Shown here in pieces: positions 1 through 64,000 of a DNA stretch of 64,000 bases. The first letter of the stretch is position 1. Each line of letters opens with the position of its first letter. A program made the translations under genes and the position numbers. Below the pieces are notes generated by a model that was not told the origin of the DNA, made no database searches, and saw only the letters and a list, made by a program, of their open reading frames with translations. This DNA is from Thioalkalivibrio paradoxus ARh 1 (lineage in GTDB: Bacteria > Pseudomonadota > Gammaproteobacteria > Ectothiorhodospirales > Ectothiorhodospiraceae). The DNA lies in assembly GCF_000227685.2 (NCBI RefSeq), contig NZ_CP007029.1, positions 3,198,501-3,262,500 on the forward strand, given 5' to 3'.

Positions 1-219
1 GGAGTGATCGGGAGCCTGCAGGCCACCGAGGCCCTGAAGCTGCTGCTCGGCCTGCCGACGCTGGCCGGGCAGCTGCTGCTGGTCGACGGCCTCAGCATGA
101 GCTTCCGCAGCCTGACGCTCGCGCGCGATGCACAGTGCCCGGTCTGCAGCCCGGCTGCCGACCCCAACCGCCGCCAGAATCCGCCAGGAACCGGGGTCGT
201 GGCGCCACTGCGCAACTAA
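1..219 (+). CDS. C-terminal end of a ThiF/MoeB/HesA-family adenylyltransferase (5' truncated)
   Basis: Only the last 72 codons are in the window; the reading frame is open from base 1. The residues GVIGSLQATEALKLLLG match the helix after the catalytic region in the MoeB/ThiF family, E1-like enzymes that adenylate the C-terminus of a sulfur-carrier protein (MoaD or ThiS). A CPVC pair near the end fits the second half of the structural zinc site of MoeB-type proteins. Which member (moeB, thiF or a combined form) cannot be decided from this fragment. The TAA stop at 217-219 lies inside the CTAAC that begins the interspersed repeat, so the last codons may have been altered by the repeat insertion. 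Confidence 0.75.
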   Translation, partial: GVIGSLQATEALKLLLGLPTLAGQLLLVDGLSMSFRSLTLARDAQCPVCSPAADPNRRQNPPGTGVVAPLRN

Positions 220-416
220 CTACCATGGCCTATGCGGCCACCCCCGATGATGAAAGAGGCGTAGGGCGGAAAAGGCCGAAGGCCGTCATCCGCCAGCTGG
301 CGCCCGGATTGCCGCAGGCGCCAGGGAGGCGCGAACGCCGCACGGCGGATGACGCTGCGCTTTTCCGCCCTACGGGTCGCCCGGGACACGAGACAGGCCG
401 TGACTTTCACGCTAGC
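216..416 (+). repeat. Interspersed ~200-bp palindromic repeat, copy 1
   Basis: A 201-bp unit begins CTAAC and ends CACGCTAGC. It contains two long facing arms, GTAGGGCGGAAAAGGCC and a matching reverse-complement stretch ending TTCCGCCCTACG, so the RNA or single strand could fold into a long hairpin. Nearly the same sequence recurs at 25990-26190 and, inverted, at 20291-20489 and 20485-20686. Its left end supplies the TAA stop of the ThiF-family gene and its right end supplies the TAG stop of pepN on the other strand. No protein-coding potential of its own is evident. It is probably a non-autonomous (MITE/REP-like) element. Confidence 0.85.
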
Positions 417-3042
417 TCGCCAGGCCGCGCTCGACGACGTCGGCGAGGTCTTTCGAAAGGCCCTTGCCGGCGAGCTGTTCGAGCGATGCCCGCATCCGCG
501 CCGAGCGGGCTTCGTCCAGGCGCCGCCAGCGGGTCAGCGGTATCACGAGGCGCGCGGCCGTCTGCGGGTTCAATGCATCGAGGCGTTCCAGATAGTGGGC
601 GATGCGCTCATAGCCCGCCCCGTCCACCCGGTGAAAGTGTCGGTGGTTCTGCGCCATGAACGGCCCCAGCACCGCGCGCACCCGATTCGGATTGGACCAG
701 CGAAACCCGGGATGCTCGAGCAGGCGCTCGAGCCTTGCGAAGCCATCGCCCACCTGGCTTGCGGCCTCCAGCGCGAACCATTTGTCCAGCACCAGCGGAT
801 CCTGGCGATAGCGACGCTCGAAATCCGCCAGCAGCTCGCCGCGCACCGGTTCCGCGCGGTCGTTCACCGCTGCCAGCGCGCCCATGGCCAGCGTCTGGCT
901 GCGAGCCTCATGGTACTGACGTGCCGCCTCCTCCAGCGCGCCCTCGCCGCCGGCGGCCACCCGAACCGCGAGCAGGCGGTTCAACAGGCGCCGCTGCCCC
1001 ATCGCCTCGGCGGTGAACGCGCCGTCGTCCCAGCGGGCCCGCTCCGGAGCGCGGGCCGCGAGACGCTCGGCCAGGGGCGCGAACAGCGAATGCTCGACCG
1101 CACGGCGGGCCTGGTCGACGGCGACCGGGTCGGCCCGTTCGAAGCTCTCCATCAACTCGCGATGCGCAGGCAGTTCGAGCAGCGCCGCCAGCAGCACCGG
1201 TTCGACCGCGGAATCCTCGAGCAACGCCGCCATGGCCGTGGTCAGCGCCGCCTCCAGCCTGGGGTCCACGGCGTCCTCGACGCGCGCGATCACCGCCCGC
1301 CGCAGCAGCGTCTGGGCCGCATCCCAGCGGGCGAAGGCATCGTCATCGTTCGCCACCAGGTGCGCGAGCTCATCGGTGCCCTGCCCTGCCTCCAGCAACA
1401 CCGGCGCCGAGAATCCGCGCAGCCAGGACACCGCGGCCGGGGGCTCGCGAAGACCCCGAAGCTGGAACGACTGCTCGCCCGCGGTCAGCTCCAGCACCCA
1501 CTCGGCGGCCTCGGGCGCACCGCCCAGCCGCGCGGACAGCCGCCGCCCGTCACGGCCGAGCAAAGCGACGCGAATCGGCACCTGCAGCAGATCCTTCTCG
1601 TGCTGCCCGGGTGTCGGGGGCGTGCGTTGGGCGAGATCGAGCTGCAGCACCCCCGCCTGTGCGTCAAAGCGCGTGCGCGCGGTCACCTGCGGAGTACCCG
1701 CCTGCGTGTACCAGCGCTGGAATTGCGCCAGGTCACGGCCCGAGACCTCGGCCATCACCGCGACGAAATCGTCGGTGGTCACCGCCTGGCCGTCGAAGCG
1801 CTGGAAATACCGGTCCAGCCCGCGCCGGAACGCGTCGCGCCCGATCAGGGTGCGCAGCATCCGGATCAGCTCGGCGCCCTTCTCGTACACGGTCATGGTG
1901 TAGAAGTTGTTGATCTCGGCGTAGCGATCGGGCCGCACCGGATGCGCCAGCGGACCGGCGTCCTCGGGGAACTGAAACGCGCGCAGACGCTGAACGTCAT
2001 CGACGCGCTTCACGCCGAACAAGGTGCAGTCGGTCGTGAACTCCTGGTCGCGAAAGACCGTGAGCCCTTCCTTCAGCGACAGCTGGAACCAGTCCCGGCA
2101 GGTCACGCGGTTGCCCGACCAGTTGTGGAAGTACTCGTGCGCGATCACGCTCTCGATGTGCACGTAGTCGTCGTCGGTGGCGGTATCGGGGCTCGCGAGC
2201 ACGTATTTCGCGTTGAACAGGTTCAGACCCTTGTTCTCCATCGCGCCCATGTTGAAGTCGTCGACCGCGACGATCATGTAGACGTCCAGGTCGTACTCGC
2301 GTCCGAACGCCTCCTCGTCGTAGCGCATCGCGCGCTGCAGCGAGGCCAGCGCGTGGGCGCAGCGCTCGCGATTGTGGTGCTCGACGTAGATCTCCAGCGC
2401 CACCTCGCGGCCGGAACGCGTGGTGAAGCGGTCGGCGATGCAGGCCAGATCGCCAGCGACCAGCGCGAACAGATAGCTGGGCTTCGGGAACGGGTCTTCC
2501 CAGACCGCGTAGTGGCGGCCTTCAGGCAGGCTGCCGGCATCGACGCGGTTGCCGTTGGCGAGCAGCACCGGATAGCGCGCGGCATCGGCCTCCAGGCGCA
2601 CGCGGTAGCGGGTGAGCACGTCCGGCCGGTCCGGGAAATAGGTGATGCGCCGGAAACCCTCGGGCTCGCACTGGGTGCAGAGGCTGCCGCCGGACACATA
2701 CAGGCCTTCCAGCGCGGTGTTCGCATCGGGCCGGATGCGCGTCTCGATCGCGATCTCGGCGGCGTCGGGCAACCCGCTCAGCAGCAGCCCTTCGCGGTCC
2801 TCCACGCAACTGCCGGGGGACGGCTCGGCGCCGTTCACCGCGATGCTCAGCCGCTGCAGATCCCGCCCATGGAGCCTGAGCGGCGCACCGGGCGCACTGC
2901 CGTCCCGGCGGCGCACCCGCAGCCGGGAGTGCACGCGCGTATCCTCGGGATCGAGTTCGAACCGCAGTTCCAATGCCTCGACGCGCCAGTCGGGCGGCTG
3001 GTAGTCGCTCAGCAGGATCATCCTGGGTGTCGCATCCTTCAT
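412..3042 (-). CDS. pepN: Aminopeptidase N (M1 zinc metallopeptidase)
   Basis: An 876-residue protein, close to the 870 of E. coli PepN and colinear with it. The M1 hallmarks are present: GAMEN exopeptidase motif near residue 264, zinc motif HEYFH near residue 302 followed by NWSGNRVTCRDWFQ and the downstream glutamate in LKEGLTVFRDQEF. It removes N-terminal residues from peptides in the cytoplasm. The ATG at 3042 was chosen because AAGGA sits seven bases upstream; a TTG seven codons earlier is open but lacks such a site. The TAG stop lies at the edge of repeat copy 1. Transcription converges on the ThiF-family gene. Confidence 0.96.
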   Translation of the reverse strand: MKDATPRMILLSDYQPPDWRVEALELRFELDPEDTRVHSRLRVRRRDGSAPGAPLRLHGRDLQRLSIAVNGAEPSPGSCVEDREGLLLSGLPDAAEIAIETRIRPDANTALEGLYVSGGSLCTQCEPEGFRRITYFPDRPDVLTRYRVRLEADAARYPVLLANGNRVDAGSLPEGRHYAVWEDPFPKPSYLFALVAGDLACIADRFTTRSGREVALEIYVEHHNRERCAHALASLQRAMRYDEEAFGREYDLDVYMIVAVDDFNMGAMENKGLNLFNAKYVLASPDTATDDDYVHIESVIAHEYFHNWSGNRVTCRDWFQLSLKEGLTVFRDQEFTTDCTLFGVKRVDDVQRLRAFQFPEDAGPLAHPVRPDRYAEINNFYTMTVYEKGAELIRMLRTLIGRDAFRRGLDRYFQRFDGQAVTTDDFVAVMAEVSGRDLAQFQRWYTQAGTPQVTARTRFDAQAGVLQLDLAQRTPPTPGQHEKDLLQVPIRVALLGRDGRRLSARLGGAPEAAEWVLELTAGEQSFQLRGLREPPAAVSWLRGFSAPVLLEAGQGTDELAHLVANDDDAFARWDAAQTLLRRAVIARVEDAVDPRLEAALTTAMAALLEDSAVEPVLLAALLELPAHRELMESFERADPVAVDQARRAVEHSLFAPLAERLAARAPERARWDDGAFTAEAMGQRRLLNRLLAVRVAAGGEGALEEAARQYHEARSQTLAMGALAAVNDRAEPVRGELLADFERRYRQDPLVLDKWFALEAASQVGDGFARLERLLEHPGFRWSNPNRVRAVLGPFMAQNHRHFHRVDGAGYERIAHYLERLDALNPQTAARLVIPLTRWRRLDEARSARMRASLEQLAGKGLSKDLADVVERGLAS

Positions 3043-3406
3043 GCCGGGTTCCTTCGTCGTCAACGCGGATCATCGCGGATAGTGGTAATGGGCAACGCTG
3101 CGCCCCCCGGGGTTCCCGGCAGCGGCTCCTGCCGGCTCGCGGCAGGTCGCCCGCGGCGCTCGCGCATCCCGGCGCACATGATGCAACGCGATGCGCCGGC
3201 GTTCGACATTTCCCTGCCCGGGGCTCGCCCGATGCGCCGCACCGACGCACGAGCGCCCGTCGCCCCGCCGCAGTGCACTCACCCTCACCCCCGGCCCCGT
3301 ACCTCGCCGAGGGCGGGTGCACGGCGCTCGGCCGACCCTGCCGCGGTGCCGCGGTGCCTGCCCTGCGGTGGTGTCGGTGGCAGCGCGGGCGGGTTAGCAT
3401 AGCGGG
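3043..3406. other. Intergenic region between divergent pepN and tatD
   Basis: About 360 bases of GC-rich sequence with no convincing gene on either strand. The short open frames here have no recognisable protein features and are probably by-products of high GC. Promoters for both divergent genes must lie here, but I could not pick a clear -10/-35 pair. Confidence 0.5.
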
Positions 3407-4228
3407 ATGGAATGGATCGACATCTGCGTAAATCTCACGCACGAGAGCTTCAAGCGCGACCGGGCCGCGGTGATCGAACGGGCGGCGGAGGCCGGCGTCC
3501 GCTGGCTGCTGGTCACCGGCGCGGACGAGACCGAGAGCCGCCGCTGCGTCGAACTCGCGGAACAATACCCGGAGCGGATGCGCGCGACGCTCGGCGTACA
3601 CCCGCATCACGCCAGCCAGTGGCGCGACCAGACCGCCTACCGCTTCGAGGAGGACGCCTCGCATCCGCTGGTCGTCGCGATGGGCGAGATGGGGCTCGAC
3701 TACTACCGCAACCACTCGACGCCGGCCCAGCAGCGCCGGGCATTCGAGGCACAGCTGGAACTGGCCGTCGACCTCGGGTTTCCGGTATTCCTGCACGAGC
3801 GCGAGGCCAGCCGCGAATTCGGCGACATCCTGCAGCGTTACCGGGATCGTCTGCCCGCGGCGGTGGTGCATTGCTTCACCAGCGACGCGGCCGCGCTGGA
3901 ACGCTACCTGGAAATGGACTGCCATATCGGCATTACCGGCTGGGTCTGCGACGAGCGCCGCGGCCAGGATCTGCAGCAACTGGTTCCGCGCATTCCGGAA
4001 CACCGGCTGCTGCTCGAGACCGATGCCCCCTACCTGCTGCCGCGCACGCTGCCGAAGGGGCTGCCGCACGGCCGGCGCAACGAACCCTCGTTCCTGCCTC
4101 ATGTCGGTGAGCACGTCGCCCGCCTGCGGGAGATCGCGCCGCCGATGCTGGCCGCGCAGACCAGCGCGAACGCCCGGGCCTTCTACGGCCTGCCCAACGG
4201 CGCCTCCGAGCAGCAAAGCACCGGCTGA
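3407..4228 (+). CDS. tatD: TatD-family metal-dependent DNase
   Basis: A 273-residue TIM-barrel hydrolase matching E. coli TatD along its length. Metal-site motifs are visible in order: VNLTHESF at the start (TatD subclass, which has an N instead of the first H), GVHPHH, GEMGLDYYRN, VFLHERE, VVHCFTSD and ETDAPYLLP. The GITGWVCDERRG stretch is diagnostic of TatD itself rather than its paralogues YcfH and YjjV. TatD acts as a 3'-5' exonuclease with a proposed role in repair of oxidative damage and DNA turnover. It stands alone, followed 144 bases later by bolA. Confidence 0.95.
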   Translation: MEWIDICVNLTHESFKRDRAAVIERAAEAGVRWLLVTGADETESRRCVELAEQYPERMRATLGVHPHHASQWRDQTAYRFEEDASHPLVVAMGEMGLDYYRNHSTPAQQRRAFEAQLELAVDLGFPVFLHEREASREFGDILQRYRDRLPAAVVHCFTSDAAALERYLEMDCHIGITGWVCDERRGQDLQQLVPRIPEHRLLLETDAPYLLPRTLPKGLPHGRRNEPSFLPHVGEHVARLREIAPPMLAAQTSANARAFYGLPNGASEQQSTG

Positions 4229-4372
4229 CCGGGAACGCCCCCGCTGGTGGTCTGCCAGCGGCGATCACGGTGGACGAGCGCCAAGCGCATCCGCGGCGGC
4301 GGACAAATTGCGTGCGGGCGGCGGGGGCGCCATGCTGTCGGCTGGTACGGTCCACACGGAAACGAACGCATC

Positions 4373-4687
4373 ATGACGCAGCAACAGCGCATCACCGAAA
4401 AACTCGAACGCCAGTTCAATCCGGTACACCTGGAAGTCGTGAACGAGAGCCACATGCATAACGTGCCGCCGGGCTCCGAGTCACATTTCAAGGTCACGAT
4501 CGTCAGCGAGGCATTCGCCGGCCAGAAACTCGTGGCCCGCCACCGGCTGGTGAATCAGGCGCTCGCCGAGGAACTTGCCGGCGGAATCCACGCGCTGGCG
4601 CTGCACACGCTCGACCCGGACCAATGGTTCGAACGCGCCGGGAAAGTGGCCGAGTCCCCGCCCTGCCTGGGAGGCGGCAAATCCTGA
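4373..4687 (+). CDS. bolA: BolA-family protein
   Basis: A 104-residue protein with the BolA fold; VVNESHMHNVPPGSESHFKV and the C-terminal ALALHTLDPDQW and SPPCLGG follow E. coli BolA closely, including the conserved histidines used with monothiol glutaredoxins to hold an iron-sulfur cluster. BolA proteins act in iron-sulfur trafficking and as stress or morphology regulators. The first ATG with homology is at 4373; the frame is open further upstream without conserved residues. The stop overlaps the phosphodiesterase gene that follows. Confidence 0.93.
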   Translation: MTQQQRITEKLERQFNPVHLEVVNESHMHNVPPGSESHFKVTIVSEAFAGQKLVARHRLVNQALAEELAGGIHALALHTLDPDQWFERAGKVAESPPCLGGGKS

Positions 4688-5868
4688 ATGTCCCGAACGG
4701 CCCCCTGTCGGCGGCACCGTCGGCGCCCGGGTTTCTCCACCTGCTCGCGAGCCTCGAGCGGGGTCTCGGCTGCCGGGAGCCGCTGAACCCGGAACCCGCG
4801 CTCGCGGCCGTGCCCCCGGAACGGATCGCGGCCCATCGCCACGTGGTGTTCTGGCTGATCGACGGCTTTGCGCTGGACTACCTCGCCCACGCTCCCGCGC
4901 TAGAGGCCGACCTCGCGCTGGAACTCGAAGCCCTGTTCCCAAGCACCACGGCCACCGCCATCACCAGCGTGCTGACCGGCCTGAGCCCGGCGCAGCACGG
5001 CCTGCTGGGATGGCGCACCTATCTGCCGGCGGGCAACACGACCCTCACGGTGCTGCCGGGGCGGGAAACCGATGCCGCCGGACGTTCCGTGGAACTGAGC
5101 CGGCAACGGCTGGGGGATCGCATCCGCCCACGGCGGCTGGCCGACCGGCTGGCGCGTGCCACCACCTTCGTGTCACCTGCCGCGATCGCACACTCCGCGT
5201 ACAACCGGCTGATGAGCGGGACCGCGCGTGTGCTGGCCTACGAGCATCTGGAACAACTGCCCGCGCTGATGCGCGCCCACATCCGCAGCACCGCCAACCG
5301 CCCGCATTACACCTACCTGTATTGGTCGTTCCTCGACCATCTCGGGCACGAACACGGGCCTGCCAGCGCCGAGGTCCGCGCACACCTGGGCCAGATCGAC
5401 CGCGTGTACCGCATGCTGCGCGAGACGCTGGCCGGCACCGACACGCTGCTGCTGACCAGCACCGACCATGGCATGCGGCCGGTGGACCAGCGGTTGGACC
5501 TGCGCACGGCCGACGCTGCGCGCGCCTGCCTGCGACACCCGCTGACCGGCGAGCCGCGGGCGGCGCTGGCCCATGTCCGGCCCGGCAGGCACCGCAAGTT
5601 CCGGAACGCGCTGCAGAACCGTTTCGGATCCCGGGTCGAAGTGGTCCCGATCCGGGACTGGATCGATGCCAATGCGTTCGGCCCCGGGCTGCCGCACCCC
5701 GAACTGACCGCCCGCGCGGGCGACTATCTGCTGCTGCCCGATGACGACAGTTACCTCGTCGACCCGAGCGGCGACGATCCCGGCCCGGTCTTCCACGGCG
5801 CCCACGGCGGCCGGTCACCGGCCGAGCGCCGGATCCCCCTGTGCCTATGGGCTTCGGGCGCCCCGTAG
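4624..5868 (+). CDS. Alkaline-phosphatase-superfamily phosphodiesterase (type I PDE / nucleotide pyrophosphatase-like)
   Basis: Up to 414 residues. Superfamily landmarks are visible: the first metal ligand in FWLIDGFALDYL, the nucleophile loop PSTTATAITSVLTGL, and the metal-binding motifs DHLGHEHGP and TSTDHGM. The family hydrolyses phosphodiester or pyrophosphate bonds; the substrate here is unknown. No signal peptide is evident, so a cytoplasmic location is likely. The start is uncertain: ATG 4624 overlaps bolA by 64 bases, and a CTG at 4684 is the only other early candidate, because the ATG directly after the bolA stop is out of frame. Translational coupling to bolA is probable. Confidence 0.82.
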   Translation: MVRTRRESGRVPALPGRRQILNVPNGPLSAAPSAPGFLHLLASLERGLGCREPLNPEPALAAVPPERIAAHRHVVFWLIDGFALDYLAHAPALEADLALELEALFPSTTATAITSVLTGLSPAQHGLLGWRTYLPAGNTTLTVLPGRETDAAGRSVELSRQRLGDRIRPRRLADRLARATTFVSPAAIAHSAYNRLMSGTARVLAYEHLEQLPALMRAHIRSTANRPHYTYLYWSFLDHLGHEHGPASAEVRAHLGQIDRVYRMLRETLAGTDTLLLTSTDHGMRPVDQRLDLRTADAARACLRHPLTGEPRAALAHVRPGRHRKFRNALQNRFGSRVEVVPIRDWIDANAFGPGLPHPELTARAGDYLLLPDDDSYLVDPSGDDPGPVFHGAHGGRSPAERRIPLCLWASGAP

Positions 5869-5937
5869 GGGAAACGGATCCCGCGAAGCCAGTCGCGTTA
5901 AGATGGCACTCTGGACGGACGGCATGTGAGGCCCGGG

Positions 5938-6240
5938 ATGAGCGACATCACCGAAGAAACCTACAACAACGCGGCGCAGAAACTCATCGATCTGGCGAAC
6001 ACGCTCTCCTCGGACGGCCATTCCCCGGACGTGAACGATGTCGCCGACGGACTGCTGGCCGGTGCCATCCATTTCTGGCTGTACAGCCGGCAGCCCTGCG
6101 GCGACGCCTTCTGCGAATCCTGCGCGCCGTTCAGCGACCCGGAAAGCCGGCTGGCGGTATTGCACGAACTGATCGACGAGCTCAGCCGGGACAGCGAATA
6201 CTTCCACTCGGCGACCGACACCCCCGCGGGACACGCCTGA
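5938..6240 (+). CDS. Conserved hypothetical protein with a CxxxxCxxC motif
   Basis: A 100-residue acidic protein that I do not recognise. It has an N-terminal helical part, a central segment with the cysteine cluster CGDAFCESC that could bind a metal or form disulfides, and an acidic helical tail. Start ATG 5938 follows a weak GGG-rich site. The gene sits in the same direction as the phosphodiesterase 70 bases upstream and converges with the PfkB kinase gene, whose stop is 3 bases away. It has the codon use of its neighbours. Confidence 0.72.
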   Translation: MSDITEETYNNAAQKLIDLANTLSSDGHSPDVNDVADGLLAGAIHFWLYSRQPCGDAFCESCAPFSDPESRLAVLHELIDELSRDSEYFHSATDTPAGHA

Positions 6241-6243
6241 CCG

Positions 6244-7152
6244 TCAGCCGGGTGGCTCCGGCGGCGTGGCGCCGAGCAGGCCGTCGAGTCCGACCTGCGC
6301 GAGCTTGCGCTCGGCGAGCCGCACCGCGTCGGCCAGTGCGCGTTCCGGCGGCTGGCCGGAAACCAGCGCGTCGATCAGCCCGGCGTTGAAGCTGTCGCCC
6401 GCACCGACGCTGTCGCGAACCACGACATGCGGCGATGCGGGGCACTGGGTGACCTGCGAGCGGTGCGCCAGCCACGCGCCGCGTCGCCCCCAGGTCAGCG
6501 TCTGCACCGCGTCGGCGCGCTCGCGCGCGGCGTCGGCGATGAACCGCTCCGGCTCACCGCCCGGAACCCAGCCCCGGGAAAACATCAGGACATCCGCCAG
6601 CGGCAGCGCCGCCGCCAGCCCGTCGCGCGGCTTCTCCAGTTCCAGCGAAAGCGGCTGGTCGGTCGCCGCTTCCCGCGCGGCGCGCAGCATCGCCGGCAGT
6701 TCCGCCGGGTTGCGGCCCTCGAAATGAAACCAGTCGTAGCCGGAGAGGTCCAGGCGCCCCAAATCCGCGGCTCCGAACTCCGGCAGGTCGCGGTAATGGA
6801 CGATGGTGCGGCTGCCGGTGGCCCGCGAACGCAGGATATAAGAGGTCGGCGTGTGGCCGCGGCGGCGCACGCAAGCGTCGGTATACACCCCGCGTTGCTG
6901 CAGCGCCCGCAACAGGCGGTCGCCTTCCGGGCCTTGTGCGACCACCGCGGCGAGTTCCACCCGGTGGCCGGCCTGCGCGAGCAGCGTCGCGGTATTCGCG
7001 GCGTTGCCGCCCGGCTGGCTGCTGCTACCGAGCGCGCGGATCTCGGCATCCTCCGGCGGGTACCCGGCCACGTCCAGCGTGTGATCCAGCGTGACGATGC
7101 CGGTGACGAGTATGCGTGCCAATCTCCGCTCCAAGCCGGGAGTCCTGCGCAT
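6244..7152 (-). CDS. PfkB/ribokinase-family carbohydrate kinase
   Basis: About 302 residues. The N-terminal PfkB signature region (PGGNAANTATLLAQAG) and the C-terminal signature DSVGAGDSFNAG with the catalytic Asp are both intact. The overall layout resembles ketohexokinase-like members of the family, but the sugar specificity cannot be read from sequence alone. ATG 7152 is used here; a TTG closer to the conserved RILVTG start is an alternative. It lies head to head with the SnoaL-like gene at 7225. Confidence 0.87.
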   Translation of the reverse strand: MRRTPGLERRLARILVTGIVTLDHTLDVAGYPPEDAEIRALGSSSQPGGNAANTATLLAQAGHRVELAAVVAQGPEGDRLLRALQQRGVYTDACVRRRGHTPTSYILRSRATGSRTIVHYRDLPEFGAADLGRLDLSGYDWFHFEGRNPAELPAMLRAAREAATDQPLSLELEKPRDGLAAALPLADVLMFSRGWVPGGEPERFIADAARERADAVQTLTWGRRGAWLAHRSQVTQCPASPHVVVRDSVGAGDSFNAGLIDALVSGQPPERALADAVRLAERKLAQVGLDGLLGATPPEPPG

Positions 7153-7224
7153 TCTAGCGGGAACATCGGCATTTCGAAGCCGTCGCCGTACAATGCTGGG
7201 AAGCCACAACGTCCGGGGTGAACG

Positions 7225-7635
7225 ATGGCGGGGTACGAATCGGCGCAAGCGGCAGAACAGGCGTTCTACCAGGCCTTCGAGGCAGGCAGCATGTCCCTGA
7301 TGACCAGCGTCTGGGCCGACGACCCGGACATCGTCTGCGTCCATCCCGGCGGCGAGCGGCTGCAGGGACGCGAGGCGGTGCTGGAAAGCTGGGCCGAGAT
7401 TCTCGCCGCGATGCAGGACGTGGTGATCCGCGCCACCGACGTGGTCGTGCTCGGCCACGGGCAGCTGGTGCTGCACCATGTTCGCGAGCAGTTGTTCGTC
7501 GACGGGCAGCGCCGCGGCGTGATCCTGGCCACCAACGCCTACCGCCAGACCGCCGAGGGATGGCAGATGGTGCTGCACCACGGCGCGCCCGACCCGTCGC
7601 CGCCGCCTGCGCTCGAATCCGCGGGCCTGCACTGA
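7225..7635 (+). CDS. SnoaL/NTF2-like fold protein
   Basis: A 136-residue protein. The helix-rich start followed by DDPDIVCVHPGGERLQGREAV, then alternating strands and the closing YRQTAEGWQMVLHHGAP, is typical of the SnoaL-like/DUF4440 group of NTF2 folds. Members are small enzymes or ligand-binding proteins with varied roles; none can be assigned here. It is transcribed divergently from the PfkB kinase gene and is followed by a degraded copy of the interspersed repeat. Confidence 0.82.
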   Translation: MAGYESAQAAEQAFYQAFEAGSMSLMTSVWADDPDIVCVHPGGERLQGREAVLESWAEILAAMQDVVIRATDVVVLGHGQLVLHHVREQLFVDGQRRGVILATNAYRQTAEGWQMVLHHGAPDPSPPPALESAGLH

Positions 7636-7723
7636 GCGCATCCGCGGATAGGGCCACTGCCCCAGGGAAGCGCTGAGAAAACCACCCTGTCATTGCGAGC
7701 GGCGTTCCCCGAACCCGAGTGAA

Positions 7724-7841
7724 GCGTAGGGCGGAAGAGGCCGAAGGCCGTCATCCGCCATCCGGCGCCTGGGCTGCCGCGGGTGCCGGGGCAACATGGA
7801 CGCCGAGCGGCGAATGACGCTCCGCTCTTCGGCGCGCGTCC
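7724..7841 (+). repeat. Degraded copy of the interspersed palindromic repeat
   Basis: GCGTAGGGCGGAAGAGGCC and GAAGGCCGTCATCCGCC match the left half of copy 1, and the facing right arm is present but diverged (GGCGAATGACGCTCCGCTCTT). The flanking CTAAC ends are lost. This appears to be an old, decaying copy. Confidence 0.7.
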
Positions 7842-7854
7842 GTATCGGCCGTGC

Positions 7855-8081
7855 CTACTCCGGTTCGCTGAGTTCCAAGCGCCGTTCGATGCGCTCGATT
7901 CTGGCCCGCAGGGACTGCAGTTGATCAAGGAGGCACTGGCGAGCGACACGACCAGCGAAGCGAGGTGCTGCTCCTGTGCCGTCATGCGTGTTTCGAGGTG
8001 CCCCACCCGCTCGCGTAGGTCATCGAGCTTGCCGTCCATCAGACGCAACGGCCCGAGAACCAGGTTATCGGGTTCACTCAT
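7855..8081 (-). pseudogene. Frameshifted small coiled-coil protein
   Basis: The N-terminal half reads MSEPDNLVLGPLRLMDGKL then DDLRERVGHLETRMTAQEQ, a widespread small coiled-coil family of unknown function. After about residue 51 the original frame loses coiled-coil character. A different frame immediately continues with LLDQLQSLRARIERIERRL and then ELSEPE and a TAG stop at 7855-7857, the usual end of this family. A single-base indel near 7925 therefore splits the gene. Either the gene is dead or the base is a sequencing error. Confidence 0.68.
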
Positions 8082-8189
8082 CCCGCTCTCTCCATGCGTC
8101 GCGTTCTACGCTCACGCTACTACGAACCCGCGGTGCGGAGCATGGATGACGTCTTCGGGGCGTCGGGATGCCCTCTCTCGGTGGGCGGG

Positions 8190-8744
8190 TCAGGCCTGCT
8201 CTCCCCGCCGCGTCTGTAACGGACAAAGATCGGGACGCCGGGCCTGCAGCGCTTCGCAGGCCGCGCGGACCGCGTCGCGAACGCGCTGGTTGCGGCCCTG
8301 CAGCACGATGGTCGCGACTTCCTGGTAGAGCGGGTCCCGGACCCGGAACAGTTCCTCGAGGCGCTTGCGCGGGTCACCCGCGGCGTTCAGCAACGGCCGG
8401 CGGCGGCTCTTGCGCGTGCGCCGGAACTGCTCGGTTACCGGCACGCGCAGGTAGAGCACGCAGTGCTGTTTCAGGAGCTCGCGGTTCTCCGGCCGCATCA
8501 CGGCCCCGCCGCCGGTCGCGAGCACGATGTTCTCGCGTTCGAGCAGTTCCCGCAGCATCTCGGTCTCGCGCTGGCGGAAGCCCTCCTCGCCTTCGAACTC
8601 GAAGATCGTCGGGATGTCGACCCCCGTACGCTTCTCGATCTCCGCGTCCGCGTCGACGAAACTGCGCTTCAGCACGGCCGCCAGGCCGCGCCCGATCGTG
8701 CTTTTCCCGGCCCCCATCGGGCCCACCAGTACCACGTTCTCCAT
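8190..8744 (-). CDS. aroK: Shikimate kinase
   Basis: A 184-residue kinase of the chorismate pathway that phosphorylates shikimate with ATP. Walker A GPMGAGKST is at residues 8-16, the shikimate-binding DADAEIEKRTG follows, then GEEGFRQRE, the GGGAV loop and the lid arginines in RTRKSRRRPLL. ATG 8744 gives the canonical start MENVVLVGPMGAG. It would normally be followed by aroB, but aroB is about 13 kb away here. It lies downstream of the pil genes on the same strand, separated from them by the lipoprotein gene. Confidence 0.95.
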   Translation of the reverse strand: MENVVLVGPMGAGKSTIGRGLAAVLKRSFVDADAEIEKRTGVDIPTIFEFEGEEGFRQRETEMLRELLERENIVLATGGGAVMRPENRELLKQHCVLYLRVPVTEQFRRTRKSRRRPLLNAAGDPRKRLEELFRVRDPLYQEVATIVLQGRNQRVRDAVRAACEALQARRPDLCPLQTRRGEQA

Positions 8745-8949
8745 GGCGCGCAAGCCTACGCCGGCAGGCCGCCAAAATCCACGATCAGCGCCCCGGAAAG
8801 CCGTAGCCGGAACCCCGGCCCGGCGCCGCAGCGCCCTGCGCATCGCTGCGCATCGCTGCGCAGGCAAGCGCACTCGATCTAAGCCCGTCGCGCCGACAGG
8901 CACGGCGTCATTCGGCACGCGGCTTGCCACCACCCAGGCGCCCGCGACG

Positions 8950-9042
8950 CCCGCAGATCCGGATGGCGGATGACGGCCTTCGGCCTTTTCCTCTACACCT
9001 CGGTCATCATCGGGGGTGGGCCGCATGCGCCATGCGAGTTAG
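8950..9042 (-). repeat. Truncated copy of the interspersed palindromic repeat
   Basis: About one arm and one end of the repeat remain: GGCGGATGACGGCCTTCGGC, the CATCATCGGGGGTGG segment and the terminal GTTAG (CTAAC on the other strand). The TTA at 9039-9041 is the stop codon of the lipoprotein gene that enters from the right. Confidence 0.75.
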
Positions 9043-10904
9043 TCCGGGTCCTCGTCGCCGGTTCCGGGGACGGTCACCTGGCAGCTGAGATCGAAGACTG
9101 AATCGGCGTTTCCGGTCTGGAAGGTCGCGGTATAGGTGAGCGTCTGGTCGTTCGTCGTTGCTGCTGGCGGGTCGATGTCAAACGACACCCGCACCGCACC
9201 GTCGTCGTCGGTCACGCCTGCTGCCCCAGCGCCGGCACTCGACGGCGGAGCGTAGGAGAAGTTGGGCGATCCTGTAGGCCAGTCGTAATCACTTGCAAAG
9301 ATCAGAATGCCCGGTATCGGGTTGCCGGAATCCGTGAGGTAGAACAGATCGAGGGTCCCGGCGCCGCAGTTGGCATTGCCGATCAGGTTGCCCGACGCTG
9401 CGGCCAGAATGGTCACTTCGACCTCGCTCGACTCGCCGAGCGCCTGAACCGAGAACGTCAACGTAATGGAATCACCACCGGGCAACTGCCCTTCCACGTT
9501 GACCACCGCGGTGACACAACCGCCACTGGTGGCGGTCAGGCTGCCCACCGCTCCCAGGCCATTGACGTCCACCGTGGCGCCGCCGGTATCGCCGGCCGAG
9601 AACAGGATCGACTGACCCGGCAGCGGTACGAAGTTGCCGTCGCGTACGCACAGAGTAACCAGTCCGTCTTCCACGTTGCTGGGCAAGGTGTTGGTGGACG
9701 CGGTGAGCGAAAGACCCTCGCCGACGCTGCCCAGATACACCGGGCCGCCGGGGTTGAACACGCGGCTGACCGAGTAGTCCGGCGTGTGGGCGACCAGGAT
9801 CGCGGTGCGGCCGACGTTGCTGAACGGGTAGGTCAGCATCGTGGTGGCGGTGCCGTTGGCGTCGGTGAACGCGAGCGACTGGACGCTGCCGGCGCGGGCG
9901 CGTCCGATGATGTAGGGCACCACCGCTCCGAGGTCGGGACCGACACGGAAGGGTTCGTCGTCCTGCCGGATCAGCAGCCGATTCGGCTGCCCGACCGGGT
10001 AGTCGGCAATGGTGCGAATGCCGGCGTGGAAGAACGACGAGTCGTCGGGATGCGGATCGAGTACCAGTCGATCTCCGGCACCAGGGCGGGCGCCGCGCGC
10101 GACGAAGTTGCCGCCGGGTGCGTCGAACTGGTAGCCACCCTCGATGGGATCGCCGAGGCCGGTGATCGCGAAGCTGCCCGAACCTTCGTCCGGGAATCCG
10201 TCCAGCGGGGCATCGATCAGCTGGAAGCGGATCGGCGTGTTGGTCGGCACCGGGTTGCCGCCGGCATCAGTCGCGGTGACCGAGATCACCCGACTGTAGG
10301 TGCCGTTCTGGAAATCGATGGTCTCGCCCGGCGCAAGCCCGAACTGCACTTGGTTGGTACGGATCGCCTCGATGTAGGGGCCGGTGAATTCGAGCGCGGA
10401 AACCGGACCGGCGGTGCTGATCACACGAATGGTCTGTGTCTCCTCCGCTCCGGTGGCTGGCTGACCATCGGGACGGTCGGCGCGGATGTTGAGTTGGGCG
10501 TCACCCCCAAGGGTTCCTGCAACAAAATACACACGCACATCACCGTTCCCCCCGGCCGTAACGCTCACGCTGGACTGGGGCACACCTTGCCCACTGAAGA
10601 ACTCGGCTTCCGAAAGCAGCCCGCCCACCTGCGCCCCGGCGAAGGAAACCGTGACCGGCGCCTCAGCCACCGGCTGGTTGGAACCCCGGTCCAGTACGCG
10701 AATCGCGACCTGCGATACGTACGGGCTGCCCGGCTGAATCTGCGCCTGTCCCGTGTTCGCGGGCACGGAATCCTTCTCGACCGAGACGTTCAGGCGCAGC
10801 GTATTGTCGGTGAACACACCACCGCCGCCCCCGCCGCAGGACGCCACGGCGAGCGACAACAGCACGATCCAGAAAACGCTCACTACGGCGCGTACAGGCA
10901 GCAT
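9039..10904 (-). CDS. Large Ig-like repeat lipoprotein, located between pilQ and aroK
   Basis: A 621-residue protein with a lipoprotein signal: a hydrophobic segment ending in the lipobox LAVASC followed by a run of glycines. The rest is a string of beta-sandwich-like segments rich in Val, Thr, Gly and Asp, for example VSVTATDAGGNPVPTNTPI, in the style of invasin/Big-type Ig-like domains. It is probably outer-membrane anchored. ATG 10904 has GAGGG upstream; an ATG 15 codons earlier is possible. The gene follows pilQ by about 50 bases in the same direction, so it may be co-transcribed with the pilus operon. Its stop is supplied by the repeat at 9038-9042. Function is not known. Confidence 0.8.
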   Translation of the reverse strand: MLPVRAVVSVFWIVLLSLAVASCGGGGGGVFTDNTLRLNVSVEKDSVPANTGQAQIQPGSPYVSQVAIRVLDRGSNQPVAEAPVTVSFAGAQVGGLLSEAEFFSGQGVPQSSVSVTAGGNGDVRVYFVAGTLGGDAQLNIRADRPDGQPATGAEETQTIRVISTAGPVSALEFTGPYIEAIRTNQVQFGLAPGETIDFQNGTYSRVISVTATDAGGNPVPTNTPIRFQLIDAPLDGFPDEGSGSFAITGLGDPIEGGYQFDAPGGNFVARGARPGAGDRLVLDPHPDDSSFFHAGIRTIADYPVGQPNRLLIRQDDEPFRVGPDLGAVVPYIIGRARAGSVQSLAFTDANGTATTMLTYPFSNVGRTAILVAHTPDYSVSRVFNPGGPVYLGSVGEGLSLTASTNTLPSNVEDGLVTLCVRDGNFVPLPGQSILFSAGDTGGATVDVNGLGAVGSLTATSGGCVTAVVNVEGQLPGGDSITLTFSVQALGESSEVEVTILAAASGNLIGNANCGAGTLDLFYLTDSGNPIPGILIFASDYDWPTGSPNFSYAPPSSAGAGAAGVTDDDGAVRVSFDIDPPAATTNDQTLTYTATFQTGNADSVFDLSCQVTVPGTGDEDPD

Positions 10905-10955
10905 CGAAGTTCCCTCTGAGTTCTTGATTTCGGTTTCCGGGTTCGTCATGTGACG

Positions 10956-13193
10956 CTAGTCGAGTACCCGCGGGGTCACGAAGACCAGCAGTTCCACCTT
11001 CCGGTTGTCATTCGTCTTGCGCTGGAAGAAGTGCCGAACAAACGGGATATCACCGAAGAAAGGCGTCTTTTCGAGCAGGTCCGACGACGTGATCTCGTAG
11101 ATGCCGCCCAGCACGACGGTCTCTCCGTTGGCCACACGTACCGTCGTTTCCAGTTCACGCGTGACGAGCGCGATCCCGTCGCGCGTCACGACTCCCGGCT
11201 CGTCCTTCTTGATCGTGAGTTCCATGATCACGTCGCCGTTCGGCGTGATCTGCGGCGTGACGGTGGTCTCGAGCAAGGCGTCTTCGAACTCGGTAATCGG
11301 GTTACCCGCCTCATCCCGAGTGATGAACGGAATCCGGTCGCCCTGCACGATCTTGGCTTCCTGGCCGTTGGTCGTGATCACCCGAGGATTGGAAATGATT
11401 TCTCCCCGGCGTTCTGCCTGCAACGCGCTCAGCTCCAGATCGAGCATGATGTTGGGCCGCAGAATCGTGAACGCCACGGCACTCGGATCGGTGTCGAAGC
11501 CCGTCAGCCCGGTCGCCGGCAGCGGCACATTGACAGAACCCGGCCGGAAACGCGTGCCATCGGCAATGCCTTCTGCAATGCCGCTCGCGTCGGGGATACG
11601 TGCGCCCGTACCGATATTCGAACGCCCCTGCCGAGATCCTGCTGCGACGCCGAACCGGGCGCCGAGTTGCCGGGCAAAATCGTCCTCGGCGATCACGAGC
11701 CGGGTCTCGATCAGCACCTGCCGGGTGGGGATATCCAATGTGGTGACGAGCTGGCGGATCTGATCGATCTGCTCCTGGGTGTCGCGAACGATCAGGACAT
11801 TGGTGCGCGTATCGACCGCGACGCTGCCCCGATCCGACAGGAACGACACGCGCCCCTCGCGGTCGGTGCGCTCACGCACCTGGATCAATCGCTCGATGTC
11901 GGCTGCCTGCGTGAAATTGACCGTAATGAACTCGGTGCGCAGCGGCTCGAGCTCGCGCCGGTCGCGCTGGGCCTCGAGGATCAGCCGCTCGCGCGCCGCG
12001 ATCTCCTCGGTAGGCGCGACATACATCACGTTGCCGCTGACCCGCTTGTCCAACCCCCGGGTCTGCAGGATGATGTCGAGCGCCTGATCCCAGGGCACGT
12101 TGTTCAGGCGCAGCGTGATGTTACCGGTTACGCTGTCGCTGACGACGATGTTCATATCGGTGAAATCGGCGAGCAGCTGCAATACCGAACGGACCTCGAT
12201 GTCCTGGAAGTTCAGCGACAGACGTTCCCCGACGAACTCCTCCTCTTCGATGCGCCGCGCCTCGCGCTCCTCCTCGGTCAGCGGCGCCAGTTCGAGCACG
12301 TAGGTGCGGTCGGTCTGGTACGACAGGACCTCGTACTCGCCGGTACCGTGCACGGTCATGCGCACGCGTTCGTCGCGCTCGCGCTCGGTGTCGATATGGG
12401 TCACCGGGGTCGCGAAGTCGACCACGTCCAGCCGCCGCTCGAGACGATCCTCGATCAGTACGCGCGGGAACAGCAACTCGACCCGGCCGGCCTGTTCCCG
12501 CACGTCGACGCTGACGCCAGGGCGCGACAGCTCGACCAGCACGCGCCCCTGACCGTCTTCGCCGCGACGGAAGTCGACGTCGACGATCTCGGGCGGCCGG
12601 GCACTGCGCACGCCGGGCGGACGGGCAGGTGGGTCTTCCACCGCCGGCGCTGCCGGTTCGGGCGCCACGGCCGGTTCCTCCGGCGCCCGGGCAACACGGT
12701 CTACCGCGCCGGCGCCACGGCCGACGGTCAGGATCAGGTTGTTGCCGTCGACCCGGCTCTGGTAGTCGGAGCTGCGCGCGAGATTCAGGACCACGCGGGT
12801 GCGATCGCCCGCCTCGACTGCAGTAGCCGAGAGCAGCGGCCCCAGGTTGAATTCGGTGGTGCGCTCGCGCATGCGGTTCGCGACCCCGGGAAGGTCGAGT
12901 GCGATGCGCGGAGGCGAGTCGATCACGAAGATCCGCGCATCCGGCGGTGGCTCCGAGAAGCGCAGGCTCAGCTGCACCCGATCTGCGCCCAGGTCGGAGG
13001 CGCGAATGTCGTTCAGTTCCTGCGCCGGCAGGGGGCCTGCCAGCAGCAGGCACGCAGTCGCAAACCAGACCGCCAGGCGGCGGGCCAGGCTTCGGTTCGG
13101 ATGACCTTCAGCGATTCCGGCACCGGCATTGAGGCGCATGCCCTCAGTCGGGTGGGGTTCGAGACGCATGACGAGTTCTCCCTGGGTGCTCAT
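10956..13193 (-). CDS. pilQ: Type IV pilus secretin PilQ
   Basis: A 745-residue outer-membrane secretin through which the pilus passes. In order there are a signal peptide (to about residue 57), two AMIN domains that bind peptidoglycan (about 60-150 and 190-290), an STN domain starting at SLNFQDIEVRSVLQLLADF, an N1 domain, and the secretin core with VLIETRLVIAEDDFARQLG, ISNPRVITTNGQEA and GGIYEI ahead of FFGDIPFVRHFF. The ATG at 13193 overlaps the pilP stop (ATGA). Later in-frame ATGs could also be used, since the leader before the hydrophobic part is long. Confidence 0.95.
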   Translation of the reverse strand: MSTQGELVMRLEPHPTEGMRLNAGAGIAEGHPNRSLARRLAVWFATACLLLAGPLPAQELNDIRASDLGADRVQLSLRFSEPPPDARIFVIDSPPRIALDLPGVANRMRERTTEFNLGPLLSATAVEAGDRTRVVLNLARSSDYQSRVDGNNLILTVGRGAGAVDRVARAPEEPAVAPEPAAPAVEDPPARPPGVRSARPPEIVDVDFRRGEDGQGRVLVELSRPGVSVDVREQAGRVELLFPRVLIEDRLERRLDVVDFATPVTHIDTERERDERVRMTVHGTGEYEVLSYQTDRTYVLELAPLTEEEREARRIEEEEFVGERLSLNFQDIEVRSVLQLLADFTDMNIVVSDSVTGNITLRLNNVPWDQALDIILQTRGLDKRVSGNVMYVAPTEEIAARERLILEAQRDRRELEPLRTEFITVNFTQAADIERLIQVRERTDREGRVSFLSDRGSVAVDTRTNVLIVRDTQEQIDQIRQLVTTLDIPTRQVLIETRLVIAEDDFARQLGARFGVAAGSRQGRSNIGTGARIPDASGIAEGIADGTRFRPGSVNVPLPATGLTGFDTDPSAVAFTILRPNIMLDLELSALQAERRGEIISNPRVITTNGQEAKIVQGDRIPFITRDEAGNPITEFEDALLETTVTPQITPNGDVIMELTIKKDEPGVVTRDGIALVTRELETTVRVANGETVVLGGIYEITSSDLLEKTPFFGDIPFVRHFFQRKTNDNRKVELLVFVTPRVLD

Positions 13194-13726
13194 TCCGACA
13201 GCGAGACGTTGTTCTCGCGTTCCACGTAGCCGCCGAAGGCGTCCGGCACGACCTCGATCAGGCGGATCTCCCGCGTCGTGATGTCGACGACGCGGCCGAA
13301 GTTCTGGCCCATGTAGTTGCCGGGCTGGACGGTCAGGATGGTGCGGTCCGGAGTCCGCACCAAAGCGTAGCGCACGCCCTCCTGTTCCATCGAGCCCACC
13401 ATACGCAGCGAGTCCAGCGGGAAAGCTTCCAGTGGCTCGCGCGGCCGGTCGAAATCGATGTCGACTTCTCCGGGCACCCCGGTCGGCGGGGGTGGCAGCG
13501 GCCGTGCGATCACCGAGGAGTCGAATGGCGAGCGCGCATGCCCCGGGTACAGGTAGGGTTCGTGCGGCTCGATGGTCGGAATCGGCTCGATGTCGCCACC
13601 GGGCCGGGCGTTGATCTTGGCGATGTATTCTTGCAGATCGGACATGTCGCGCTGGCAGCCCGACAATGCGGGCAGTGCCAGCGCGATGGCCAGCAGCAGG
13701 GGCCAGGCTGGCGCGGCCACTCGCAT
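13190..13726 (-). CDS. pilP: Type IV pilus inner-membrane lipoprotein PilP
   Basis: A 178-residue lipoprotein with lipobox ALSGC at about residue 23. The middle is proline-rich and flexible. The C-terminal domain has the PilP pattern LRMVGSMEQEGVRYALVRTP and VQPGNYMGQNFGRV. PilP links the PilN/PilO inner-membrane complex to the secretin PilQ. Its start overlaps the pilO stop by one base (TGATG), and its stop overlaps pilQ, so the operon is translationally coupled. Confidence 0.94.
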   Translation of the reverse strand: MRVAAPAWPLLLAIALALPALSGCQRDMSDLQEYIAKINARPGGDIEPIPTIEPHEPYLYPGHARSPFDSSVIARPLPPPPTGVPGEVDIDFDRPREPLEAFPLDSLRMVGSMEQEGVRYALVRTPDRTILTVQPGNYMGQNFGRVVDITTREIRLIEVVPDAFGGYVERENNVSLSE

Positions 13727-14307
13727 CAGGTTCCCTCCAGGTAGCGGTAGGTCCGGGCGATCGCATCCATCAAGAGGTCGTCGTCGGACGCACCGGGCCG
13801 GATGTAGACATCGTGCACGGTGACGATCCGCGGCATCGCGGAGATGCCGCTGACGAACTCGGCAAGTTGCTCGTAGGTGCCGCGTACGCGCAACTGGATC
13901 GGCACCTCTGCATAGAAGGTACGGTTGGCCTCGCCCCTTGGCTGGAACAGCTCGATTTCGAGCCCCACCGACAGCGCGGTCTGCGAGATGTCCACGAGCA
14001 GGTTGGGGATCTCCGCAGTGCTCGGAAGCAGCTGCACCAGCGACGCGAACATGCGTTCCATTTCCGCCAGCTGTTCCTCGTACGCTGCGAGGTTGGCCGC
14101 ACGCTCCTGTTTCTCTTCGAACTCGGCGCGCAGCTGCACTTCCCGGCGCTCCTCGCGGTCGAGAACCTCGACCTGGTCCTTGATGAAGTACCAGTATCCG
14201 GCCCCGGCCAGCGCCACGATGATCAGCGCGATGATCACCCCCTTGACGGCGGCGGGTGCCTCGCCAAGGTTGCGGAAATCGATTTCGTTGATCGACTTGA
14301 GGTCCAT
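13726..14307 (-). CDS. pilO: Type IV pilus alignment protein PilO
   Basis: A 193-residue protein with a short cytoplasmic N-terminus, one membrane helix (VIIALIIVALAGAGYWYFI), a periplasmic coiled coil rich in Glu and Arg, and a C-terminal ferredoxin-like domain (EIELFQPRGEANRTFYAEVP). It pairs with PilN in the periplasm to align the pilus machine. ATG 14307 overlaps the pilN stop (TGATG). The length matches PilO of other gammaproteobacteria. Confidence 0.94.
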   Translation of the reverse strand: MDLKSINEIDFRNLGEAPAAVKGVIIALIIVALAGAGYWYFIKDQVEVLDREERREVQLRAEFEEKQERAANLAAYEEQLAEMERMFASLVQLLPSTAEIPNLLVDISQTALSVGLEIELFQPRGEANRTFYAEVPIQLRVRGTYEQLAEFVSGISAMPRIVTVHDVYIRPGASDDDLLMDAIARTYRYLEGT

Positions 14308-14882
14308 CAGGATCCCCCCTCGCCCTGCTCCGCATCGGCAGTTGGCCGTGTCTGCGTCGCCTCGAGCCGGAAATCGCGGACTTGCAGGCGGCCTTCCTGC
14401 CGGGTCTCGATGATGTGCAGCGTCGAGTCGCTGAGCCACGACGAGGCATCGACGCGCCGCATCAGCGCGGAGATCCGCGCATTCGACTCGGCGCGCCCGA
14501 CCAGGCGCAGACGGTCACGCTCCTGCCTCAGCTCGCGGTAGAACGTGCCTTCCGGGAGGGTCTCGACCAACTCATCGAACAGGTGCACGGCCTCGGGCCG
14601 GCTCGCCTGAAGGGTCTGGATCACCTCGATCCGGTCCACCAGCTGCTGGCGCTGGCGGTCCAGTTCCCGGATGCGGGCGATCTGCCGATCCAAGGTGCGA
14701 ATCTCGGACTGCAGCAGCTGGTTCCGGTTCTGCTGATGCTCGATGCGCGCGCCCATGTACAGATGCGCGGCAAATACCAGCAACACCCCCACCGCGACGG
14801 CGCCGCCGGCCATGACATAAAACTGCTTCTGGCGATGGGCGCGGCGCTTTTCGCGCCAGGGAAGCAGGTTGACATAGATCAT
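14307..14882 (-). CDS. pilN: Type IV pilus alignment protein PilN
   Basis: A 191-residue protein. The N-terminal NLLPWREKRRA is the conserved cytoplasmic tail that docks into PilM. One membrane helix, a long coiled coil (IRTLDRQIARIRELDRQRQQ) and a periplasmic domain follow. ATG 14882 overlaps the end of pilM by four bases (ATGA). It forms heterodimers with PilO. Confidence 0.94.
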   Translation of the reverse strand: MIYVNLLPWREKRRAHRQKQFYVMAGGAVAVGVLLVFAAHLYMGARIEHQQNRNQLLQSEIRTLDRQIARIRELDRQRQQLVDRIEVIQTLQASRPEAVHLFDELVETLPEGTFYRELRQERDRLRLVGRAESNARISALMRRVDASSWLSDSTLHIIETRQEGRLQVRDFRLEATQTRPTADAEQGEGGS

Positions 14883-15946
14883 CCCGCAAACCCCCGCAGC
14901 GCCAGCCCGGAGGCGGTCAGCGTGGCCGGAGCATCGTTCAGGAAGCGCTGCTGGTTGATGCGCCTCGCCAGGGGCATGTTCCGGAACGGATTGGCGATCA
15001 TCACCGGGGTACCGGTGGCCTCCTCGAGCATTTCGTCGATGCCCGGGATCGCGGCACAACCACCCCCGAGGAAAATCTGGTCGATCGAGTCGTGCGGGCG
15101 GGTCACGTAGAAATACTGCAGCAGCCGCTGCACCTGGTCCATCATGCTCTGCTTGAAGGGCTCGAGCACCCCTGCGGCGTAATCGGGCGGGAGATCTCCA
15201 TTGATCTTGGCATTGCCCGCCTCCTTCATGTCCATGCCATAGCGGCGCATGATCTCTTCAGTCAGCAGCCGCCCCCCGAAATCCTGCTCCCGGGTGTAGA
15301 TTACGCCCTGCTGCTGGCTGATCACGTAGACGCTGGTCACCGCAGACCCGACGTCGATCACAGCGACGATCGGTTTGTCGTCCCGGTCCGGCAACTGCTC
15401 GAGCATCAGGCTGGTGGCGTGTTCGACCGCGTAGGCCTCGACGTCCACCACTTCGGGCGTCAGCTTGGCGGCCTCGGCAATCGCGACCCTGGACTCCACA
15501 TGTTCTCGGCGCGAGGCCACTACCAACACGTCGACCAGTTCCGGGTTGGCGGCGTTCTTGCCAATCACCTGGAAGTCGAGGCTGACCTCGTCGATGTTGT
15601 AGGGGATGTACTGATCGGCCTCGACGATGACCTGCCCCTCGAGCTCCGAGTCGGAGAGCCTGCTCGACAGGCGCAGCGTCCGCGTAATGACGGTGGACGA
15701 GGGCACGGCCATCGCGCAGTGGCGAAGATGCGTGCCCGAACGCTTGATCGCGCGCACCAGCGCGGCCCCGATCGCATCGGAGTCCCGGCATTCCTTGTCG
15801 ACGACGGCGCCATCCGGCAACGGCTCGACCGCGAAGGCCTCCACCTTGTAGCCGCTGCCGCTGCGACTCAGTTCCAGCACCTTGATCGACGCTGCACTGA
15901 AGTCGACGCCGAGCAGGGCCTGGCGCCTTTTTCCCAGACCTAGCAC
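14879..15946 (-). CDS. pilM: Type IV pilus actin-like ATPase PilM
   Basis: A 355-residue cytoplasmic actin/FtsA-fold protein; P. aeruginosa PilM has 354. LLGVDFSAASIKVLELSRSG is the first nucleotide-binding loop, VAVIDVGSAVTSVYVI the second and IFLGGGCAAIPG the adenosine-binding motif. I chose GTG 15946 (giving VLGLGKRRQ) because it matches the family start, has a GGGGG run upstream and lies downstream of a TATAAT box. An ATG 17 codons earlier is open but would start upstream of that promoter element. It heads the pilMNOPQ operon, divergent from ponA. Confidence 0.94.
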   Translation of the reverse strand: MLGLGKRRQALLGVDFSAASIKVLELSRSGSGYKVEAFAVEPLPDGAVVDKECRDSDAIGAALVRAIKRSGTHLRHCAMAVPSSTVITRTLRLSSRLSDSELEGQVIVEADQYIPYNIDEVSLDFQVIGKNAANPELVDVLVVASRREHVESRVAIAEAAKLTPEVVDVEAYAVEHATSLMLEQLPDRDDKPIVAVIDVGSAVTSVYVISQQQGVIYTREQDFGGRLLTEEIMRRYGMDMKEAGNAKINGDLPPDYAAGVLEPFKQSMMDQVQRLLQYFYVTRPHDSIDQIFLGGGCAAIPGIDEMLEEATGTPVMIANPFRNMPLARRINQQRFLNDAPATLTASGLALRGFAG

Positions 15947-15976
15947 ACTGCCCCCTGATGTTCGCGTGCCGTACCG

Positions 15977-15982
15977 ATTATA
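15977..15982 (-). promoter_or_regulatory. Probable -10 element of the pilM operon promoter
   Basis: A perfect TATAAT on the minus strand lies 31 bases ahead of the chosen pilM start. The sequence 16-18 bases upstream has only a weak -35 match (GAGTTG/CGAGTT), so the promoter may be weak or activator-dependent. Confidence 0.45.
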
Positions 15983-16098
15983 ATACGGCATCACCATGCA
16001 ACTCGCCTACTCCTTTTAATGGATCATAGATCGCTTGAAGAGGTCGCCGCAAGCGGCTTTGTCAGCGGTACATTCCCCATCCAAGCGATTTTCAAATC

Positions 16099-18507
16099 AT
16101 GCCCGTTGTCATTCGAGTGATTCTGGCCCTCTTCACCCTGGCGATGGGTGGCGCTCTCGCAGCTGCCGCGGCCGTGTTCGGTCTATATCTTTACTATTCC
16201 CCCACGCTCCCTGCGGTCGACTCGCTGCGCGAAGTGCGGCTCCAGACCCCTCTCCAGATCTATACCGAGGACGGGAAGCTGATCGGCGAGTTCGCCGAGC
16301 AGCGGCGCGAGCCGGTTCCGATCGAGGCCATGCCCGAACGCCTGCTGCAGGCGTTCGTGGCGGCCGAAGACGAACGATTCTACCGTCACCACGGAGTCGA
16401 CCCGGTCGGGCTGCTGCGCGCCGGGATCAACCTTTTCAGCACCGGCGAGCGCACGCAGGGCGGCAGCACGATCACGATGCAGCTGGCCCGCAACTTCTTT
16501 CTGACCCGGGAGCGCACCTACGAACGCAAGATCCGCGAGATCTTCCTTGCGGTACAGATCGAGCAGGAGCTTTCCAAGGAACAGATTCTCGAACTTTACC
16601 TGAACAAGATCTACCTCGGGCAGCGGGCCTACGGAGTTGCAGCGGCGGCGCGCGTCTACTTCGACCGGCCGCTGGAAGAACTCGACCTCGACCAGATCGC
16701 GATCCTGGCCGGCCTGCCGAAGGCGCCCTCGACGACCAACCCGGTGACCAGCCCCGAGCGCGCGACGATCCGCCGCAACTACGTGCTGCGGCGGATGCTG
16801 CAGCTCGAGTGGATCACGCCCGAGGAACACGCGGCCGCCCTGGCCCGCCCGGTGCTGTCGCAGCGCCATGTCACGCCAACCGAGGTCGACGCGCACTGGG
16901 TGGCCGAGAGCGCGCGCCAGATCGTCGTGAACCTGTGGGGCGACGAGGCCTATACCCGCGGGCTCAAGGTCTACACGACGATCGACTCCGAGGCCCAGGA
17001 GGCCGCGAACCGCGCGTTGCGCGACGGTCTCGCGGCCTACGACCGGCGCCACGGATACCGGGGCCCGGAGATGCGACTGGAAGAGACCGTGACCGCCGAT
17101 GACGGCGCGCGTCTGGAAGCGCTGCGCGGCCTCGGCGTGAGCGGGCGCAGGCTGGTGCCCGCAATCGTGCTGCAGGCGGACGGCCAGGGCCTCGAGGTGG
17201 ACGCGCTCGGACGCGGCAACATCCGGCTCAGCCGCGAAACGCTGAACTGGGCGATCGGGCAGCAGGGGCGGGTGTCGGACCGGTTCCGGCGCGGCGACGT
17301 GATCCGGATCGAACGCACCGGGGACGATGGCTGGCGCCTGAGCCAACGCCCCGAAGTCTCTGGCGCACTGGTCGCCCAGGCCCCACAGGACGGCGCGATT
17401 CTGGCGCTCGCCGGCGGCTTCGATTTCTTCGAGAACCGGTTCGACCGCGCGCTGCAGGCCGAGCGCCAACCCGGATCCGCGTTCAAGTCCATCATCTACG
17501 CGCTCGCCTTGCAGCAGGGCATGCCTCCGAGCAGCACTCTGGTGGATGCACCGCTGGTGCTCGGCGACCCGGCGCTCGGCGCGGAGTGGCGGCCGGAGAA
17601 CTATTCGCGGAGCTTCCGCGGCCCGACGCCGATGCGCGAGGCGCTGGCGAGTTCCCGCAACCTGGCGTCGATTCGGCTGCTGAACAGCCTCGGGGTGCGC
17701 CAGGTGCACGAGGATCTGGCCCGGTTCGGCCTGAACGTCGAGCAGCACCCCCGGAACCTGTCGATGGCGCTGGGAACCGGCACCCTGACGCCGATCGAGC
17801 TGAACAATGCCTACGCGCTGTTTGCGAACGGCGGGAAGCTCACGACGCCGTGGCTGATCGGAAGGATCGAGGACGGTGACGGCAGCCTGCTGTATCAGGC
17901 GGCGACGCCGCGCAGCTGCCCGGAGCCGTGCGTCGAGCCGGCCGGACAGCACCTGGAGCTGAAAACGGGCAGAACCCCGCTGCATTTCGCGGAGCCGGTC
18001 CCGATGCTCGACCCGGGGGTGGCCTGGCAGATGAGCGAGATGCTGAAGGGCGTGATCCAGTCGGGTACCGGCCGACGGGCGCAGGAACTCGGTCGCACCG
18101 ATCTTGGCGGCAAGACCGGCACCACCAACTCCTACCGGGACGCGTGGTTCGCCGGCTTCAACGCCGATATCGTCGCGACCGCCTGGATCGGCTATGACGA
18201 CAACAGCGAACTGGGCTCCGGGGAAAGCGGCGGCCGGGCGGCGCTGCCGATCTGGACGGGGTTCATGCAGCAGGCGCTCGCCGACCGGCCCGCGGCGCCG
18301 GTGCCGCGGCCCGACGACCTGGTCGAAGTGGTGCTGCTGCCCGAGACCGGACAACGCACGCGCGACGACGACCCGCGCGGACAGCGCGAATGGCTGCTGC
18401 CGGCGCAGATCCCGGAGTCCACCGCCCGGAGCCCCGACCCGGCGGAGCCGGAAGCCGACGACGGCGGCATGCCCGGGATCGGAGCCCAGCCCGAGTTCAT
18501 CTTCTGA
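16099..18507 (+). CDS. mrcA: Penicillin-binding protein 1A (bifunctional transglycosylase/transpeptidase)
   Basis: An 802-residue class A PBP with an N-terminal membrane anchor at residues 6-33. The GT51 glycosyltransferase domain carries EDERFYRHHGVDP (catalytic Glu90) and QGGSTITMQLARN. The transpeptidase has SAFK (Ser460, Lys463), SRN (519-521) and KTG (672-674). It polymerises and cross-links peptidoglycan. An OB-like insert between the domains is typical of PBP1A. Its divergent placement next to pilM is conserved in many gammaproteobacteria. A proline/glutamate-rich tail ends the protein. Confidence 0.96.
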   Translation: MPVVIRVILALFTLAMGGALAAAAAVFGLYLYYSPTLPAVDSLREVRLQTPLQIYTEDGKLIGEFAEQRREPVPIEAMPERLLQAFVAAEDERFYRHHGVDPVGLLRAGINLFSTGERTQGGSTITMQLARNFFLTRERTYERKIREIFLAVQIEQELSKEQILELYLNKIYLGQRAYGVAAAARVYFDRPLEELDLDQIAILAGLPKAPSTTNPVTSPERATIRRNYVLRRMLQLEWITPEEHAAALARPVLSQRHVTPTEVDAHWVAESARQIVVNLWGDEAYTRGLKVYTTIDSEAQEAANRALRDGLAAYDRRHGYRGPEMRLEETVTADDGARLEALRGLGVSGRRLVPAIVLQADGQGLEVDALGRGNIRLSRETLNWAIGQQGRVSDRFRRGDVIRIERTGDDGWRLSQRPEVSGALVAQAPQDGAILALAGGFDFFENRFDRALQAERQPGSAFKSIIYALALQQGMPPSSTLVDAPLVLGDPALGAEWRPENYSRSFRGPTPMREALASSRNLASIRLLNSLGVRQVHEDLARFGLNVEQHPRNLSMALGTGTLTPIELNNAYALFANGGKLTTPWLIGRIEDGDGSLLYQAATPRSCPEPCVEPAGQHLELKTGRTPLHFAEPVPMLDPGVAWQMSEMLKGVIQSGTGRRAQELGRTDLGGKTGTTNSYRDAWFAGFNADIVATAWIGYDDNSELGSGESGGRAALPIWTGFMQQALADRPAAPVPRPDDLVEVVLLPETGQRTRDDDPRGQREWLLPAQIPESTARSPDPAEPEADDGGMPGIGAQPEFIF

Positions 18508-18514
18508 GCCGACC

Positions 18515-19141
18515 ATGAGCGCACCGGAATCCCGCACACGACAACTGCTGGCCGAGGAAGCCGCCCGGATCATCCTCGACGAGGGGGTGCGGGACTACGG
18601 CCTTGCCAAGCGCAAGGCCGCGGAGCATCTGGGGATCGACGCACGGCGCGAGCTCCCCGCGAACACCGAGGTCGAGAGCGCACTGCTGGAACGCAGCCGA
18701 CTGTTCGCGACGGCAGACACCCGGCGCGAGTACCGCGACCGGCTGCGGGCCGCCATGCTGGTCATGGAACGTCTGTCCGAGTTCGAGCCACGCCTGGTGG
18801 GGCCGCTGCTGCAGGGCGTACTGCAGCCGCAAGCGGTGATCAACCTGCACGGATTCGCGGACACGGTCGAGGAGGTCATCATCCGGCTGGGCGATCGCGG
18901 CATTTCCTGCCGCACCGGCGAGCGGCAGTACCGCGGTGGCGGGGCCGGCCTGCGCGTGCCCTACCTCGGCTTCCGCGGACCCGACGACACGCAGATCGAA
19001 TTGACCGTGTTCCCGACCGACGGCATCCGCCAGGCACCGCCCTCGCCGGTCGATGGCCGGCCGATGCGGCGACTGGGCCTGTCCAGGGTTCGGGAGCTGC
19101 TCGCCCGCACCGAGGCGAGCGACTCGTCGTTCGCCGATTGA
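18515..19141 (+). CDS. Conserved protein of unknown function
   Basis: A 208-residue protein starting 8 bases after ponA, so probably co-transcribed. The N-terminal part (AARIILDEGVRDYGLAKRKA) is helical and basic. The C-terminal part, with VINLHGFADTVEEVIIRLGD and later TQIELTVFPTDG, resembles conserved proteins sometimes labelled nucleotidyltransferase-like, but I see no clear catalytic triad. No signal peptide or membrane segment is present. Function is not assigned. Confidence 0.8.
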   Translation: MSAPESRTRQLLAEEAARIILDEGVRDYGLAKRKAAEHLGIDARRELPANTEVESALLERSRLFATADTRREYRDRLRAAMLVMERLSEFEPRLVGPLLQGVLQPQAVINLHGFADTVEEVIIRLGDRGISCRTGERQYRGGGAGLRVPYLGFRGPDDTQIELTVFPTDGIRQAPPSPVDGRPMRRLGLSRVRELLARTEASDSSFAD

Positions 19142-19205
19142 CGGGCCGTCCTGCCACGGCTGCGGCGGGCAGCGGCACAGGCCGCGCCCCGAAAAGCCCC
19201 CGGTC

Positions 19206-20264
19206 TCAGGTGGCCCGGTAGGCGTGAACCGTTTCGACCAGGGTCGCCACACGATCGGGATCGATGCCCGGGTGGATGCCGTGCCCCAGGTTGAATACGT
19301 GGCCCGTCGACCGGTCGAAGCCGTCGAGCACGCGCCGCGCCTCGGTCCGCACGACTTCGTCGCTGGCATACAGCACCGCCGGATCGAGGTTGCCCTGCAG
19401 CGCCACCCGGTCACCGACGCGGGCCGCCGCCTCACCGAGCTCGATCGTCCAGTCGAGCCCAAGGGCGTCGGCACCGGCATCCGCCTGCCATTCCAGCCAG
19501 GCGCCTCCGCCCTTGGTGAACAGCACCACCGGCACCCGCCGGCCGTCGTGCTCGCGGTCGAGTTCCGCCACGATGCGCTGCATGTAGGCGAGTGAGAATT
19601 CCCGGTACAGCCGCGGTGTCAGCGAGCCGCCCCAGGTGTCGAAGATCATCACCGCCTGCGCCCCAGCGCGGATCTGTGCATTCAGGTAGGTCGTAACGGC
19701 CGTCGCGACCTTCTGCAGCAAGGCATGCATCGCCTGGGGCTCGCCATAAAGCAGACGCTTGGTTTCCGGGAAATCGCGCGAGCCCGCGCCCTCGACCATG
19801 TAGGTCGCGAGAGTCCAGGGGCTTCCGGAAAAGCCGATCAGCGGCACGCTGCCGTCGAGCTCGCGCCGGATCAGTCGGACCGCGTCCATCACGTAGCGCA
19901 GTTCCTGCTCCGGGTCGGGGATCGGCAGGCGCTCGATCGCGGCCAGCGAGCGCACCGGATCCCGGAAGCAGGGCCCTTCGCCGGACTCGAAGTACAGCCC
20001 CAGTCCCATTGCGTCGGGCACCGTCAGAATGTCCGAGAACAGGATCGCCGCATCCAGCGGGAAACGCCGCAGCGGTTGCAGCGTTACCTCGCAGGCCAGT
20101 TCCGGGGTCTTGCAGAGATCCAGAAAGCTGCCGGCCTTCGACCGGGTGGCGCGGTATTCCGGAAGGTAGCGCCCGGCCTGCCGCATGATCCAGATCGGGG
20201 TACGGTCCACGGGCTCCCGGAGCAGGGCGCGGAGGAGTCGGTCGTTGGCCAGCGGCGTTGTCAT
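19206..20264 (-). CDS. hemE: Uroporphyrinogen decarboxylase
   Basis: A 352-residue enzyme converting uroporphyrinogen III to coproporphyrinogen III in heme synthesis. Signature 1 ([19 protein letters not shown]) is near residue 25, and the catalytic aspartate lies in [12 protein letters not shown]. The second conserved block is [15 protein letters not shown]. The length fits the family. It converges with the gene at 18515. Two tandem copies of the interspersed repeat sit just upstream of its start, so its promoter must lie within or beyond them. Confidence 0.96.
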
Positions 20265-20290
20265 CGGTTCATCTTCCGGTTGTTGCTGTG

Positions 20291-20489
20291 ATTAGCGTAA
20301 AAGTCACGGCCTGTCTCGTGTCCCGGGCAACCCGTAGGGCGGAAAAGCGCAGCGTCATCCGCCGCTCGGCGTTCGCGCCTCCCCGGCGCCTGCGGCAACC
20401 CGGGCGCCGGATGGCGGATGACGGCCTTCGGCCTCTTCCGCCCTACGCGTCTTTCATCATCGGGGGTGGCCGCTGGCGATGACAGTTAG
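20291..20489 (-). repeat. Interspersed palindromic repeat, tandem copy 2a
   Basis: A full copy, inverted relative to copy 1: it begins TTAGCGTAAAAGTCACGG and ends GGGGGTGGCCGCTGGCGATG followed by GTTAG. Both internal arms (TAGGGCGGAAAAGCGCAGCG and GGCCTCTTCCGCCCTACG) are present. It shares the GTTAG at 20485-20489 with the next copy. Confidence 0.85.
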
Positions 20490-20686
20490 CGTGAAAGTCA
20501 CGGCCTGTCTCGTGTCCCGGGCGACCCGTAGGGCGGAATAGCGCAGCGTCATCCGCCACATGGCGTTCTCGCCTCCCCGGCGCCTGAGGCAACCCCCGAC
20601 GCCGGACGGCGGATGACGGCCTTCGGCCTTTTCCGCCCGACGCATCTTTCATCCTCAGGGGCGGCCACACGGGTCATGGCAGTTCG
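20485..20686 (-). repeat. Interspersed palindromic repeat, tandem copy 2b
   Basis: This copy directly abuts copy 2a in the same orientation, starting GTTAGCGTGAAAGTCACGG. Its far end reads GTTCGCGTGAAATCC, which resembles the start of yet another copy cut short after about 15 bases. This suggests a larger tandem array that has shrunk. Just beyond it is a small run of CACGGAA repeats (20700-20725). Confidence 0.83.
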
Positions 20687-20769
20687 CGTGAAATCCAGCC
20701 ACGGAAGAACACGGAAATCACGGAAGATGAACCGGGTCAAAGCCAGCTGATCCGCCCGGCCTGTCCGGG

Positions 20770-21228
20770 TCAACCGCCGCCGCGCTGGGCCAGGGCGGTC
20801 TGGACCTGGCGGCTGACTTCGGCCAGATCGGCTCGGCCGAGCAGTTGCGGTTTCAGCTCCGCCATCACCCGCCCCATGTCCTTGACCCCCGACGCCCCGG
20901 TTGCGGCGATGGCCGCGTCGATCCTCGCGGCCACCTCGGCGGGGGACAGCGGTTCGGGCAAAAACTCGCGGAGCACGGCCGTTTCCGCCTCTTCGCGCTG
21001 CGCGAGATCCTCGCGCGCGCCCCGGCGGTATTGCTCGATCGAGTCGCGGCGCTGCTTCAGCATGCGGTTCAGGATCGCGAGCACCGCCGGATCATCCGGT
21101 TCGCGGCGCTCATCGACCTCGAATTGCTTGATCTCGGACTGGATCAGCCGCAGGGTCGCGAGTCGCTCCCGGTTGCGGGCGCGCATCGCGGTCTTGACCG
21201 CTTCCGCGATCCGGGTCTTCAGCTGCAT
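20770..21228 (-). CDS. GatB/YqeY-domain protein
   Basis: A 152-residue, all-helical protein of the YqeY family, which shares the tail domain of GatB tRNA amidotransferase. LKTRIAEAVKTAMRARN and RLATLRLIQSEIKQFEVDER are the conserved N-terminal helices; VKDMGRVMAELKPQLLGRAD is the conserved C-terminal motif. It is often encoded beside rpsU, as here (start 22 bases after the rpsU stop). Its exact role is not established; a tRNA-related function is assumed from the domain. Confidence 0.92.
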   Translation of the reverse strand: MQLKTRIAEAVKTAMRARNRERLATLRLIQSEIKQFEVDERREPDDPAVLAILNRMLKQRRDSIEQYRRGAREDLAQREEAETAVLREFLPEPLSPAEVAARIDAAIAATGASGVKDMGRVMAELKPQLLGRADLAEVSRQVQTALAQRGGG

Positions 21229-21250
21229 CGGAGGGGTGCCTGGAACGGGT

Positions 21251-21466
21251 TCAGTACATCCGCACGCGGCGGGTCACGTCCCGGGAGTTGCGCTTGAGCT
21301 GGCGCTTGACGGCCGCCGCGGCCTTGCGCTTGCGCTCGGCGGTCGGCTTCTCGTAGAACTCGCGGCGACGGACCTCGGACACCACACCCGCCTTCTCGCA
21401 GGTGCGCTTGAAGCGCCGCAGTGCAACTTCGAAAGGCTCGTTTTCGCGTACTCGAACGTGGGGCAT
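21251..21466 (-). CDS. rpsU: 30S ribosomal protein S21
   Basis: A 71-residue, very basic protein with the S21 start [20 protein letters not shown] and the [11 protein letters not shown] block. It helps the 30S subunit recognise mRNA. In many gammaproteobacteria rpsU heads the rpsU-dnaG-rpoD operon; here dnaG and rpoD are about 17 kb away and yqeY follows instead. It is divergent from aroB. Confidence 0.97.
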
Positions 21467-21626
21467 ACATTCTCCATTCTGGACAGTGGACGTCGAACCC
21501 GGGCGCACGCGCATGCCGCGCGCCAAACGGAACCCGCTATGGTAGTCCATCACAGTCCAAAGCAAAAGCCCGACCGCATCCGGCCGCGGCTTACGGCGCG
21601 CGCGCCGGTCACGGTATGATGCCGGC

Positions 21627-22724
21627 ATGAGAACGCTCGAAGTCGAACTGGGCCCGCGCAGCTATCCGATCCACATCGGCTCCGGCCTGCTCGCGCGCCC
21701 GGACCTGCTGGCGCCCCACCTGCGCGGCCAGCGCCTGGTCGTGGTCACCAACGAGACCGTCGCCCCGCTGCACGGCGATCGCCTGCGGGCACTGCTCGAG
21801 GGCCAGGACGTCACCTGGATCGAACTCCCCGATGGCGAGGCGCACAAGACGCTGGCCACGGTCGAGGCGATCCTGACCCGCATGCTCGAGGCCCGGCTGG
21901 ACCGCGGGAGCACACTGATTGCGTTCGGCGGCGGGGTGGTCGGCGACATCGCCGGGTTCGCCGCGGCGATCTACCAGCGCGGCATCGACTTCATCCAGGT
22001 GCCGACGACGCTGCTGTCGCAGGTCGATTCCTCGGTCGGCGGCAAGACCGGCGTGAACCATCCGCTGGGCAAGAACATGATCGGCGCCTTCCACCAGCCG
22101 CGCGCGGTGATCATCGACACCGAAAGCCTGGCCACGCTGCCACTGCGCGAACTGCGCGCCGGGGTGGCCGAGATCATCAAGTACGGGCTGATCCAGGATG
22201 CCGATTTCTTCGCCTGGCTGGAGCAGCACATCGAGGCGCTGCTGGCGCTGGATCCGCAGGTGACGACGGAAGCAATCTACCGGTCCTGTGCGTGCAAGGC
22301 CGAAGTGGTCGCGGCCGACGAGCGCGAGTCCGGCCGGCGCGCGCTGCTGAATCTTGGCCACACCTTCGGGCATGCGATCGAGGCCGGGATGGGCTATGGC
22401 GAGTGGCTGCACGGGGAGGCGGTCGGCACCGGCATGGCGATGGCGGCGCGGATGTCCGAACAAATGGGCTGGCTGCAGCCGGCGGAACGCGAACGTGCCG
22501 AGAAATTGATCGAGCGTGCGGGGCTGGCGCTGTCGCCACCGCCCGAACTCACCGCGGAACGCTTCCGCGAGCTGATGGCGATCGACAAGAAGGTGATGGA
22601 TGGCCAGCTGCGTCTGGTGCTGCTGCGCGCAATCGGATCCGCGGTGGTCACCGGCGATTTCCCGCCCGACGCGCTCGACGCCACCCTGCCCGGATCCGAG
22701 GTCCGCGACCGCGGTGTCGGCTGA
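21627..22724 (+). CDS. aroB: 3-Dehydroquinate synthase
   Basis: A 365-residue NAD-dependent enzyme of the shikimate pathway that closes DAHP into 3-dehydroquinate. The NAD-binding [19 protein letters not shown], the [20 protein letters not shown] block and the metal ligands in AEIIKYG and GHTFGHAIE are all intact. It is followed by dgt with an 11-base overlap. Confidence 0.97.
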
Positions 22725-23895
22725 TCCTGGAACACCGACGCCCTACGGGCCCCGGCTCGCAGCCTATGCCGCAAGGTCGGAACGATCGCGCGGGCGGCTG
22801 CACCCGGAGCCGCCCCCTGCCTTCCGCAGCGAGTTCCAGCGCGACCGCGACCGCATCGTGCATTCCACTGCGTTCCGGCGGCTGAAGTACAAGACCCAGG
22901 TCTTCGTCAGCCACGAGGGTGACCTGTTCCGCAACCGCCTGACGCACTCGCTCGAAGTCGCGCAGATCGCGCGTTCGAGCGCGCGGGCACTGGGCCTGAA
23001 CGAGGATCTCACCGAGGCGATCGCGCTGTCCCACGATCTCGGGCACACCCCGTTCGGACACGCCGGGCAGCACGCATTGAATCAGTGCATGCGCGACCGC
23101 GGCGGGTTCGAGCACAATCTGCAGTCGCTGCGCATCGTCGATCTGCTGGAACAGCGCTACGCGGGGTTCGACGGGCTGAACCTGACGTTCGAGACGCGCG
23201 AAGGCATTCTGAAGCACTGCTCGCAGGAAAACGCCCGGCGCCTCGGTCCGGTTTCGGAGCGCTTCCTGAGCGGCGGCCAGCCGAGCCTGGAAGCCCAGCT
23301 GACGAACGTTGCCGACGAGGTCGCCTACAACAATCACGACATCGACGACGGCCTGCGTGCAGGCCTGCTGACGATGGACCAGCTGCGCGCGGTCGAACTG
23401 TTCCGGGAGCGCCACGATCAGGTGCGCGCGCTGTACCCCGATCTCGACGACCGGCGCGTTCAGCACGAAACGGTCCGGCGCATGATCGATGCGCTGGTGT
23501 CCGACCTGATCGTGACCAGCCAGGCGGCGATCCGCGACGCCGGGATGAACGACCCGGAGGCCGTGCGCCGCATGCCGGAGCCGCTGATCCGCTTCAGCCC
23601 CGAGATGGCGCAACAGAACCGTGAACTGAAGCGCTTTTTGCGGCAAAACCTGTACCATCATCACCGAGTCCACCGGATGACCGTGAAGGCCCGACGCATC
23701 GTGCATGACCTGTTCAGCGCATTCATGGAAGACCGCCAGCTATTGCCGGAGCATTTCCAGGCTCATGCGAAACGGCTGTCGGCCAGCGACGAACATGGTC
23801 TCGCCCGAGGCATCGCGGACTACATCGCGGGCATGACCGACCGCCACGCGATCCGCGAGCATCACCGGATCTTCGACCTGCGCACCCTCAGCTGA
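22714..23895 (+). CDS. dgt: dGTPase-like HD-domain triphosphohydrolase
   Basis: A 393-residue HD-superfamily enzyme of the dGTPase type, expected to release triphosphate from dNTPs. The metal-binding motifs are present: [17 protein letters not shown], then [16 protein letters not shown] with the HD pair, and the downstream [19 protein letters not shown] 22714 is used because the frame has no closer ATG and the conserved family region starts just after. It overlaps aroB by 11 bases. The deoxynucleotide specificity of this subgroup is variable. Confidence 0.92.
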
Positions 23896-23905
23896 GTCCG
23901 CGACC

Positions 23906-25993
23906 ATGGCCCTGCACCCCGACTGTCTCGCCGAACTGGGGCTCGAGCACGCCCCTTTCGACACCCTGCCGAACGAGGAATTCGTCTACAGCGACGTGCT
24001 CCTCGAGGAGATGATCGCGACCGCCAGCGACGCGCTCGCGTCACCGGGCGCGATCCTGCTGCTGACCGGCCCGGGCGGGTCCGGCCGGAGCATGCAGCTG
24101 ATGCGCCTGCTCGGGGTGCTGCCCGACAACTTCGAGCTGATCGCGTTCCGCGCGCGCGCGAACACCAAGTTCGAGGCGGTCGACTTCACCATCCGCAACC
24201 ACCTGCGTGCCGCGGGGCACGACGATCCCGACCGGGCACTGACCGACCTGCTGGCCGAGCGGATCCGCGAGGGTTCGGATCCGGTGATCGCCGTCGACGA
24301 CGCCCACCTGCTGGGTACCGACATCGTCGACCAGCTGCTGCGCATGCGCAGCGAGATCCTGATCGCCCGAGGCCGCGGGCCGCGCCTGATCCTGACCGGC
24401 GATCCGGTGCTGCTACGCCGTCGTCTGCACCTGCGGCCGGTCGACGAGGACCAGGTCGCGCGCATCAGCCTGCGCCCGTTCAGTCTCGAACAGACGGGCG
24501 CTTATCTGCGCCACCGGCTGCGCGCCGCCGGACGGCAGGATCCCGACACGCTGCTGAGCGACGACGACATCGCCGATCTGCAGGCCCGGAGCCGGGGTCT
24601 GCCGGGAGCGCTGAACACGCACGCCAACGAATGGCTGGAGCGCTACTGCCTGCAACGCGACGGCCGGTCCGCCCCGACCCTGGCCGCCCCGATCGCGCCT
24701 TCCCAGGCGCAGCCCGAAATGGAAGCGGCCGCCTTCACCCCAGCCGATCCGGCCGCTGATGCCGATGCACCGGCGAGGGCCGAACCCCAGCTGCCCGACC
24801 CCGGAACTGACACAGCGCCGGCCGACACACTTACGGCATCGGGATTGCCGGCCGATGACCGGGCTCCTGCCGATGCGGCCGCGCAGCCACATGCCCGGGG
24901 CCTGGCCGCAGACCGGGACGACGAGCCCGAGGCCGACCCGCTCGTGCACGGGCAGCCGGAGCCCGGCGTGCCGCCGCGCAGCGACGAGACAACCGCATCC
25001 ACCCCCACTGCGCACGGATACCCGGAACCCGAGCTGCCGCCGGATACCCGCGAGGAAACCGGATCCGGCCCTCTGGCGCAGGGGCACTCCGACCAGTCCG
25101 AGCTGGCGCCGCGCGCCGACGGCGAGACCGACCCCGCTACCCCGCTGCGCGCGGACGTTGGTCGGGATCCGCGGCCCCACCGGCGCGAGCCGGAGCGAGG
25201 TCGCCGCGATGCCGACGTTCCGTTCTGGAACCGTAGCTGGTTCGTTCCCGCAGTGGCGCTGGCCGTGGCGATCCTGATCCTGGCGCCGTTCGCGCGCCAC
25301 ATCTTCGACAGCCCGGCGCCCCCGGACGGCAGCACGGTGGAACTGCCGCTGCCGGTAACGCCGCGGGAAGCCATTCCTGAACCCGACGACACCATCGGTG
25401 ACCAGGCGCTGGCCCCCGGCGTGATCGATGTCCCGCTGGACGACCGCCCAAGCACTGCCCTCCCCTCCCCGGAGGCCGAGCCTCCGGTTGCAGCGGCACC
25501 CGCCGAACCATCGGTGCCGGAACCCGCCCCTGCACCGGAACCCGCCCCTGCACCGGAACCCGCCCCTGCACCGGAACCCGCCCCTGCACCGGAACCCGCC
25601 CCTGCACCGGAACCCGCCCCTGCACCGGAACCCAGCCCCGCACCGGAACCCGAGGCGGCACCAGCGCCGCCCAGTCCGCCGCCCGCGGATCCCCGCACCG
25701 ACCTGGCCGGCGACCGCGAATGGCTCGATCGCCAGAACCGCTCCAATGTCACCATCCAGCTGGTCGCGGCGTCGGATCTCGCGGCAGCCCGGAGCTACGT
25801 GGCCAGACACGAGCTCTCCGGGATCCGCTACATCGAGACCCGTTCCGGCGGTCGCAACTTCGTGGTCGCATTGGCCGGAAGCTTCGCGGATCGGGCTGCG
25901 GCCGAGGACGCGCTAAGCAACCTGCCCGCGGCCGTGCGCGCGGATCAGCCCTGGATCCGTTCGCTGGGCTCGGTGCAGGACAGCCAGCGCTAA
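23906..25993 (+). CDS. DamX-like cell-division protein: AAA-type domain, transmembrane segment and SPOR domain
   Basis: A 695-residue protein. Residues 1-270 are an ExeA/AAA-like domain with Walker B PVIAVDDAH (Asp131-Asp132). Its Walker A reads GPGGSGRS, with Arg61 where the catalytic Lys is expected. A long acidic, proline-rich cytoplasmic linker follows, then a membrane helix at about 445-467 (WFVPAVALAVAILILAPF), a periplasmic linker made of PEPAPA repeats, and a C-terminal SPOR domain (about 613-690) that binds denuded septal peptidoglycan. SPOR proteins in this genomic position are DamX homologues. The TAA stop is provided by the repeat at 25990. Confidence 0.88.
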   Translation: MALHPDCLAELGLEHAPFDTLPNEEFVYSDVLLEEMIATASDALASPGAILLLTGPGGSGRSMQLMRLLGVLPDNFELIAFRARANTKFEAVDFTIRNHLRAAGHDDPDRALTDLLAERIREGSDPVIAVDDAHLLGTDIVDQLLRMRSEILIARGRGPRLILTGDPVLLRRRLHLRPVDEDQVARISLRPFSLEQTGAYLRHRLRAAGRQDPDTLLSDDDIADLQARSRGLPGALNTHANEWLERYCLQRDGRSAPTLAAPIAPSQAQPEMEAAAFTPADPAADADAPARAEPQLPDPGTDTAPADTLTASGLPADDRAPADAAAQPHARGLAADRDDEPEADPLVHGQPEPGVPPRSDETTASTPTAHGYPEPELPPDTREETGSGPLAQGHSDQSELAPRADGETDPATPLRADVGRDPRPHRREPERGRRDADVPFWNRSWFVPAVALAVAILILAPFARHIFDSPAPPDGSTVELPLPVTPREAIPEPDDTIGDQALAPGVIDVPLDDRPSTALPSPEAEPPVAAAPAEPSVPEPAPAPEPAPAPEPAPAPEPAPAPEPAPAPEPAPAPEPSPAPEPEAAPAPPSPPPADPRTDLAGDREWLDRQNRSNVTIQLVAASDLAAARSYVARHELSGIRYIETRSGGRNFVVALAGSFADRAAAEDALSNLPAAVRADQPWIRSLGSVQDSQR
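25517..25642 (+). repeat. 18-bp tandem repeat encoding PEPAPA
   Basis: Six identical units of CCGGAACCCGCCCCTGCA plus a seventh with two changes lie inside the DamX-like gene. Each codes for Pro-Glu-Pro-Ala-Pro-Ala, giving a rigid extended periplasmic spacer between the membrane helix and the SPOR domain. Perfect identity at DNA level suggests recent expansion, and the copy number may vary between strains. Confidence 0.9.
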
Positions 25994-26190
25994 CTTCTAT
26001 GGCCTATGTGGCCACCCCCGATGATGAAAGAGGCGTAGGGCGGAAGAGGCCGAAGGCCGTCATCCGCCAGCTGGCGTCCGGATTGCCGCGGGCGCCTGGG
26101 CACTGCGAACGCCGTACGGCGGATGACGCTGCGCTCTTCCGCCCTACGGGTTGCCCGGGACACGAGACAGGCCGTGACTTTCACGCTAAC
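25990..26190 (+). repeat. Interspersed palindromic repeat, copy 3
   Basis: A full 201-bp copy, the same orientation and length as copy 1. It starts CTAACTTCTATGGCC and ends TTTCACGCTAAC. The first CTAA carries the stop codon of the DamX-like gene. CTAAC at both ends would fit a short target-site duplication. Confidence 0.86.
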
Positions 26191-26239
26191 GACGCAGGTA
26201 AAACCGGGACCGGGAGCCCGCGACGACGCGGGCAGCGGC

Positions 26240-27037
26240 TCAGACCAGGTTCGTTCCGCTGCCGAGTCGGGGCAGAAACACCGGGTAGCCGTCGATCTCG
26301 CCCCGGGTCAGCGGCTGGTTGTAGAGTTTCTCGAGCGCCTCCGGCACCAGCATCCCGGCGGTCGGACCCCAGCAGGCCTGGCCGTCGGGATACTGCAGCA
26401 GCAGGTGGCTGCAGTAACGCACCGCCAGATTCACATCGTGCAGCGTGAGCACGATGCCGCGGCGCTGCCGCTGCTTTTCGCGGATCAGATCCAGCACCGC
26501 GATCTGGTGGTGCAGGTCCAGGTGGTTGGTCGGTTCGTCCAGCAGCCACACCGCCGGATCCTGCGCGAGTACCGTCGCGATCGCCAGCCGCTGGCGTTCG
26601 CCTCCGGAGAGCGTTGCCACCGCCCGCTGTTCCATACCGGCGAGACCGACCCGGGCCAGCGCCTGGCGCGCCAGTTCCACATCCCGCGGCGACTCCACCT
26701 CCCAGCGCGAAAGATAGGGATGCCGTCCCATCAGCGTCAGTTCCAGCACGGTGGCGGGAAACTCGTCCTGGCGCTGCTGGAACACCAGTCCAAGCCGGCG
26801 CGCCACCAGACGGCGGGGCAGTTGGCCGATGCTCTGGCCGAACAGCTGCACCTCGCCGGCCCGCGGCGCCTTCAACCCGGCCAGCGTGTGCAGCAGCGTG
26901 GTCTTGCCCGTGCCGTTCGGACCCAGGATGGCCCAGCATTCGCCCGGGAACACGTTCCAATCCTGCGGCGACGAATCGGCCCGGCCCGGGATGTCGACCA
27001 CCAGATCGCGCAGGCTCAGGCAGGCCGACCCGGTCAT
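26240..27037 (-). CDS. btuD: ABC transporter ATP-binding protein for cobalamin/cobinamide uptake
   Basis: A 265-residue ABC ATPase of the FecE/BtuD type. Walker A GPNGTGKTT, Q-loop VFQQRQDEFPA, signature LSGGERQRL, Walker B VWLLDEPTNHLDL and the switch His in LTLHDVN are all intact. It powers BtuC-type import of corrinoids; the substrate is inferred from the surrounding cobalamin genes and riboswitch. ATG 27037 overlaps the permease stop (ATGA). It is the last gene of the operon; repeat copy 3 lies after it. Confidence 0.9.
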   Translation of the reverse strand: MTGSACLSLRDLVVDIPGRADSSPQDWNVFPGECWAILGPNGTGKTTLLHTLAGLKAPRAGEVQLFGQSIGQLPRRLVARRLGLVFQQRQDEFPATVLELTLMGRHPYLSRWEVESPRDVELARQALARVGLAGMEQRAVATLSGGERQRLAIATVLAQDPAVWLLDEPTNHLDLHHQIAVLDLIREKQRQRRGIVLTLHDVNLAVRYCSHLLLQYPDGQACWGPTAGMLVPEALEKLYNQPLTRGEIDGYPVFLPRLGSGTNLV

Positions 27038-27999
27038 GGACGCTGGGCCCGGTGCAGTAGATACAGGAACATCGGCGCACCGATCAGCGCCAACACGGAG
27101 CCGGCCGGCAGCTGCTGCGGCGCGATCACCACGCGCGCGATCAGGTCGGCGAGCAACACCAGGCTGCCGCCGAGCAGTACCGCGGCCGGCAGCGCCGCCC
27201 GATGGTCGGTGCCCACGATCAGCCGCGCCAGGTGGGGCGCCAGCAGGCCCACGAAGCCGATGGTACCGGCCGTGATCACCGCCAACGCGGTCGCCACCGC
27301 CGCGCCCAGATAGGCCAGATAGCGCAGGCTGCCGACGCTGACCCCCAGCGAGGCGGCTGCCAGTTCACCGCGGGTCAGGATGTTCAAGTCGCGGGCCAGC
27401 GGCAGGGTCAGCAGGGCCAGCACGGCCAGCCCGACCAGCGCGATCCAGGGCCCCGGAGCGGCAGAGAGGTCCCCCATCAGCCAGAAGAGCATTCCGCGCA
27501 GGGCCCTGTCCGGCGCGATTGCCAGCAGCAGAGTGACGACAGCACCCAGCGCCGAAGCCAGCACCACGCCCGTCAGCAGCAGGCGGTGGCCCGTCCAGGC
27601 GTGCTCGCCGCGCGCCAGGCCGAGCACCAGGGCCAATGCGGCAAAGGCACCGACCGCCGCGCCCAGGTGCTGGGCCAGCAGTGGCCCGCCCAGCAGGATC
27701 GCCAGCAGGGCCCCGACCGCGGCCCCGCCCGAAATACCGAGAATGAACGGGTCGGCCAGCGGGTTGCGGGTCAGCACCTGGACCAGGGCACCGGCCAGTC
27801 CCAGCAGCCCGCCAGCGGCCAGCGCCGCCAATGCCCGCGGCAGGCGCAGTTCCACCAGGATCACGCGCTCCACTGCCGCGTCGGGACCCAGCGGCCAGAC
27901 CCAGCCGGAACTCCCCCACACCAGGTTGATCGCCAGCAGACACGCGGCGATCGAGGCCAGAAGCACCACGCCGAACAGGCGCTGCCGCACGGTGTTCAC
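27034..27999 (-). CDS. btuC: FecCD/BtuC-type ABC transporter permease
   Basis: About 321 residues with roughly ten hydrophobic helices. LRLPRALAALAAGGLLGLAG and TRNPLADPFILGISGGA are the FecCD-family signatures, and GTIGFVGLLAPHLARLIVG is the region that contacts the ATPase. It forms the membrane channel for corrinoid import. GTG 27999 was chosen because it overlaps the btuF stop as GTGA, like its neighbours; an ATG 12 codons upstream is also open. Confidence 0.9.
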   Translation of the reverse strand: MNTVRQRLFGVVLLASIAACLLAINLVWGSSGWVWPLGPDAAVERVILVELRLPRALAALAAGGLLGLAGALVQVLTRNPLADPFILGISGGAAVGALLAILLGGPLLAQHLGAAVGAFAALALVLGLARGEHAWTGHRLLLTGVVLASALGAVVTLLLAIAPDRALRGMLFWLMGDLSAAPGPWIALVGLAVLALLTLPLARDLNILTRGELAAASLGVSVGSLRYLAYLGAAVATALAVITAGTIGFVGLLAPHLARLIVGTDHRAALPAAVLLGGSLVLLADLIARVVIAPQQLPAGSVLALIGAPMFLYLLHRAQRP

Positions 28000-28874
28000 G
28001 GTTGCCGTTCCCGCACCTGGTCGGCCATCTCGCACAGGGCCTGCAGGCCGTCGACCAGCCGCGGACCCGCGCGCATCAGCACGTCTGCGGGCAGCACGAG
28101 CAGGCCGTCGAACCGGGCAGCGGGGAGGTCCTGCCAGCGACGCCAGCGATCAAGGTCGCGGGCCGGGGGTGAGGTGATGATCAGGTCCGGTGCGGCACGA
28201 ACGACGGCCTCTTCGCTCCAGGTCGGGGTATCGCCCAGTCCGTCGGTGACGATATTGTCGATGCCGCAGCGATCCATCGCCTCGCTGATGTAATGCCGGG
28301 GGCCGACCGTCACCAGCGGGCTCGGCCAGATCTCGAAAAACCCCTTCAGACGCGGCGGATCCCGGTAGCGGGCGGTCCAATACTCCAGCCGTGACACGAA
28401 ATCGTCGGCTGCGGCGTCGGCCTGCGACTCCCCGCCGGTCAGGCGGCCCAACTGGCGCAGGGTCTTCGGCACGTCCTGGAAGCTGCGGCCGGGGGTCGAA
28501 AAAACCGTCAGGCCCAGGCGCTCCAGCCGTTCGAGATCGGCCGGTAGATTGCCATCGGCCCAGGCCACGACCAGATCCGGCTGCAGGCGGACGATGCGTT
28601 CCAGGTCCAGCCCCCGGTAGCCGCCGATCTCGGGGATCTCCCGGGCAGCCTCGGGATAGTCGCTATAGGCCACGGCGCCGACGACCCGCTCGCCGGCACC
28701 GACCGCGAACAGCATCTCGGTAAGATGCGGCGCGAGACTCACGATCCGCTGCGCCGGAGCGGGCAGACAGAGCCGGTCACCGTCGACCCCGGTGGCACAG
28801 TGATCGGCCGCTGGCGCGGCCGGGCTCGCCAGCAGCACCAGCAGAGCGACGAGCAGTGAGCCGGCGGTCCTCAC
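27996..28874 (-). CDS. btuF: Periplasmic corrinoid-binding protein
   Basis: A 292-residue class III substrate-binding protein. A cleavable signal (SLLVALLVLLASPAAPA) leads to RIVSLAPHLTEMLFAVGAGE, then VGAVAYSDYPEAAREIPEIG, the typical BtuF N-lobe, a long linking helix, and the C-lobe. It delivers B12 or cobinamide to BtuC/BtuD. GTG 28874 overlaps the cobS stop (GTGA). Confidence 0.9.
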   Translation of the reverse strand: MRTAGSLLVALLVLLASPAAPAADHCATGVDGDRLCLPAPAQRIVSLAPHLTEMLFAVGAGERVVGAVAYSDYPEAAREIPEIGGYRGLDLERIVRLQPDLVVAWADGNLPADLERLERLGLTVFSTPGRSFQDVPKTLRQLGRLTGGESQADAAADDFVSRLEYWTARYRDPPRLKGFFEIWPSPLVTVGPRHYISEAMDRCGIDNIVTDGLGDTPTWSEEAVVRAAPDLIITSPPARDLDRWRRWQDLPAARFDGLLVLPADVLMRAGPRLVDGLQALCEMADQVRERQP

Positions 28875-29614
28875 CACAATGCCCCCACGACGAGAATCAG
28901 CAACAGGGCCACCTCGGTCAGTTCCACGCCAGCGCCCAGACCGTCCCCGGTCATGCCGCCGACGCGGTGGCGCAGGAAAGCCGCCCAGGCCAACATGACC
29001 CCGGGCGCGAGCAGCAGCCAGGGGGACAGCCACCACGACAGGGGCGCCAGCAGAATCAGCCAGGCCAGCATCGGCAGCCGCCGCGAGCGCCACGCGAAGC
29101 GCTCGCCCATGCCGGCGGCCAGCGGCGGCACCGTGGCCACCCAGTACAACGTGCCCAGCCGCGCCCAGGCGGGTACCAGCAGCAGCGCCAGCCATTGGCC
29201 TTCGCGCAGCAGCAGCATCAGCAGCACCAGTTTGCCGGCCAGCAGCAGCGTCACCGCGACCGCCCCCAGGCTGCCGATATGTGGGTCGCGCATCGCCTCC
29301 AGCTGACGCTCCGGACGACCGTGGGCGGCGCCGAGTCCATCGGTCACGTCGGCCAGGCCGTCCAGGTGCAGCGCGCCGGTGATCCAGACGCCCAGCGTCA
29401 GCACGGCCAGCGCGCCCAGCCAGGGATCGAGCATGCTGCCCGCGAACCCCGCCGCCGCCATCAGCGCGCCGATGACGAGCCCCACCAGCGGGAACCAGTG
29501 GGTGCTCGCGAGCAGTTCGGCTTCGGATACGTTCCGGAGCCGGGGGGCCGGCAGCCGGGTCAGGAACTGGCTCGCCAATACCAGGCGGCGGGCCTCGCGG
29601 ACCAGAGGGTTCAT
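28871..29614 (-). CDS. cobS: Adenosylcobinamide-GDP ribazoletransferase (cobalamin synthase)
   Basis: A 247-residue membrane enzyme that joins adenosylcobinamide-GDP and alpha-ribazole (phosphate) in the last step of B12 assembly. The diagnostic GALHLDGLADVTDGLGA motif and the following MRDPHIGSLGAVAV are present, with about six membrane helices. The N-terminal SQFLTRLPAP is conserved. The 182 bases between cobC and this gene hold no convincing gene. Confidence 0.95.
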   Translation of the reverse strand: MNPLVREARRLVLASQFLTRLPAPRLRNVSEAELLASTHWFPLVGLVIGALMAAAGFAGSMLDPWLGALAVLTLGVWITGALHLDGLADVTDGLGAAHGRPERQLEAMRDPHIGSLGAVAVTLLLAGKLVLLMLLLREGQWLALLLVPAWARLGTLYWVATVPPLAAGMGERFAWRSRRLPMLAWLILLAPLSWWLSPWLLLAPGVMLAWAAFLRHRVGGMTGDGLGAGVELTEVALLLILVVGALW

Positions 29615-29796
29615 CGCCGCGCTCGCCGGCCGCGGTGCGCCGATTGCGCCCGACGCACGCCGATAGCCCAGCGCTCGACCGCGCGCAGACGCGGGAGACA
29701 CACGGCGGATATCAGGGCCATGCGCGGCTTGCAACCGGCCCCGAACGGCGGTTCCGAGCCGAAGCACCCCGCCCGTTCTGCACCCCGGACCATCGT

Positions 29797-30372
29797 TCAA
29801 TGCCCCTTCCCGCAATCGAACTGCGTCAGGCGTGCCCCGACTTCATCGAGCACGAAATCGATTCTCGCCGCCGGGTGCAGTTCCAGCCGCCACAGGGACT
29901 CGCAGGGCAGGCCCAGCAGGTGCTGGAACAACAGGCGCATCGGTCCGCCATGGGTGATGATCAGCAGGTCGGCATCACGCGGCCGGCGCTCCCAGGCGGC
30001 GAGCACGCGGCGGCGCAGGTCCGCCAGCCCTTCGCCGCCGGGCGGGGCGTGGGTCTCGGGATCGCGCCAGAAGGCCTCCAACGCCTCGGGTGCCTGCGCG
30101 AGAATCTCGGCTGCGGTCCGGCCTTCCCAGTCTCCGAAATCCATCTCCCGCCACGCCGGTTCGACGGTCAGCGGCCAACCGTGCCGCTCCGCGAGGGCCT
30201 CGGCGAAAAGCCGGCAGCGCGACAGGGGTGAACTGACGACGCGCTGGACCTGCAGCCCCCGGGTGGCCTGCCACATCGCCGCCCGGCCGGCCGCGGCAAG
30301 GGGCACATCGAGCCGCCCGGCATAGACCCCGGGGCGTGCGGTCGCGCCATGGCGGAGCAGGGTCACATTCAT
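29797..30372 (-). CDS. cobC: Histidine phosphatase, probable alpha-ribazole phosphatase
   Basis: A 191-residue phosphoglycerate-mutase-fold phosphatase. The catalytic LLRHGAT motif is at the N-terminus, the acid/base Glu is near MDFGDWEGR, and the second His is in [10 protein letters not shown]. In a cobalamin operon this family removes the phosphate of alpha-ribazole 5'-phosphate or of the final cobalamin phosphate. ATG 30372 overlaps the cobT stop (ATGA). Confidence 0.9.
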
Positions 30373-31400
30373 CTGCCGCTGGCCACGCCGGCTTCGTCGA
30401 AGGTTGCCATGTCCCGATGCAGGGCACAGGCCAGTTGGATCAGGGGAATCGCGGCGGCCGCGCCGGAGCCCTCGCCCAGGCGCATGCCGAGGTCCAGCAG
30501 CGGGCGGCCACCGAGGGCAGCGAGCACATCGCGATGGGCGGGTTCGGCGGACCGGTGACCCAGCAGCCAGCACTGGCTGGCACCGGGGGAAACGCGTTCG
30601 GCGATCAGCGCGGCGACGCTGCTGATCAGGCCGTCGATCACCGCCGGCATGCGCCGTTCCGCGCAGGCGAGATAGGCACCGGTCATCGCCGCGATCTCGA
30701 ATCCACCCAGGTGACGCAGGATTTCCCGGGGATCGGTCAGCGCGTCGCGGTGCCGGAACAGCGCACGCCGGATCACCTCGGCCTTGTGTGCCACGCCGGG
30801 TGCGTCCAGGCCGGTGCCGGGGCCGGTCAGCGCCTCGGGGGGCTGGTCGAGCAGGGCGCAGGCCAGGGCGGTGGCCGCCGTGGTATTGCCGATGCCCATT
30901 TCACCGGCCACGAACAGGTCCGCCCCGGCCTCCCGGGCACGGTGGACCGCGCGCCCGCCGCTGGCCAGCGCCTGGCCCAGCTGGGTTGCGGTCATCGCCG
31001 GATCCCGGGTGAAGTTGGCGGTTCCGGGGCCGGCCCGCTCGCGGCGCACGCCAAGGTACTCGCCGTCGGGCAGCAGGCTGCCGACATCGACCACTTCCAG
31101 CCGGGATCCGGTCTGCTCGGCCAGTACCGAGATGGCCGCGCCACCCTGCGCGAAATTGACGATCATCTGGCCCGTCACTGCCTGCGGGAATGCGGAGACG
31201 CCTTCTGCCACCACCCCGTGGTCGCCAGCGAATACCGTGATCCAGGGACGGTGGATCTCAGGGCATTCACGGCCCTGGATGCCGGCCAGCCGGATCGCGA
31301 TCTGCTCGAGCTCACCCAGCGCGCCGCGCGGCTTGGTCAGGCGGCACTGGCGCTGGCGCGCGGCTTCCAGGGCCTCGAGGTCTTTGCCGGCGGGTTTCAT
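30369..31400 (-). CDS. cobT: Nicotinate-nucleotide:dimethylbenzimidazole phosphoribosyltransferase
   Basis: A 343-residue enzyme making alpha-ribazole phosphate, the lower-ligand nucleotide. The catalytic glutamate lies in [15 protein letters not shown] near the C-terminus; the [20 protein letters not shown] and [11 protein letters not shown] motifs are intact. ATG 31400 overlaps the cobU stop (ATGA). Confidence 0.95.
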
Positions 31401-31924
31401 GAGCCCGCCCCCTGGCCCTTGAGCGTCAGCGGCAAGCCGGCGGCGACGAACAACACTTCGTCGCAGCGGGCCGCCAGCGCCTGGTTGAGACGCCCGGCCT
31501 GGTCGCGAAACTGCCGGGCAAGCCGATTCTCGGGCACGATTCCCAGGCCGACTTCGTTGGCGACGAACACGATCCGGCCGGGCAGATCGGTCAGAACCGC
31601 CAGCAGCGCGCCGCGTTCGACATCGACGCGGCGCGTGTCATGATCCAGCATCAGATTGCTCAACCAGAGGGTCAGGCAGTCGATGACCAGAAGCCGATCC
31701 TCGCGCGCCTGCGCCTCGAGCGCCGCAGCCAGCGCACGCGGCGCCTCGATCGTCTGCCAGTGCCCGGGGCGGTTTGCGCGGTGGCGGGCGACGCGTTCGG
31801 CCATCTCCGGATCGTGGATCTCCGCGGTCACGATCACCGTCACCGGCAGGCCGGAGTCGGCGGCGATGCGTTCGGCCAGGGCACTCTTGCCGCTGCGGGC
31901 ACCGCCCAGTACCAGGGTTCTCAT
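31397..31924 (-). CDS. cobU: Bifunctional adenosylcobinamide kinase / guanylyltransferase
   Basis: A 175-residue enzyme that phosphorylates adenosylcobinamide and then attaches GMP. Walker A GGARSGKS is at residues 7-14. The guanylated His lies in [28 protein letters not shown] is the Walker B region. ATG 31924 overlaps the cobQ stop (ATGA). Confidence 0.95.
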
Positions 31925-33399
31925 CGGACCTCCAGTAGCGAAAGGATTGTCGACATGTCCAGGTGGGCCTCGGCCATATCGGCCAGCCGCTCCAGATCGC
32001 GCTCGCGCACCGCGCGGATATCCGGCGCGCACCCGGTACCGGCGATCGGCTGCGACCGATCCGTTGGCTGCGATCGGGCCCAGTCGAGCAGTGCGACGCA
32101 GGCCTGCGGATGGTCGAACAGGCCGTGGACATAGCTGCCCAGAATCTGATCGTCGGCGCTGATCAGCCCGTCGGGCCCATGGGCCAGCTCGACCGCCGGC
32201 TGACCCGGCGCCAGCACCGTGGTGACGCCGGCATGGATCTCGTAGCCTTCCAGGGGCGCATCGCCCAGCGCGAGCCTGCCCCGAACACGGCGAAGCCGCT
32301 TTTCCGGCGTCAGCGTGGTGTCCAGCGGCAGCAGGTTCAGGCCCGGACTGAAGCCTGGAACGCCCTCGATGCCTTCGGGGTCGCGGATCGTCCGGCCCAG
32401 CATCTGATAGCCGCCACAGATGCCGATCAGCTTGCCGCCATAGCGCAGATGACGCAGCAGATCCCGGTCCCAGCGCTGTTCGCGCAACGCCGCGAGATCG
32501 GCACGAACGGCCTTGGAGCCGAGCAGGATCAGCAGGTCCGCCGGTGGCAGGGGCCTGCCCGGCCGTACCCAGACGAGTTCGACGGCCGGATGCAGGCGCA
32601 GTGGATCGAGGTCGGTATGGTTGCTGATGCGCGGCAGTACCGGCACCGCGACCCGCAGCATCGGGCCGGCGGCGGCATCGGCTGGGCTGTTCCGCGTCGG
32701 CAGGGCATCCTCGGCCTCGAGGTGGAGATCCTGCAGGTAGGGCAACACGCCCAGTACCGGCTTGCCGGTCTCGTTCTCCAGCCAGTCCAGCCCCGGTTGC
32801 AGCAACGACCGATCGCCCCGGAAGCGATTGATCACAACCCCGACGATGCGCTCCCGCTCGCTGCCGGATAGCAGCGCGAGCGTGCCCACGACGTGCGCAA
32901 AGACGCCGCCGCGGTCGATGTCTGCCAGCAGGATCACCGGGCAATCCACCGCCTCGGCAAAACCCATGTTCGCGATGTCGTGCTCGCGCAGATTGATCTC
33001 GGCAGGCGAGCCCGCGCCTTCGACGATCAGGTGATCGAACCGGCTGGTCAGGCTGGCCCAGGCGGCGAGTACCGCCTCGCGGGCCCGACGCTTGTAGTCG
33101 TGGTAGGCGACCGCATCCAGCGTGCCGATCGCCTGGCCGCGCAGGATGACCTGCGCGGCCCGGTCGGTGGTGGGCTTGAGCAGCACCGGGTTCATGTCGC
33201 TGTGCGGTTCGAGACCGCAGGCGCGGGCCTGGGCCGCCTGCGCGCGGCCGATCTCGCCGCCGTCGACGGTGACCGCGCTGTTGAGCGCCATGTTCTGGGG
33301 TTTGAACGGCGCCACCTTCAGACCGCGCCGATGCAGCGCGCGACACAGCGCGGTTACCAGCATGCTCTTGCCGGCATCCGAATGCGTGCCCTGGATCAT
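31921..33399 (-). CDS. cobQ: Cobyric acid synthase (glutamine-hydrolysing)
   Basis: A 492-residue amidotransferase that amidates four side chains of adenosylcobyrinic a,c-diamide. The N-terminal synthetase domain starts [20 protein letters not shown] with [12 protein letters not shown] following. The C-terminal glutaminase has [10 protein letters not shown] (nucleophile Cys) and [10 protein letters not shown] (catalytic His). ATG 33399 matches the known start of homologues. An in-frame GTG at 33507 overlapping cobD is a possible alternative, with a low-complexity extension. Confidence 0.94.
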
Positions 33400-33499
33400 C
33401 AGGTGGCCGCCGCTCGTTGGGCCACCCGCGGACACCGTGTTGCATTGGGCTGCACGGAACGCCGCACGCGAGCCCGCGGCACCTGCGTGGCGAGTCCCG

Positions 33500-34519
33500 T
33501 CATGCACGCGCGGCGACCTCGTCCAGCGCCGTCGCCAGGCGTCGCCAGCCCGCCTCGTCGGGCGGCAGCCCGAAACGCAGGCTGCATGGCGTATCGAACC
33601 GCCGGGTGAGGATCCCGCGGCAGGCCAGCGCCTCGTGCAGCGCGACCGCATGCTCATCGCAAACCCACTGAAACAGCGCGGTGCCGCCCGCCGGGGCGAG
33701 CTGGTGTTGCGCGAGAAGCCGGGCAAGGCGCGCGCCCTGCTCGGCCAGACGCCGCCGATTGCCGCGCTGCCAGGCCTCGTCGCCCAGGGCCAGGCGGGCG
33801 ACATGACGGGCCGGATGGGACACGTCCCAGGGGCCCAGCAAGGCATCGAGTCGTTGCAATACAGGCTTCTCGCCCATCACGACCCCCACGCGCAGGCCGG
33901 CCAGCCCGAAGAATTTGCCCAGCGAGCGCAGTACGAACAGGCCCGGCCGGCCGGTGTCGGGCGCCAGGCTCTGGCGCGGGTCGGCGTCGATGAACGCCTC
34001 GTCCACCACCAGCCAGCCGCCGCGCTCGGCGAGTCGCGCCTGCCAGTCCAATAGGTGTTCGCGGCGGTAGGTGGTACCGGTCGGATTGTTGGGATGAATG
34101 AGCAGGAGGACATCGAGCCGGTCGAGTGCGTCGGCCGGGTTTTCCGGTGCCAGGGGCAGGATCTGGTGACCGCAGGCGCGCCAGGCATGGGCGTGCTCGG
34201 CATAGCCGGGGATCGGGATCCCGACCCGGCAGGCCGGCCGCAGCCGCGGCAGCGCCTGAATGGCCGCCTGCGAGCCGGCCACCGCCAGCAGATGTCCGGG
34301 ATCGGCGCCGTAATAGCCGGCGGCGATCTCGATCAGCCCGTCCTCGTCCTCGGGCAGGCGCAACCAGCATTCCGGTGGAATCGACGGCACCGGCCAGCCG
34401 TTGGGATTGATGCCGGTGGACAGATCCAGCCAGTGTTCCGATGCCAGGCGGTACCGGATCGCGGCCTCGCGCAGTCTGCCGCCGTGGTGGAGACGCGTGG
34501 CCTCAGGCATTCCCGACAT
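33500..34519 (-). CDS. cobD: Threonine-phosphate decarboxylase (PLP-dependent)
   Basis: A 339-residue class I/II aminotransferase-fold enzyme making (R)-1-amino-2-propanol phosphate, the linker of cobalamin. [11 protein letters not shown] is the conserved N-terminal block, [10 protein letters not shown] is the PLP-ring contact, VVDEAFID is followed by the PLP lysine in [15 protein letters not shown], and LRFGLPP closes the fold. The symbol follows the Salmonella scheme (cobC in Pseudomonas). It overlaps cbiB by 17 bases. Confidence 0.93.
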
Positions 34520-35438
34520 GACCGCCCACCTCGACCAGCAGGGTCGCGAACGTCAGTGCCGCCAGCCACAGCAGCAGGGAGCGTCGGACCAGCCCGAGCG
34601 CCCGTTCGATGTCGGGTCCGGCGGGCCGGCGGCCCTCGCCGAGATCGGCACGCCGCTGCCATTGCCCCTGGTAGCGCGCGAGTCCGCCGAGCTGCAGGCC
34701 CAACGCCCCTGCCCCGGCGGCCATCACCGGGCCGGCATTCGGGCTTTTCCACCGCCCACCCTGAGTTCGCCAGCAGCGCAGGGCCTGGCGGGTATTTCCG
34801 ACCAGGGCATAGCTCAGGGCCGTCAGGCGGGCCGGCAGATAACCCAGGAGATCGTCGAGGCGGGCGGCGATCCGTCCGAAGTCGCGGTAGCGGGAGGTGC
34901 GATAGCCCCAGAGCGCATCCAGCGTATTGCCCAGCCGGAACAGCACCGCGCCGGCGGGCCCCAGCAGCACGAACCAGAACAAGGCGCCGAAGACCGCATC
35001 GTGGCCGTTTTCCAGCACCGATTCGATGGTGGCAGGCGCCGGGTCGATCGCCTCGAGGTCACGGCTGACCAGCATGCCGGCCTGTTGACGGGCGGCGGCT
35101 GCGTCGCCGTGGGCCAGGGCCTCGGCCACCGGCCGGGCATGCTCGGCCAAGCTGCGGTGACCCAGTGCCAGGTACAGCACCAGGATGCCGAACAGTGGCC
35201 CGATGATGGGCAGGCCGGCCAGCCAGAAGGTCAGGGCCGTCGCCGGCACGACCAGCAGCACCACCGCCAGCCCGCCCCGGGCCTGCCGGAACCGTCGGGA
35301 TGCCCGGGGGCGGTTCAATCGGGCTTCGAACCAGTCGGCGAGCCGGCCGAATCCGACCAGCGGATGGAACCGCCCCGGCTCGCCCCACCGGCCATCGAGC
35401 AGCACCGCCGAGACAGTCGAAAGCCAGAGCAGCAGCAT
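34503..35438 (-). CDS. cbiB: Adenosylcobinamide-phosphate synthase
   Basis: A 311-residue membrane protein that attaches aminopropanol (phosphate) to adenosylcobyric acid. AVLLDGRWGEPGRFHPLVGFG at the N-terminus, the cytoplasmic VSRDLEAIDPA and ESVLENGHDAVFGALFW, and YRTSRYRDFGRIAARLDDLL are CbiB/CobD family blocks. Four or five membrane helices are visible. It starts 3 bases after the cobO stop. Confidence 0.94.
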   Translation of the reverse strand: MLLLWLSTVSAVLLDGRWGEPGRFHPLVGFGRLADWFEARLNRPRASRRFRQARGGLAVVLLVVPATALTFWLAGLPIIGPLFGILVLYLALGHRSLAEHARPVAEALAHGDAAAARQQAGMLVSRDLEAIDPAPATIESVLENGHDAVFGALFWFVLLGPAGAVLFRLGNTLDALWGYRTSRYRDFGRIAARLDDLLGYLPARLTALSYALVGNTRQALRCWRTQGGRWKSPNAGPVMAAGAGALGLQLGGLARYQGQWQRRADLGEGRRPAGPDIERALGLVRRSLLLWLAALTFATLLVEVGGHVGNA

Positions 35439-35441
35439 GGA

Positions 35442-36047
35442 TCAGAGATCGACGCCCGGCTGCGCCTTGACCCCGGCGCGAAAGGCATGTTTGACATCGC
35501 GCATCTCGGTGACGGTATCGGCCAGTTCGATCAGCGCGTCGGAAGCGCCACGGCCGGTCACCACCACGTGCTGCATCGGCGGACGCCGGCGGATGGCCTC
35601 GAGCACCTTGCCGCTGTCCAGGTAGCGATAGCTCAGCAGGTAGGTCAGCTCGTCCAGCACCACCAGTTGACAACCGGAGTCGGACAACATGGCCTCGGCC
35701 ACTGCCCAGCCGCGCTCGGCGGTGGCGATATCCTGGCTGCGGTCCTGGGTGTCCCAGGTGAAACCGTCACCGAGCACATGCCAGTCGACGCCCGGATCAC
35801 GGTTGAAATAGGCCTCTTCGCCGGTATCCCGGCGGCTTTTCAGGAACTGGCAGACACCGACCTTCAGGCCATGGCCCAGGGCGCGGGCCACCATGCCGAA
35901 GGCGGAGCTGGACTTGCCCTTGCCGTTTCCGGTGAGCACGAGCAGCAGGCCGCGCTCGTCGGTAGCCTTGCGGATCTGCTCGTCGATCACGGTCTTCTTG
36001 CGCTCCATGCGCTGGCGATGACGCTGATCGCGGTCGTCTTGGGTCAT
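35442..36047 (-). CDS. cobO: Cob(I)alamin adenosyltransferase (CobO/BtuR type)
   Basis: A 201-residue P-loop enzyme that transfers the adenosyl group from ATP to the cobalt of corrinoids. The Walker A-like TGNGKGKSSSAFGMVARALG is near residue 40; KVGVCQFLKSRRDTGE and LDELTYLLSYRYLD are conserved. It needs reduced corrinoid. It lies 161 bases after btuB in the same direction. Confidence 0.95.
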   Translation of the reverse strand: MTQDDRDQRHRQRMERKKTVIDEQIRKATDERGLLLVLTGNGKGKSSSAFGMVARALGHGLKVGVCQFLKSRRDTGEEAYFNRDPGVDWHVLGDGFTWDTQDRSQDIATAERGWAVAEAMLSDSGCQLVVLDELTYLLSYRYLDSGKVLEAIRRRPPMQHVVVTGRGASDALIELADTVTEMRDVKHAFRAGVKAQPGVDL

Positions 36048-36208
36048 GGTGGTCGATCCTGTGCCGATGTGGTGCCGCGATCCATCTCTCGCGGCTGCGG
36101 TTTCTAGCGCGGGCGACGCAACTGTGACAATCCCACGATGATGGCCGGCGCGGTCTCGCGCAAACCCGATCCGGGCCGAGGACAGTGCCGGCCCGGAAAT
36201 CCGGCCCG

Positions 36209-37999
36209 CTACTGCTGGAAGTGGACCGACAGGTAGGCCGCCCGGCCAGGCTGGTTGAAACCGGCTGCGGTCTGGTAGTCCTTGTCCGTGATGTTGTCGA
36301 GCGTCGCGCGCAGCGACCATTGCGGGGCCAGCTGCCAGGACGCGCGCAGGTTCAGCAGAGCGTGCCCGGCCAGGCGTTCGGCATTCCCCATCCAGTCGTA
36401 GTCGAAGCTGCGCCCGCGCGCGAGCACGGTGCCGCCGACGCTGAAATCGCCGATTTGGCGGTCGAGATCCAGACGCAGGCTCGCGCGTGGTCGGCGCGCC
36501 AGCTCGTTGCCGGTATCGCGGTCCTCGGCATCGAGAAGCGTCAGCGCCGCCGCACCATGCCAGTCGGCCAGATGCCAACCGGTTTCCAGTTCCAGCCCCC
36601 GGATGCGGGCCTCATCGATGTTGACCGGCGGCCAGCCGCTAATCAGCTTGCGCACATCGGTCTGGAACAAGGCTGCATCCCAGTACAGCGCCTGGTGCAC
36701 ATAGCGCAGCCCGGCCTCGAAGGTCTCGGACTTTTCCGGATCGAGATCGGGATTGCCGTCACCGGGCCAGTACAGCTCGTTGAACGTGGGCGCCTTGAAA
36801 GCCGTGCCGTAGGAGGCCCGGCTTTGCAGGTTTTCGGTCAGCCTGAACCCCCAGGCCACCTGGCCGGTGGTGTTGCCGCCGTAGGCCTCGTTGTCGTCGT
36901 GGCGCAGGCTGCCCTGCAGATCGTGCCGTCCCAGTTCTGCCTGCAGGACCTGGTAAACCGCCCGGTTATAGCGGCGGGTCTCGTCGAAATCGACGCTGCT
37001 CTCGACGCGATCCTGCTGCCAGTCCAGCCCGACGGTCCACAGCAGCGATTCCCCGAGCATCAGGTCGTTGCGCCAGTCGGCCATGTCGCGGCGGGTGTCG
37101 AACCGCGAGGAGAATTGCCCCTGCCCGAAATTATCGTGCTCGTCGCGGCTCTGGCCGATCGTCAATTCGCTGTGCCAGGTCTCGGTCAGATCGCCGCGTA
37201 CGCCGGCGCGCAGCGCCTGATGCACGAAATCGGTTTCGTCCTCGAAGCCATCGAATTCCGTGCGCCCCTGCGAACGCAGCAGGTTGCCGAACAGTTCCAG
37301 TCCGTTATCGAACCGGTGGCTCAGCTGGCTGGCCACCGAGGTGTTGCGAAAGCCGTCCCGGTCGTCGTCGCCGACCTCGTCGCGCACGTTGATGCCATCG
37401 GTGGCCTGATGGGTGGCCGACAAAGAGTAACGCGTGTGCGCATCACCGCCCTGTACCCCGGCACCGGCTTCGCGGGTGTTGAACGAGCCGATGCGGCTGT
37501 AGGCGTTGAAGCGCGGCGGGCCCTCCGCGCCCTTGCGGGTGAACACTTGGATCACGCCGCCGATCGCATCGGCGCCATAGACGCTGGCGCGGGGGCCGCG
37601 CACGATCTCGATGCGCTCGATCTCCGAAGGCGAAAGGAACTGCCAGGACGCGCCCCCCACCGTGGCCGCCCCCATACGCACGCCGTCGACCAGCAGCAGC
37701 GTGTGGTCGGAATTGGTTCCGCGCAGGAACACGCCCGTCGTCTTGCCGAACGGGCCGGTGTCCGCCACGCTGATGCCGGCGCGATTGCGCAGCAGGTCGG
37801 CGAACTGCGCCGGCTGCAGGCGCTCGATCTCCTCACGCTCGATCACGGTGACTGCCGACAGCGATTCATCCACGGTCTGCGCAGTGCGAGTGGCCGTCAC
37901 GATGATCGGTTCGAGTTCGGTGGCCAGCACCGCGGGGACAGAAGAAACGAAGGTCACGCCGGCCAGCACGGTGGCGACCGGAAATCTGCGGATTTTCAT
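36209..37999 (-). CDS. btuB: TonB-dependent vitamin B12 receptor
   Basis: A 596-residue outer-membrane receptor with a signal peptide (cleavage near residue 26), a TonB box-like LEPIIVTATRTAQ, a plug domain (LLVDGVRMGAATVGGASW, EIVRGPRASVYGADAIGG) and a 22-strand barrel ending in the aromatic-terminated LSVHFQQ region. The riboswitch just upstream makes cobalamin or cobinamide the substrate. ATG 37999 is preceded by AGGAG. It is the first gene of the B12 operon. Confidence 0.94.
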   Translation of the reverse strand: MKIRRFPVATVLAGVTFVSSVPAVLATELEPIIVTATRTAQTVDESLSAVTVIEREEIERLQPAQFADLLRNRAGISVADTGPFGKTTGVFLRGTNSDHTLLLVDGVRMGAATVGGASWQFLSPSEIERIEIVRGPRASVYGADAIGGVIQVFTRKGAEGPPRFNAYSRIGSFNTREAGAGVQGGDAHTRYSLSATHQATDGINVRDEVGDDDRDGFRNTSVASQLSHRFDNGLELFGNLLRSQGRTEFDGFEDETDFVHQALRAGVRGDLTETWHSELTIGQSRDEHDNFGQGQFSSRFDTRRDMADWRNDLMLGESLLWTVGLDWQQDRVESSVDFDETRRYNRAVYQVLQAELGRHDLQGSLRHDDNEAYGGNTTGQVAWGFRLTENLQSRASYGTAFKAPTFNELYWPGDGNPDLDPEKSETFEAGLRYVHQALYWDAALFQTDVRKLISGWPPVNIDEARIRGLELETGWHLADWHGAAALTLLDAEDRDTGNELARRPRASLRLDLDRQIGDFSVGGTVLARGRSFDYDWMGNAERLAGHALLNLRASWQLAPQWSLRATLDNITDKDYQTAAGFNQPGRAAYLSVHFQQ

Positions 38000-38054
38000 G
38001 ATTATGGCTCCTGCGCGCCGCCCGCACGCATTCGGTGAAAGGGTGAATGTCGTT

Positions 38055-38235
38055 CGGGCCGGTATCCGGGCTCGCGCCATTGCCTGAAACTCCAGGCCGT
38101 CCCGCATCGCCTTCCCATCCCCGAAGAGGACAGTGGCTGTGTGATGCGGGAGCCAGACGCTTACCGTTGCGGGGGCAGCACAGGCCTTCGGAACGCGTGT
38201 GGCTCCGGCACCTGTTTCCCGTTTAACCCCGATTC
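38055..38235 (-). ncRNA. Cobalamin riboswitch
   Basis: On the minus strand, ahead of btuB, the conserved elements appear in order: GGTTAAACGGGAAACAGGTG at the 5' end, GCTGCCCCCGCAACGGTAA, AGCCACTG, GGGAAGGCG and GCGAGCCCGGATACCGGCC. This is the classic adenosylcobalamin-sensing aptamer. When coenzyme is abundant it should shut off expression of btuB and, by read-through, the downstream cob/cbi/btu genes. The region between its end and the btuB ribosome site is short, which favours control of translation initiation. Confidence 0.95.
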
Positions 38236-38592
38236 GCTCACCGGGGCACCCGAAACGTGTTTGCTGCCACCCGTGCGCCGGACGCAGCGGCGGCAGGGGT
38301 AGCAGCGCGGCGGAGTATAGGGGCGCGGCTGTTGCCGGCGCAACGCCGACGGCCCGTGGCGGAGCGTCCCCCTCCGGCAGCACCGGCTGCGGCGAGCGAG
38401 GCGCGCCGCCGGACTCGTGCGCGGGTCGCGCCGCAGCGCTGCCGGGCCGACCAAGGCGATGCCCGATGCCGGCCCGGCCAGGGCCGGAGCGCGAATCTGC
38501 GCCGACACAAGCCACCCGGCGGGGGATTGACCGTGCGATCATGGAAGGAGCTGACCGCCCCCGTTTGGACCGTACCGACGACCTCGATCGCC
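38236..38592. other. Leader region between the riboswitch and dnaG
   Basis: About 350 bases of GC-rich sequence holding the promoters of two divergent units (the btuB operon leftward and dnaG rightward). No gene is convincing. The dnaG frame is open upstream of its ATG but without conserved residues. Confidence 0.5.
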
Positions 38593-40377
38593 ATGGCAGG
38601 ACTGATTCCACAGGCATTCATCGACGACCTGCTCGAACGCACCGACGTGGTCGAACTGATCCAGCGCTACGTACCGCTGAAGAAGGCAGGCAGCGAGTTC
38701 GCTGCCTGCTGCCCGTTTCACAGCGAGAAGACGCCTTCGTTTTATGTGTCTCCGCGCAAGCAGTTCTATCACTGCTTTGGCTGCGGGGCCCACGGCACCG
38801 CGATCAGCTTCCTGATGGAACACGAGAACCTCAGCTTTCCCGAAGCGGTCGGTCAGCTCGCCGAATGGGCCGGCCTGGAGGTCCCGCGCGAGGCGGATCC
38901 GGCGGGACGCGACCCCACCGGCCACCTGCTGGATGCACTGGAGGCAGCCGCAACGTTCTACCGCGAACAGCTGAAAGGCAACCGCGCAGCGATCGACTAT
39001 CTGGAGGGTCGTGGCATCGACGGCGCAACCGCGCGGGATTACGCGCTCGGCTGGGCACCGGACGGGAACAGCCTTGCCCAAGCCCTGCGCGGGCGCTTCG
39101 ACACCGACACCCTGGTGGCCGCCGGCCTGGTCTTGCGCCGCGACGATGGCCGCCTGCGCGACCGCTTCCGGGCACGGATCATGTTCCCGATCCGGGACCG
39201 CCGCGGCCGGGTGACCGGCTTCGGCGCGCGGCTGATCGCTGCGGGGGAGCCGAAATACCTGAACAGCCCGGAATCGGCGGTCTTTCACAAGGGGCATACC
39301 GTCTACGGACTGTTCGAGGCCCGCAAGGCCGAGACTCGGCTGTCCGAACTGGTCGTGACCGAGGGTTACATGGACGTGGTCGGCCTGGCCCGCGCTGGCT
39401 TCCGGCGAGCCGTGGCCTGCATGGGGACAGCCCTGACCCGCGACCACTTGGACCTGCTGTTCCGGCAGGTACCGCGGCTGGTTCTGTGTTTCGACGGCGA
39501 CGCCGCCGGGCGGCGCGCGGCCTGGCGTTCCATCGAGCAGGCGTTGCCCGTGATCCAGGGCCTGCGCGAGATCCGCGTGCTGTTTCTGCCCGAAGGCGAT
39601 GACCCGGACAGCCTGGTCCGCCGCGAGGGCCTGCGTAGCTGGCAACAGCGCCTCGACGCCGCGGGGATGCTGTCGGAGACCTTCCTGCAGTTGCTGTCGG
39701 AACGCCACCCGCTGGCGACCGCCGAGGGCCGCAGCCAGTGCGCGCACGCCGGTGTCGCGCTGATCCGCACGGTGAAGGATCCACTCTTCCAGGGCCAACT
39801 GCTCGAACTCCTGGCCGAACGGACCCAGACCGCCCGCGACCAGATCGAGTCGATGCTGGCTGCCGACCCCGAAGGTGGCGGGAACCGACTCTCGTCCGAT
39901 CCTGCCAGGCAACGTCCGGCCCGCCGGGCAGAGCCTCAACCCGTGCCGGGATCCGGGCACTTGTGGGCAGCGTTGCTGGCCCGGATCCTGCAGCTGCCGC
40001 AACAGGGCTGGGACACGCCGGAAATCCTGCGTCTGGCCGATACCGGAACGCGAGCCGCAGGAATCCTCGGGACCATGATCGACCGAATCGGCGAGACCCC
40101 GAACGTTTCCACCGCCCGGCTGCTCGAACAATTTCGGGACGAGACGTTTTTTCCGCGCCTGGCGGTGCTCGCAGGCATGCCCCTGGACGGCGAGGAACCG
40201 GAACTTTCCCGCCGAATTGCGCTCGACAGCGCAGAACGGCTGTTCGAGGAGCATTGCCGGGCGCGCATACGGGCGCTCGCGACGACCGGGCGCGCGCTGG
40301 AATCGCAGGAACTCGACGAGCTGCGGCGTCTTCAGCAGTGGCTGGTGCAGCGGAGCAGCGCCGACCGGCCCGACTGA
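38593..40377 (+). CDS. dnaG: DNA primase
   Basis: A 594-residue primase that makes RNA primers at the replication fork. The CHC2 zinc finger (CPFHSEKTPSF ... YHCFGCGAHG) spans residues 40-65. The TOPRIM core has VVTEGYMDVV and LCFDGDAAGRRAA. The C-terminal part matches the helicase-binding domain. ATG 38593 matches the family start (MAGLIPQAFIDDLLERTD). It precedes rpoD with a 303-base gap. Confidence 0.97.
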   Translation: MAGLIPQAFIDDLLERTDVVELIQRYVPLKKAGSEFAACCPFHSEKTPSFYVSPRKQFYHCFGCGAHGTAISFLMEHENLSFPEAVGQLAEWAGLEVPREADPAGRDPTGHLLDALEAAATFYREQLKGNRAAIDYLEGRGIDGATARDYALGWAPDGNSLAQALRGRFDTDTLVAAGLVLRRDDGRLRDRFRARIMFPIRDRRGRVTGFGARLIAAGEPKYLNSPESAVFHKGHTVYGLFEARKAETRLSELVVTEGYMDVVGLARAGFRRAVACMGTALTRDHLDLLFRQVPRLVLCFDGDAAGRRAAWRSIEQALPVIQGLREIRVLFLPEGDDPDSLVRREGLRSWQQRLDAAGMLSETFLQLLSERHPLATAEGRSQCAHAGVALIRTVKDPLFQGQLLELLAERTQTARDQIESMLAADPEGGGNRLSSDPARQRPARRAEPQPVPGSGHLWAALLARILQLPQQGWDTPEILRLADTGTRAAGILGTMIDRIGETPNVSTARLLEQFRDETFFPRLAVLAGMPLDGEEPELSRRIALDSAERLFEEHCRARIRALATTGRALESQELDELRRLQQWLVQRSSADRPD

Positions 40378-40399
40378 GGAATGCAGCCAGGGGAACAAG

Positions 40400-40428
40400 C
40401 TTGAAATGCCGAGCGTCTCCCCCACTAT
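40400..40428 (+). promoter_or_regulatory. Candidate heat-shock (sigma32) promoter ahead of rpoD
   Basis: CTTGAAA at 40400-40406 and CCCCACTAT at 40420-40428 are separated by 13 bases, close to the sigma32 pattern CTTGAAA ... CCCCATNT. E. coli rpoD also carries a heat-shock promoter in this part of the operon. This is a sequence match only. Confidence 0.5.
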
Positions 40429-40628
40429 CGGGATGTGGGTGCGTTGAAGCGGAAAGCGCGCGCGACGCGCTTCGGACCCTTTCTCGGCTGGCCGTACCGG
40501 GCCGGAGCGCGGCCAATGGAGCAACGACCGGTGGCGCAGGACCGTTTCGCAGTGGCATTGGCGGCAGGGTGCAACAGCCCGAGTCTTGTCATACCACATG
40601 ATGCAGCAACTGCAAAATCAGTATTCTC

Positions 40629-40637
40629 TGCTATACT
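40629..40637 (+). promoter_or_regulatory. Extended -10 promoter element of rpoD
   Basis: TGCTATACT forms an extended -10 (TG-N-TATACT) about 44 bases before the rpoD ATG, in a locally AT-rich stretch that contrasts with the surrounding GC-rich DNA. There is no good -35, as expected for extended -10 promoters. Confidence 0.55.
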
Positions 40638-40680
40638 GTCTTATTCGGTTTTGGACGATTTACCTCGGAGCACAGACGCG

Positions 40681-42543
<1,863 letters not shown>

Positions 42544-42549
42544 ACCGCA

Positions 42550-42581
42550 GCGGCCCCGGTGGTCACAACCACCGGGGCCGC
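42550..42581 (+). terminator. Strong hairpin after rpoD
   Basis: A perfect 14-bp stem (GCGGCCCCGGTGGT and its complement) with a 4-base loop begins 7 bases after the rpoD stop. It lacks a long T run, so it may act as a terminator or as an mRNA 3'-end stabiliser. Confidence 0.7.
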
Positions 42582-42591
42582 ATCGCGTTCC

Positions 42592-42667
42592 GGGCCTGTA
42601 GCTCAATGGTTAGAGCAGGAGACTCATAATCTCTTGGTTGCAGGTTCGAGTCCTGCCGGGCCCACCA
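42592..42667 (+). tRNA. tRNA-Ile2 (anticodon CAU, lysidine-type)
   Basis: A 76-base tRNA with CCA encoded. The acceptor GGGCCTG pairs with CGGGCCC, the D-arm is TAGCTCAATGGTTAGAGC, the anticodon loop is CTCATAA and the T-arm GGTTCGAGTCC. Its AUGGUUAGAGCAGG ... UUGGUUGC pattern resembles E. coli ileX/ileY rather than elongator tRNA-Met, so C34 is probably modified to lysidine and the tRNA reads AUA. The last 46 bases of the gene lie within the left attachment repeat; integration leaves the gene intact. Confidence 0.9.
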
Positions 42668-42669
42668 AT
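42621..42669 (+). other. attL attachment site
   Basis: 49 bases from GACTCATAATC (anticodon arm of tRNA-Ile2) to CCACCAAT, identical to 59820-59868. Tyrosine integrases commonly use tRNA 3' ends in this way, and the integrated element restores the gene end. Confidence 0.93.
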
Positions 42670-42678
42670 CATTTCAAT

Positions 42679-42745
42679 TGCTTACGTTTCCATCCGGAAC
42701 CTCCATCCAGATACCGGAGTTCCCGTGTAAGCACCATGTAAGCAC
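42679..42745 (+). promoter_or_regulatory. Left arm-type integrase binding sites
   Basis: An inverted TGCTTACG at 42679 is followed by two direct TGTAAGCA sites at 42725-42745 (GTGTAAGCACCATGTAAGCAC) with an 11-bp period. The same arrangement occurs at 59639-59677 near the integrase gene. Short repeated sites on both sides of the core are the pattern of arm-type sites of lambda-like integrases or of the excisionase. Confidence 0.65.
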
Positions 42746-42793
42746 TTTCGGGAAGTCCGCGGCTCTGGCGGTGGCACCACCAAACCCACCCAC

Positions 42794-42819
42794 GAAAAAC
42801 CCCGGCACAGCGGCCGGGG
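42794..42819 (-). terminator. Rho-independent terminator at the left end of the element
   Basis: On the minus strand, CCCCGGC / GCCGGGG with a 6-base loop is followed by five T residues. It ends the leftward small-gene cluster 43771-42852. A degraded copy of the same hairpin lies just outside attR at about 59955-59976. Confidence 0.8.
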
Positions 42820-42851
42820 TCGGTAGGCTCGGCGGGATCAGCGGCAGCCGG

Positions 42852-43106
42852 TCAGCCCGGGTCGCGGCGCCTGCGTGAAAGCTCCTGCACTTCCAGGCTC
42901 AGGGATTCCAGCTCATCGCGCAGGTGCCAGTAGAGCGCGCAGGCGTCCGAGGTTTCGCCATCGTCGCGCCCGGGGCTATGGGCGGTCGCACGGGCCAGGG
43001 TGCCGACGATCCCGGTCAGTGCTGTGATGCGACCCATGGCCTGGTGATACGTCCGCTCGAACTCGTCCGTGCCGGTGGGCACCGCTTCCAGGCGCGGGGC
43101 GTTCAT
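42852..43106 (-). CDS. Small phage-type protein of unknown function
   Basis: An 84-residue, mostly helical protein (YHQAMGRITALTGIVGTLAR; YWHLRDELESLSLEVQELS). I do not recognise it. Its ATG overlaps the stop of the upstream gene (ATGA), so it is translationally coupled. It is the last gene of the leftward cluster before the terminator at 42794. Confidence 0.68.
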   Translation of the reverse strand: MNAPRLEAVPTGTDEFERTYHQAMGRITALTGIVGTLARATAHSPGRDDGETSDACALYWHLRDELESLSLEVQELSRRRRDPG

Positions 43107-43291
43107 GCGGCACCCCGCAGGGTCCGGATGGCCTGGTAGAGTTCGTCGGCGCGGATGCGCTGCTCGGTGGCTGCTTGAACGTCCAGGTCGTCGACCGCGG
43201 CATAGAATCGGTCGCGGACCTCGTAGACGCGAGCCCAGAGGGCGCTGATCGGGTCGATCCGCGGGATTGGGGTATGCTCGCTCGTGCTCAT
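43103..43291 (-). CDS. Small phage-type protein of unknown function
   Basis: A 62-residue protein (RIDPISALWARVYEVRDRFY), helical and acidic. The ATG at 43291 has a strong AAGGAGG upstream. It ends RGAA followed by an ATGA overlap with the next gene, the same kind of junction as at 43574-43577, hinting that the two gene pairs share an origin. Confidence 0.66.
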   Translation of the reverse strand: MSTSEHTPIPRIDPISALWARVYEVRDRFYAAVDDLDVQAATEQRIRADELYQAIRTLRGAA

Positions 43292-43307
43292 GTCGGCTTC
43301 CTCCTTC

Positions 43308-43577
43308 TCAGGTTGCCGTGTGGGAAGCCCGGTCCGAGCGGGTGCTACCGCAGGGGCCGGGCGTTTTTGCTGCGGGTGCGAACGTGGCGACCTTCCGAAC
43401 CTGGAACGCCACCGGGATCTCCAGGCGCTCCCTGCGGCCGGATTCCCAGCCATCGCGGTAGACGGTGCGTTCGGTGTCGGTCAAGCGCAACGAGCGCGGC
43501 GGGTCCATGTCGAGGTTCGACCAGCCACGGGAATAGCCGTGGCGGTAGGCTCGAGCCAGGCGTAGACGGGCGTTCAT
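43308..43577 (-). CDS. Small basic protein with a ribosome-modulation-factor-like pattern
   Basis: An 89-residue protein. RLARAYRHGYSRGWSNLD followed by ERTVYRDGWESGRRERL repeats a G-Y/W-x-x-G pattern similar to RMF-type proteins that bind ribosomes in stationary phase. The similarity is by eye and only suggestive. It is coupled by ATGA to the amber-interrupted gene upstream. Confidence 0.55.
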   Translation of the reverse strand: MNARLRLARAYRHGYSRGWSNLDMDPPRSLRLTDTERTVYRDGWESGRRERLEIPVAFQVRKVATFAPAAKTPGPCGSTRSDRASHTAT

Positions 43578-43771
43578 GCCGCACCGCCGTGAATGCCGCG
43601 CATCAGGTCGTTGCGGAGTTTCCAGGCATCGGCCGGCACGGCGCTGTTGGCCAGCTTCAGCTAGTCCTTGCGCTCGGACTCGGGTAGGCCGTTCCACCAG
43701 CGGATGCCAGGATGGGCTTCGGTGGATGCGTCCACGGAACGCGGACGGACTGCTAGACTTGCTGTGCTCAT
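43574..43771 (-). pseudogene. Small phage-type gene interrupted by an in-frame amber codon
   Basis: Reads 65 codons from ATG 43771 (GGAGG upstream) with TAG at codon 37 (43661-43663), inside HPGIRWWNGLPESERKD-stop-LKLANSAVPADAWKL. Small prophage proteins of this type have WWN ... PESER followed by a Trp and then SAVPADAW, so the TAG probably replaced a TGG. The reading frame after the TAG stays conserved and its stop overlaps the next start (ATGA). Either a recent point mutation or an amber that is sometimes read through. Confidence 0.72.
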
Positions 43772-43849
43772 GACGGTGGCCTCCTAAGGTGTCCGTCGTG
43801 GGAAGTCATCCGGTTACCGTTGGCGCGGTGCCGGATGGCGCATCTACGT

Positions 43850-44023
43850 CTACTTCGTCTCCTTCTCCTTCAGGCACTCCAGGCCCTTCGTGATGGCGTC
43901 ACCCTGCGGCTCAGGACGCGCCCGCAGCCAGGTGGCCCACTCGCGCGGTATCCGCACGGTGAGTTTCACCAAGTCCTCGGGACGGGGTTTCCGGCCTGCG
44001 CCTTTCGGGTTTCGCTTGTCCAT
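43850..44023 (-). CDS. Small ribbon-helix-helix-like protein
   Basis: A 57-residue protein. The lysine/arginine-rich start is followed by LVKLTVRIPREWATWLRARP, which has the strand then helix pattern of ribbon-helix-helix DNA-binding proteins, then a second helix (DAITKGLECLKEKE). It heads the leftward small-gene cluster and could be its repressor. About 280 bases upstream of it, up to the DUF1566 gene, carry no gene I can support; they hold the divergent promoters. Confidence 0.55.
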   Translation of the reverse strand: MDKRNPKGAGRKPRPEDLVKLTVRIPREWATWLRARPEPQGDAITKGLECLKEKETK

Positions 44024-44301
44024 GCCTGCAGCATGGCACAGGGCGCGGAAATATGCCAGCAGAAATTAAACCTGCGCCTACGCGCGGGGCTGCACCCTTT
44101 GCCCGCTCTCCGCAGACACGCCCATAGCCCAACCGAAAATCCGTCTGCCCCCCTGGCGGGCCGATTTCGGCCGCATAGGCTGCAGCCGCTACCAAGAAGG
44201 GCCTCCGTTACGACTTGACAGCCCCCGGGAGCGAAGGGATATTCCGGTGAAGGACATTGGATTTTCTATCCTTCATTTTCCTTAGCCATAAGAAGAAACC
44301 A

Positions 44302-44946
44302 ATGAAAAACAAGCGCCCTTGTTTGTTCGTCTTAATCATGGTCTTGGGAATCGGCAGCGGGCAGGCTATTGCGTTTGACCCGGATGCCGCGCTGCGTGAA
44401 GCGCGTGAACGAGAGCGACTGGAAGCTGATAGACCAGCACTTGAAATAGCAAGTCAGCGATATAGCGTGAAGGGACGAGATCGCGGGATCGCCGTAGATC
44501 GTGTGACCGGGCTTGAATGGATGCGCTGTAGCTTAGGACAAACGTGGTATCCGCAGAGTGATACCTGTCAAGGGCAAGCCTCTCGGTATAACTGGGATGA
44601 CGCTATATTGCTCCCTCAGTTGATGAACGAAGCTGGGGGTTATGGTGGATATAAGGACTGGCGAGTACCAACGATAGACGAACTACGCACCCTGGTTTTC
44701 TGTTCGAGGCGCACACCGCCTATTGATCCCGAAGGCGGTAGATGTCCTTCGGGCTCTCGAAGTCCAACTATTTTTTGGGATATGTTTCCAAATACTCCCA
44801 CGGGCAATTTCTGGTCGGCTTCGCCCTATGACAGTTATTATTCGGACAGCGTCTGGCGCGTGGGCTTCAGGCATGGCAGCGCCCATGGTTTCAGCGGCAC
44901 CCGGAGCGGCCACGGCCACGTTCGCCTTGTGCGCGGCCGACAGTGA
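44302..44946 (+). CDS. Secreted DUF1566/Lcl-type C-lectin-fold protein
   Basis: A 214-residue protein with a signal peptide (LFVLIMVLGIGSGQAIAFD). The body has the DUF1566 blocks VDRVTGLEWMRCS, GGYGGYKDWRVPTIDELRTL and NFWSASPYDSYY, ending GHVRLVRGRQ. DUF1566 domains have a C-type-lectin fold and are found in surface and phage-associated proteins. The first two thirds have visibly lower GC than the neighbours, which suggests separate acquisition (a lysogenic-conversion cargo gene). The last 40 residues show a Gly/His/Ser-rich pattern discussed in the findings. Confidence 0.8.
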   Translation: MKNKRPCLFVLIMVLGIGSGQAIAFDPDAALREARERERLEADRPALEIASQRYSVKGRDRGIAVDRVTGLEWMRCSLGQTWYPQSDTCQGQASRYNWDDAILLPQLMNEAGGYGGYKDWRVPTIDELRTLVFCSRRTPPIDPEGGRCPSGSRSPTIFWDMFPNTPTGNFWSASPYDSYYSDSVWRVGFRHGSAHGFSGTRSGHGHVRLVRGRQ

Positions 44947-45045
44947 TTTCTTGACCGCGCAGATGCAGCCCTTACATTGTCAGGTTTGCTCCCCTAGCCT
45001 GTGTACTGGTTCGCCCCGGTCCTGCAGCTTCCCTTTACAAAGTGG

Positions 45046-45303
45046 CTATTCGCCACTTCGTTTTCCTCGGGCTTCAAGGTTCGGACCGAACCTTGAACCG
45101 CCTTTCGCCTCCCGGGCCAGCCTGGACAGGATGTAGTCGCGGTTCTCCCCTCGCTTGGGCTTTAAGGTTCGGACCGAACCTTTAACCTCTGGGCCGTCGC
45201 CCACTGGTGGGCGCCCAACGGATGCGAGAGGATTCGCCCTCGCCTTCTCGGCACCGGCCTTAGCCCGCTCCCGCCGGATCGGGGGTCTGGTATCACTGCA
45301 GTC
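45046..45303 (-). pseudogene. Remnant of a phage gene (related to the fragment at 48632-48880)
   Basis: An open 86-codon frame without a start codon. Its residues RENLAR-type pattern (AGAEKARANPLASVGRPP, then KRGENRDYILSRLAREAK) parallels AAENPLPANPVAEGKAG ... QTYTLRRLARD of the other fragment, so both derive from one gene family. The frame contains two copies of the palindrome AAGGTTCGGACCGAACCTT, 88 bases apart. The remaining sequence from 44947 to 45045 shows no gene. Confidence 0.5.
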
Positions 45304-45367
45304 TCAGAACGGTCTCATGGTCTCACGGCGGCCCGTCGTTCCCAGCCTGACGAAAACCATCGGAAAC

Positions 45368-45396
45368 CTGCACGGAACCCGGGTAGAAACTACAAT
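45368..45396 (+). promoter_or_regulatory. Probable promoter of the small-gene cluster 45430-46081
   Basis: TACAAT at 45391-45396 with CTGCAC 17 bases upstream (45368-45373) precedes the first ATG by about 33 bases. The -10 is good and the -35 is weak. Confidence 0.4.
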
Positions 45397-45429
45397 CAAG
45401 CCTGACGGACCACACTGACGAAGGCAGCC

Positions 45430-45636
45430 ATGGGCAGCTCGATCGACGGTAACAGCGCCAGCCTGGACCGACGCTCGAAGGGAATCATGGGCCAAGTGGA
45501 CTGTGCGGACTACGGCATCGACGTGGACGCCATCGGCAAGGGGATCGAGCGGTTCCGGGCGGAGGTTCCGGAGGGCGAAGGAATCGCGCTGGAGGACAGG
45601 GTTGCGAAATTCATGGAACAGCGGAGGGATGCGTGA
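45430..45636 (+). CDS. Small acidic protein, paralogue of the 45857 product
   Basis: A 68-residue protein, LDRRSKGIMGQVDCADYGID then VDAIGKGIERFRAEV. It aligns with the 74-residue product of 45857-46081, so this is a local duplication with the immunity-like gene between the two copies. No known domain. ATG 45430 has AAGG upstream; its stop overlaps the next start. Confidence 0.7.
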   Translation: MGSSIDGNSASLDRRSKGIMGQVDCADYGIDVDAIGKGIERFRAEVPEGEGIALEDRVAKFMEQRRDA

Positions 45637-45860
45637 TGGAGGACTACCCGATTCTGAGCACGCTGGTGGTGATTTACTTCATCCCGGTGATCGTGGCTCG
45701 GCTGCGGTCGCACCACAATACGTTTGCGATCGGAATACTTAATCTGGTGGCTGGCTGGACGCTGGTCGGCTGGATCGCGGCGCTCGTTTGGGCGTTTACC
45801 CGGCCACCGGAGGCGGAGCCACGCGTCACCTGGCACGAGCGCAAAGAACCGAGGCTATGA
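45633..45860 (+). CDS. Superinfection-immunity-like membrane protein
   Basis: A 75-residue (GTG) or 74-residue (ATG 45636) protein with two membrane helices: ILSTLVVIYFIPVIVARLR and FAIGILNLVAGWTLVGWIAALV. The pattern IPVIVARLRSHHNT ... AIGILNLVAGWTLVGW is that of the Imm superinfection-exclusion family first described in T4, which blocks DNA entry of related phages. It overlaps both neighbours by ATGA-type junctions. Confidence 0.8.
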   Translation: MMEDYPILSTLVVIYFIPVIVARLRSHHNTFAIGILNLVAGWTLVGWIAALVWAFTRPPEAEPRVTWHERKEPRL

Positions 45861-46081
45861 CGAAGGCGGAGGAACAGAAAGTGGGTGGATCAATCGACAG
45901 CGTCAGCGAGAGCATGGACCGGCGCATGAAGGAGATCATGGGCCAAGTCGACCCCGAGGAATACGCGGTGGACGTGGACGCGATCGACAAGGAGATCGAC
46001 GCGGAACTCTCGAAGGTGAAGCAGCCGGGGGACACCGAGGACGCCAAGCCCGCCCAGGACCGAGAGGGAGACTTCGGGTAG
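45857..46081 (+). CDS. Small acidic protein, paralogue of the 45430 product
   Basis: A 74-residue protein, SESMDRRMKEIMGQVDPEEY then VDVDAIDKEIDAELSKVKQP, clearly related to the 45430 product. Highly charged, probably helical, with no recognised domain. ATG 45857 overlaps the immunity-gene stop. It converges with the terminase-like gene at 46088. Confidence 0.72.
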   Translation: MTKAEEQKVGGSIDSVSESMDRRMKEIMGQVDPEEYAVDVDAIDKEIDAELSKVKQPGDTEDAKPAQDREGDFG

Positions 46082-46087
46082 GCTCCT

Positions 46088-46666
46088 TCAGACCGGCATG
46101 CGACCGGCGGCCAGCGCTGCAAGCTGCTCGTCGGTCAGCGAACTCAGGTCCACCGGCATATCCAGCCCCCAGGCTTTGCGCTCGCCGTCCTGGACCAACT
46201 TCAAGGTCTCGACGTGGATCTTCGCGGCCTTCAGGTCCTCGAAGGCACGGCGCTTCATGACCAGCAGTATCTGCTGTCGCTCCATCGGATCCCTGATGGC
46301 CTCCGCGATCTGGTGCTCCCCGACGTTCTGGTGGTTCTCCTTCGCGGCCAGGGCCATCTGCCGCGCGGCCTCGAGTTCGTCCCGGTGCTTGTCGATCACT
46401 CCGGCACGGCGGGCAGCCTCGGCGTCGATGGCGGCAGCGGTTTTTTTGTGATCGGCCGGGTTGACGATCCCTGTGACCTTCTCCGTGACTTTCCGGTGAA
46501 GGGTCGCAGCCAGGTTTGCCCCGTTGTCCCACTGTTCCCGCTTTGCACGGCGGGATACGGCAGCCCGGTCCACGTTCATCCGGGCAGAGATTTCGCGCAG
46601 CGAGAGTCCGGCGCCCTCCCGCAGTGCCCGTGCTTCGGACCACTGTTCCGCCGTCAGCCTCGGCAT
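46088..46666 (-). CDS. Terminase-small-subunit-like HTH protein
   Basis: A 192-residue protein. The N-terminal helix-turn-helix (LREISARMNVDRAAVSRRAK) is followed by helical segments (RDELEAARQMALAAKENHQN) and a C-terminal GERKAWGLD stretch common in small terminase subunits and related phage DNA-binding proteins. Small terminases select viral DNA for packaging. No large subunit is nearby. It starts inside the end of the zinc-binding gene. Confidence 0.6.
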   Translation of the reverse strand: MPRLTAEQWSEARALREGAGLSLREISARMNVDRAAVSRRAKREQWDNGANLAATLHRKVTEKVTGIVNPADHKKTAAAIDAEAARRAGVIDKHRDELEAARQMALAAKENHQNVGEHQIAEAIRDPMERQQILLVMKRRAFEDLKAAKIHVETLKLVQDGERKAWGLDMPVDLSSLTDEQLAALAAGRMPV

Positions 46667-46953
46667 CGCACATCCTCCCCAACGTAGATCACTGCAATCT
46701 CGGCCGACTGCTCCGGGGTCGGGTTCTCGTTCTGCGTGCAGGCAAGCCCAGCATGCCGGCCATTCGGTAGCTCTGCACCACAGCAACATACGCTGTCATG
46801 CCTGCCCTCGGCCCTGGCCCCACAGTCGGCACAGCGGGCAACGATGCTGCCGTCCTCCCGCTGGCCTTCAAGGACGCGCCCAAGGCAGTACCGGCACACG
46901 TGGTCAGTAACACGCCAGCCTTTCGGGTCCGGCCGGTCATCAGCCATCGGCAT
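46654..46953 (-). CDS. Small zinc-binding phage protein
   Basis: About 99 residues with four cysteine pairs or triplets: CRYCLGRVLEG, RCADCGARAEG, VCCCGAELPNG. Two zinc fingers are likely. Function unknown; similar cysteine-rich proteins occur in phage packaging or regulation regions. A second ATG two codons in (46947) could be the start. It overlaps its neighbours on both sides. Confidence 0.68.
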   Translation of the reverse strand: MPMADDRPDPKGWRVTDHVCRYCLGRVLEGQREDGSIVARCADCGARAEGRHDSVCCCGAELPNGRHAGLACTQNENPTPEQSAEIAVIYVGEDVRCRG

Positions 46954-47143
46954 GCTGGTCCGGTCCCGACAACGCGCGATCGAGACACCACGCCAGCGCC
47001 CGCGTGTCGCCCAGCTTCGCCTGCCGGATCATGCCTTCGATGAGCCCCGGAATCTCAGGCACCAGGCGATCATGCAGCGCCAGGCGCGTTTGGCGTCCGA
47101 GGTTCCGGGGTCGGCCTGGTCGGCGTCCAGTGGGGGTGCTCAT
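46940..47143 (-). CDS. Small basic phage-type protein
   Basis: A 67-residue protein beginning MSTPTGRRPGRPRNLGRQ and ending with RALAWCLDRAL. The AT-hook-like GRRPGRPRN suggests nucleic-acid contact. ATG 47143 overlaps the upstream stop (TGATG). Not recognised otherwise. Confidence 0.65.
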   Translation of the reverse strand: MSTPTGRRPGRPRNLGRQTRLALHDRLVPEIPGLIEGMIRQAKLGDTRALAWCLDRALSGPDQHADG

Positions 47144-47889
47144 CACCGAACCCAAGCCGCCAGACGCGGGTCCATCCTGCGGATACCGCCAGCATCACGG
47201 TGCGCAGTCGCCGCGGCCATCAACGCCAGTTCGAGCCGCTGGCAAGTCAGCGCCAAGGCGTGGATTCGAGCCTCCTTGACCGCGTTGTTCCAGCCGCGCT
47301 CCCACTCGCGCAGCGCCTTGGTCACGAGTTCGTCCCGGACTGGCGCTTCGGCTTCGACTCGCGCGATCAGATCCTCCAGCGCTTCGGCATCCGTCGCCAG
47401 CAGGTGGACCCGCGCGGCATCGTCCGGGCGCTCATCGCCGGCCGCGCGCCGCTGTCCGATCGCAGTGCGCTCGCTCTGCAGGCGTTCCAGGCGATCGCGC
47501 AGTTCCCCGACCTTGTGGCGGTGCGCCCGAATCGCGGAATCCTCGGCTTGGGCCTTCTGTTGCGCCAGCAACAGGTCCACCGCGCGCTCCGCTGGCACAT
47601 CGACCTCGGGCTTCGAGATCGTAAGCACCCGATCCACGATCGCCCGAATTTCGGCGCTAGCCTCTGCAGCCATGGCCTCAGCATCGGCTCGGACGGCATC
47701 CTGCGCGGCCGCTGCCGATTCCCGTGCCTCAACGGCTACCTGGTCCTCGAGCCGGTCCATCTCTTCGATGGCCAAATCCAGGGTCGCCCGGATCGAACTC
47801 GTGCCCTCGCCCGCTGCCACGGCGGCGTCCAGCTCGGATTTCGCTCGGGCCACGCGCTCGCGGGCTTTCTCCAGCATGTTCTGCGTCAT
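47143..47889 (-). CDS. Long coiled-coil protein of unknown function
   Basis: A 248-residue protein that is almost entirely coiled coil: LEKARERVARAKSELDAAV, LAIEEMDRLEDQVAVEARES and ELRDRLERLQSERTAIGQ. ATG 47889 has GAGG eight bases upstream; a GTG three codons earlier is possible. It leads the leftward cluster 47889-46088, and could be a scaffold, a structural protein or a packaging accessory; nothing specific supports one choice. Confidence 0.7.
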   Translation of the reverse strand: MTQNMLEKARERVARAKSELDAAVAAGEGTSSIRATLDLAIEEMDRLEDQVAVEARESAAAAQDAVRADAEAMAAEASAEIRAIVDRVLTISKPEVDVPAERAVDLLLAQQKAQAEDSAIRAHRHKVGELRDRLERLQSERTAIGQRRAAGDERPDDAARVHLLATDAEALEDLIARVEAEAPVRDELVTKALREWERGWNNAVKEARIHALALTCQRLELALMAAATAHRDAGGIRRMDPRLAAWVR

Positions 47890-47976
47890 CTCGGTCACCT
47901 CGGTTGCCGGGTTTCGGTGGATTCCGGCCCGGTAGTGGGCAGGTTCGCATCACGACATATCAGCGCGTGACCAAAA

Positions 47977-47992
47977 GTGAACTATGATTCAC
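47977..47992 (+). promoter_or_regulatory. Toxin-antitoxin promoter with overlapping operator
   Basis: The inverted repeat GTGAA-CTATGA-TTCAC encloses a -10-like TATGAT (47983-47988), 12 bases before the toxin start. An antitoxin dimer bound here would block RNA polymerase, as in other HigBA-type modules. Confidence 0.5.
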
Positions 47993-48003
47993 AATACGGT
48001 CCA

Positions 48004-48300
48004 ATGGTCACGATCCAGACAACCAGTTCGTTCGATGCGTGGTTCGAGTCCCTGCGGGACCGGCAGGGCAAGGCGCGGATCGCAGCCCGGCTGCGGCGCG
48101 TAGAGATGGGGCACATGGGCGACGTGAAGGCGATCGGCAAGGGCGTGCAGGAGATGCGGATCGACTGCGGACCCGGATACCGGATCTACTTCACCCAGCG
48201 GGGCATCGAGATCGTGATCTTATTGGCTGGTGGCGACAAGGACTCCCAGCGACGGGACATCCGCGCGGCCACCGAACTGGCCCGGCAGATTGGAGACTGA
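48004..48300 (+). CDS. RelE/HigB-type toxin (addiction module killer protein)
   Basis: A 98-residue protein of the RelE-superfamily Gp49/HigB group: FDAWFESLRDRQGKARIAAR, GHMGDVKAIGKGVQEMRIDCG and GYRIYFTQRGIEIVILLAGG. Such toxins cleave mRNA on the ribosome. It is the first gene of the pair, toxin-before-antitoxin as in higBA. It is oriented opposite to the surrounding phage genes and sits in a decayed gene, so it looks like a secondary insertion. Confidence 0.9.
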   Translation: MVTIQTTSSFDAWFESLRDRQGKARIAARLRRVEMGHMGDVKAIGKGVQEMRIDCGPGYRIYFTQRGIEIVILLAGGDKDSQRRDIRAATELARQIGD

Positions 48301-48304
48301 CGAC

Positions 48305-48631
48305 ATGACCACCGTGACGCTGAAGCGCTGGGACGTGGTGGACCACCTCCGCACTGACGAGGACATGGCCCTCTATCTCGACGCCTGCTTCGCTGAGGAT
48401 CCAGGGGACGGGAGCCTGATCCGGGTCGCTCTCGGAGACATTGCCCGAGCACACGGCATGACCCAACTGGCCCGGGATACCGGCATGGCTCGCGAGGGTC
48501 TGTACAAGGCGCTGTCCGCTGAAGGGAATCCGGAGTTCGCGACGATCATGAAGGTCGTGCGAGCCCTCCGGCTTCGGCTGCATGCCCACAGCGCGAACGA
48601 GAACCGCGAGCCGGGCATCCTGGCGCAGTAG
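48305..48631 (+). CDS. HigA-type antitoxin (addiction module antidote protein)
   Basis: A 108-residue protein. VALGDIARAHGMTQLARDTG followed by EGLYKALSAEGNPEFATIMK is the Xre-type helix-turn-helix of this antitoxin group. The protein should neutralise the toxin and repress the shared promoter. It starts 4 bases after the toxin stop. Confidence 0.9.
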   Translation: MTTVTLKRWDVVDHLRTDEDMALYLDACFAEDPGDGSLIRVALGDIARAHGMTQLARDTGMAREGLYKALSAEGNPEFATIMKVVRALRLRLHAHSANENREPGILAQ

Positions 48632-48880
48632 TCCTCCAGCCTGGATGGCGGCGGCGTTGGCGGTCAGTTCGCCGGCTTCCACCTTGTCCAGCAGTTCGGG
48701 GTTATCGCGGGCCAGGCGGCGGAGGGTGTAGGTCTGGTCATTGCCGCGAGATAAACGGGTTACATTGTCACCCGTTTTATTCCCCCTTCCCGGTCCTGCC
48801 TTGCCTTCCGCTACCGGGTTTGCAGGTAACGGATTCTCCGCAGCCTCCCGCACCTTCGCCGCGATGTCGGCCGCCCACAA
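48632..48880 (-). pseudogene. Truncated phage gene fragment cut by the toxin-antitoxin module
   Basis: The minus strand reads AADIAAKVREAAENPLPANP, then QTYTLRRLARDNPELLDKV and EAGELTANAAAIQAG before running antisense into the antitoxin gene. The conserved family would continue only a few residues further, and the 5' side is cut by the terminator at 48882, so both ends are missing. Related to the fragment at 45046-45303. Confidence 0.6.
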
Positions 48881-48881
48881 C

Positions 48882-48907
48882 GAGAAAGCCCCGGACGTGC
48901 CGGGGCT
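48882..48907 (-). terminator. Rho-independent terminator after the tape-measure-like gene
   Basis: The minus strand forms AGCCCCGG-CACGT-CCGGGGCT followed by TTTCTC, 21 bases after the stop of the 828-residue protein gene. Confidence 0.8.
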
Positions 48908-48928
48908 CAGGTGGGAATGACGGACTGG

Positions 48929-51415
48929 TCAGCCGGCCCCGAACGCGAAGTCGCTCAGGTGGTAGGCGCCTTCGCCAACGCTGGTGTCCCGGACGCGGCC
49001 GTCGACTTCGACCTCGACTTCTGGCGGCCCGTCCGGTTGCGGATGCACGTGCACCACGACATTGACCGGATCCGGGTTGTCGCGCTGGTAGGCGCTGAAG
49101 TGACGCTCGAAGCGTTCCCGGTGCTCGGTGGGCTCGCGCCAGTAGTAGGCGCCGCGGTCCCGGAAGCTGCCGGGGCCGGCGTTGTAGGAAGCCAGGGCGT
49201 CCTGCAGCGTGTGGATGTAGGGCTGGTCGAGCAGGTGGCGCATGTAGCGGCCGGCGGCTTCGATGGATGCATAGGGGTCGAACGGGTCGTTCAGGCCCAT
49301 ATCCCGGGCGGTGCCTGGCATGAACTGCGCGATCCCCATCGCGCCCGCATGGGAAACGGCGTTCGGGTCGTGATTACTCTCGGTGCGGGTCAGCGCCCAG
49401 ATCGTTCCCCGAGGCAGGTTGTAATGGGCGTCCACGCGCTCCATCGCGGCCCGCGATGGGATTCCATCGGTCAAGCCGATCTCCGGCCCGACCGTGTGCA
49501 GGTCAGACCACGGGATGATCCCGGGGCCGATGCGGCCCAGGCCGCCAGACGGTTCTGGCTCGGACGACTCCGATTCCGGTCGGCGCCGGCGGAACCAGGA
49601 CCGGAATCCGGATGGCTCCGACCCCTCTTCCCTGGAAAACCGCTCGCGCATCCAGTCCAGAACCCAGCGCCGGGTGGCCTCGCCTTGCGCCTGTCCCGGC
49701 AGGGTCTGGAGCGGGTTGAAGCCCGAGTGATTGCGGATCCAGCCGAGGTTTTCGTTGATCTGCTTAAGCTCTCCGATCAGATCATTCACCACGCCGACCC
49801 CATCCGCGAGATAGCGCGTCAAGTCTGTGATCAACGGGCGGGCGTCGTGCACCAGTTGCTCGAGCTGGTCGGAAAGGCGGGCAGTCTCCCGCCCCCAGTC
49901 GGACGCCACGGTCTCAATCCGCCCTTCCTCCGCTGCACGCCGGATGCGGCCGGCCACGTCCTCGACGTTCACCGGACCGGCCGCACGCGCTTCCTCGAGG
50001 ATCTTCGCGATCTGCCCCAGGCCCGACGCGTCCATCTCGGACAGGTCGACGCCTGACTTCTCCATCAGCGACTGCATGTTGCCCAGGCCGGACTGGCGCA
50101 TCTGCGTGTCCATCTCCATCAGCGATCGGGCCTGGATGCTCGACAACCCGAAGAACCCGCCCAGCGCCGAGTACGACGCATACGGGTTGTTCAGGTTCTT
50201 GGCATCGCGCCGGAACTGGTCCATCACGATCTGCAGCAGGGTGCGATTGTCGTCGCCACCGAAGGCCTGCCCCGGGGTGCCGAACGCGCCGTAGTCGCGC
50301 AGGTAGCGCTGCTTGTAGATGTCGCCGGTCACACCAGCCAGCGCCCGGTACATGAAGAACTCGCCAGCCTCGCCGCCACCGATGTTGCGGACCCCGGCAT
50401 CGGCCGCCGCCAGGATGCGTTCACCGGCACCACCCTTCAACGCGGTCTTGCCGGTCGCGGCCGATACATCGAACATCGCCGAGTAGGCTTCCATGATGGC
50501 GCGCGTGTTCGGCGCCTCGAGCGTCGATTCCCAGATCCGGTCCGCCATCCGCGTCACCTGCCCCAGGAGTTCGTCGCCGCGGGCATACATGCCGGACCGG
50601 CCGATCATCTCGGCCAGCATGGTCGCGAACTCGCGCCGGTCCTGACGCTCGAACACGCCCGAGAATTGCAGGCCGCCGAACGCTCGCGTCGTGCCCTCGG
50701 CATTCATCCCCAGGCCACGGGCCAGCGCCACCGAATCCTTGACCGCATCGGTCGCGCCTTCCACCTCGCCGGAGGCACGCGCATAGCCCTCGGTCAGCCG
50801 GGCCACCTCGGCATTGGCCAGCCCGAATTGGGTCAGCAGCCCGGTCACGCTGTCGCGCAGTTCGTCGAATGTGCGCCCCAGCTCGTCGTAACGCATCAGG
50901 GTATCGGTGGCCTCGCTGGTCTGGTCGGCCTCACGCAACCCGCGCATCAGGCTGGCCACGAGGCCACCGCCCATCGCCAGCGGCAGCGCCGTGCGCGCGA
51001 GCGTCCCCAGCGAACCACCCATCGGTGCCGCGAAACCGCCACCACCCGGCGGACGCTGGCCGCCATCGCCACCGTAGGCGTGCCCGGATCCCTGCACCAG
51101 CCGATGCAGCGCCTTGTCCCGCTGCTGCTGTTCCGGGAACGCACGGCCCCAATCCACCGCCCACGGGTCGCGACCCGCCTGGCCAGAATCGCGCAGCCCG
51201 CGCGCAAACTGGCTTCCCGGGGAAATCCGCTGCAGCGCCAGCATGCTCGAACGCAGCCGCGCCATGTCGCGCTCCAAGTCCTTCAACTCCGGATGCGATA
51301 GGTCCATCTCGGAGAAGGCCTTGCCTTCCTGTCCCGCACGCTGAATCGCGCGCTGGATGTCCTGCATCGCGCGCAGGACACTGCTGGGATCTGCAGAAAA
51401 TCGAACGTCGCTCAT
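48929..51415 (-). CDS. Tape-measure-like phage protein with a C-terminal lytic transglycosylase (SLT) domain
   Basis: An 828-residue protein. The first 600 residues are long helices and coiled coils with a Gly-rich hydrophobic segment near residues 120-165 (PLAMGGGLVASLMRGL), in the style of tape-measure or injected proteins. Residues about 665-790 form an SLT domain: ALTRTESNHDPNAVSHAGAM (catalytic Glu), GIAQFMPGTARDMG and ALASYNAGPG. It would open peptidoglycan during DNA entry. Start MSDVRFSAD at 51415 was preferred over an upstream in-frame codon. It is the only large virion-type gene in the element, with no tail or capsid genes around it. Confidence 0.8.
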   Translation of the reverse strand: MSDVRFSADPSSVLRAMQDIQRAIQRAGQEGKAFSEMDLSHPELKDLERDMARLRSSMLALQRISPGSQFARGLRDSGQAGRDPWAVDWGRAFPEQQQRDKALHRLVQGSGHAYGGDGGQRPPGGGGFAAPMGGSLGTLARTALPLAMGGGLVASLMRGLREADQTSEATDTLMRYDELGRTFDELRDSVTGLLTQFGLANAEVARLTEGYARASGEVEGATDAVKDSVALARGLGMNAEGTTRAFGGLQFSGVFERQDRREFATMLAEMIGRSGMYARGDELLGQVTRMADRIWESTLEAPNTRAIMEAYSAMFDVSAATGKTALKGGAGERILAAADAGVRNIGGGEAGEFFMYRALAGVTGDIYKQRYLRDYGAFGTPGQAFGGDDNRTLLQIVMDQFRRDAKNLNNPYASYSALGGFFGLSSIQARSLMEMDTQMRQSGLGNMQSLMEKSGVDLSEMDASGLGQIAKILEEARAAGPVNVEDVAGRIRRAAEEGRIETVASDWGRETARLSDQLEQLVHDARPLITDLTRYLADGVGVVNDLIGELKQINENLGWIRNHSGFNPLQTLPGQAQGEATRRWVLDWMRERFSREEGSEPSGFRSWFRRRRPESESSEPEPSGGLGRIGPGIIPWSDLHTVGPEIGLTDGIPSRAAMERVDAHYNLPRGTIWALTRTESNHDPNAVSHAGAMGIAQFMPGTARDMGLNDPFDPYASIEAAGRYMRHLLDQPYIHTLQDALASYNAGPGSFRDRGAYYWREPTEHRERFERHFSAYQRDNPDPVNVVVHVHPQPDGPPEVEVEVDGRVRDTSVGEGAYHLSDFAFGAG

Positions 51416-51541
51416 GCCCGGCTCCTGGGGGCCGTGTTCCGATGGCTGCAAACGTACCACGCTGCGCGCTGTGAAGCGCTCCAGAACGGCGTGACGCTAC
51501 ACTGCCCGTGCCCCGCCGGTTCCTCGGTCTCCGACGCGGGT

Positions 51542-51579
51542 CGCCCCGCCAGCAGCGCTCATGTAGGCGGGGCGTTTTT
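51542..51579 (+). terminator. Plus-strand rho-independent terminator with no obvious gene
   Basis: CGCCCCGCC and GGCGGGGCG pair across a 15-base loop and are followed by TTTTT on the plus strand. No plus-strand gene leads into it, so it may end an unannotated short RNA starting near 51500 or protect against read-through from the left. Confidence 0.6.
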
Positions 51580-51619
51580 CTGCCTGCCGCCAGACGGGAA
51601 CCCTTCCTGCCCGGGGGCT

Positions 51620-51669
51620 GTTTCGTATCGTATGCATTGGCGAATACGTATTCCGATACGATACGAAAC
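51620..51669. other. Nested palindromic element in the middle of the integrated element
   Basis: Outer arms GTTTCGTATCGTAT (51620-51633) and its exact complement (51656-51669) enclose the perfect 12-bp palindrome GAATACGTATTC (51642-51653). The sequence is AT-richer than its surroundings and repeats the heptamer-like CGTATCG/CGATACG. It lies in the 338-base non-coding gap between two leftward units. It could be an operator, a partition or packaging site, or a single-strand initiation site. Confidence 0.6.
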
Positions 51670-51694
51670 GGGGTAAAACCCGGGCCGAAACAGG

Positions 51695-51722
51695 CAAAAA
51701 AAAGCCCGGCGCGATGCCGGGC
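51695..51722 (-). terminator. Rho-independent terminator of the replication/early operon
   Basis: On the minus strand GCCCGGC-ATCGC-GCCGGGC is followed by eight T residues. It ends the leftward operon whose last gene stops at 51754. Confidence 0.9.
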
Positions 51723-51753
51723 AACTCTGGCAGGAGGCGAACAGGTATTCGGG

Positions 51754-51975
51754 TCATCCGTCGCGGCGCAGGATCGTCAGGACCGGGGCTGTGTGGTTCA
51801 GTGCCGTCTCGGCACGCATGACATCAAGGGGATTCACGTCGGGCCGCTGCAGCATCTCGCCCAGGGCCTTGCGTCGCGAAGCGTGCGCTTTCATCAGCGC
51901 GTCCTGCTGGCGCTGATGATCGCGGACCGTGCGAAGCAGCCCTTCCAGGTGCCGCGGCCCGTGGATGCGGGCCAT
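51754..51975 (-). CDS. Small basic protein of unknown function
   Basis: A 73-residue helical, basic protein (LLRTVRDHQRQQDALMKAH; LDVMRAETALNHTAPVL). Its ATG overlaps the upstream stop (TGATG). Last gene of the leftward operon. The tail resembles part of its upstream neighbour (a MRxEVxLNxA pattern), which suggests ancient duplication. Confidence 0.65.
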   Translation of the reverse strand: MARIHGPRHLEGLLRTVRDHQRQQDALMKAHASRRKALGEMLQRPDVNPLDVMRAETALNHTAPVLTILRRDG

Positions 51976-52334
51976 CAGTGCCGCTCCCTCGGCGGTGGCG
52001 AGGCAGCGGCACCCATCGCAGCACCGGCCGCCGCGCGGGCAGCGAGCCCGACCAGCGGCGCAACCTTGGTCATGACTGCGTTCTCAGCCCGGTTTAGCTC
52101 AACCTCGCGGCGCATCACGCCAGCCGGGTCCAGCTTGCCAGCCTCGAAGTCGGCCTTCATCCGCTGGCGCTCCTGCCGGATCTGCTCAAGCTGGCGCTGG
52201 CGATCGTCCCCGTAATCCCGCAGCCGGCGGCCGCTGTCGGTGAACTGCTTGCTCGGCGGTCTGCGGTCAGGGAGCCCGGCGGCTTTGGCGAACTCGGAAA
52301 TGAGTCGGTCGAGTTCGGCGTAGTCAGTATCCAT
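51975..52334 (-). CDS. Coiled-coil phage protein of unknown function
   Basis: A 119-residue protein: an acidic start, an Arg/Gln-rich coiled coil (QRQLEQIRQERQRMKADFEA), GVMRREVELNRAENAVMTKV, and an Ala-rich C-terminal helix that could enter a membrane. Two adjacent ATGs (52337 and 52334) are possible starts. No known family recognised. Confidence 0.65.
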   Translation of the reverse strand: MDTDYAELDRLISEFAKAAGLPDRRPPSKQFTDSGRRLRDYGDDRQRQLEQIRQERQRMKADFEAGKLDPAGVMRREVELNRAENAVMTKVAPLVGLAARAAAGAAMGAAASPPPRERH

Positions 52335-52400
52335 CATGGTCTCGGTCCTCGGTTGGTCGCCCCGTCGGGCGCGTGTACGGCGTACAGGCTCATAGTCGCA

Positions 52401-52769
52401 TCACGACTGACGGCGGCGTTCCGCAAGCTGTGCGCGGCGCTCGGCGAGCGATTCCCGGGCCAGCAGCCGCACCCACTCGCCATCGTGCTCCCCGCGATCC
52501 GCACGACGGCGCAACTCGATCGCTTCCTCTGCCAGGCGTCGGCGATACGCTTGTCGCTGCTTCCTGGAGGGTTCCGGCCTCGGTGTGAGATCCGCAATGC
52601 GCTCGGCGATCCGGGCCAACCGCGCTTGCGCAACATCGCCCATGGGGCCGCGGGATCGGATTTGCCGGCCCTCGCGTTCCAGTTCGCGACGTTCCTCGAG
52701 TTCCCGTCGCTGCCGGCGGACAGGGGTATTCAGTGTGCGCAACACCCGTGCGATGTGAGATTCGGTCAT
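52401..52769 (-). CDS. Arg/Glu-rich coiled-coil protein of unknown function
   Basis: A 122-residue, very charged helical protein (RRQRRELEERRELEREGRQ; RLAEEAIELRRRADRGEHDG). ATG 52769 has AGGAG eight bases upstream. Its composition suggests a structural or nucleic-acid-associated role, but nothing specific can be assigned. Confidence 0.62.
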   Translation of the reverse strand: MTESHIARVLRTLNTPVRRQRRELEERRELEREGRQIRSRGPMGDVAQARLARIAERIADLTPRPEPSRKQRQAYRRRLAEEAIELRRRADRGEHDGEWVRLLARESLAERRAQLAERRRQS

Positions 52770-52789
52770 GTTCGTGTCTCCTGTTAGGT

Positions 52790-52972
52790 TCATGCAGCCC
52801 GACGGCGGCGTCGGGGCTTTCGTTTCGATGCGAACTCGCCGATCAGCTTGTCCACGCGGGTCCAGTCCTCGGACGGCGCCCGGCGGATCATGCGAACCAC
52901 AAGACGGCCATCGAGCATGCGGGCCTCGGCGACCGCGACATCGGCTTGCAACAGTTTCAGCAGGGCGCTCAC
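52790..52972 (-). CDS. Small basic phage-type protein
   Basis: About 60 residues from GTG 52972, which overlaps the stop of the preceding 32-codon gene (GTGA); an upstream GTG at 53005 is an alternative. MLDGRLVVRMIRRAPSEDWT is followed by a polybasic tail KRKPRRRRRAA that suggests nucleic-acid binding. Not recognised. Confidence 0.58.
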   Translation of the reverse strand: MSALLKLLQADVAVAEARMLDGRLVVRMIRRAPSEDWTRVDKLIGEFASKRKPRRRRRAA

Positions 52973-53067
52973 AGTCCCCTCCCGCTGGCCTGATTTCTCT
53001 GCCACTCCCGGAACGCGCGCAGTTCGCGTTCGCCCGCGGCTCCTTTCGTTCGGCTCATCGCGCCCAT
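52969..53067 (-). CDS. Coupled 32-residue peptide, resembling the start of a phage resolvase/nuclease
   Basis: MGAMSRTKGAAGERELRAFR-type sequence. MSRxKGAAGERE is how many phage Holliday-junction-resolvase-like nucleases begin, but here the frame ends after 32 codons. TGATG coupling upstream and GTGA coupling downstream argue that it is translated. It may be the stump of a truncated nuclease kept for coupling. Confidence 0.45.
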   Translation of the reverse strand: MGAMSRTKGAAGERELRAFREWQRNQASGRGL

Positions 53068-53231
53068 CACTGACCCTCCTTGCTCGTTGCGGCCGGCTGG
53101 AAGTCCTCGGGCGGCTCCCAACTCGTATCTTTGGGCGTTCTCGGCGGCTCCTGCCGGCGGTAGCTCCCGTGCCGGCGGGGCTTTCGGGCGGTTTTCGGGC
53201 GGAACAGGTCGCGTTGCTGTGTCATGGTCAT
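53067..53231 (-). CDS. Small Arg/Pro-rich protein
   Basis: A 54-residue protein (QQRDLFRPKTARKPRRHGSY; KDTSWEPPEDF). Its ATG overlaps the stop of the preceding 40-codon gene (ATGA) and its own stop overlaps the next ATG. Function unknown. Confidence 0.55.
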   Translation of the reverse strand: MTMTQQRDLFRPKTARKPRRHGSYRRQEPPRTPKDTSWEPPEDFQPAATSKEGQ

Positions 53232-53350
53232 CGCTCCTTCGGTTTCGGTTTGCGGCGCGGTTGCAGGCGGAATAAGGCCAGCGGTCGAAACGGGGACGAT
53301 CCCGGTCGCGCCCATGCTGACAGGTCGGGTCGGTCGCGACCTGGGTTCAT
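53228..53350 (-). CDS. Coupled 40-residue peptide
   Basis: MNPGRDRPDLSAWARPG then a polybasic end RRKPKPKER. It is flanked by ATGA overlaps on both sides (ssb stop upstream, 53231 start downstream), which is the main argument that it is real. No known family. Confidence 0.45.
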   Translation of the reverse strand: MNPGRDRPDLSAWARPGSSPFRPLALFRLQPRRKPKPKER

Positions 53351-53688
53351 GCGGTCGCCCTCCGCTTGCCCGACGGTCGCGCCGATCTCGCGGTCAGCAC
53401 CGCGTCCGGGATCAGCGTCCACGATTCGCGCAGGGCACCATCCCGGCCGGTGTAGTGGCCCCGGGTCATGCGGCCTTGCGCCGTGACCATCTCGCCCTTG
53501 GCGGCCCGGTCCAGGGCCTCGGCGGCAGCCCCGAAGGCCAGCAGCGATACCCACAGGGTTTCCGGTTCCTCAGCATTGTGTGGCGTCACGTCTACAGCCA
53601 CCGACGCGCGAACCATCAGCTTGCCGGTCTTGGTCTCGCCCGCCACGGGGTCGGCGCCGAGGCGGCCATGCACGGATGCGTAGATCAT
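53347..53688 (-). CDS. ssb: Single-stranded-DNA-binding protein
   Basis: A 113-residue OB-fold protein: MIYASVHGRLGADPVAGETK, LMVRASVAVDV, ETLWVSLLAFGAAAEALDRA, KGEMVTAQGRM. It has the SSB core but lacks the long Gly/Gln tail and acidic tip of chromosomal SSB, as is common for phage-encoded versions. It is coupled to the upstream gene (ATGA). Confidence 0.82.
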   Translation of the reverse strand: MIYASVHGRLGADPVAGETKTGKLMVRASVAVDVTPHNAEEPETLWVSLLAFGAAAEALDRAAKGEMVTAQGRMTRGHYTGRDGALRESWTLIPDAVLTARSARPSGKRRATA

Positions 53689-54407
53689 CGCGTCACCTCC
53701 CGCAGCCATGAGTTCGCAGCGAAGCGGCCGGCGTTGGATTTCCGGTGTTCCACCGGCTCAGCGTCGGCGGCCTCGCGCCAGCGGCGGGCGTATTCGGCCA
53801 GCAGGCTTTCCCGGGCGCGTCGAAACCGAGTGCGGGCATCGACGAACTTCCAGTCCTCGCGCAGCAGCGGCAAGCCGTCCAGCGGGCCGGCATCGCGCTC
53901 TGTGCGGGCAGCCGGTGCAGGAGCCGGCGCGGGCTGGGCCTTCCGTTCCCGGGCCAGGCGCTCGGACACGGCCTTGGCGAAGGCGCGCAGGAACTCCGGT
54001 CGGCAGTGGGGCGTGTAGCCCTCCAGCCAGTCGCTGCGGCCTTCCTCGCCGAATGCCTCCAGCAGTTCGGACAGCGTGACAGGCAACCCCTCGGCGGCTC
54101 GGGCCAGAGCGATGCGCAACTCCGTCACCGACCGTGCAACCGGGGGTGCAACTCGGTCTGTTTCCGATGCAACTTTTTGCCCGTTTTCAGGGGGTCCGAG
54201 TTGCATTACTTTCCCTGTGGGAGTTGCATGCTGGTTGCATGCTTGGTTGCGCCCCAAAACCGCAGCAGCAAGCCGTTTCAGGCTGGTCGGTTGCGCAGGG
54301 GTTGCATGCTTGGTTGCGTGCTCCGAGGGTGAAAGTTGCAGGTTGCATCTACTGGGGGCTGCAACCGTGCAACTCCCATGCTCCGAGCGCTGTTGATCCG
54401 GCCTCAT
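53685..54407 (-). CDS. Replication-operon protein of unknown function carrying the iteron-like cluster
   Basis: A 240-residue protein. The first 75 residues are low-complexity (SEHATKHATPAQPTSLKRL; NQACNQHATPTGKVMQLGP) and are encoded by DNA dense in GTTGCA/TGCAAC repeats, so the DNA rather than the protein may be under selection there. The rest is helical (LSELLEAFGEEGRSDWLEGY; ARESLLAEYARRWREAADAE) and not recognised. Coupled by ATGA to both the RepA-like gene and ssb. Confidence 0.62.
   Translation of the reverse strand: MRPDQQRSEHGSCTVAAPSRCNLQLSPSEHATKHATPAQPTSLKRLAAAVLGRNQACNQHATPTGKVMQLGPPENGQKVASETDRVAPPVARSVTELRIALARAAEGLPVTLSELLEAFGEEGRSDWLEGYTPHCRPEFLRAFAKAVSERLARERKAQPAPAPAPAARTERDAGPLDGLPLLREDWKFVDARTRFRRARESLLAEYARRWREAADAEPVEHRKSNAGRFAANSWLREVTR
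54135..54373. repeat. Iteron-like cluster of GTTGCA/TGCAAC hexamers, candidate replication origin
   Basis: Eleven exact GTTGCA or TGCAAC hexamers and three GTTGCG variants fall within 239 bases. A 19-base direct repeat GGTTGCATGCTTGGTTGCG occurs at 54233-54251 and 54300-54318. The cluster lies beside the RepA-like ATPase and primase-like genes, where iteron origins of phage satellites and plasmids are often placed. It overlaps coding sequence. Confidence 0.6.
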
Positions 54408-55360
54408 TTCGCACCTCCCGAGAGGTAGCCGCCGGCCTTCGCACGCTTGGCGTGGCGACTGACGGTGGACTTGTTCACTTCCAGTTCCGTGGCGATTTCG
54501 GACTGGCTCATGCCCTCGTTCAGAAGATCAACCACGCGATCGAACGTGGATTCCTCGACTGTGCGGGTCGCCCAGGTCATCAGGCCGTCGGGGCCGGTCG
54601 TCAGCGTCGCCTCGATCGGCTGCACGTCCTCGCCGTAGATCCCGCGCGACTTCTCGAAATGGCACTCGAACACGGCTCCCTGCTCGGGGCTGTAATCGTT
54701 CGGACGCGACAGCGCGATCACCGTGTCCAACACGTCTTCCCGGCGGCTGGTGCCACGCTGGGCTCCGCCTTTGCCCGAATGGTGGACGAACAGCACAGAC
54801 CGCCCCGAAGCCCGCTGGCGCAGCGCCCATGCCTGCACCGGGGTCCAGGCGTCGGCATCGTTCTCCTTGGCGCTTGTCAGGGTCGAAATGTTGTCGACGA
54901 CGATCAGCCGGTGCTCGGGCAGCAGAGCACTCTCGATGGCGTCCTGTCCGTCGGTAGTGTCGATCCGCGGCATCCCCTCTGGCTGGAGGTCCGGGGTCAA
55001 GATCGTAAATGGCGCGATGGCCTCGCTCTCGGCACTGGCGACGATCGCGGCCAGGCGCTCCTGCATCGCGACCGCCGGCATTTCCCCGTCGATGTAGAGG
55101 ACACCCGCAGGTTCCGGCGCGGTCCAGCCGAGATAGGTGCCGCCGGCCGCGATCGCGTAGCCGACACCGAGCGCGAAGTGCGTCTTGCCGATCCCTCGGC
55201 GGGCGTAGACCATGCAGAGCCCTTGAGCCGGCAGCCACGGCGCCAGGAGATTCTTGCGGGGCGGGAAATCCCGACCCAGAAACTCCGCCAGCCCGATAGG
55301 CCGGATCGGCCAGGCATCCGCTTCAACATGCGTCGGCTTCACAAACTGGGCCGGGTTCAT
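54404..55360 (-). CDS. RepA-like AAA ATPase (replicative helicase/loader type) with C-terminal HTH
   Basis: A 318-residue RecA-fold ATPase of the RepA/AAA_25 type. Walker A is ARRGIGKTH, Walker B is HRLIVVDNISTLTS, and LFVHHSGKGGAQRGTSR is the conserved sensor block. The C-terminus has a helix-turn-helix (SQSEIATELEVNKSTVSRHA). It probably unwinds or loads at the element's origin. ATG coupling to the primase upstream. Confidence 0.82.
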   Translation of the reverse strand: MNPAQFVKPTHVEADAWPIRPIGLAEFLGRDFPPRKNLLAPWLPAQGLCMVYARRGIGKTHFALGVGYAIAAGGTYLGWTAPEPAGVLYIDGEMPAVAMQERLAAIVASAESEAIAPFTILTPDLQPEGMPRIDTTDGQDAIESALLPEHRLIVVDNISTLTSAKENDADAWTPVQAWALRQRASGRSVLFVHHSGKGGAQRGTSRREDVLDTVIALSRPNDYSPEQGAVFECHFEKSRGIYGEDVQPIEATLTTGPDGLMTWATRTVEESTFDRVVDLLNEGMSQSEIATELEVNKSTVSRHAKRAKAGGYLSGGAK

Positions 55361-56364
55361 GCCGCCCCCCTTGTGGCCAGCACGGCGGCCAGATCGTTAA
55401 AGTCGCTGCCTGCGGCCCCAGGCGGGAATTCGGGGAACGCCACTTCAGCCCCGGCGGCGCGGGCGGCCCGGTTCGCGGCCTCGGTGCCGGCCGGGTCAGC
55501 GTCCCCACATATCACCATCGGCAGGTTCGGCCAGCAGCGGCGGGCGCCTACAGCCACGGTCGGCAGGTTCCCCGCGTCGATTGCGGCCAGTACCAAGGCC
55601 TCGGGCTTGTGTTCGGCCAGGGTGGCCCCGGTCGCCCAGCCTTCGCACAGCAGCAGTCGTTCGGGTTCCTGGGGCTCGGAAACCGGAATGAACCGGCCCG
55701 CTTTGCGCCCACCCTTCAGCAGTCGCTTGAAACCGCTCGCCTCGATAAACTGCAAGCTCCACAAGGCGCGCTCGAAGTCCGCCACGGGCAGGCACAGCAG
55801 CCCCCGGTGTTCGCGGGCGCCATGGGGCTCCACGCCCTTCCGGCGCAGGTATCCATGCCCCGGGTCCGCAGGCTTCGCGGCGTTCCAGATTCGCAGGGCG
55901 CGTTCAGCGGCGGCCAGGTGTTCCCGGCGCTCGGCCGCAGCCCGGGCAGCCCTGGCGCGTTCCCGCTCGGCCGCTCGCTCGGCCAGGTCGACGCGGGTGA
56001 ACGGTTCCGATCCCCCCGGCAGCAGCCCGGCACGCTCGAGCCATGCAAGGCAGTCGCGTGTGGTCACGGCTCCCGTCTCGCGGCGGATCAGGTCCAGCAC
56101 GCCGCCACCGGTACCGGCCTCGTGGTCGTACCAGGTGCCGGCGGCCAGATCCACGGACACGGAACCGTGGCGTCCGTAGCGGAGTTCGCGCGAACTCGAC
56201 AGCCTCGGGTTCGGTTCGCCGAGCAGCAGCCGGGCTACCGGCTCGGCCAGGTCGGGTAGCTCCCAGCTATGCGCGCAGGTATGATGTCCGCGTCGGTGCT
56301 CGCCGATGCTCTCGCCCGGCCCCCGGTGTCCCCACACCGGGCGGGCCTTATTTTCCGCCCTCAT
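55357..56364 (-). CDS. TOPRIM-domain primase-like replication protein
   Basis: A 335-residue protein: an N-terminal nucleic-acid-binding part (GRHGSVSVDLAAGTWYDHEA), a helical middle, and a TOPRIM core with LLLCEGWATGATLAEH and MVICGDADPAGTEAANRAA. This is the layout of phage and satellite primases that work with RepA/DnaB-type helicases. No clear CHC2 zinc finger is seen at the start. ATG 56364 overlaps the upstream stop (ATGA). Confidence 0.8.
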   Translation of the reverse strand: MRAENKARPVWGHRGPGESIGEHRRGHHTCAHSWELPDLAEPVARLLLGEPNPRLSSSRELRYGRHGSVSVDLAAGTWYDHEAGTGGGVLDLIRRETGAVTTRDCLAWLERAGLLPGGSEPFTRVDLAERAAERERARAARAAAERREHLAAAERALRIWNAAKPADPGHGYLRRKGVEPHGAREHRGLLCLPVADFERALWSLQFIEASGFKRLLKGGRKAGRFIPVSEPQEPERLLLCEGWATGATLAEHKPEALVLAAIDAGNLPTVAVGARRCWPNLPMVICGDADPAGTEAANRAARAAGAEVAFPEFPPGAAGSDFNDLAAVLATRGAA

Positions 56365-57158
56365 AGCAGGCCCCGTGCGCGGCAATACCGCATCACCGCC
56401 TCGACGACGCGCTGGCTATGCGCCAGCCCGAGATTGTTGGCGCAGGTCGGCCCCAGTTGCAGCACGCGCGATACCGGATCGTCCAGCTTGCGGCCGCACG
56501 CCTGACACTTGTTCAGCGGTTTGAGTGCGGCATAGAGGGGCGCAGGCCAGTCGGGTGCGTCTCCGTCGATATCGAGCAGTACGCGCAGCACGCGCTGGCC
56601 GATCTCCGGCGACGGGTCACGCTGGAGCGCGATCAGGGTGTGCCCCATCTCACACACGCACGTGCATTCGACGAAGCCGAGATAGGACTGGCCGTCGGCG
56701 TAGACGGTGAGCGACACGGTATCTAGCGACTCGTGCCAGGTGGTGCGCCCGTCGCGGTCGACCTCCTGCACTACTTTGGTTTCGATGCTGACCTTGATTG
56801 CATCTTTCGGTGATCCACCAGGGAGGTCCAGGGTCAGCGCAACCTTTCGCGCGCCCATCGGCTCGCTGGCATCATCGCTAGATCCCGGAATTTCCCAGCA
56901 AAGCAGGCGGCTCACCCATTGCTCGATCGGTGAAATCCACTCCACCGGGCCAGGGGTGACGGTGTAGCCACGGGCGCGCAGATCGTCGGCTTGTTCCTGC
57001 TGGGCCTCGGTTGCCGACGCCAGAAACTCCCGATCCATCTCGGCAGATTCCTCGTCCGTCAGGTCCGGCAGCGGCTCGAAATCTTGCGGCTTGAGCGAGG
57101 CAAGGTTGCGTTCGTCCCAGGCGGTGACAGCCTTGCTCTTAAGCGTGGCCGTCCTCAT
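56361..57158 (-). CDS. Phage protein with a C-terminal DUF6011-like zinc motif
   Basis: A 265-residue protein. The C-terminus has CQACGRKLDDPVSRVLQLGP then TCANNLG, the cysteine pattern of small zinc-binding domains found in phage and plasmid replication regions. The N-terminal 60 residues are acidic and helical; the middle is strand-rich (TVSLTVYADGQSYLGFVECT) with extra cysteines. Role unknown; the position suggests early replication or regulation. ATG 57158 overlaps the HTH gene stop. Confidence 0.68.
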   Translation of the reverse strand: MRTATLKSKAVTAWDERNLASLKPQDFEPLPDLTDEESAEMDREFLASATEAQQEQADDLRARGYTVTPGPVEWISPIEQWVSRLLCWEIPGSSDDASEPMGARKVALTLDLPGGSPKDAIKVSIETKVVQEVDRDGRTTWHESLDTVSLTVYADGQSYLGFVECTCVCEMGHTLIALQRDPSPEIGQRVLRVLLDIDGDAPDWPAPLYAALKPLNKCQACGRKLDDPVSRVLQLGPTCANNLGLAHSQRVVEAVMRYCRARGLL

Positions 57159-57418
57159 CAGGCCACCTCCGCTGTTGCTTCGTGGCGGCGGCTCTTGGGC
57201 CCCGGCGGAGTGCGGGCTTTCGTTTTGCGGCCAGCTTCCAGCAGCCGTTCCAGGCTGTCGGCGGGCCAAGCCAGGCGGCCGTTGGGTAGGCGGTCAGGCC
57301 GAAGTCCGTAATAGGAACCCGAGCGGCAAAGTTGCACTCGGATTCCTTCCGGGGTTACCTGCATAAAGTCGGCGATTTCGCGGGTCGACAGTCCGCGCGT
57401 GGTGTTGCGGTCGGCCAT
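57158..57418 (-). CDS. Small HTH regulator (AlpA/excisionase-like)
   Basis: An 86-residue protein. LSTREIADFMQVTPEGIRVQ then RPDRLPNGRLAWPADSLERL is the MerR-type winged-helix pattern of AlpA and excisionase proteins. In satellites and prophages these control integrase and the early operon. ATG 57418 has AGGAGG upstream. It is the first gene of the 57.4-51.7 kb operon. Confidence 0.75.
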   Translation of the reverse strand: MADRNTTRGLSTREIADFMQVTPEGIRVQLCRSGSYYGLRPDRLPNGRLAWPADSLERLLEAGRKTKARTPPGPKSRRHEATAEVA

Positions 57419-57510
57419 TAGGTGGCACCTCCTATCGTTAGGTTGGTGGTGCCACACTACTGATCACGAGCCCCGAAAAGGGGGGAGATTTCTAACTAGT
57501 TTCGGACGAA

Positions 57511-58239
57511 TCACCCCCCTTTCTTGCAGGCGTCTTTCACATCACGCGGTGTCATCGGCGGAATCGGATCATCGATCGCGTTCACAACTTGCGAAATGAG
57601 CGCCCAATGGGGAGCCGCGAACATGCGTCCGAACTCCGATCCGAGGAACCCTGCCCGCGCGGTGGCGTGTGCGCGTGGGGCGTTGGGCTTTCGAGGTTGG
57701 ATCTTCGTCGGCCTGGGGGACTCCAGCGCGCACAACGCTGCCAGCGTTTTCAGGTCCGCAGCGAGTCGCCCATGTAATTTCGACACGTCTTCACGGTTCA
57801 TCGTTGTCTGAACTTCCGCTGCCATCTGGAGCATGTCCAGCGGAAGATCGCTCAGGAGTCGCCGAAGAACTTTCGCCTTGCCTGAAACATCTGCTGCCAG
57901 GTTCGAGTATTGCGCCCAGCTACGCCGGTCGACGAAATCGGCGGCATCGAAGCATGCGGACCTGAGCACGTCGACCGCGAGCCGGTCCCGGTCTTGTTGC
58001 GTGCGCTGGGCGGCCATCTCAAGCTGTGGCAGCAGCTTCGCAGTTCGGAGCTTGCGCCAGATCTTCGGAAAACTGGGGCTACTGAGAAGCTGGAACACCC
58101 GCACACGATCGCGCGTGGCGAAAAGCATTCGCTCTAGCGATTCAAACGGCATGCCTTGAAACTCGCGTTGTTGCGAGAACGCCGACCAAATCGGTGCGGG
58201 GCAGCCTCGCCACTCCGGCGGTCGCCCGGCGGGCATCAC
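57511..58239 (-). CDS. Integrase-linked protein of unknown function
   Basis: A 242-residue, mostly helical, basic protein (MLFATRDRVRVFQLLSSPSF; KVLRRLLSDLPLDMLQMAA). It is coupled to the integrase by an ATGA overlap, so the two are made together. No recognised domain. The end (AIDDPIPPMTPRDVKDACKK) is conserved-looking. It may assist integration or be a cargo gene. About 90 bases separate it from the HTH gene. Confidence 0.7.
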   Translation of the reverse strand: MMPAGRPPEWRGCPAPIWSAFSQQREFQGMPFESLERMLFATRDRVRVFQLLSSPSFPKIWRKLRTAKLLPQLEMAAQRTQQDRDRLAVDVLRSACFDAADFVDRRSWAQYSNLAADVSGKAKVLRRLLSDLPLDMLQMAAEVQTTMNREDVSKLHGRLAADLKTLAALCALESPRPTKIQPRKPNAPRAHATARAGFLGSEFGRMFAAPHWALISQVVNAIDDPIPPMTPRDVKDACKKGG

Positions 58240-59570
58240 ATCACCAGCCGCAGCGTTGGGGCCCCTGCCTCCGGTTTCTCAACGCCTCCCGCTTCGAGAA
58301 TCCAGTCCTCGATCTTCACATGCCACATCCGCAAGAGGTCCAGCGGCCGGCGGCGGTAATGCTTCTCCGCAATGGCGCTCGGCTTGTGGCCCTGAATCTG
58401 GGCCACGACACCCACCGGGCACCCAACCCATTCGGACAGCGTGCCGAAGCTACGGCGCAGCCCGTGCAGGGTCAGGTGCGGCAGCCCAGCGGCAGCCACG
58501 GCGCGGGAATGGGCATGGTTCGGCTCGCCCATGCGGCCGTGTTGGGTGGTCGGGCTCGAAAATACCCAGGGGTTTGGCTTCCCGTTCGCCAGCTCGCGGC
58601 GTGGCAGGGCTTGCAGCAGTTCGGCCAGGTAAGGTGTCAGTGGAATGGTTCGCTCGCCCTCGGCCTTGTCCCGCAGGGTCAGGGCGCTCCATGAAAAGTC
58701 CACGTCCTTCCAGCGCAAGGCGGCCAGTTCTCCGGGCCTCGCCCCGGTCAGCAGCAGCCCTTGCAGGTAGGCGGCTCGCACCGGATCACCGATCGCGCGC
58801 ACCGCGGCAAACCATGCTGGAAGCTGCTCGCGCTGCAGGCAATCGTCCTTGGGTTTCTTGCGCGGCACCTTGCGGCGAACGTCCTTGGTCAGCAAGGCGG
58901 CCGGGTCCACCAGTCCGCAGTACTCGGGATGCTCGTTGGCCCAGTTCAGGAAAGTGCGCAGCAGACGAAAAGCGAGCGCTGTGGTGGTCGGGCGGCGCGT
59001 AGACGACTGCCGCACCAGGAGTTCCGACAGGTCTTCTGCCGTCAGATCCTGCAGGAGCTTCCTTCGGAGAGGGTACAAGACCCCGGCCACAGTCTTCTTC
59101 TTGCCGCGGCGGCGAGCCTTCCCCGGGGCATTCATGGCCTGCGCGTGGCTTTGCAGGTGGCCTTCGCTCCAGTTCGATGATTGGTCCGCGACGTAGGCAT
59201 CCCATGCCTCACCAACCGTAACCTTCGCGCGAACCTTCTCCGCGCGTGCCTGCTCTGCGGCCTTGGCCTGCTCGGCCCGGGCGTCCGCTGGGTGAATGCC
59301 GGCTCGAATCATGTCCCCCAAGCGGCGAGCCTCGGCACGAACATCGTCGATACTCGCGAACGCGGTCACGGCGTCGATCGTGATGCGCAAGGACCGGCTG
59401 TGCAGCCGGGACTGGAAGACGAAGGACTTGGCGCCGCTTGGCGTGACTCGAACCCCCAGACCAGGGGCATCGGTGTCCCAGAGGAATGTCTGTCGCGCCC
59501 CTTCCCTGCATGCCAGGCTGTCGATGCGCCCTCGGGTCAGGCGGACGCGGGTAGAATTCGCCGTAGCCAT
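58236..59570 (-). CDS. int: Tyrosine recombinase (integrase)
   Basis: A 444-residue integrase with an N-terminal DUF4102-type arm-binding domain (APGLGVRVTPSGAKSFVFQ), a SAM-like core-binding domain, and the catalytic domain with the first Arg in TGARPGELAALRWKD, HxxR as HGLRRSFG, and the nucleophile Tyr in EKHYRRRPLDLL. ATG 59570 has GGAGG upstream. It lies beside attR and is expected to act on the tRNA-Ile2 end. Confidence 0.94.
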   Translation of the reverse strand: MATANSTRVRLTRGRIDSLACREGARQTFLWDTDAPGLGVRVTPSGAKSFVFQSRLHSRSLRITIDAVTAFASIDDVRAEARRLGDMIRAGIHPADARAEQAKAAEQARAEKVRAKVTVGEAWDAYVADQSSNWSEGHLQSHAQAMNAPGKARRRGKKKTVAGVLYPLRRKLLQDLTAEDLSELLVRQSSTRRPTTTALAFRLLRTFLNWANEHPEYCGLVDPAALLTKDVRRKVPRKKPKDDCLQREQLPAWFAAVRAIGDPVRAAYLQGLLLTGARPGELAALRWKDVDFSWSALTLRDKAEGERTIPLTPYLAELLQALPRRELANGKPNPWVFSSPTTQHGRMGEPNHAHSRAVAAAGLPHLTLHGLRRSFGTLSEWVGCPVGVVAQIQGHKPSAIAEKHYRRRPLDLLRMWHVKIEDWILEAGGVEKPEAGAPTLRLVM

Positions 59571-59638
59571 TGGGAACCTCCGCTTAGGTTTCCGGTGGTC
59601 AGGGTCTCGCGGGTGTTGGCGCACCTGCGGGGTCCGTC

Positions 59639-59677
59639 TGCTTACACGAACCCTCCGTGTAAGCACTATGTAAGCAG
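59639..59677 (+). promoter_or_regulatory. Right arm-type integrase binding sites
   Basis: TGCTTACACG at 59639-59648 and GTGTAAGCACTATGTAAGCAG at 59657-59677 mirror the left-end arrangement at 42679-42745, including the 11-bp spacing of the two direct sites. They sit in the integrase leader, so integrase or excisionase binding could also regulate int. Confidence 0.65.
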
Positions 59678-59819
59678 TTTCGCGAAATTCAGGTTCATTG
59701 TGGCGCGTTATCATCGCGGGAGCAAGCCGAGCGAGAATCACGCAAGTCCATGACAGAACTAGCAAAATATCAACGAGGCATAACGCTTGCTAACGGTGCT
59801 GGATTTCAGCCGATTGGGC

Positions 59820-59868
59820 GACTCATAATCTCTTGGTTGCAGGTTCGAGTCCTGCCGGGCCCACCAAT
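59820..59868 (+). other. attR attachment site
   Basis: The 49-base copy of the tRNA-Ile2 3' half, identical to attL. The upstream tRNA half is missing, so this is a partial tRNA repeat and not a functional gene. Confidence 0.93.
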
Positions 59869-60054
59869 AAAAACCGCTACTTACACGAATCAAAGGGCGG
59901 CGACTGAAGCCGGGACAAGCGCTTAGGAATCGCTCAGGAACCCTCCCGCACAAGAAACCCGGCACAGCGGCCGGGGGCGGAAGCACTGGCGGCATCCGGT
60001 TACTAGGGCCGGTCCCGCGGGATCAGCCAGCGCCCGATTATCAGCGCCGGATCG

Positions 60055-60392
60055 CTACCGCTGGTCGCTCGATCGCTCGAGGTTCAGCGCCAGCAGCCGG
60101 GACTGAATCTCCGGCTCCGACATATCGGGCGTGTAGTCGGCCCACCCGTAGGCCGCGGCCACCGCTTCGTCCAGAACCCGGTGCGCGTGATCCTGCCAGG
60201 CCGGCCGCTGGTTGTACCGGTTGGTCAGGGTGCGATTCTTCAGGTCCGCTTAATGACCCGCGGCTTCGGGACGATCCGATCCGGATAGCCCGGCAGAACC
60301 TCCGGCACCCGGTCCACCCACTCGGGCGGGTTCAAACTGTTCTCGATCTCCTTGTTGACGCCCAGACGGCCCGTGCGCAAGCTAGGCACGCT
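60055..60392 (-). pseudogene. C-terminal fragment of a large DNA methyltransferase (frameshifted)
   Basis: One frame reads GRLGVNKEIENSLNPPEWVD followed by PEVLPGYPDRIVP; a second frame continues with DLKNRTLTNRYNQRPAW, DEAVAAAYGWADYTPDM and ending SRLLALNLER. Together these match the C-terminal end of class I SAM-dependent DNA methyltransferases of the large restriction-modification type. A frameshift lies near 60245 and the catalytic part is absent. It sits just outside attR and is probably a leftover of another defence island. Confidence 0.65.
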
Positions 60393-61119
60393 TCACTGCT
60401 GAATGCCCGACCACGCAACCCCGGTGGCCCTTCACGGCCCTTATGGAAAGGCTTTACATAGGGGCCGGCAAGAGACACCCGATGACCGATGATGGTAATG
60501 GCCATCTTTGAGCGGGCAGTCATCGGGGTTCAATCCGGGGCCGAGCGCGAAACCGACTGGCTAGCTCCGCGCTGCGTGTGCAGGACCCCACCGCCATGTG
60601 GAGTCGGTTGATCGCCTAGCGGGTCAAGTGCGGCCCCGCATCGACGGGGAGCACGACGGGCTGCGCTGTGGCAACGTCATCGACAACCACCGGCACCGGC
60701 TCGCCCGCCCTTGGTAGGGACGCCTCTGTCGCCTCCGCGCGTTGAGTCCGGCTACTCCTTCGCGACGCGCGTCAAGGCAGCGGCGGCGAGATCACCCGAC
60801 CCGCGCGGCGAGCCATACGACGATGGCCCGCTCCGCATTGCAGGTCGACTCGCAGGCAATTGGAAGGCAAGGCTGTCGCACGTCCCGTCACGCCATTGGA
60901 CCATCCGGCAGCGACACCAGCCCCAACACCCTAACGTCGTAGGCTACTGCAGGGAGAACCGCAACTCGAACACGCGGACACCGGCGGTCTGTCTGCACAG
61001 GAAAACATTGAGTCGTCTGCCCGGCCCGACACCTGACCCGGCCCCGGGGCGGCCGCTTGACGGTCGACATACACCCCGGCGTCAGTAAACGGTCATGTCG
61101 AGCCGTATAGCCTCCATTT
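60393..61119. other. Non-coding or decayed region
   Basis: About 730 bases with no gene I can support. A 125-codon open frame at 60711-61088 has no recognisable sequence character. The region probably contains scraps of mobile DNA, in line with the methyltransferase fragment next to it. Confidence 0.5.
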
Positions 61120-62889
61120 TCACTGTACCCGCGGCTTGAACGCCAGAACCACCGGCGGAAGCTGGCCCCTCTGGTAGCGCAAAGCGCCAGTCTCGGGATC
61201 CCGCGTGTACGTGGTGGTCGGTCCCCTCGCGGTGCCCGGCATGACGTAGGAACGCAGCCCGGCTGTGAAGAAGCCGTGCAGATGAGGATGGCCTGGAGCC
61301 GTCACATCGATTGCCGGCGGGACCATCTTATGGGTAATGGAGGTGCAGGCGCCGTCAGCCAAGCCGCTAATGGTGTCGCAATCCCTCGTGAAGAAATGCA
61401 CGAAGAACTGGTCATGGTTCGCCACCGCGCCCCGATAACTGCTGGCCGAGCCGTCCAGAACCGAGTCGGAGGAGCGCGAGCTGCGATCGGGGACGTTACC
61501 GACACCCTTCAGCCTAGATGCATCGTTGATGGAGAGACCGTTGTAGGTGGCGTTGCCCGTCCTGATGCCCAGGGTGCCAATCACCGCGTACACTTGGCCC
61601 GAGTCCAATGGCTGCGGCGGCATGAAGAAGTAGCTGGCATCCTGGCCGTCGCCCAGGCAGTTCTCGCCGATGTCGCGGCAGTACGGCCCAAAGTGGCCGA
61701 GCCATACCTCCACGTTGCCCATGATTGGCGCTTGCCCCATGGTGGGTGCTTCGAGGACGGCGAGGTTCCACGGCCCGCCGACGGCGCGGTCCCTCACTGC
61801 GTTGACCAGAGCGTCGAGATCATCGCTCAAGAATCCCTCATCCACGGCGTCACGCACATCGGCAGCAATTTCGAAGAACGGTTGGGCGGGTCGCGGGGAA
61901 AAGGGGCTCTCGCGAACCCGCAGGACCGTCAATGGCAGGCGCGACCGCCAGGCGTTCGCGGCCTGCTGGCTGTCCGGCATGGCGTACCGCAGGCCGGTGA
62001 GAAAATCAGGCGCGTGCCGGTCGAGCCCCAGCGGCCCGAGCTTGCCTCCCGGAGGCTCTCCCGGACGGACGAAGTGCCTTGCGATCTGCTCGGTGAACAC
62101 GTGGTCTTTGGATACGCCCAGCCGCTGCAGCGCGGACCGCACGCCGGAATCCATCGCCTGATCCGGAGTGACCACAAAGTAGCGGATCTCACCGAACGAT
62201 GCGCCCGCGTCGTCCCCGTCCATCACCACGTTATTGATGCTGTTGCTGACGCTGGAGAAGCTCTGGACGCGCCCCTCGTGGCGAGCCAGCGTGGAGAACA
62301 GATAGTGGACCATGTTCGAATCCTTGAAGCGATCCCGTCCGCCCTGCAGGGCGTCCGTGATCCACGGATAGCCGCTCCGGTGAACCGAGTCGCCCTCCGG
62401 GACGACCCATTCGTGGCTGAACACGTAGGACTGCAGGCCCATGTACTTTCCCGGTGGCGGCATGCGCCCGAAGATCACGATCGCCTCCCGGGGGTCGAGC
62501 CGGTAGGTCGAACTGTACCCTGGCCTGGTCTTTCCATACACGTTGGTGGTCGCCGGGTCGACGAATTCCTCGGGCCATGGCTGGACCGCCGCCAGAACGT
62601 ACGGCGAGGCTGGATTGTTCGCATAGCAGTTGAGCGTGACTGCGAAAGTCAGGTCGCAGTCTTCCATGGTCCAGAGATGGGGGTACCCGCGCGTGACCTC
62701 GAACCCAATGCTGTTGAGCTCACGAATCAGCACCCGCGTGAACTGTTCCAGGCCGCCCTTGGCGGTGACGGCATTACCAGGTACCTCCTTATCGATCCGG
62801 GGTGTCTGGCTGAAGGCGTGCACGCTGAATACTGCGAGCAGGGCCGCCGCAATGGCGCCCCACGCACTGCTGGAAGCCGAGAATTTCAT
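61120..62889 (-). CDS. Large exported protein of unknown function
   Basis: A 589-residue protein with a clear signal peptide (WGAIAAALLAVFSVHAFSQ) and no further membrane segments, so periplasmic or secreted. Blocks such as GYPHLWTMEDCDLTFAV, EAIVIFGRMPPPGKYMGLQS and HPHLHGFFTAGLRSYVMPG look like a folded globular protein with a few cysteines. I do not recognise the family. ATG 62889 has GGAGGAG upstream. It lies alone, with no operon partners. Confidence 0.8.
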   Translation of the reverse strand: MKFSASSSAWGAIAAALLAVFSVHAFSQTPRIDKEVPGNAVTAKGGLEQFTRVLIRELNSIGFEVTRGYPHLWTMEDCDLTFAVTLNCYANNPASPYVLAAVQPWPEEFVDPATTNVYGKTRPGYSSTYRLDPREAIVIFGRMPPPGKYMGLQSYVFSHEWVVPEGDSVHRSGYPWITDALQGGRDRFKDSNMVHYLFSTLARHEGRVQSFSSVSNSINNVVMDGDDAGASFGEIRYFVVTPDQAMDSGVRSALQRLGVSKDHVFTEQIARHFVRPGEPPGGKLGPLGLDRHAPDFLTGLRYAMPDSQQAANAWRSRLPLTVLRVRESPFSPRPAQPFFEIAADVRDAVDEGFLSDDLDALVNAVRDRAVGGPWNLAVLEAPTMGQAPIMGNVEVWLGHFGPYCRDIGENCLGDGQDASYFFMPPQPLDSGQVYAVIGTLGIRTGNATYNGLSINDASRLKGVGNVPDRSSRSSDSVLDGSASSYRGAVANHDQFFVHFFTRDCDTISGLADGACTSITHKMVPPAIDVTAPGHPHLHGFFTAGLRSYVMPGTARGPTTTYTRDPETGALRYQRGQLPPVVLAFKPRVQ

Positions 62890-63144
62890 GGAAGTCTCCT
62901 CCGAGCAAGGTGAAGCCCAGCTCTAACATGGCACTGCACTCGACGGAGGTTATTGACCGAAATCAACTTCTCGGACTTCTAACACCGAATCGACGGCGAT
63001 CAGCCGCGCGTGGGTTTCCTGCACGATCTCATCGATTTCCAGCGTGACCGGCGGGGATATGGTCGAGCCAATATTGTTGGCACTCGCTGCCAGGCTTGCA
63101 GCCGCATCGCGATTGCAGCGACCGAGGCAGCGGGGCCGGCGAGT

Positions 63145-64000
63145 TCAGGCCGTGGCCACCGCCTGCCGGCGCGCGAGCAGGAATTGGTTCATGATGGCCC
63201 GCAGCGCCGCCGGCTTCACCGGCTTGCGCATGGTGGCGAGCTCCAGGCTGCGCACCCGCTCGCGCACCTCCTCGCCGTAATCCGCCGTGACCACCACGGC
63301 CGGGATGTCGCCCCAGCGCTCGCGCAGCGCGGCGATGCTCTTCAGGCCGGCGTCCTGGCCATCGAGATGGAAATCCACCAACATCAGATCCGGCGGGCGT
63401 CCCGCCTGCTCCATGACGGCCAGCGCGCCGGCGGTGTCGGCGGTGTCGGCGGCCGTGACGGCGCAGGCCCAGCCCTCGAGCAACTGGGACATGCCCTCGA
63501 GAATGCTGTGCTCGTTGTCCACGCAGAGCACCAGCGCCTGGTGGAGGCGCGCGCCGAGCTCACGGCGATTGGCACTTCGGCGGCGAACATCGAGCCGCGG
63601 CCGAACTCGGACTGCACGCGGATCTCGTGGCGGAGCGCCCGCGCCATGCGCTGCACGATGGCGGGCCCGAGGCCCATGCCCTTGGCGCCGAACTCGTCGC
63701 GCGGCTGGAAGCGCCGGAATTCCTCGAAAATGTCCCGCTCGAGATGCTCCGCCGGGATGCAGGGGCCGGTGTCCCAGACCTGGATGGAGAGGAACTGGCC
63801 ATGCCGGCGGCAGCCTAGCAGGACGCGGCCCTGGCGCGTGTAGCGCGGCGCGTTGGAAAGGAAGTTCTGCAGGATGCGGCGCAGGAACTGGCGATCCGAG
63901 TGCACCGTGACGCTGCCGGGAACGGCGGGGAACTCGATGCCGCGCTGGCGCGCGATGAGGCTGAAGTCTAAACGATAGGAAATCCAACCGCCTTCACCGC
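63145..64000 (-). pseudogene. Hybrid histidine kinase (ATPase domain plus receiver), frameshifted and cut by the window end
   Basis: The histidine-kinase ATPase domain reads in one frame: RRILQNFLSNAPRYTRQGRV (N-box), VWDTGPCIPAEHL, then GAKGMGLGPAIVQRMARAL and GRGSMFAAEVPIA. The receiver domain reads in another: LVLCVDNEHSILEGMSQLLE, LMLVDFHLDGQDAG (phosphoacceptor Asp), VVVTADYGEE and MRKPVKPAALRAIMNQFLLA. The shift falls in the linker at a GCGCGCGC run (63547-63554). The family normally encodes these as one protein. The N-terminal sensor part lies beyond base 64000. Confidence 0.75.

What the first reader, a model, noticed from the sequence alone, without database searches (positions are those of the whole stretch)
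42621..59868. 17.2 kb tRNA-Ile2-integrated element that looks like a phage satellite rather than a complete prophage
Seen: identical 49-bp ends, integrase, AlpA-like regulator, primase/RepA-type replication block, SSB, small-terminase-like gene and superinfection-immunity-like gene, but no capsid, portal, large terminase, tail tube, baseplate or lysis genes. Known: phage-inducible islands and related satellites carry int, alpA/stl-type regulator, pri-rep, ori and often terS, and rely on a helper for capsids. Inference: this may be a satellite of an unrecognised helper phage in this lineage.
Basis: partly seen in the sequence, partly recalled or inferred. Interest (0 to 1): 0.72.

Follow-up and report, generated by a model that had tools for sequence, protein, structure and literature searches.

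The report
Phage satellite with own tail ruler
A 17 kb piece of mobile DNA parked in a bacterial tRNA gene looks like a parasite of a large virus of bacteria: no capsid gene was found in it, but it carries its own version of the virus's tail-length ruler and two small proteins resembling part of the virus's capsid-building scaffold, so it may build hybrid virus particles to spread.

Summary
The element (window 42618-59868) is real and best read as a phage satellite. Two sister elements, one in the same genome and one in a congener, sit by other tRNA genes with different integrases and primases. They share TMP, terS-like and neighbouring genes and are similar in size (17.2, 17.6, 17.0 kb). TMP dN/dS is 0.23-0.28, although the third copy has a frame break. 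Of 44 annotated phage structural genes only TMPs match the three elements; the same genes reveal coat, sheath and tube genes in four other genomes (portal and terminase were found in neither set, so they lack a positive control). Two small genes upstream of the TMP weakly but repeatedly match the C-terminus of those phages' putative scaffold, recalling SaPI1 CpmB. Satellite-like elements elsewhere carry TMP plus tail chaperone, or TMP plus protease plus putative hub; a tree rejects one satellite TMP clade (AU p 0.00014). Likely mechanism, inferred: helper-induced replication, small capsids, chimeric tails, as published for PLEs in 2026. Helper and transfer are not demonstrated.

The parts
42592..42667 (+). 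tRNA gene with CAT anticodon (attachment gene)
42618..42669 (+). attL, 52-base direct repeat (49 identical)
59817..59868 (+). attR
58236..59765 (-). tyrosine integrase
   Evidence: (phrog_1, 1e-44)
57511..58239 (-). 242 aa, unknown; no PHROG, Pfam or PADLOC hit
57158..57457 (-). small protein called AlpA-like by eye (label not backed by a family hit)
56361..57269 (-). 302 aa with DUF6011 motif
55357..56385 (-). Toprim primase
54404..55360 (-). RepA-like AAA_25 ATPase with C-terminal HTH
53685..54407 (-). 240 aa, unknown; C-terminal 149 aa 87% identical in el3
53347..53709 (-). SSB; 94% identical in el3
53067..53315 (-). 82 aa ORF, unknown
   Evidence: no hit
52790..53005 (-). protein O, counterpart in el2 and el3
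   Evidence: no Pfam hit
52401..52793 (-). protein N, conserved in the three elements
51975..52337 (-). protein M, 120 aa, similar to the C-terminus of the helper-type putative scaffold
   Evidence: 52% over 25 aa, E 0.004
51754..51975 (-). protein Lq, 73 aa, scaffold C-terminus-like; similar to M
48929..51415 (-). tape measure protein with C-terminal SLT transglycosylase domain (ORF open to 51460; start at 51415 chosen by alignment)
48635..48880 (-). start of HTH protein I; el2 holds a 257 aa copy; in el1 a toxin-antitoxin pair lies where the rest would be
47977..48300 (+). Gp49-like (HigB type) toxin
48230..48631 (+). HI1420-type antidote
47143..47898 (-). protein H, 251 aa, probably coiled coil (by eye), conserved
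46940..47155 (-). protein G (weak DUF5681, E 0.009, below cut-off)
46654..46953 (-). protein F, cysteine-rich by eye
   Evidence: no hit
46088..46666 (-). protein E, terS-like: PHROG 1206; predicted HTH plus long helices
   Evidence: fold search without a significant match
45788..46081 (+). ORF of a small protein with counterparts in el2 and el3; paralogous DNA at 45431-45548
45633..45860 (+). Imm_superinfect protein
45430..45636 (+). small paralogue of the 45788-46081 product
   Evidence: no Pfam hit
45066..45187 (+). two copies of a 34-base repeat holding a near-palindrome
44257..44946 (+). Lcl_C domain protein, probable cargo
42785..43806 (-). left-end block of small ORFs, DNA 92% identical in el2

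Best explanation
It is a phage satellite. Shown: a tRNA-integrated element with integrase, its own replication genes and a terS-like gene; no coat, sheath, tube or baseplate gene detected, nor portal or large terminase (the last two without a positive control); and a tape measure protein homologous to those of 81-96 kb myophages. Inferred: when such a phage infects, the element excises, replicates with its primase, RepA-like protein and SSB, directs helper packaging to its DNA with the terS-like protein, makes the helper capsid small with two mini-scaffold proteins (M and Lq) that compete for coat protein, and replaces the helper's tape measure protein with its own, so that its DNA leaves in particles made of helper capsid and tail parts built round a satellite ruler.
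For: TMP: 29.7% over el1 residues 19-468 (E 4e-51) and 31% over the SLT part to the TMP of IMG/VR contig L011; in annotated myophages the homologue lies after sheath and tube genes and before further tail genes. Family: el2 in the same genome and el3 in G010 share the left module; repeat offsets 17,199, 17,604 and 16,964 bases. Selection: TMP dN/dS 0.23-0.28; H, G, E, M, Lq and N pairs 0.16-0.47. Specificity: of 44 annotated CDS of six phages (coat, putative scaffold, protease, sheath, tube, TMP; portal from five, terminase from two, hub from one) only TMPs match el1, el2 and el3, while coat, putative scaffold, protease, sheath, tube, TMP and hub all match in four other genomes (the larger 231-ORF set gave the same). 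Scaffold: an HMM of 8 scaffold C-termini puts Lq and M of all three elements within the top 8 of 1746 ORFs; Lq beats 2000 of 2000 shuffles in each element, M 1980-1998 of 2000; reverse M model ranks the L011 scaffold first of 1480 phage ORFs (E 0.0038), reverse Lq model the Touem01 scaffold first at E 0.17. Convergence: a gammaproteobacterial MAG contig carries chaperone plus TMP, a Neoroseomonas element protease plus TMP plus putative hub; one satellite TMP clade is rejected (AU p 0.00014). Precedent: PLEs build chimeric tails with their own TMP, TAC and BhuB (PMC12987554, passages).
Against: No helper is known: the L011 coat protein was not found in 58 relatives (no positive control there), and 12 CRISPR spacers of the host show no convincing match in the part of the output seen (cut). 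Portal and terminase searches have no positive control: they matched neither the elements nor the four phage stretches. Scaffold: HHalign of M or Lq with the whole scaffold profile gave nothing above 40%; no scaffold matched the elements by tblastn at 1e-3; a chance ORF ranks among the hits, and with 12 scaffolds M of el1 falls to rank 12 and M of el2 out of the first 12. The el3 TMP is split by a frame break. No chaperone homologue was seen in el1 to el3. The terS-like model has no significant fold match. The tree has long branches and rows of odd composition, SAT_neo among them. Found in 2 of 30 genus genomes only.
Confidence: 0.72

Rival explanations
1. Decayed prophage: a myophage that lost nearly all structural genes and kept the tape measure gene by chance.
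For: A real tail gene is present without its neighbours; the el3 copy of the TMP has a frame break.
Against: Three elements at different tRNA genes with different integrases and primases keep the same module; dN/dS well below 1; sizes within a few per cent; no remnant of coat, sheath or tube.
Confidence: 0.1
2. Anti-phage island: the TMP and scaffold-like proteins act as dominant-negative decoys that spoil assembly of an infecting phage, and transmission is secondary or lost.
For: A superinfection-immunity-like gene and a toxin-antitoxin pair are carried; PLE11 combines tail interference with transfer.
Against: Integrase, replication genes and terS-like gene are kept, and the site is empty in a close relative. 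No PADLOC hit in the 10 proteins scanned.
Confidence: 0.12
3. Integrative mobilisable or plasmid-like element in which the SLT protein is a cell-wall enzyme for DNA transfer.
For: SLT domains also occur on plasmids (1158 records match; the 10 rows listed cover the SLT region only).
Against: About 480 N-terminal residues are homologous to phage TMPs; no relaxase or secretion family among the 20 proteins scanned.
Confidence: 0.04
4. Satellite whose TMP serves DNA ejection through its wall-cutting domain while a helper TMP still sets tail length.
For: The SLT domain is kept in el1 and el2, and one homologue is annotated as internal virion protein with endolysin domain; the Neoroseomonas TMP ends in a phage tail lysozyme domain instead.
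Against: The conserved part is the N-terminal and central body, and the gammaproteobacterial relative has no Pfam wall-cutting domain yet keeps the body.
Confidence: 0.15

Closest known systems
PLE of Vibrio cholerae (satellite of phage ICP1)
   Same: Satellite of a myophage with its own TMP; PLE11 also has TAC and BhuB and builds chimeric tails (PMC12987554, passages read).
   Different: Other hosts; no chaperone or hub found in el1; capsid control in PLE is by another protein (PMC10945586, abstract start only). No PLE sequence was compared here.
SaPI1 (CpmB)
   Same: CpmB is a 72-residue helical protein that shares the scaffold C-terminus and competes for coat protein (PMC5644958, passages); Lq has 73 residues and is scaffold-C-terminus-like.
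   Different: The similarity of Lq and M to scaffold is weak and untested in the laboratory; I recall no TMP in SaPI1.
PICI, cf-PICI and PICMI
   Same: Integrase, primase, AlpA (el3 only), terS-like; some cf-PICIs have putative tmp genes (legend of Extended Data Fig. 10); PICMI primases are DUF3987 or DUF5906, as in el3 and el2.
   Different: No capsid operon as in cf-PICI; larger than PICMI115 (6.1 kb, at fis); AlpA not supported in el1.
Myophages PHB04, Touem01, Mecenats66, Dolphis, ST4, fHe-Yen8-01, phiT5282EW and IMG/VR contig L011 (81-96 kb)
   Same: Homologous TMP; their putative scaffold C-terminus resembles Lq and M.
   Different: They hold the structural genes the element lacks; presumed helper kind, not relatives of the whole element.

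Membership tests
phage satellite (general) | integrated element with integrase and own replication genes | tested here: met
phage satellite (general) | lacks coat, sheath, tube and baseplate genes | tested here: met
   same queries positive in four genomes
phage satellite (general) | lacks portal and large terminase | tested here: inconclusive
   no match, but no positive control for these two genes
phage satellite (general) | depends on a helper for transfer | not testable with these tools
   needs infection experiment
PICI | integrase, AlpA or Stl regulator, primase or replication gene, terS (criteria recalled) | tested here: inconclusive
   integrase, primase and terS-like met; AlpA not supported in el1, met in el3
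cf-PICI | own capsid-forming operon | tested here: not met
PICMI | int, alpA and prim at fis | tested here: not met
   tRNA site, 17 kb (criteria)
PLE | own TMP (likeness of function) | tested here: met
PLE | homology to PLE gene set | not tested
   no PLE sequence was compared
P4-like satellite | psu, delta, sid, epsilon and alpha genes (recalled) | not tested
   only a general PHROG and Pfam scan; no such annotation appeared

The most novel reading that the evidence does not exclude
Satellites of one clade of large, presumably lytic myophages have captured the tape measure gene more than once, and some pair it with scaffold-derived mini-proteins. A compact pirate module of scaffold-like gene plus TMP, with chaperone, protease or hub in some, would then be a general way to seize both capsid size and tail assembly, here in bacteria far from Vibrio.
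Probability: 0.5. Interest if true: 0.78.

Novelty: new variant of a known kind. Interest (0 to 1): 0.66.

Why it matters
Chimeric tails of satellites were reported in 2026 for PLEs, whose authors noted putative tmp genes in other satellites. Here is a separate lineage without detected capsid genes, with its own TMP and candidate mini-scaffolds, a named kind of helper (81-96 kb myophages), and evidence of repeated capture. It turns the question why satellites replace the tape measure into one that can be tested across several satellite-helper pairs.

Tried and rejected
Fold of the terS-like protein: AlphaFold2 on 3 sequences gave mean pLDDT 77, pTM 0.48; Foldseek against PDB gave 0 matches at E 0.001 or better, so terS rests on PHROG 1206. 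Viral scans with E and H found no relatives. A profile TMP scan of the viral collection returned only L011, a named genome scan two loci, and 398 phylum genomes only the window's own. TMP on plasmids: 1158 records match, the 10 listed in the SLT region only. CRISPR spacers beside el2 (12): longest exact stretch seen 16 bases, output cut. HHalign of M and Lq with the whole scaffold: nothing above 40%. A first shuffle test failed for a wrong option and was repeated. A 36-base near-identity between the element TMP genes and L011 is explained by the conserved peptide GEAGEFFMYRAL with GC-rich codons. The 231-ORF query set was picked by longest ORF and lost some real genes to longer overlapping frames (for example coat genes of PHB04 and Dolphis); I repeated the test with 44 annotated CDS. 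One dN/dS pair, a small plus-strand protein, was misaligned and dropped. The ends of the Neoroseomonas element were not found. The host name Thioalkalivibrio (paradoxus for the window, nitratireducens for G010) is recalled from genome size and gene content, from no call. Paper searches; none of the titles and abstract starts listed describes this element, but the library is partial. One submit attempt lacked fields.
Full report
1. The observation. The element lies between a 52-base direct repeat at 42618-42669 and 59817-59868, the left copy being the end of a tRNA gene with anticodon CAT. The repeat offset is 17,199 bases. In congener G010 the same locus is unoccupied: DNA is 91% identical up to the tRNA end and the right flank resumes 118 bases later at 85%; five other congener loci compared were uninformative on the right side. 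Of 20 proteins scanned against PHROGs and Pfam, integrase, Toprim primase, AAA_25 RepA-like ATPase, SSB, terS-like and Imm_superinfect proteins are supported; the AlpA label is not for this copy.

2. What was missed. The ORF 48929-51460(-), start probably 51415, has a C-terminal SLT transglycosylase domain (PF01464, 70 bits), and its N-terminal part matches proteins of 86-95 kb phages at 23-25% (first seven rows). In Aeromonas phage ST4 the homologue follows tail sheath, major tail protein and two small genes and precedes tail and baseplate genes, the place of a tape measure gene; fHe-Yen8-01, PHB04, Touem01, Mecenats66, Dolphis and phiT5282EW have a similar order, though many genes there are annotated hypothetical and I infer their role from position. 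An 81 kb IMG/VR contig (L011) has the closest phage homologue found, about 30% over two stretches.

3. Sister elements. The same genome carries el2 at about 318-336 kb next to tRNA-Phe (three repeat blocks at one offset of 17,604 bases), and G010 carries el3 next to tRNA-Ser (a 12-base repeat, offset 16,964, the weakest of the three ends). The main DNA pieces shared by el1 and el2 are 72-92% identical. At protein level the integrases are at most 31% identical in part (el1 against el2: no match at 1e-3), primase and RepA-like proteins of el1 have no match in el2 or el3, but el1 and el3 share SSB (94%) and most of the 240 aa protein (87%). el2 has DUF5906 and el3 DUF3987 proteins. dN/dS by a Nei-Gojobori script: TMP 0.23-0.28, H 0.21-0.23, M 0.25-0.47, Lq 0.20-0.39, N 0.16-0.43, G 0.26-0.38, E 0.28-0.45, SSB 0.11, toxin 0.13. 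The el3 TMP is split by a frame break, a result against a working copy there; its comparisons use the first piece.

4. Nothing else structural was detected. Of 231 ORFs from eight helper-type phage stretches, only TMPs have tblastn matches at E 1e-3 in el1, el2 and el3; in the Neoroseomonas element protease, TMP and putative hub match; in the gammaproteobacterial MAG contig chaperone and TMP match. That ORF set had lost some real genes to longer overlapping frames, so I repeated the test with 44 annotated CDS from six of the phages: again only TMPs match el1, el2 and el3. As a positive control both sets find coat, putative scaffold, protease, sheath, tube, TMP and putative hub in four of the five other genomes from the family of Neoroseomonas alba with a TMP profile match; portal and terminase queries matched nothing in either place, so their absence from the element is less well tested. 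The fifth genome, on a 19 kb contig, matches by TMP only and is unresolved. The profile matched 6 of 397 genomes of that family, Neoroseomonas included, 2 of 47 of the window's order, and 1 of 398 of its phylum.

5. Scaffold-like proteins. I take the gene between protease and coat protein in these phages as the scaffold, by position. Protein M (51975-52337) shares 25 residues at 52% with the C-terminus of the L011 scaffold (E 0.004 in a small set). An HMM of eight scaffold C-termini against 1746 ORFs ranks the Neoroseomonas 178 aa protein first (8e-5), then Lq of el3, el2, el1 (0.008-0.10), M of el3 (0.76), one chance ORF (2.7), M of el1 and el2 (4.2, 5.9). Shuffles reaching the real score: Lq 0 of 2000 in each element, M 2-9 of 2000, the Neoroseomonas protein 0; other proteins N, H, O and two Neoroseomonas ones 120-949 of 2000; G and the MAG's 150 aa protein were not scored at all. 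With twelve scaffolds: Neoroseomonas protein 1e-6, Lq 0.009-0.07, M of el3 0.09, but a chance ORF ranks fourth, M of el1 twelfth and M of el2 is outside the first twelve; shuffles reaching M 2-20 of 2000, H 182, N 1111, the MAG protein 250. The reverse search with M ranks the L011 scaffold first of 1480 phage ORFs (0.0038), with Lq the Touem01 scaffold first (0.17). Whole-profile HHalign and tblastn did not see it. I hold this at about 0.6. CpmB of SaPI1, a 72-residue competitor sharing the scaffold C-terminus, is the precedent (PMC5644958, passages).

6. Relatives elsewhere. L045, an 11.3 kb contig of gammaproteobacterial MAG SZUA-140, has integrase, PriCT_2 primase, AAA_25 protein, an HTH_17 protein, a chaperone (PHROG 25000, 5e-7; HHalign 99.8% to the phage chaperones) and a TMP without a Pfam domain; the contig is cut, so missing genes cannot be excluded. 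L046 in Neoroseomonas alba has integrase, PriCT_1 primase, HTH_17 proteins, anti-repressors, a protease 59% identical to that of L011 (PHROG head maturation protease), the scaffold-like protein, a TMP (PHROG tape measure 1e-17) ending in a phage tail lysozyme domain, and a putative hub (36%), with no match to coat, sheath or tube in 58 kb. A tree of 17 TMPs puts the Neoroseomonas TMP with two phage TMPs of its host family (100/99) and rejects a single satellite clade (AU p 0.00014), under that model, with long branches and three rows of odd composition, the Neoroseomonas TMP among them. So TMP capture by satellites probably happened more than once.

7. Mechanism. Shown: anatomy, homology, purifying selection, empty site. 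Inferred: helper-induced excision; replication by the element's own genes; terS-directed packaging; small capsids through M and Lq; a chimeric tail with the element TMP. PLEs do the last step (PMC12987554, passages). The near-constant size of about 17.2 kb fits a packaging limit but does not prove one.

8. Judgement. The kind (tail-pirating satellite) is in print for PLEs, and putative tmp genes in cf-PICIs are mentioned there; this lineage, the scaffold-like pair and the repeated capture were not met in my partial paper searches.

Noticed in passing
L037 8341-9279 and 9432-15144: A CRISPR array of 13 repeats and genes that look like a cas operon (by eye, no family search) lie directly beside element el2.
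   Followed up: partly
window 47977-48631: A Gp49-like toxin and HI1420-type antidote pair lies within the place of gene I of el1; nearly the same toxin (98% aa) sits in el3, and el2 has no DNA match there.
   Followed up: partly
L037 6035-6214 (el2): A CsrA-like regulator (PF02599, 80 bits) is carried by el2.
   Followed up: no
window 45066-45187: Two copies of a 34-base repeat with a near-palindrome, 88 bases apart, in a stretch shared with el2; a regulator or packaging site is possible.
   Followed up: no
L096+L097 (G735:C629): A 19 kb contig with a TMP match, a match to the el1 primase and an ATPase-like ORF, but host-like genes between them; another satellite or a chimeric contig.
   Followed up: partly
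L090/L091 (G607): A phage region whose TMP lies in a 2423-codon open frame, far longer than its relatives.
   Followed up: no
L046 9989-12559: The Neoroseomonas TMP ends in a phage tail lysozyme domain where el1 has SLT and the MAG TMP has no Pfam domain: the wall-cutting end seems exchangeable.
   Followed up: no
L057 (reverse) joined to L011, 5351-17200: Very large ORFs (2315 and 1463 codons) upstream of the protease; at the same place PHB04 has genes annotated as N-6 DNA methylase and helicase.
   Followed up: no
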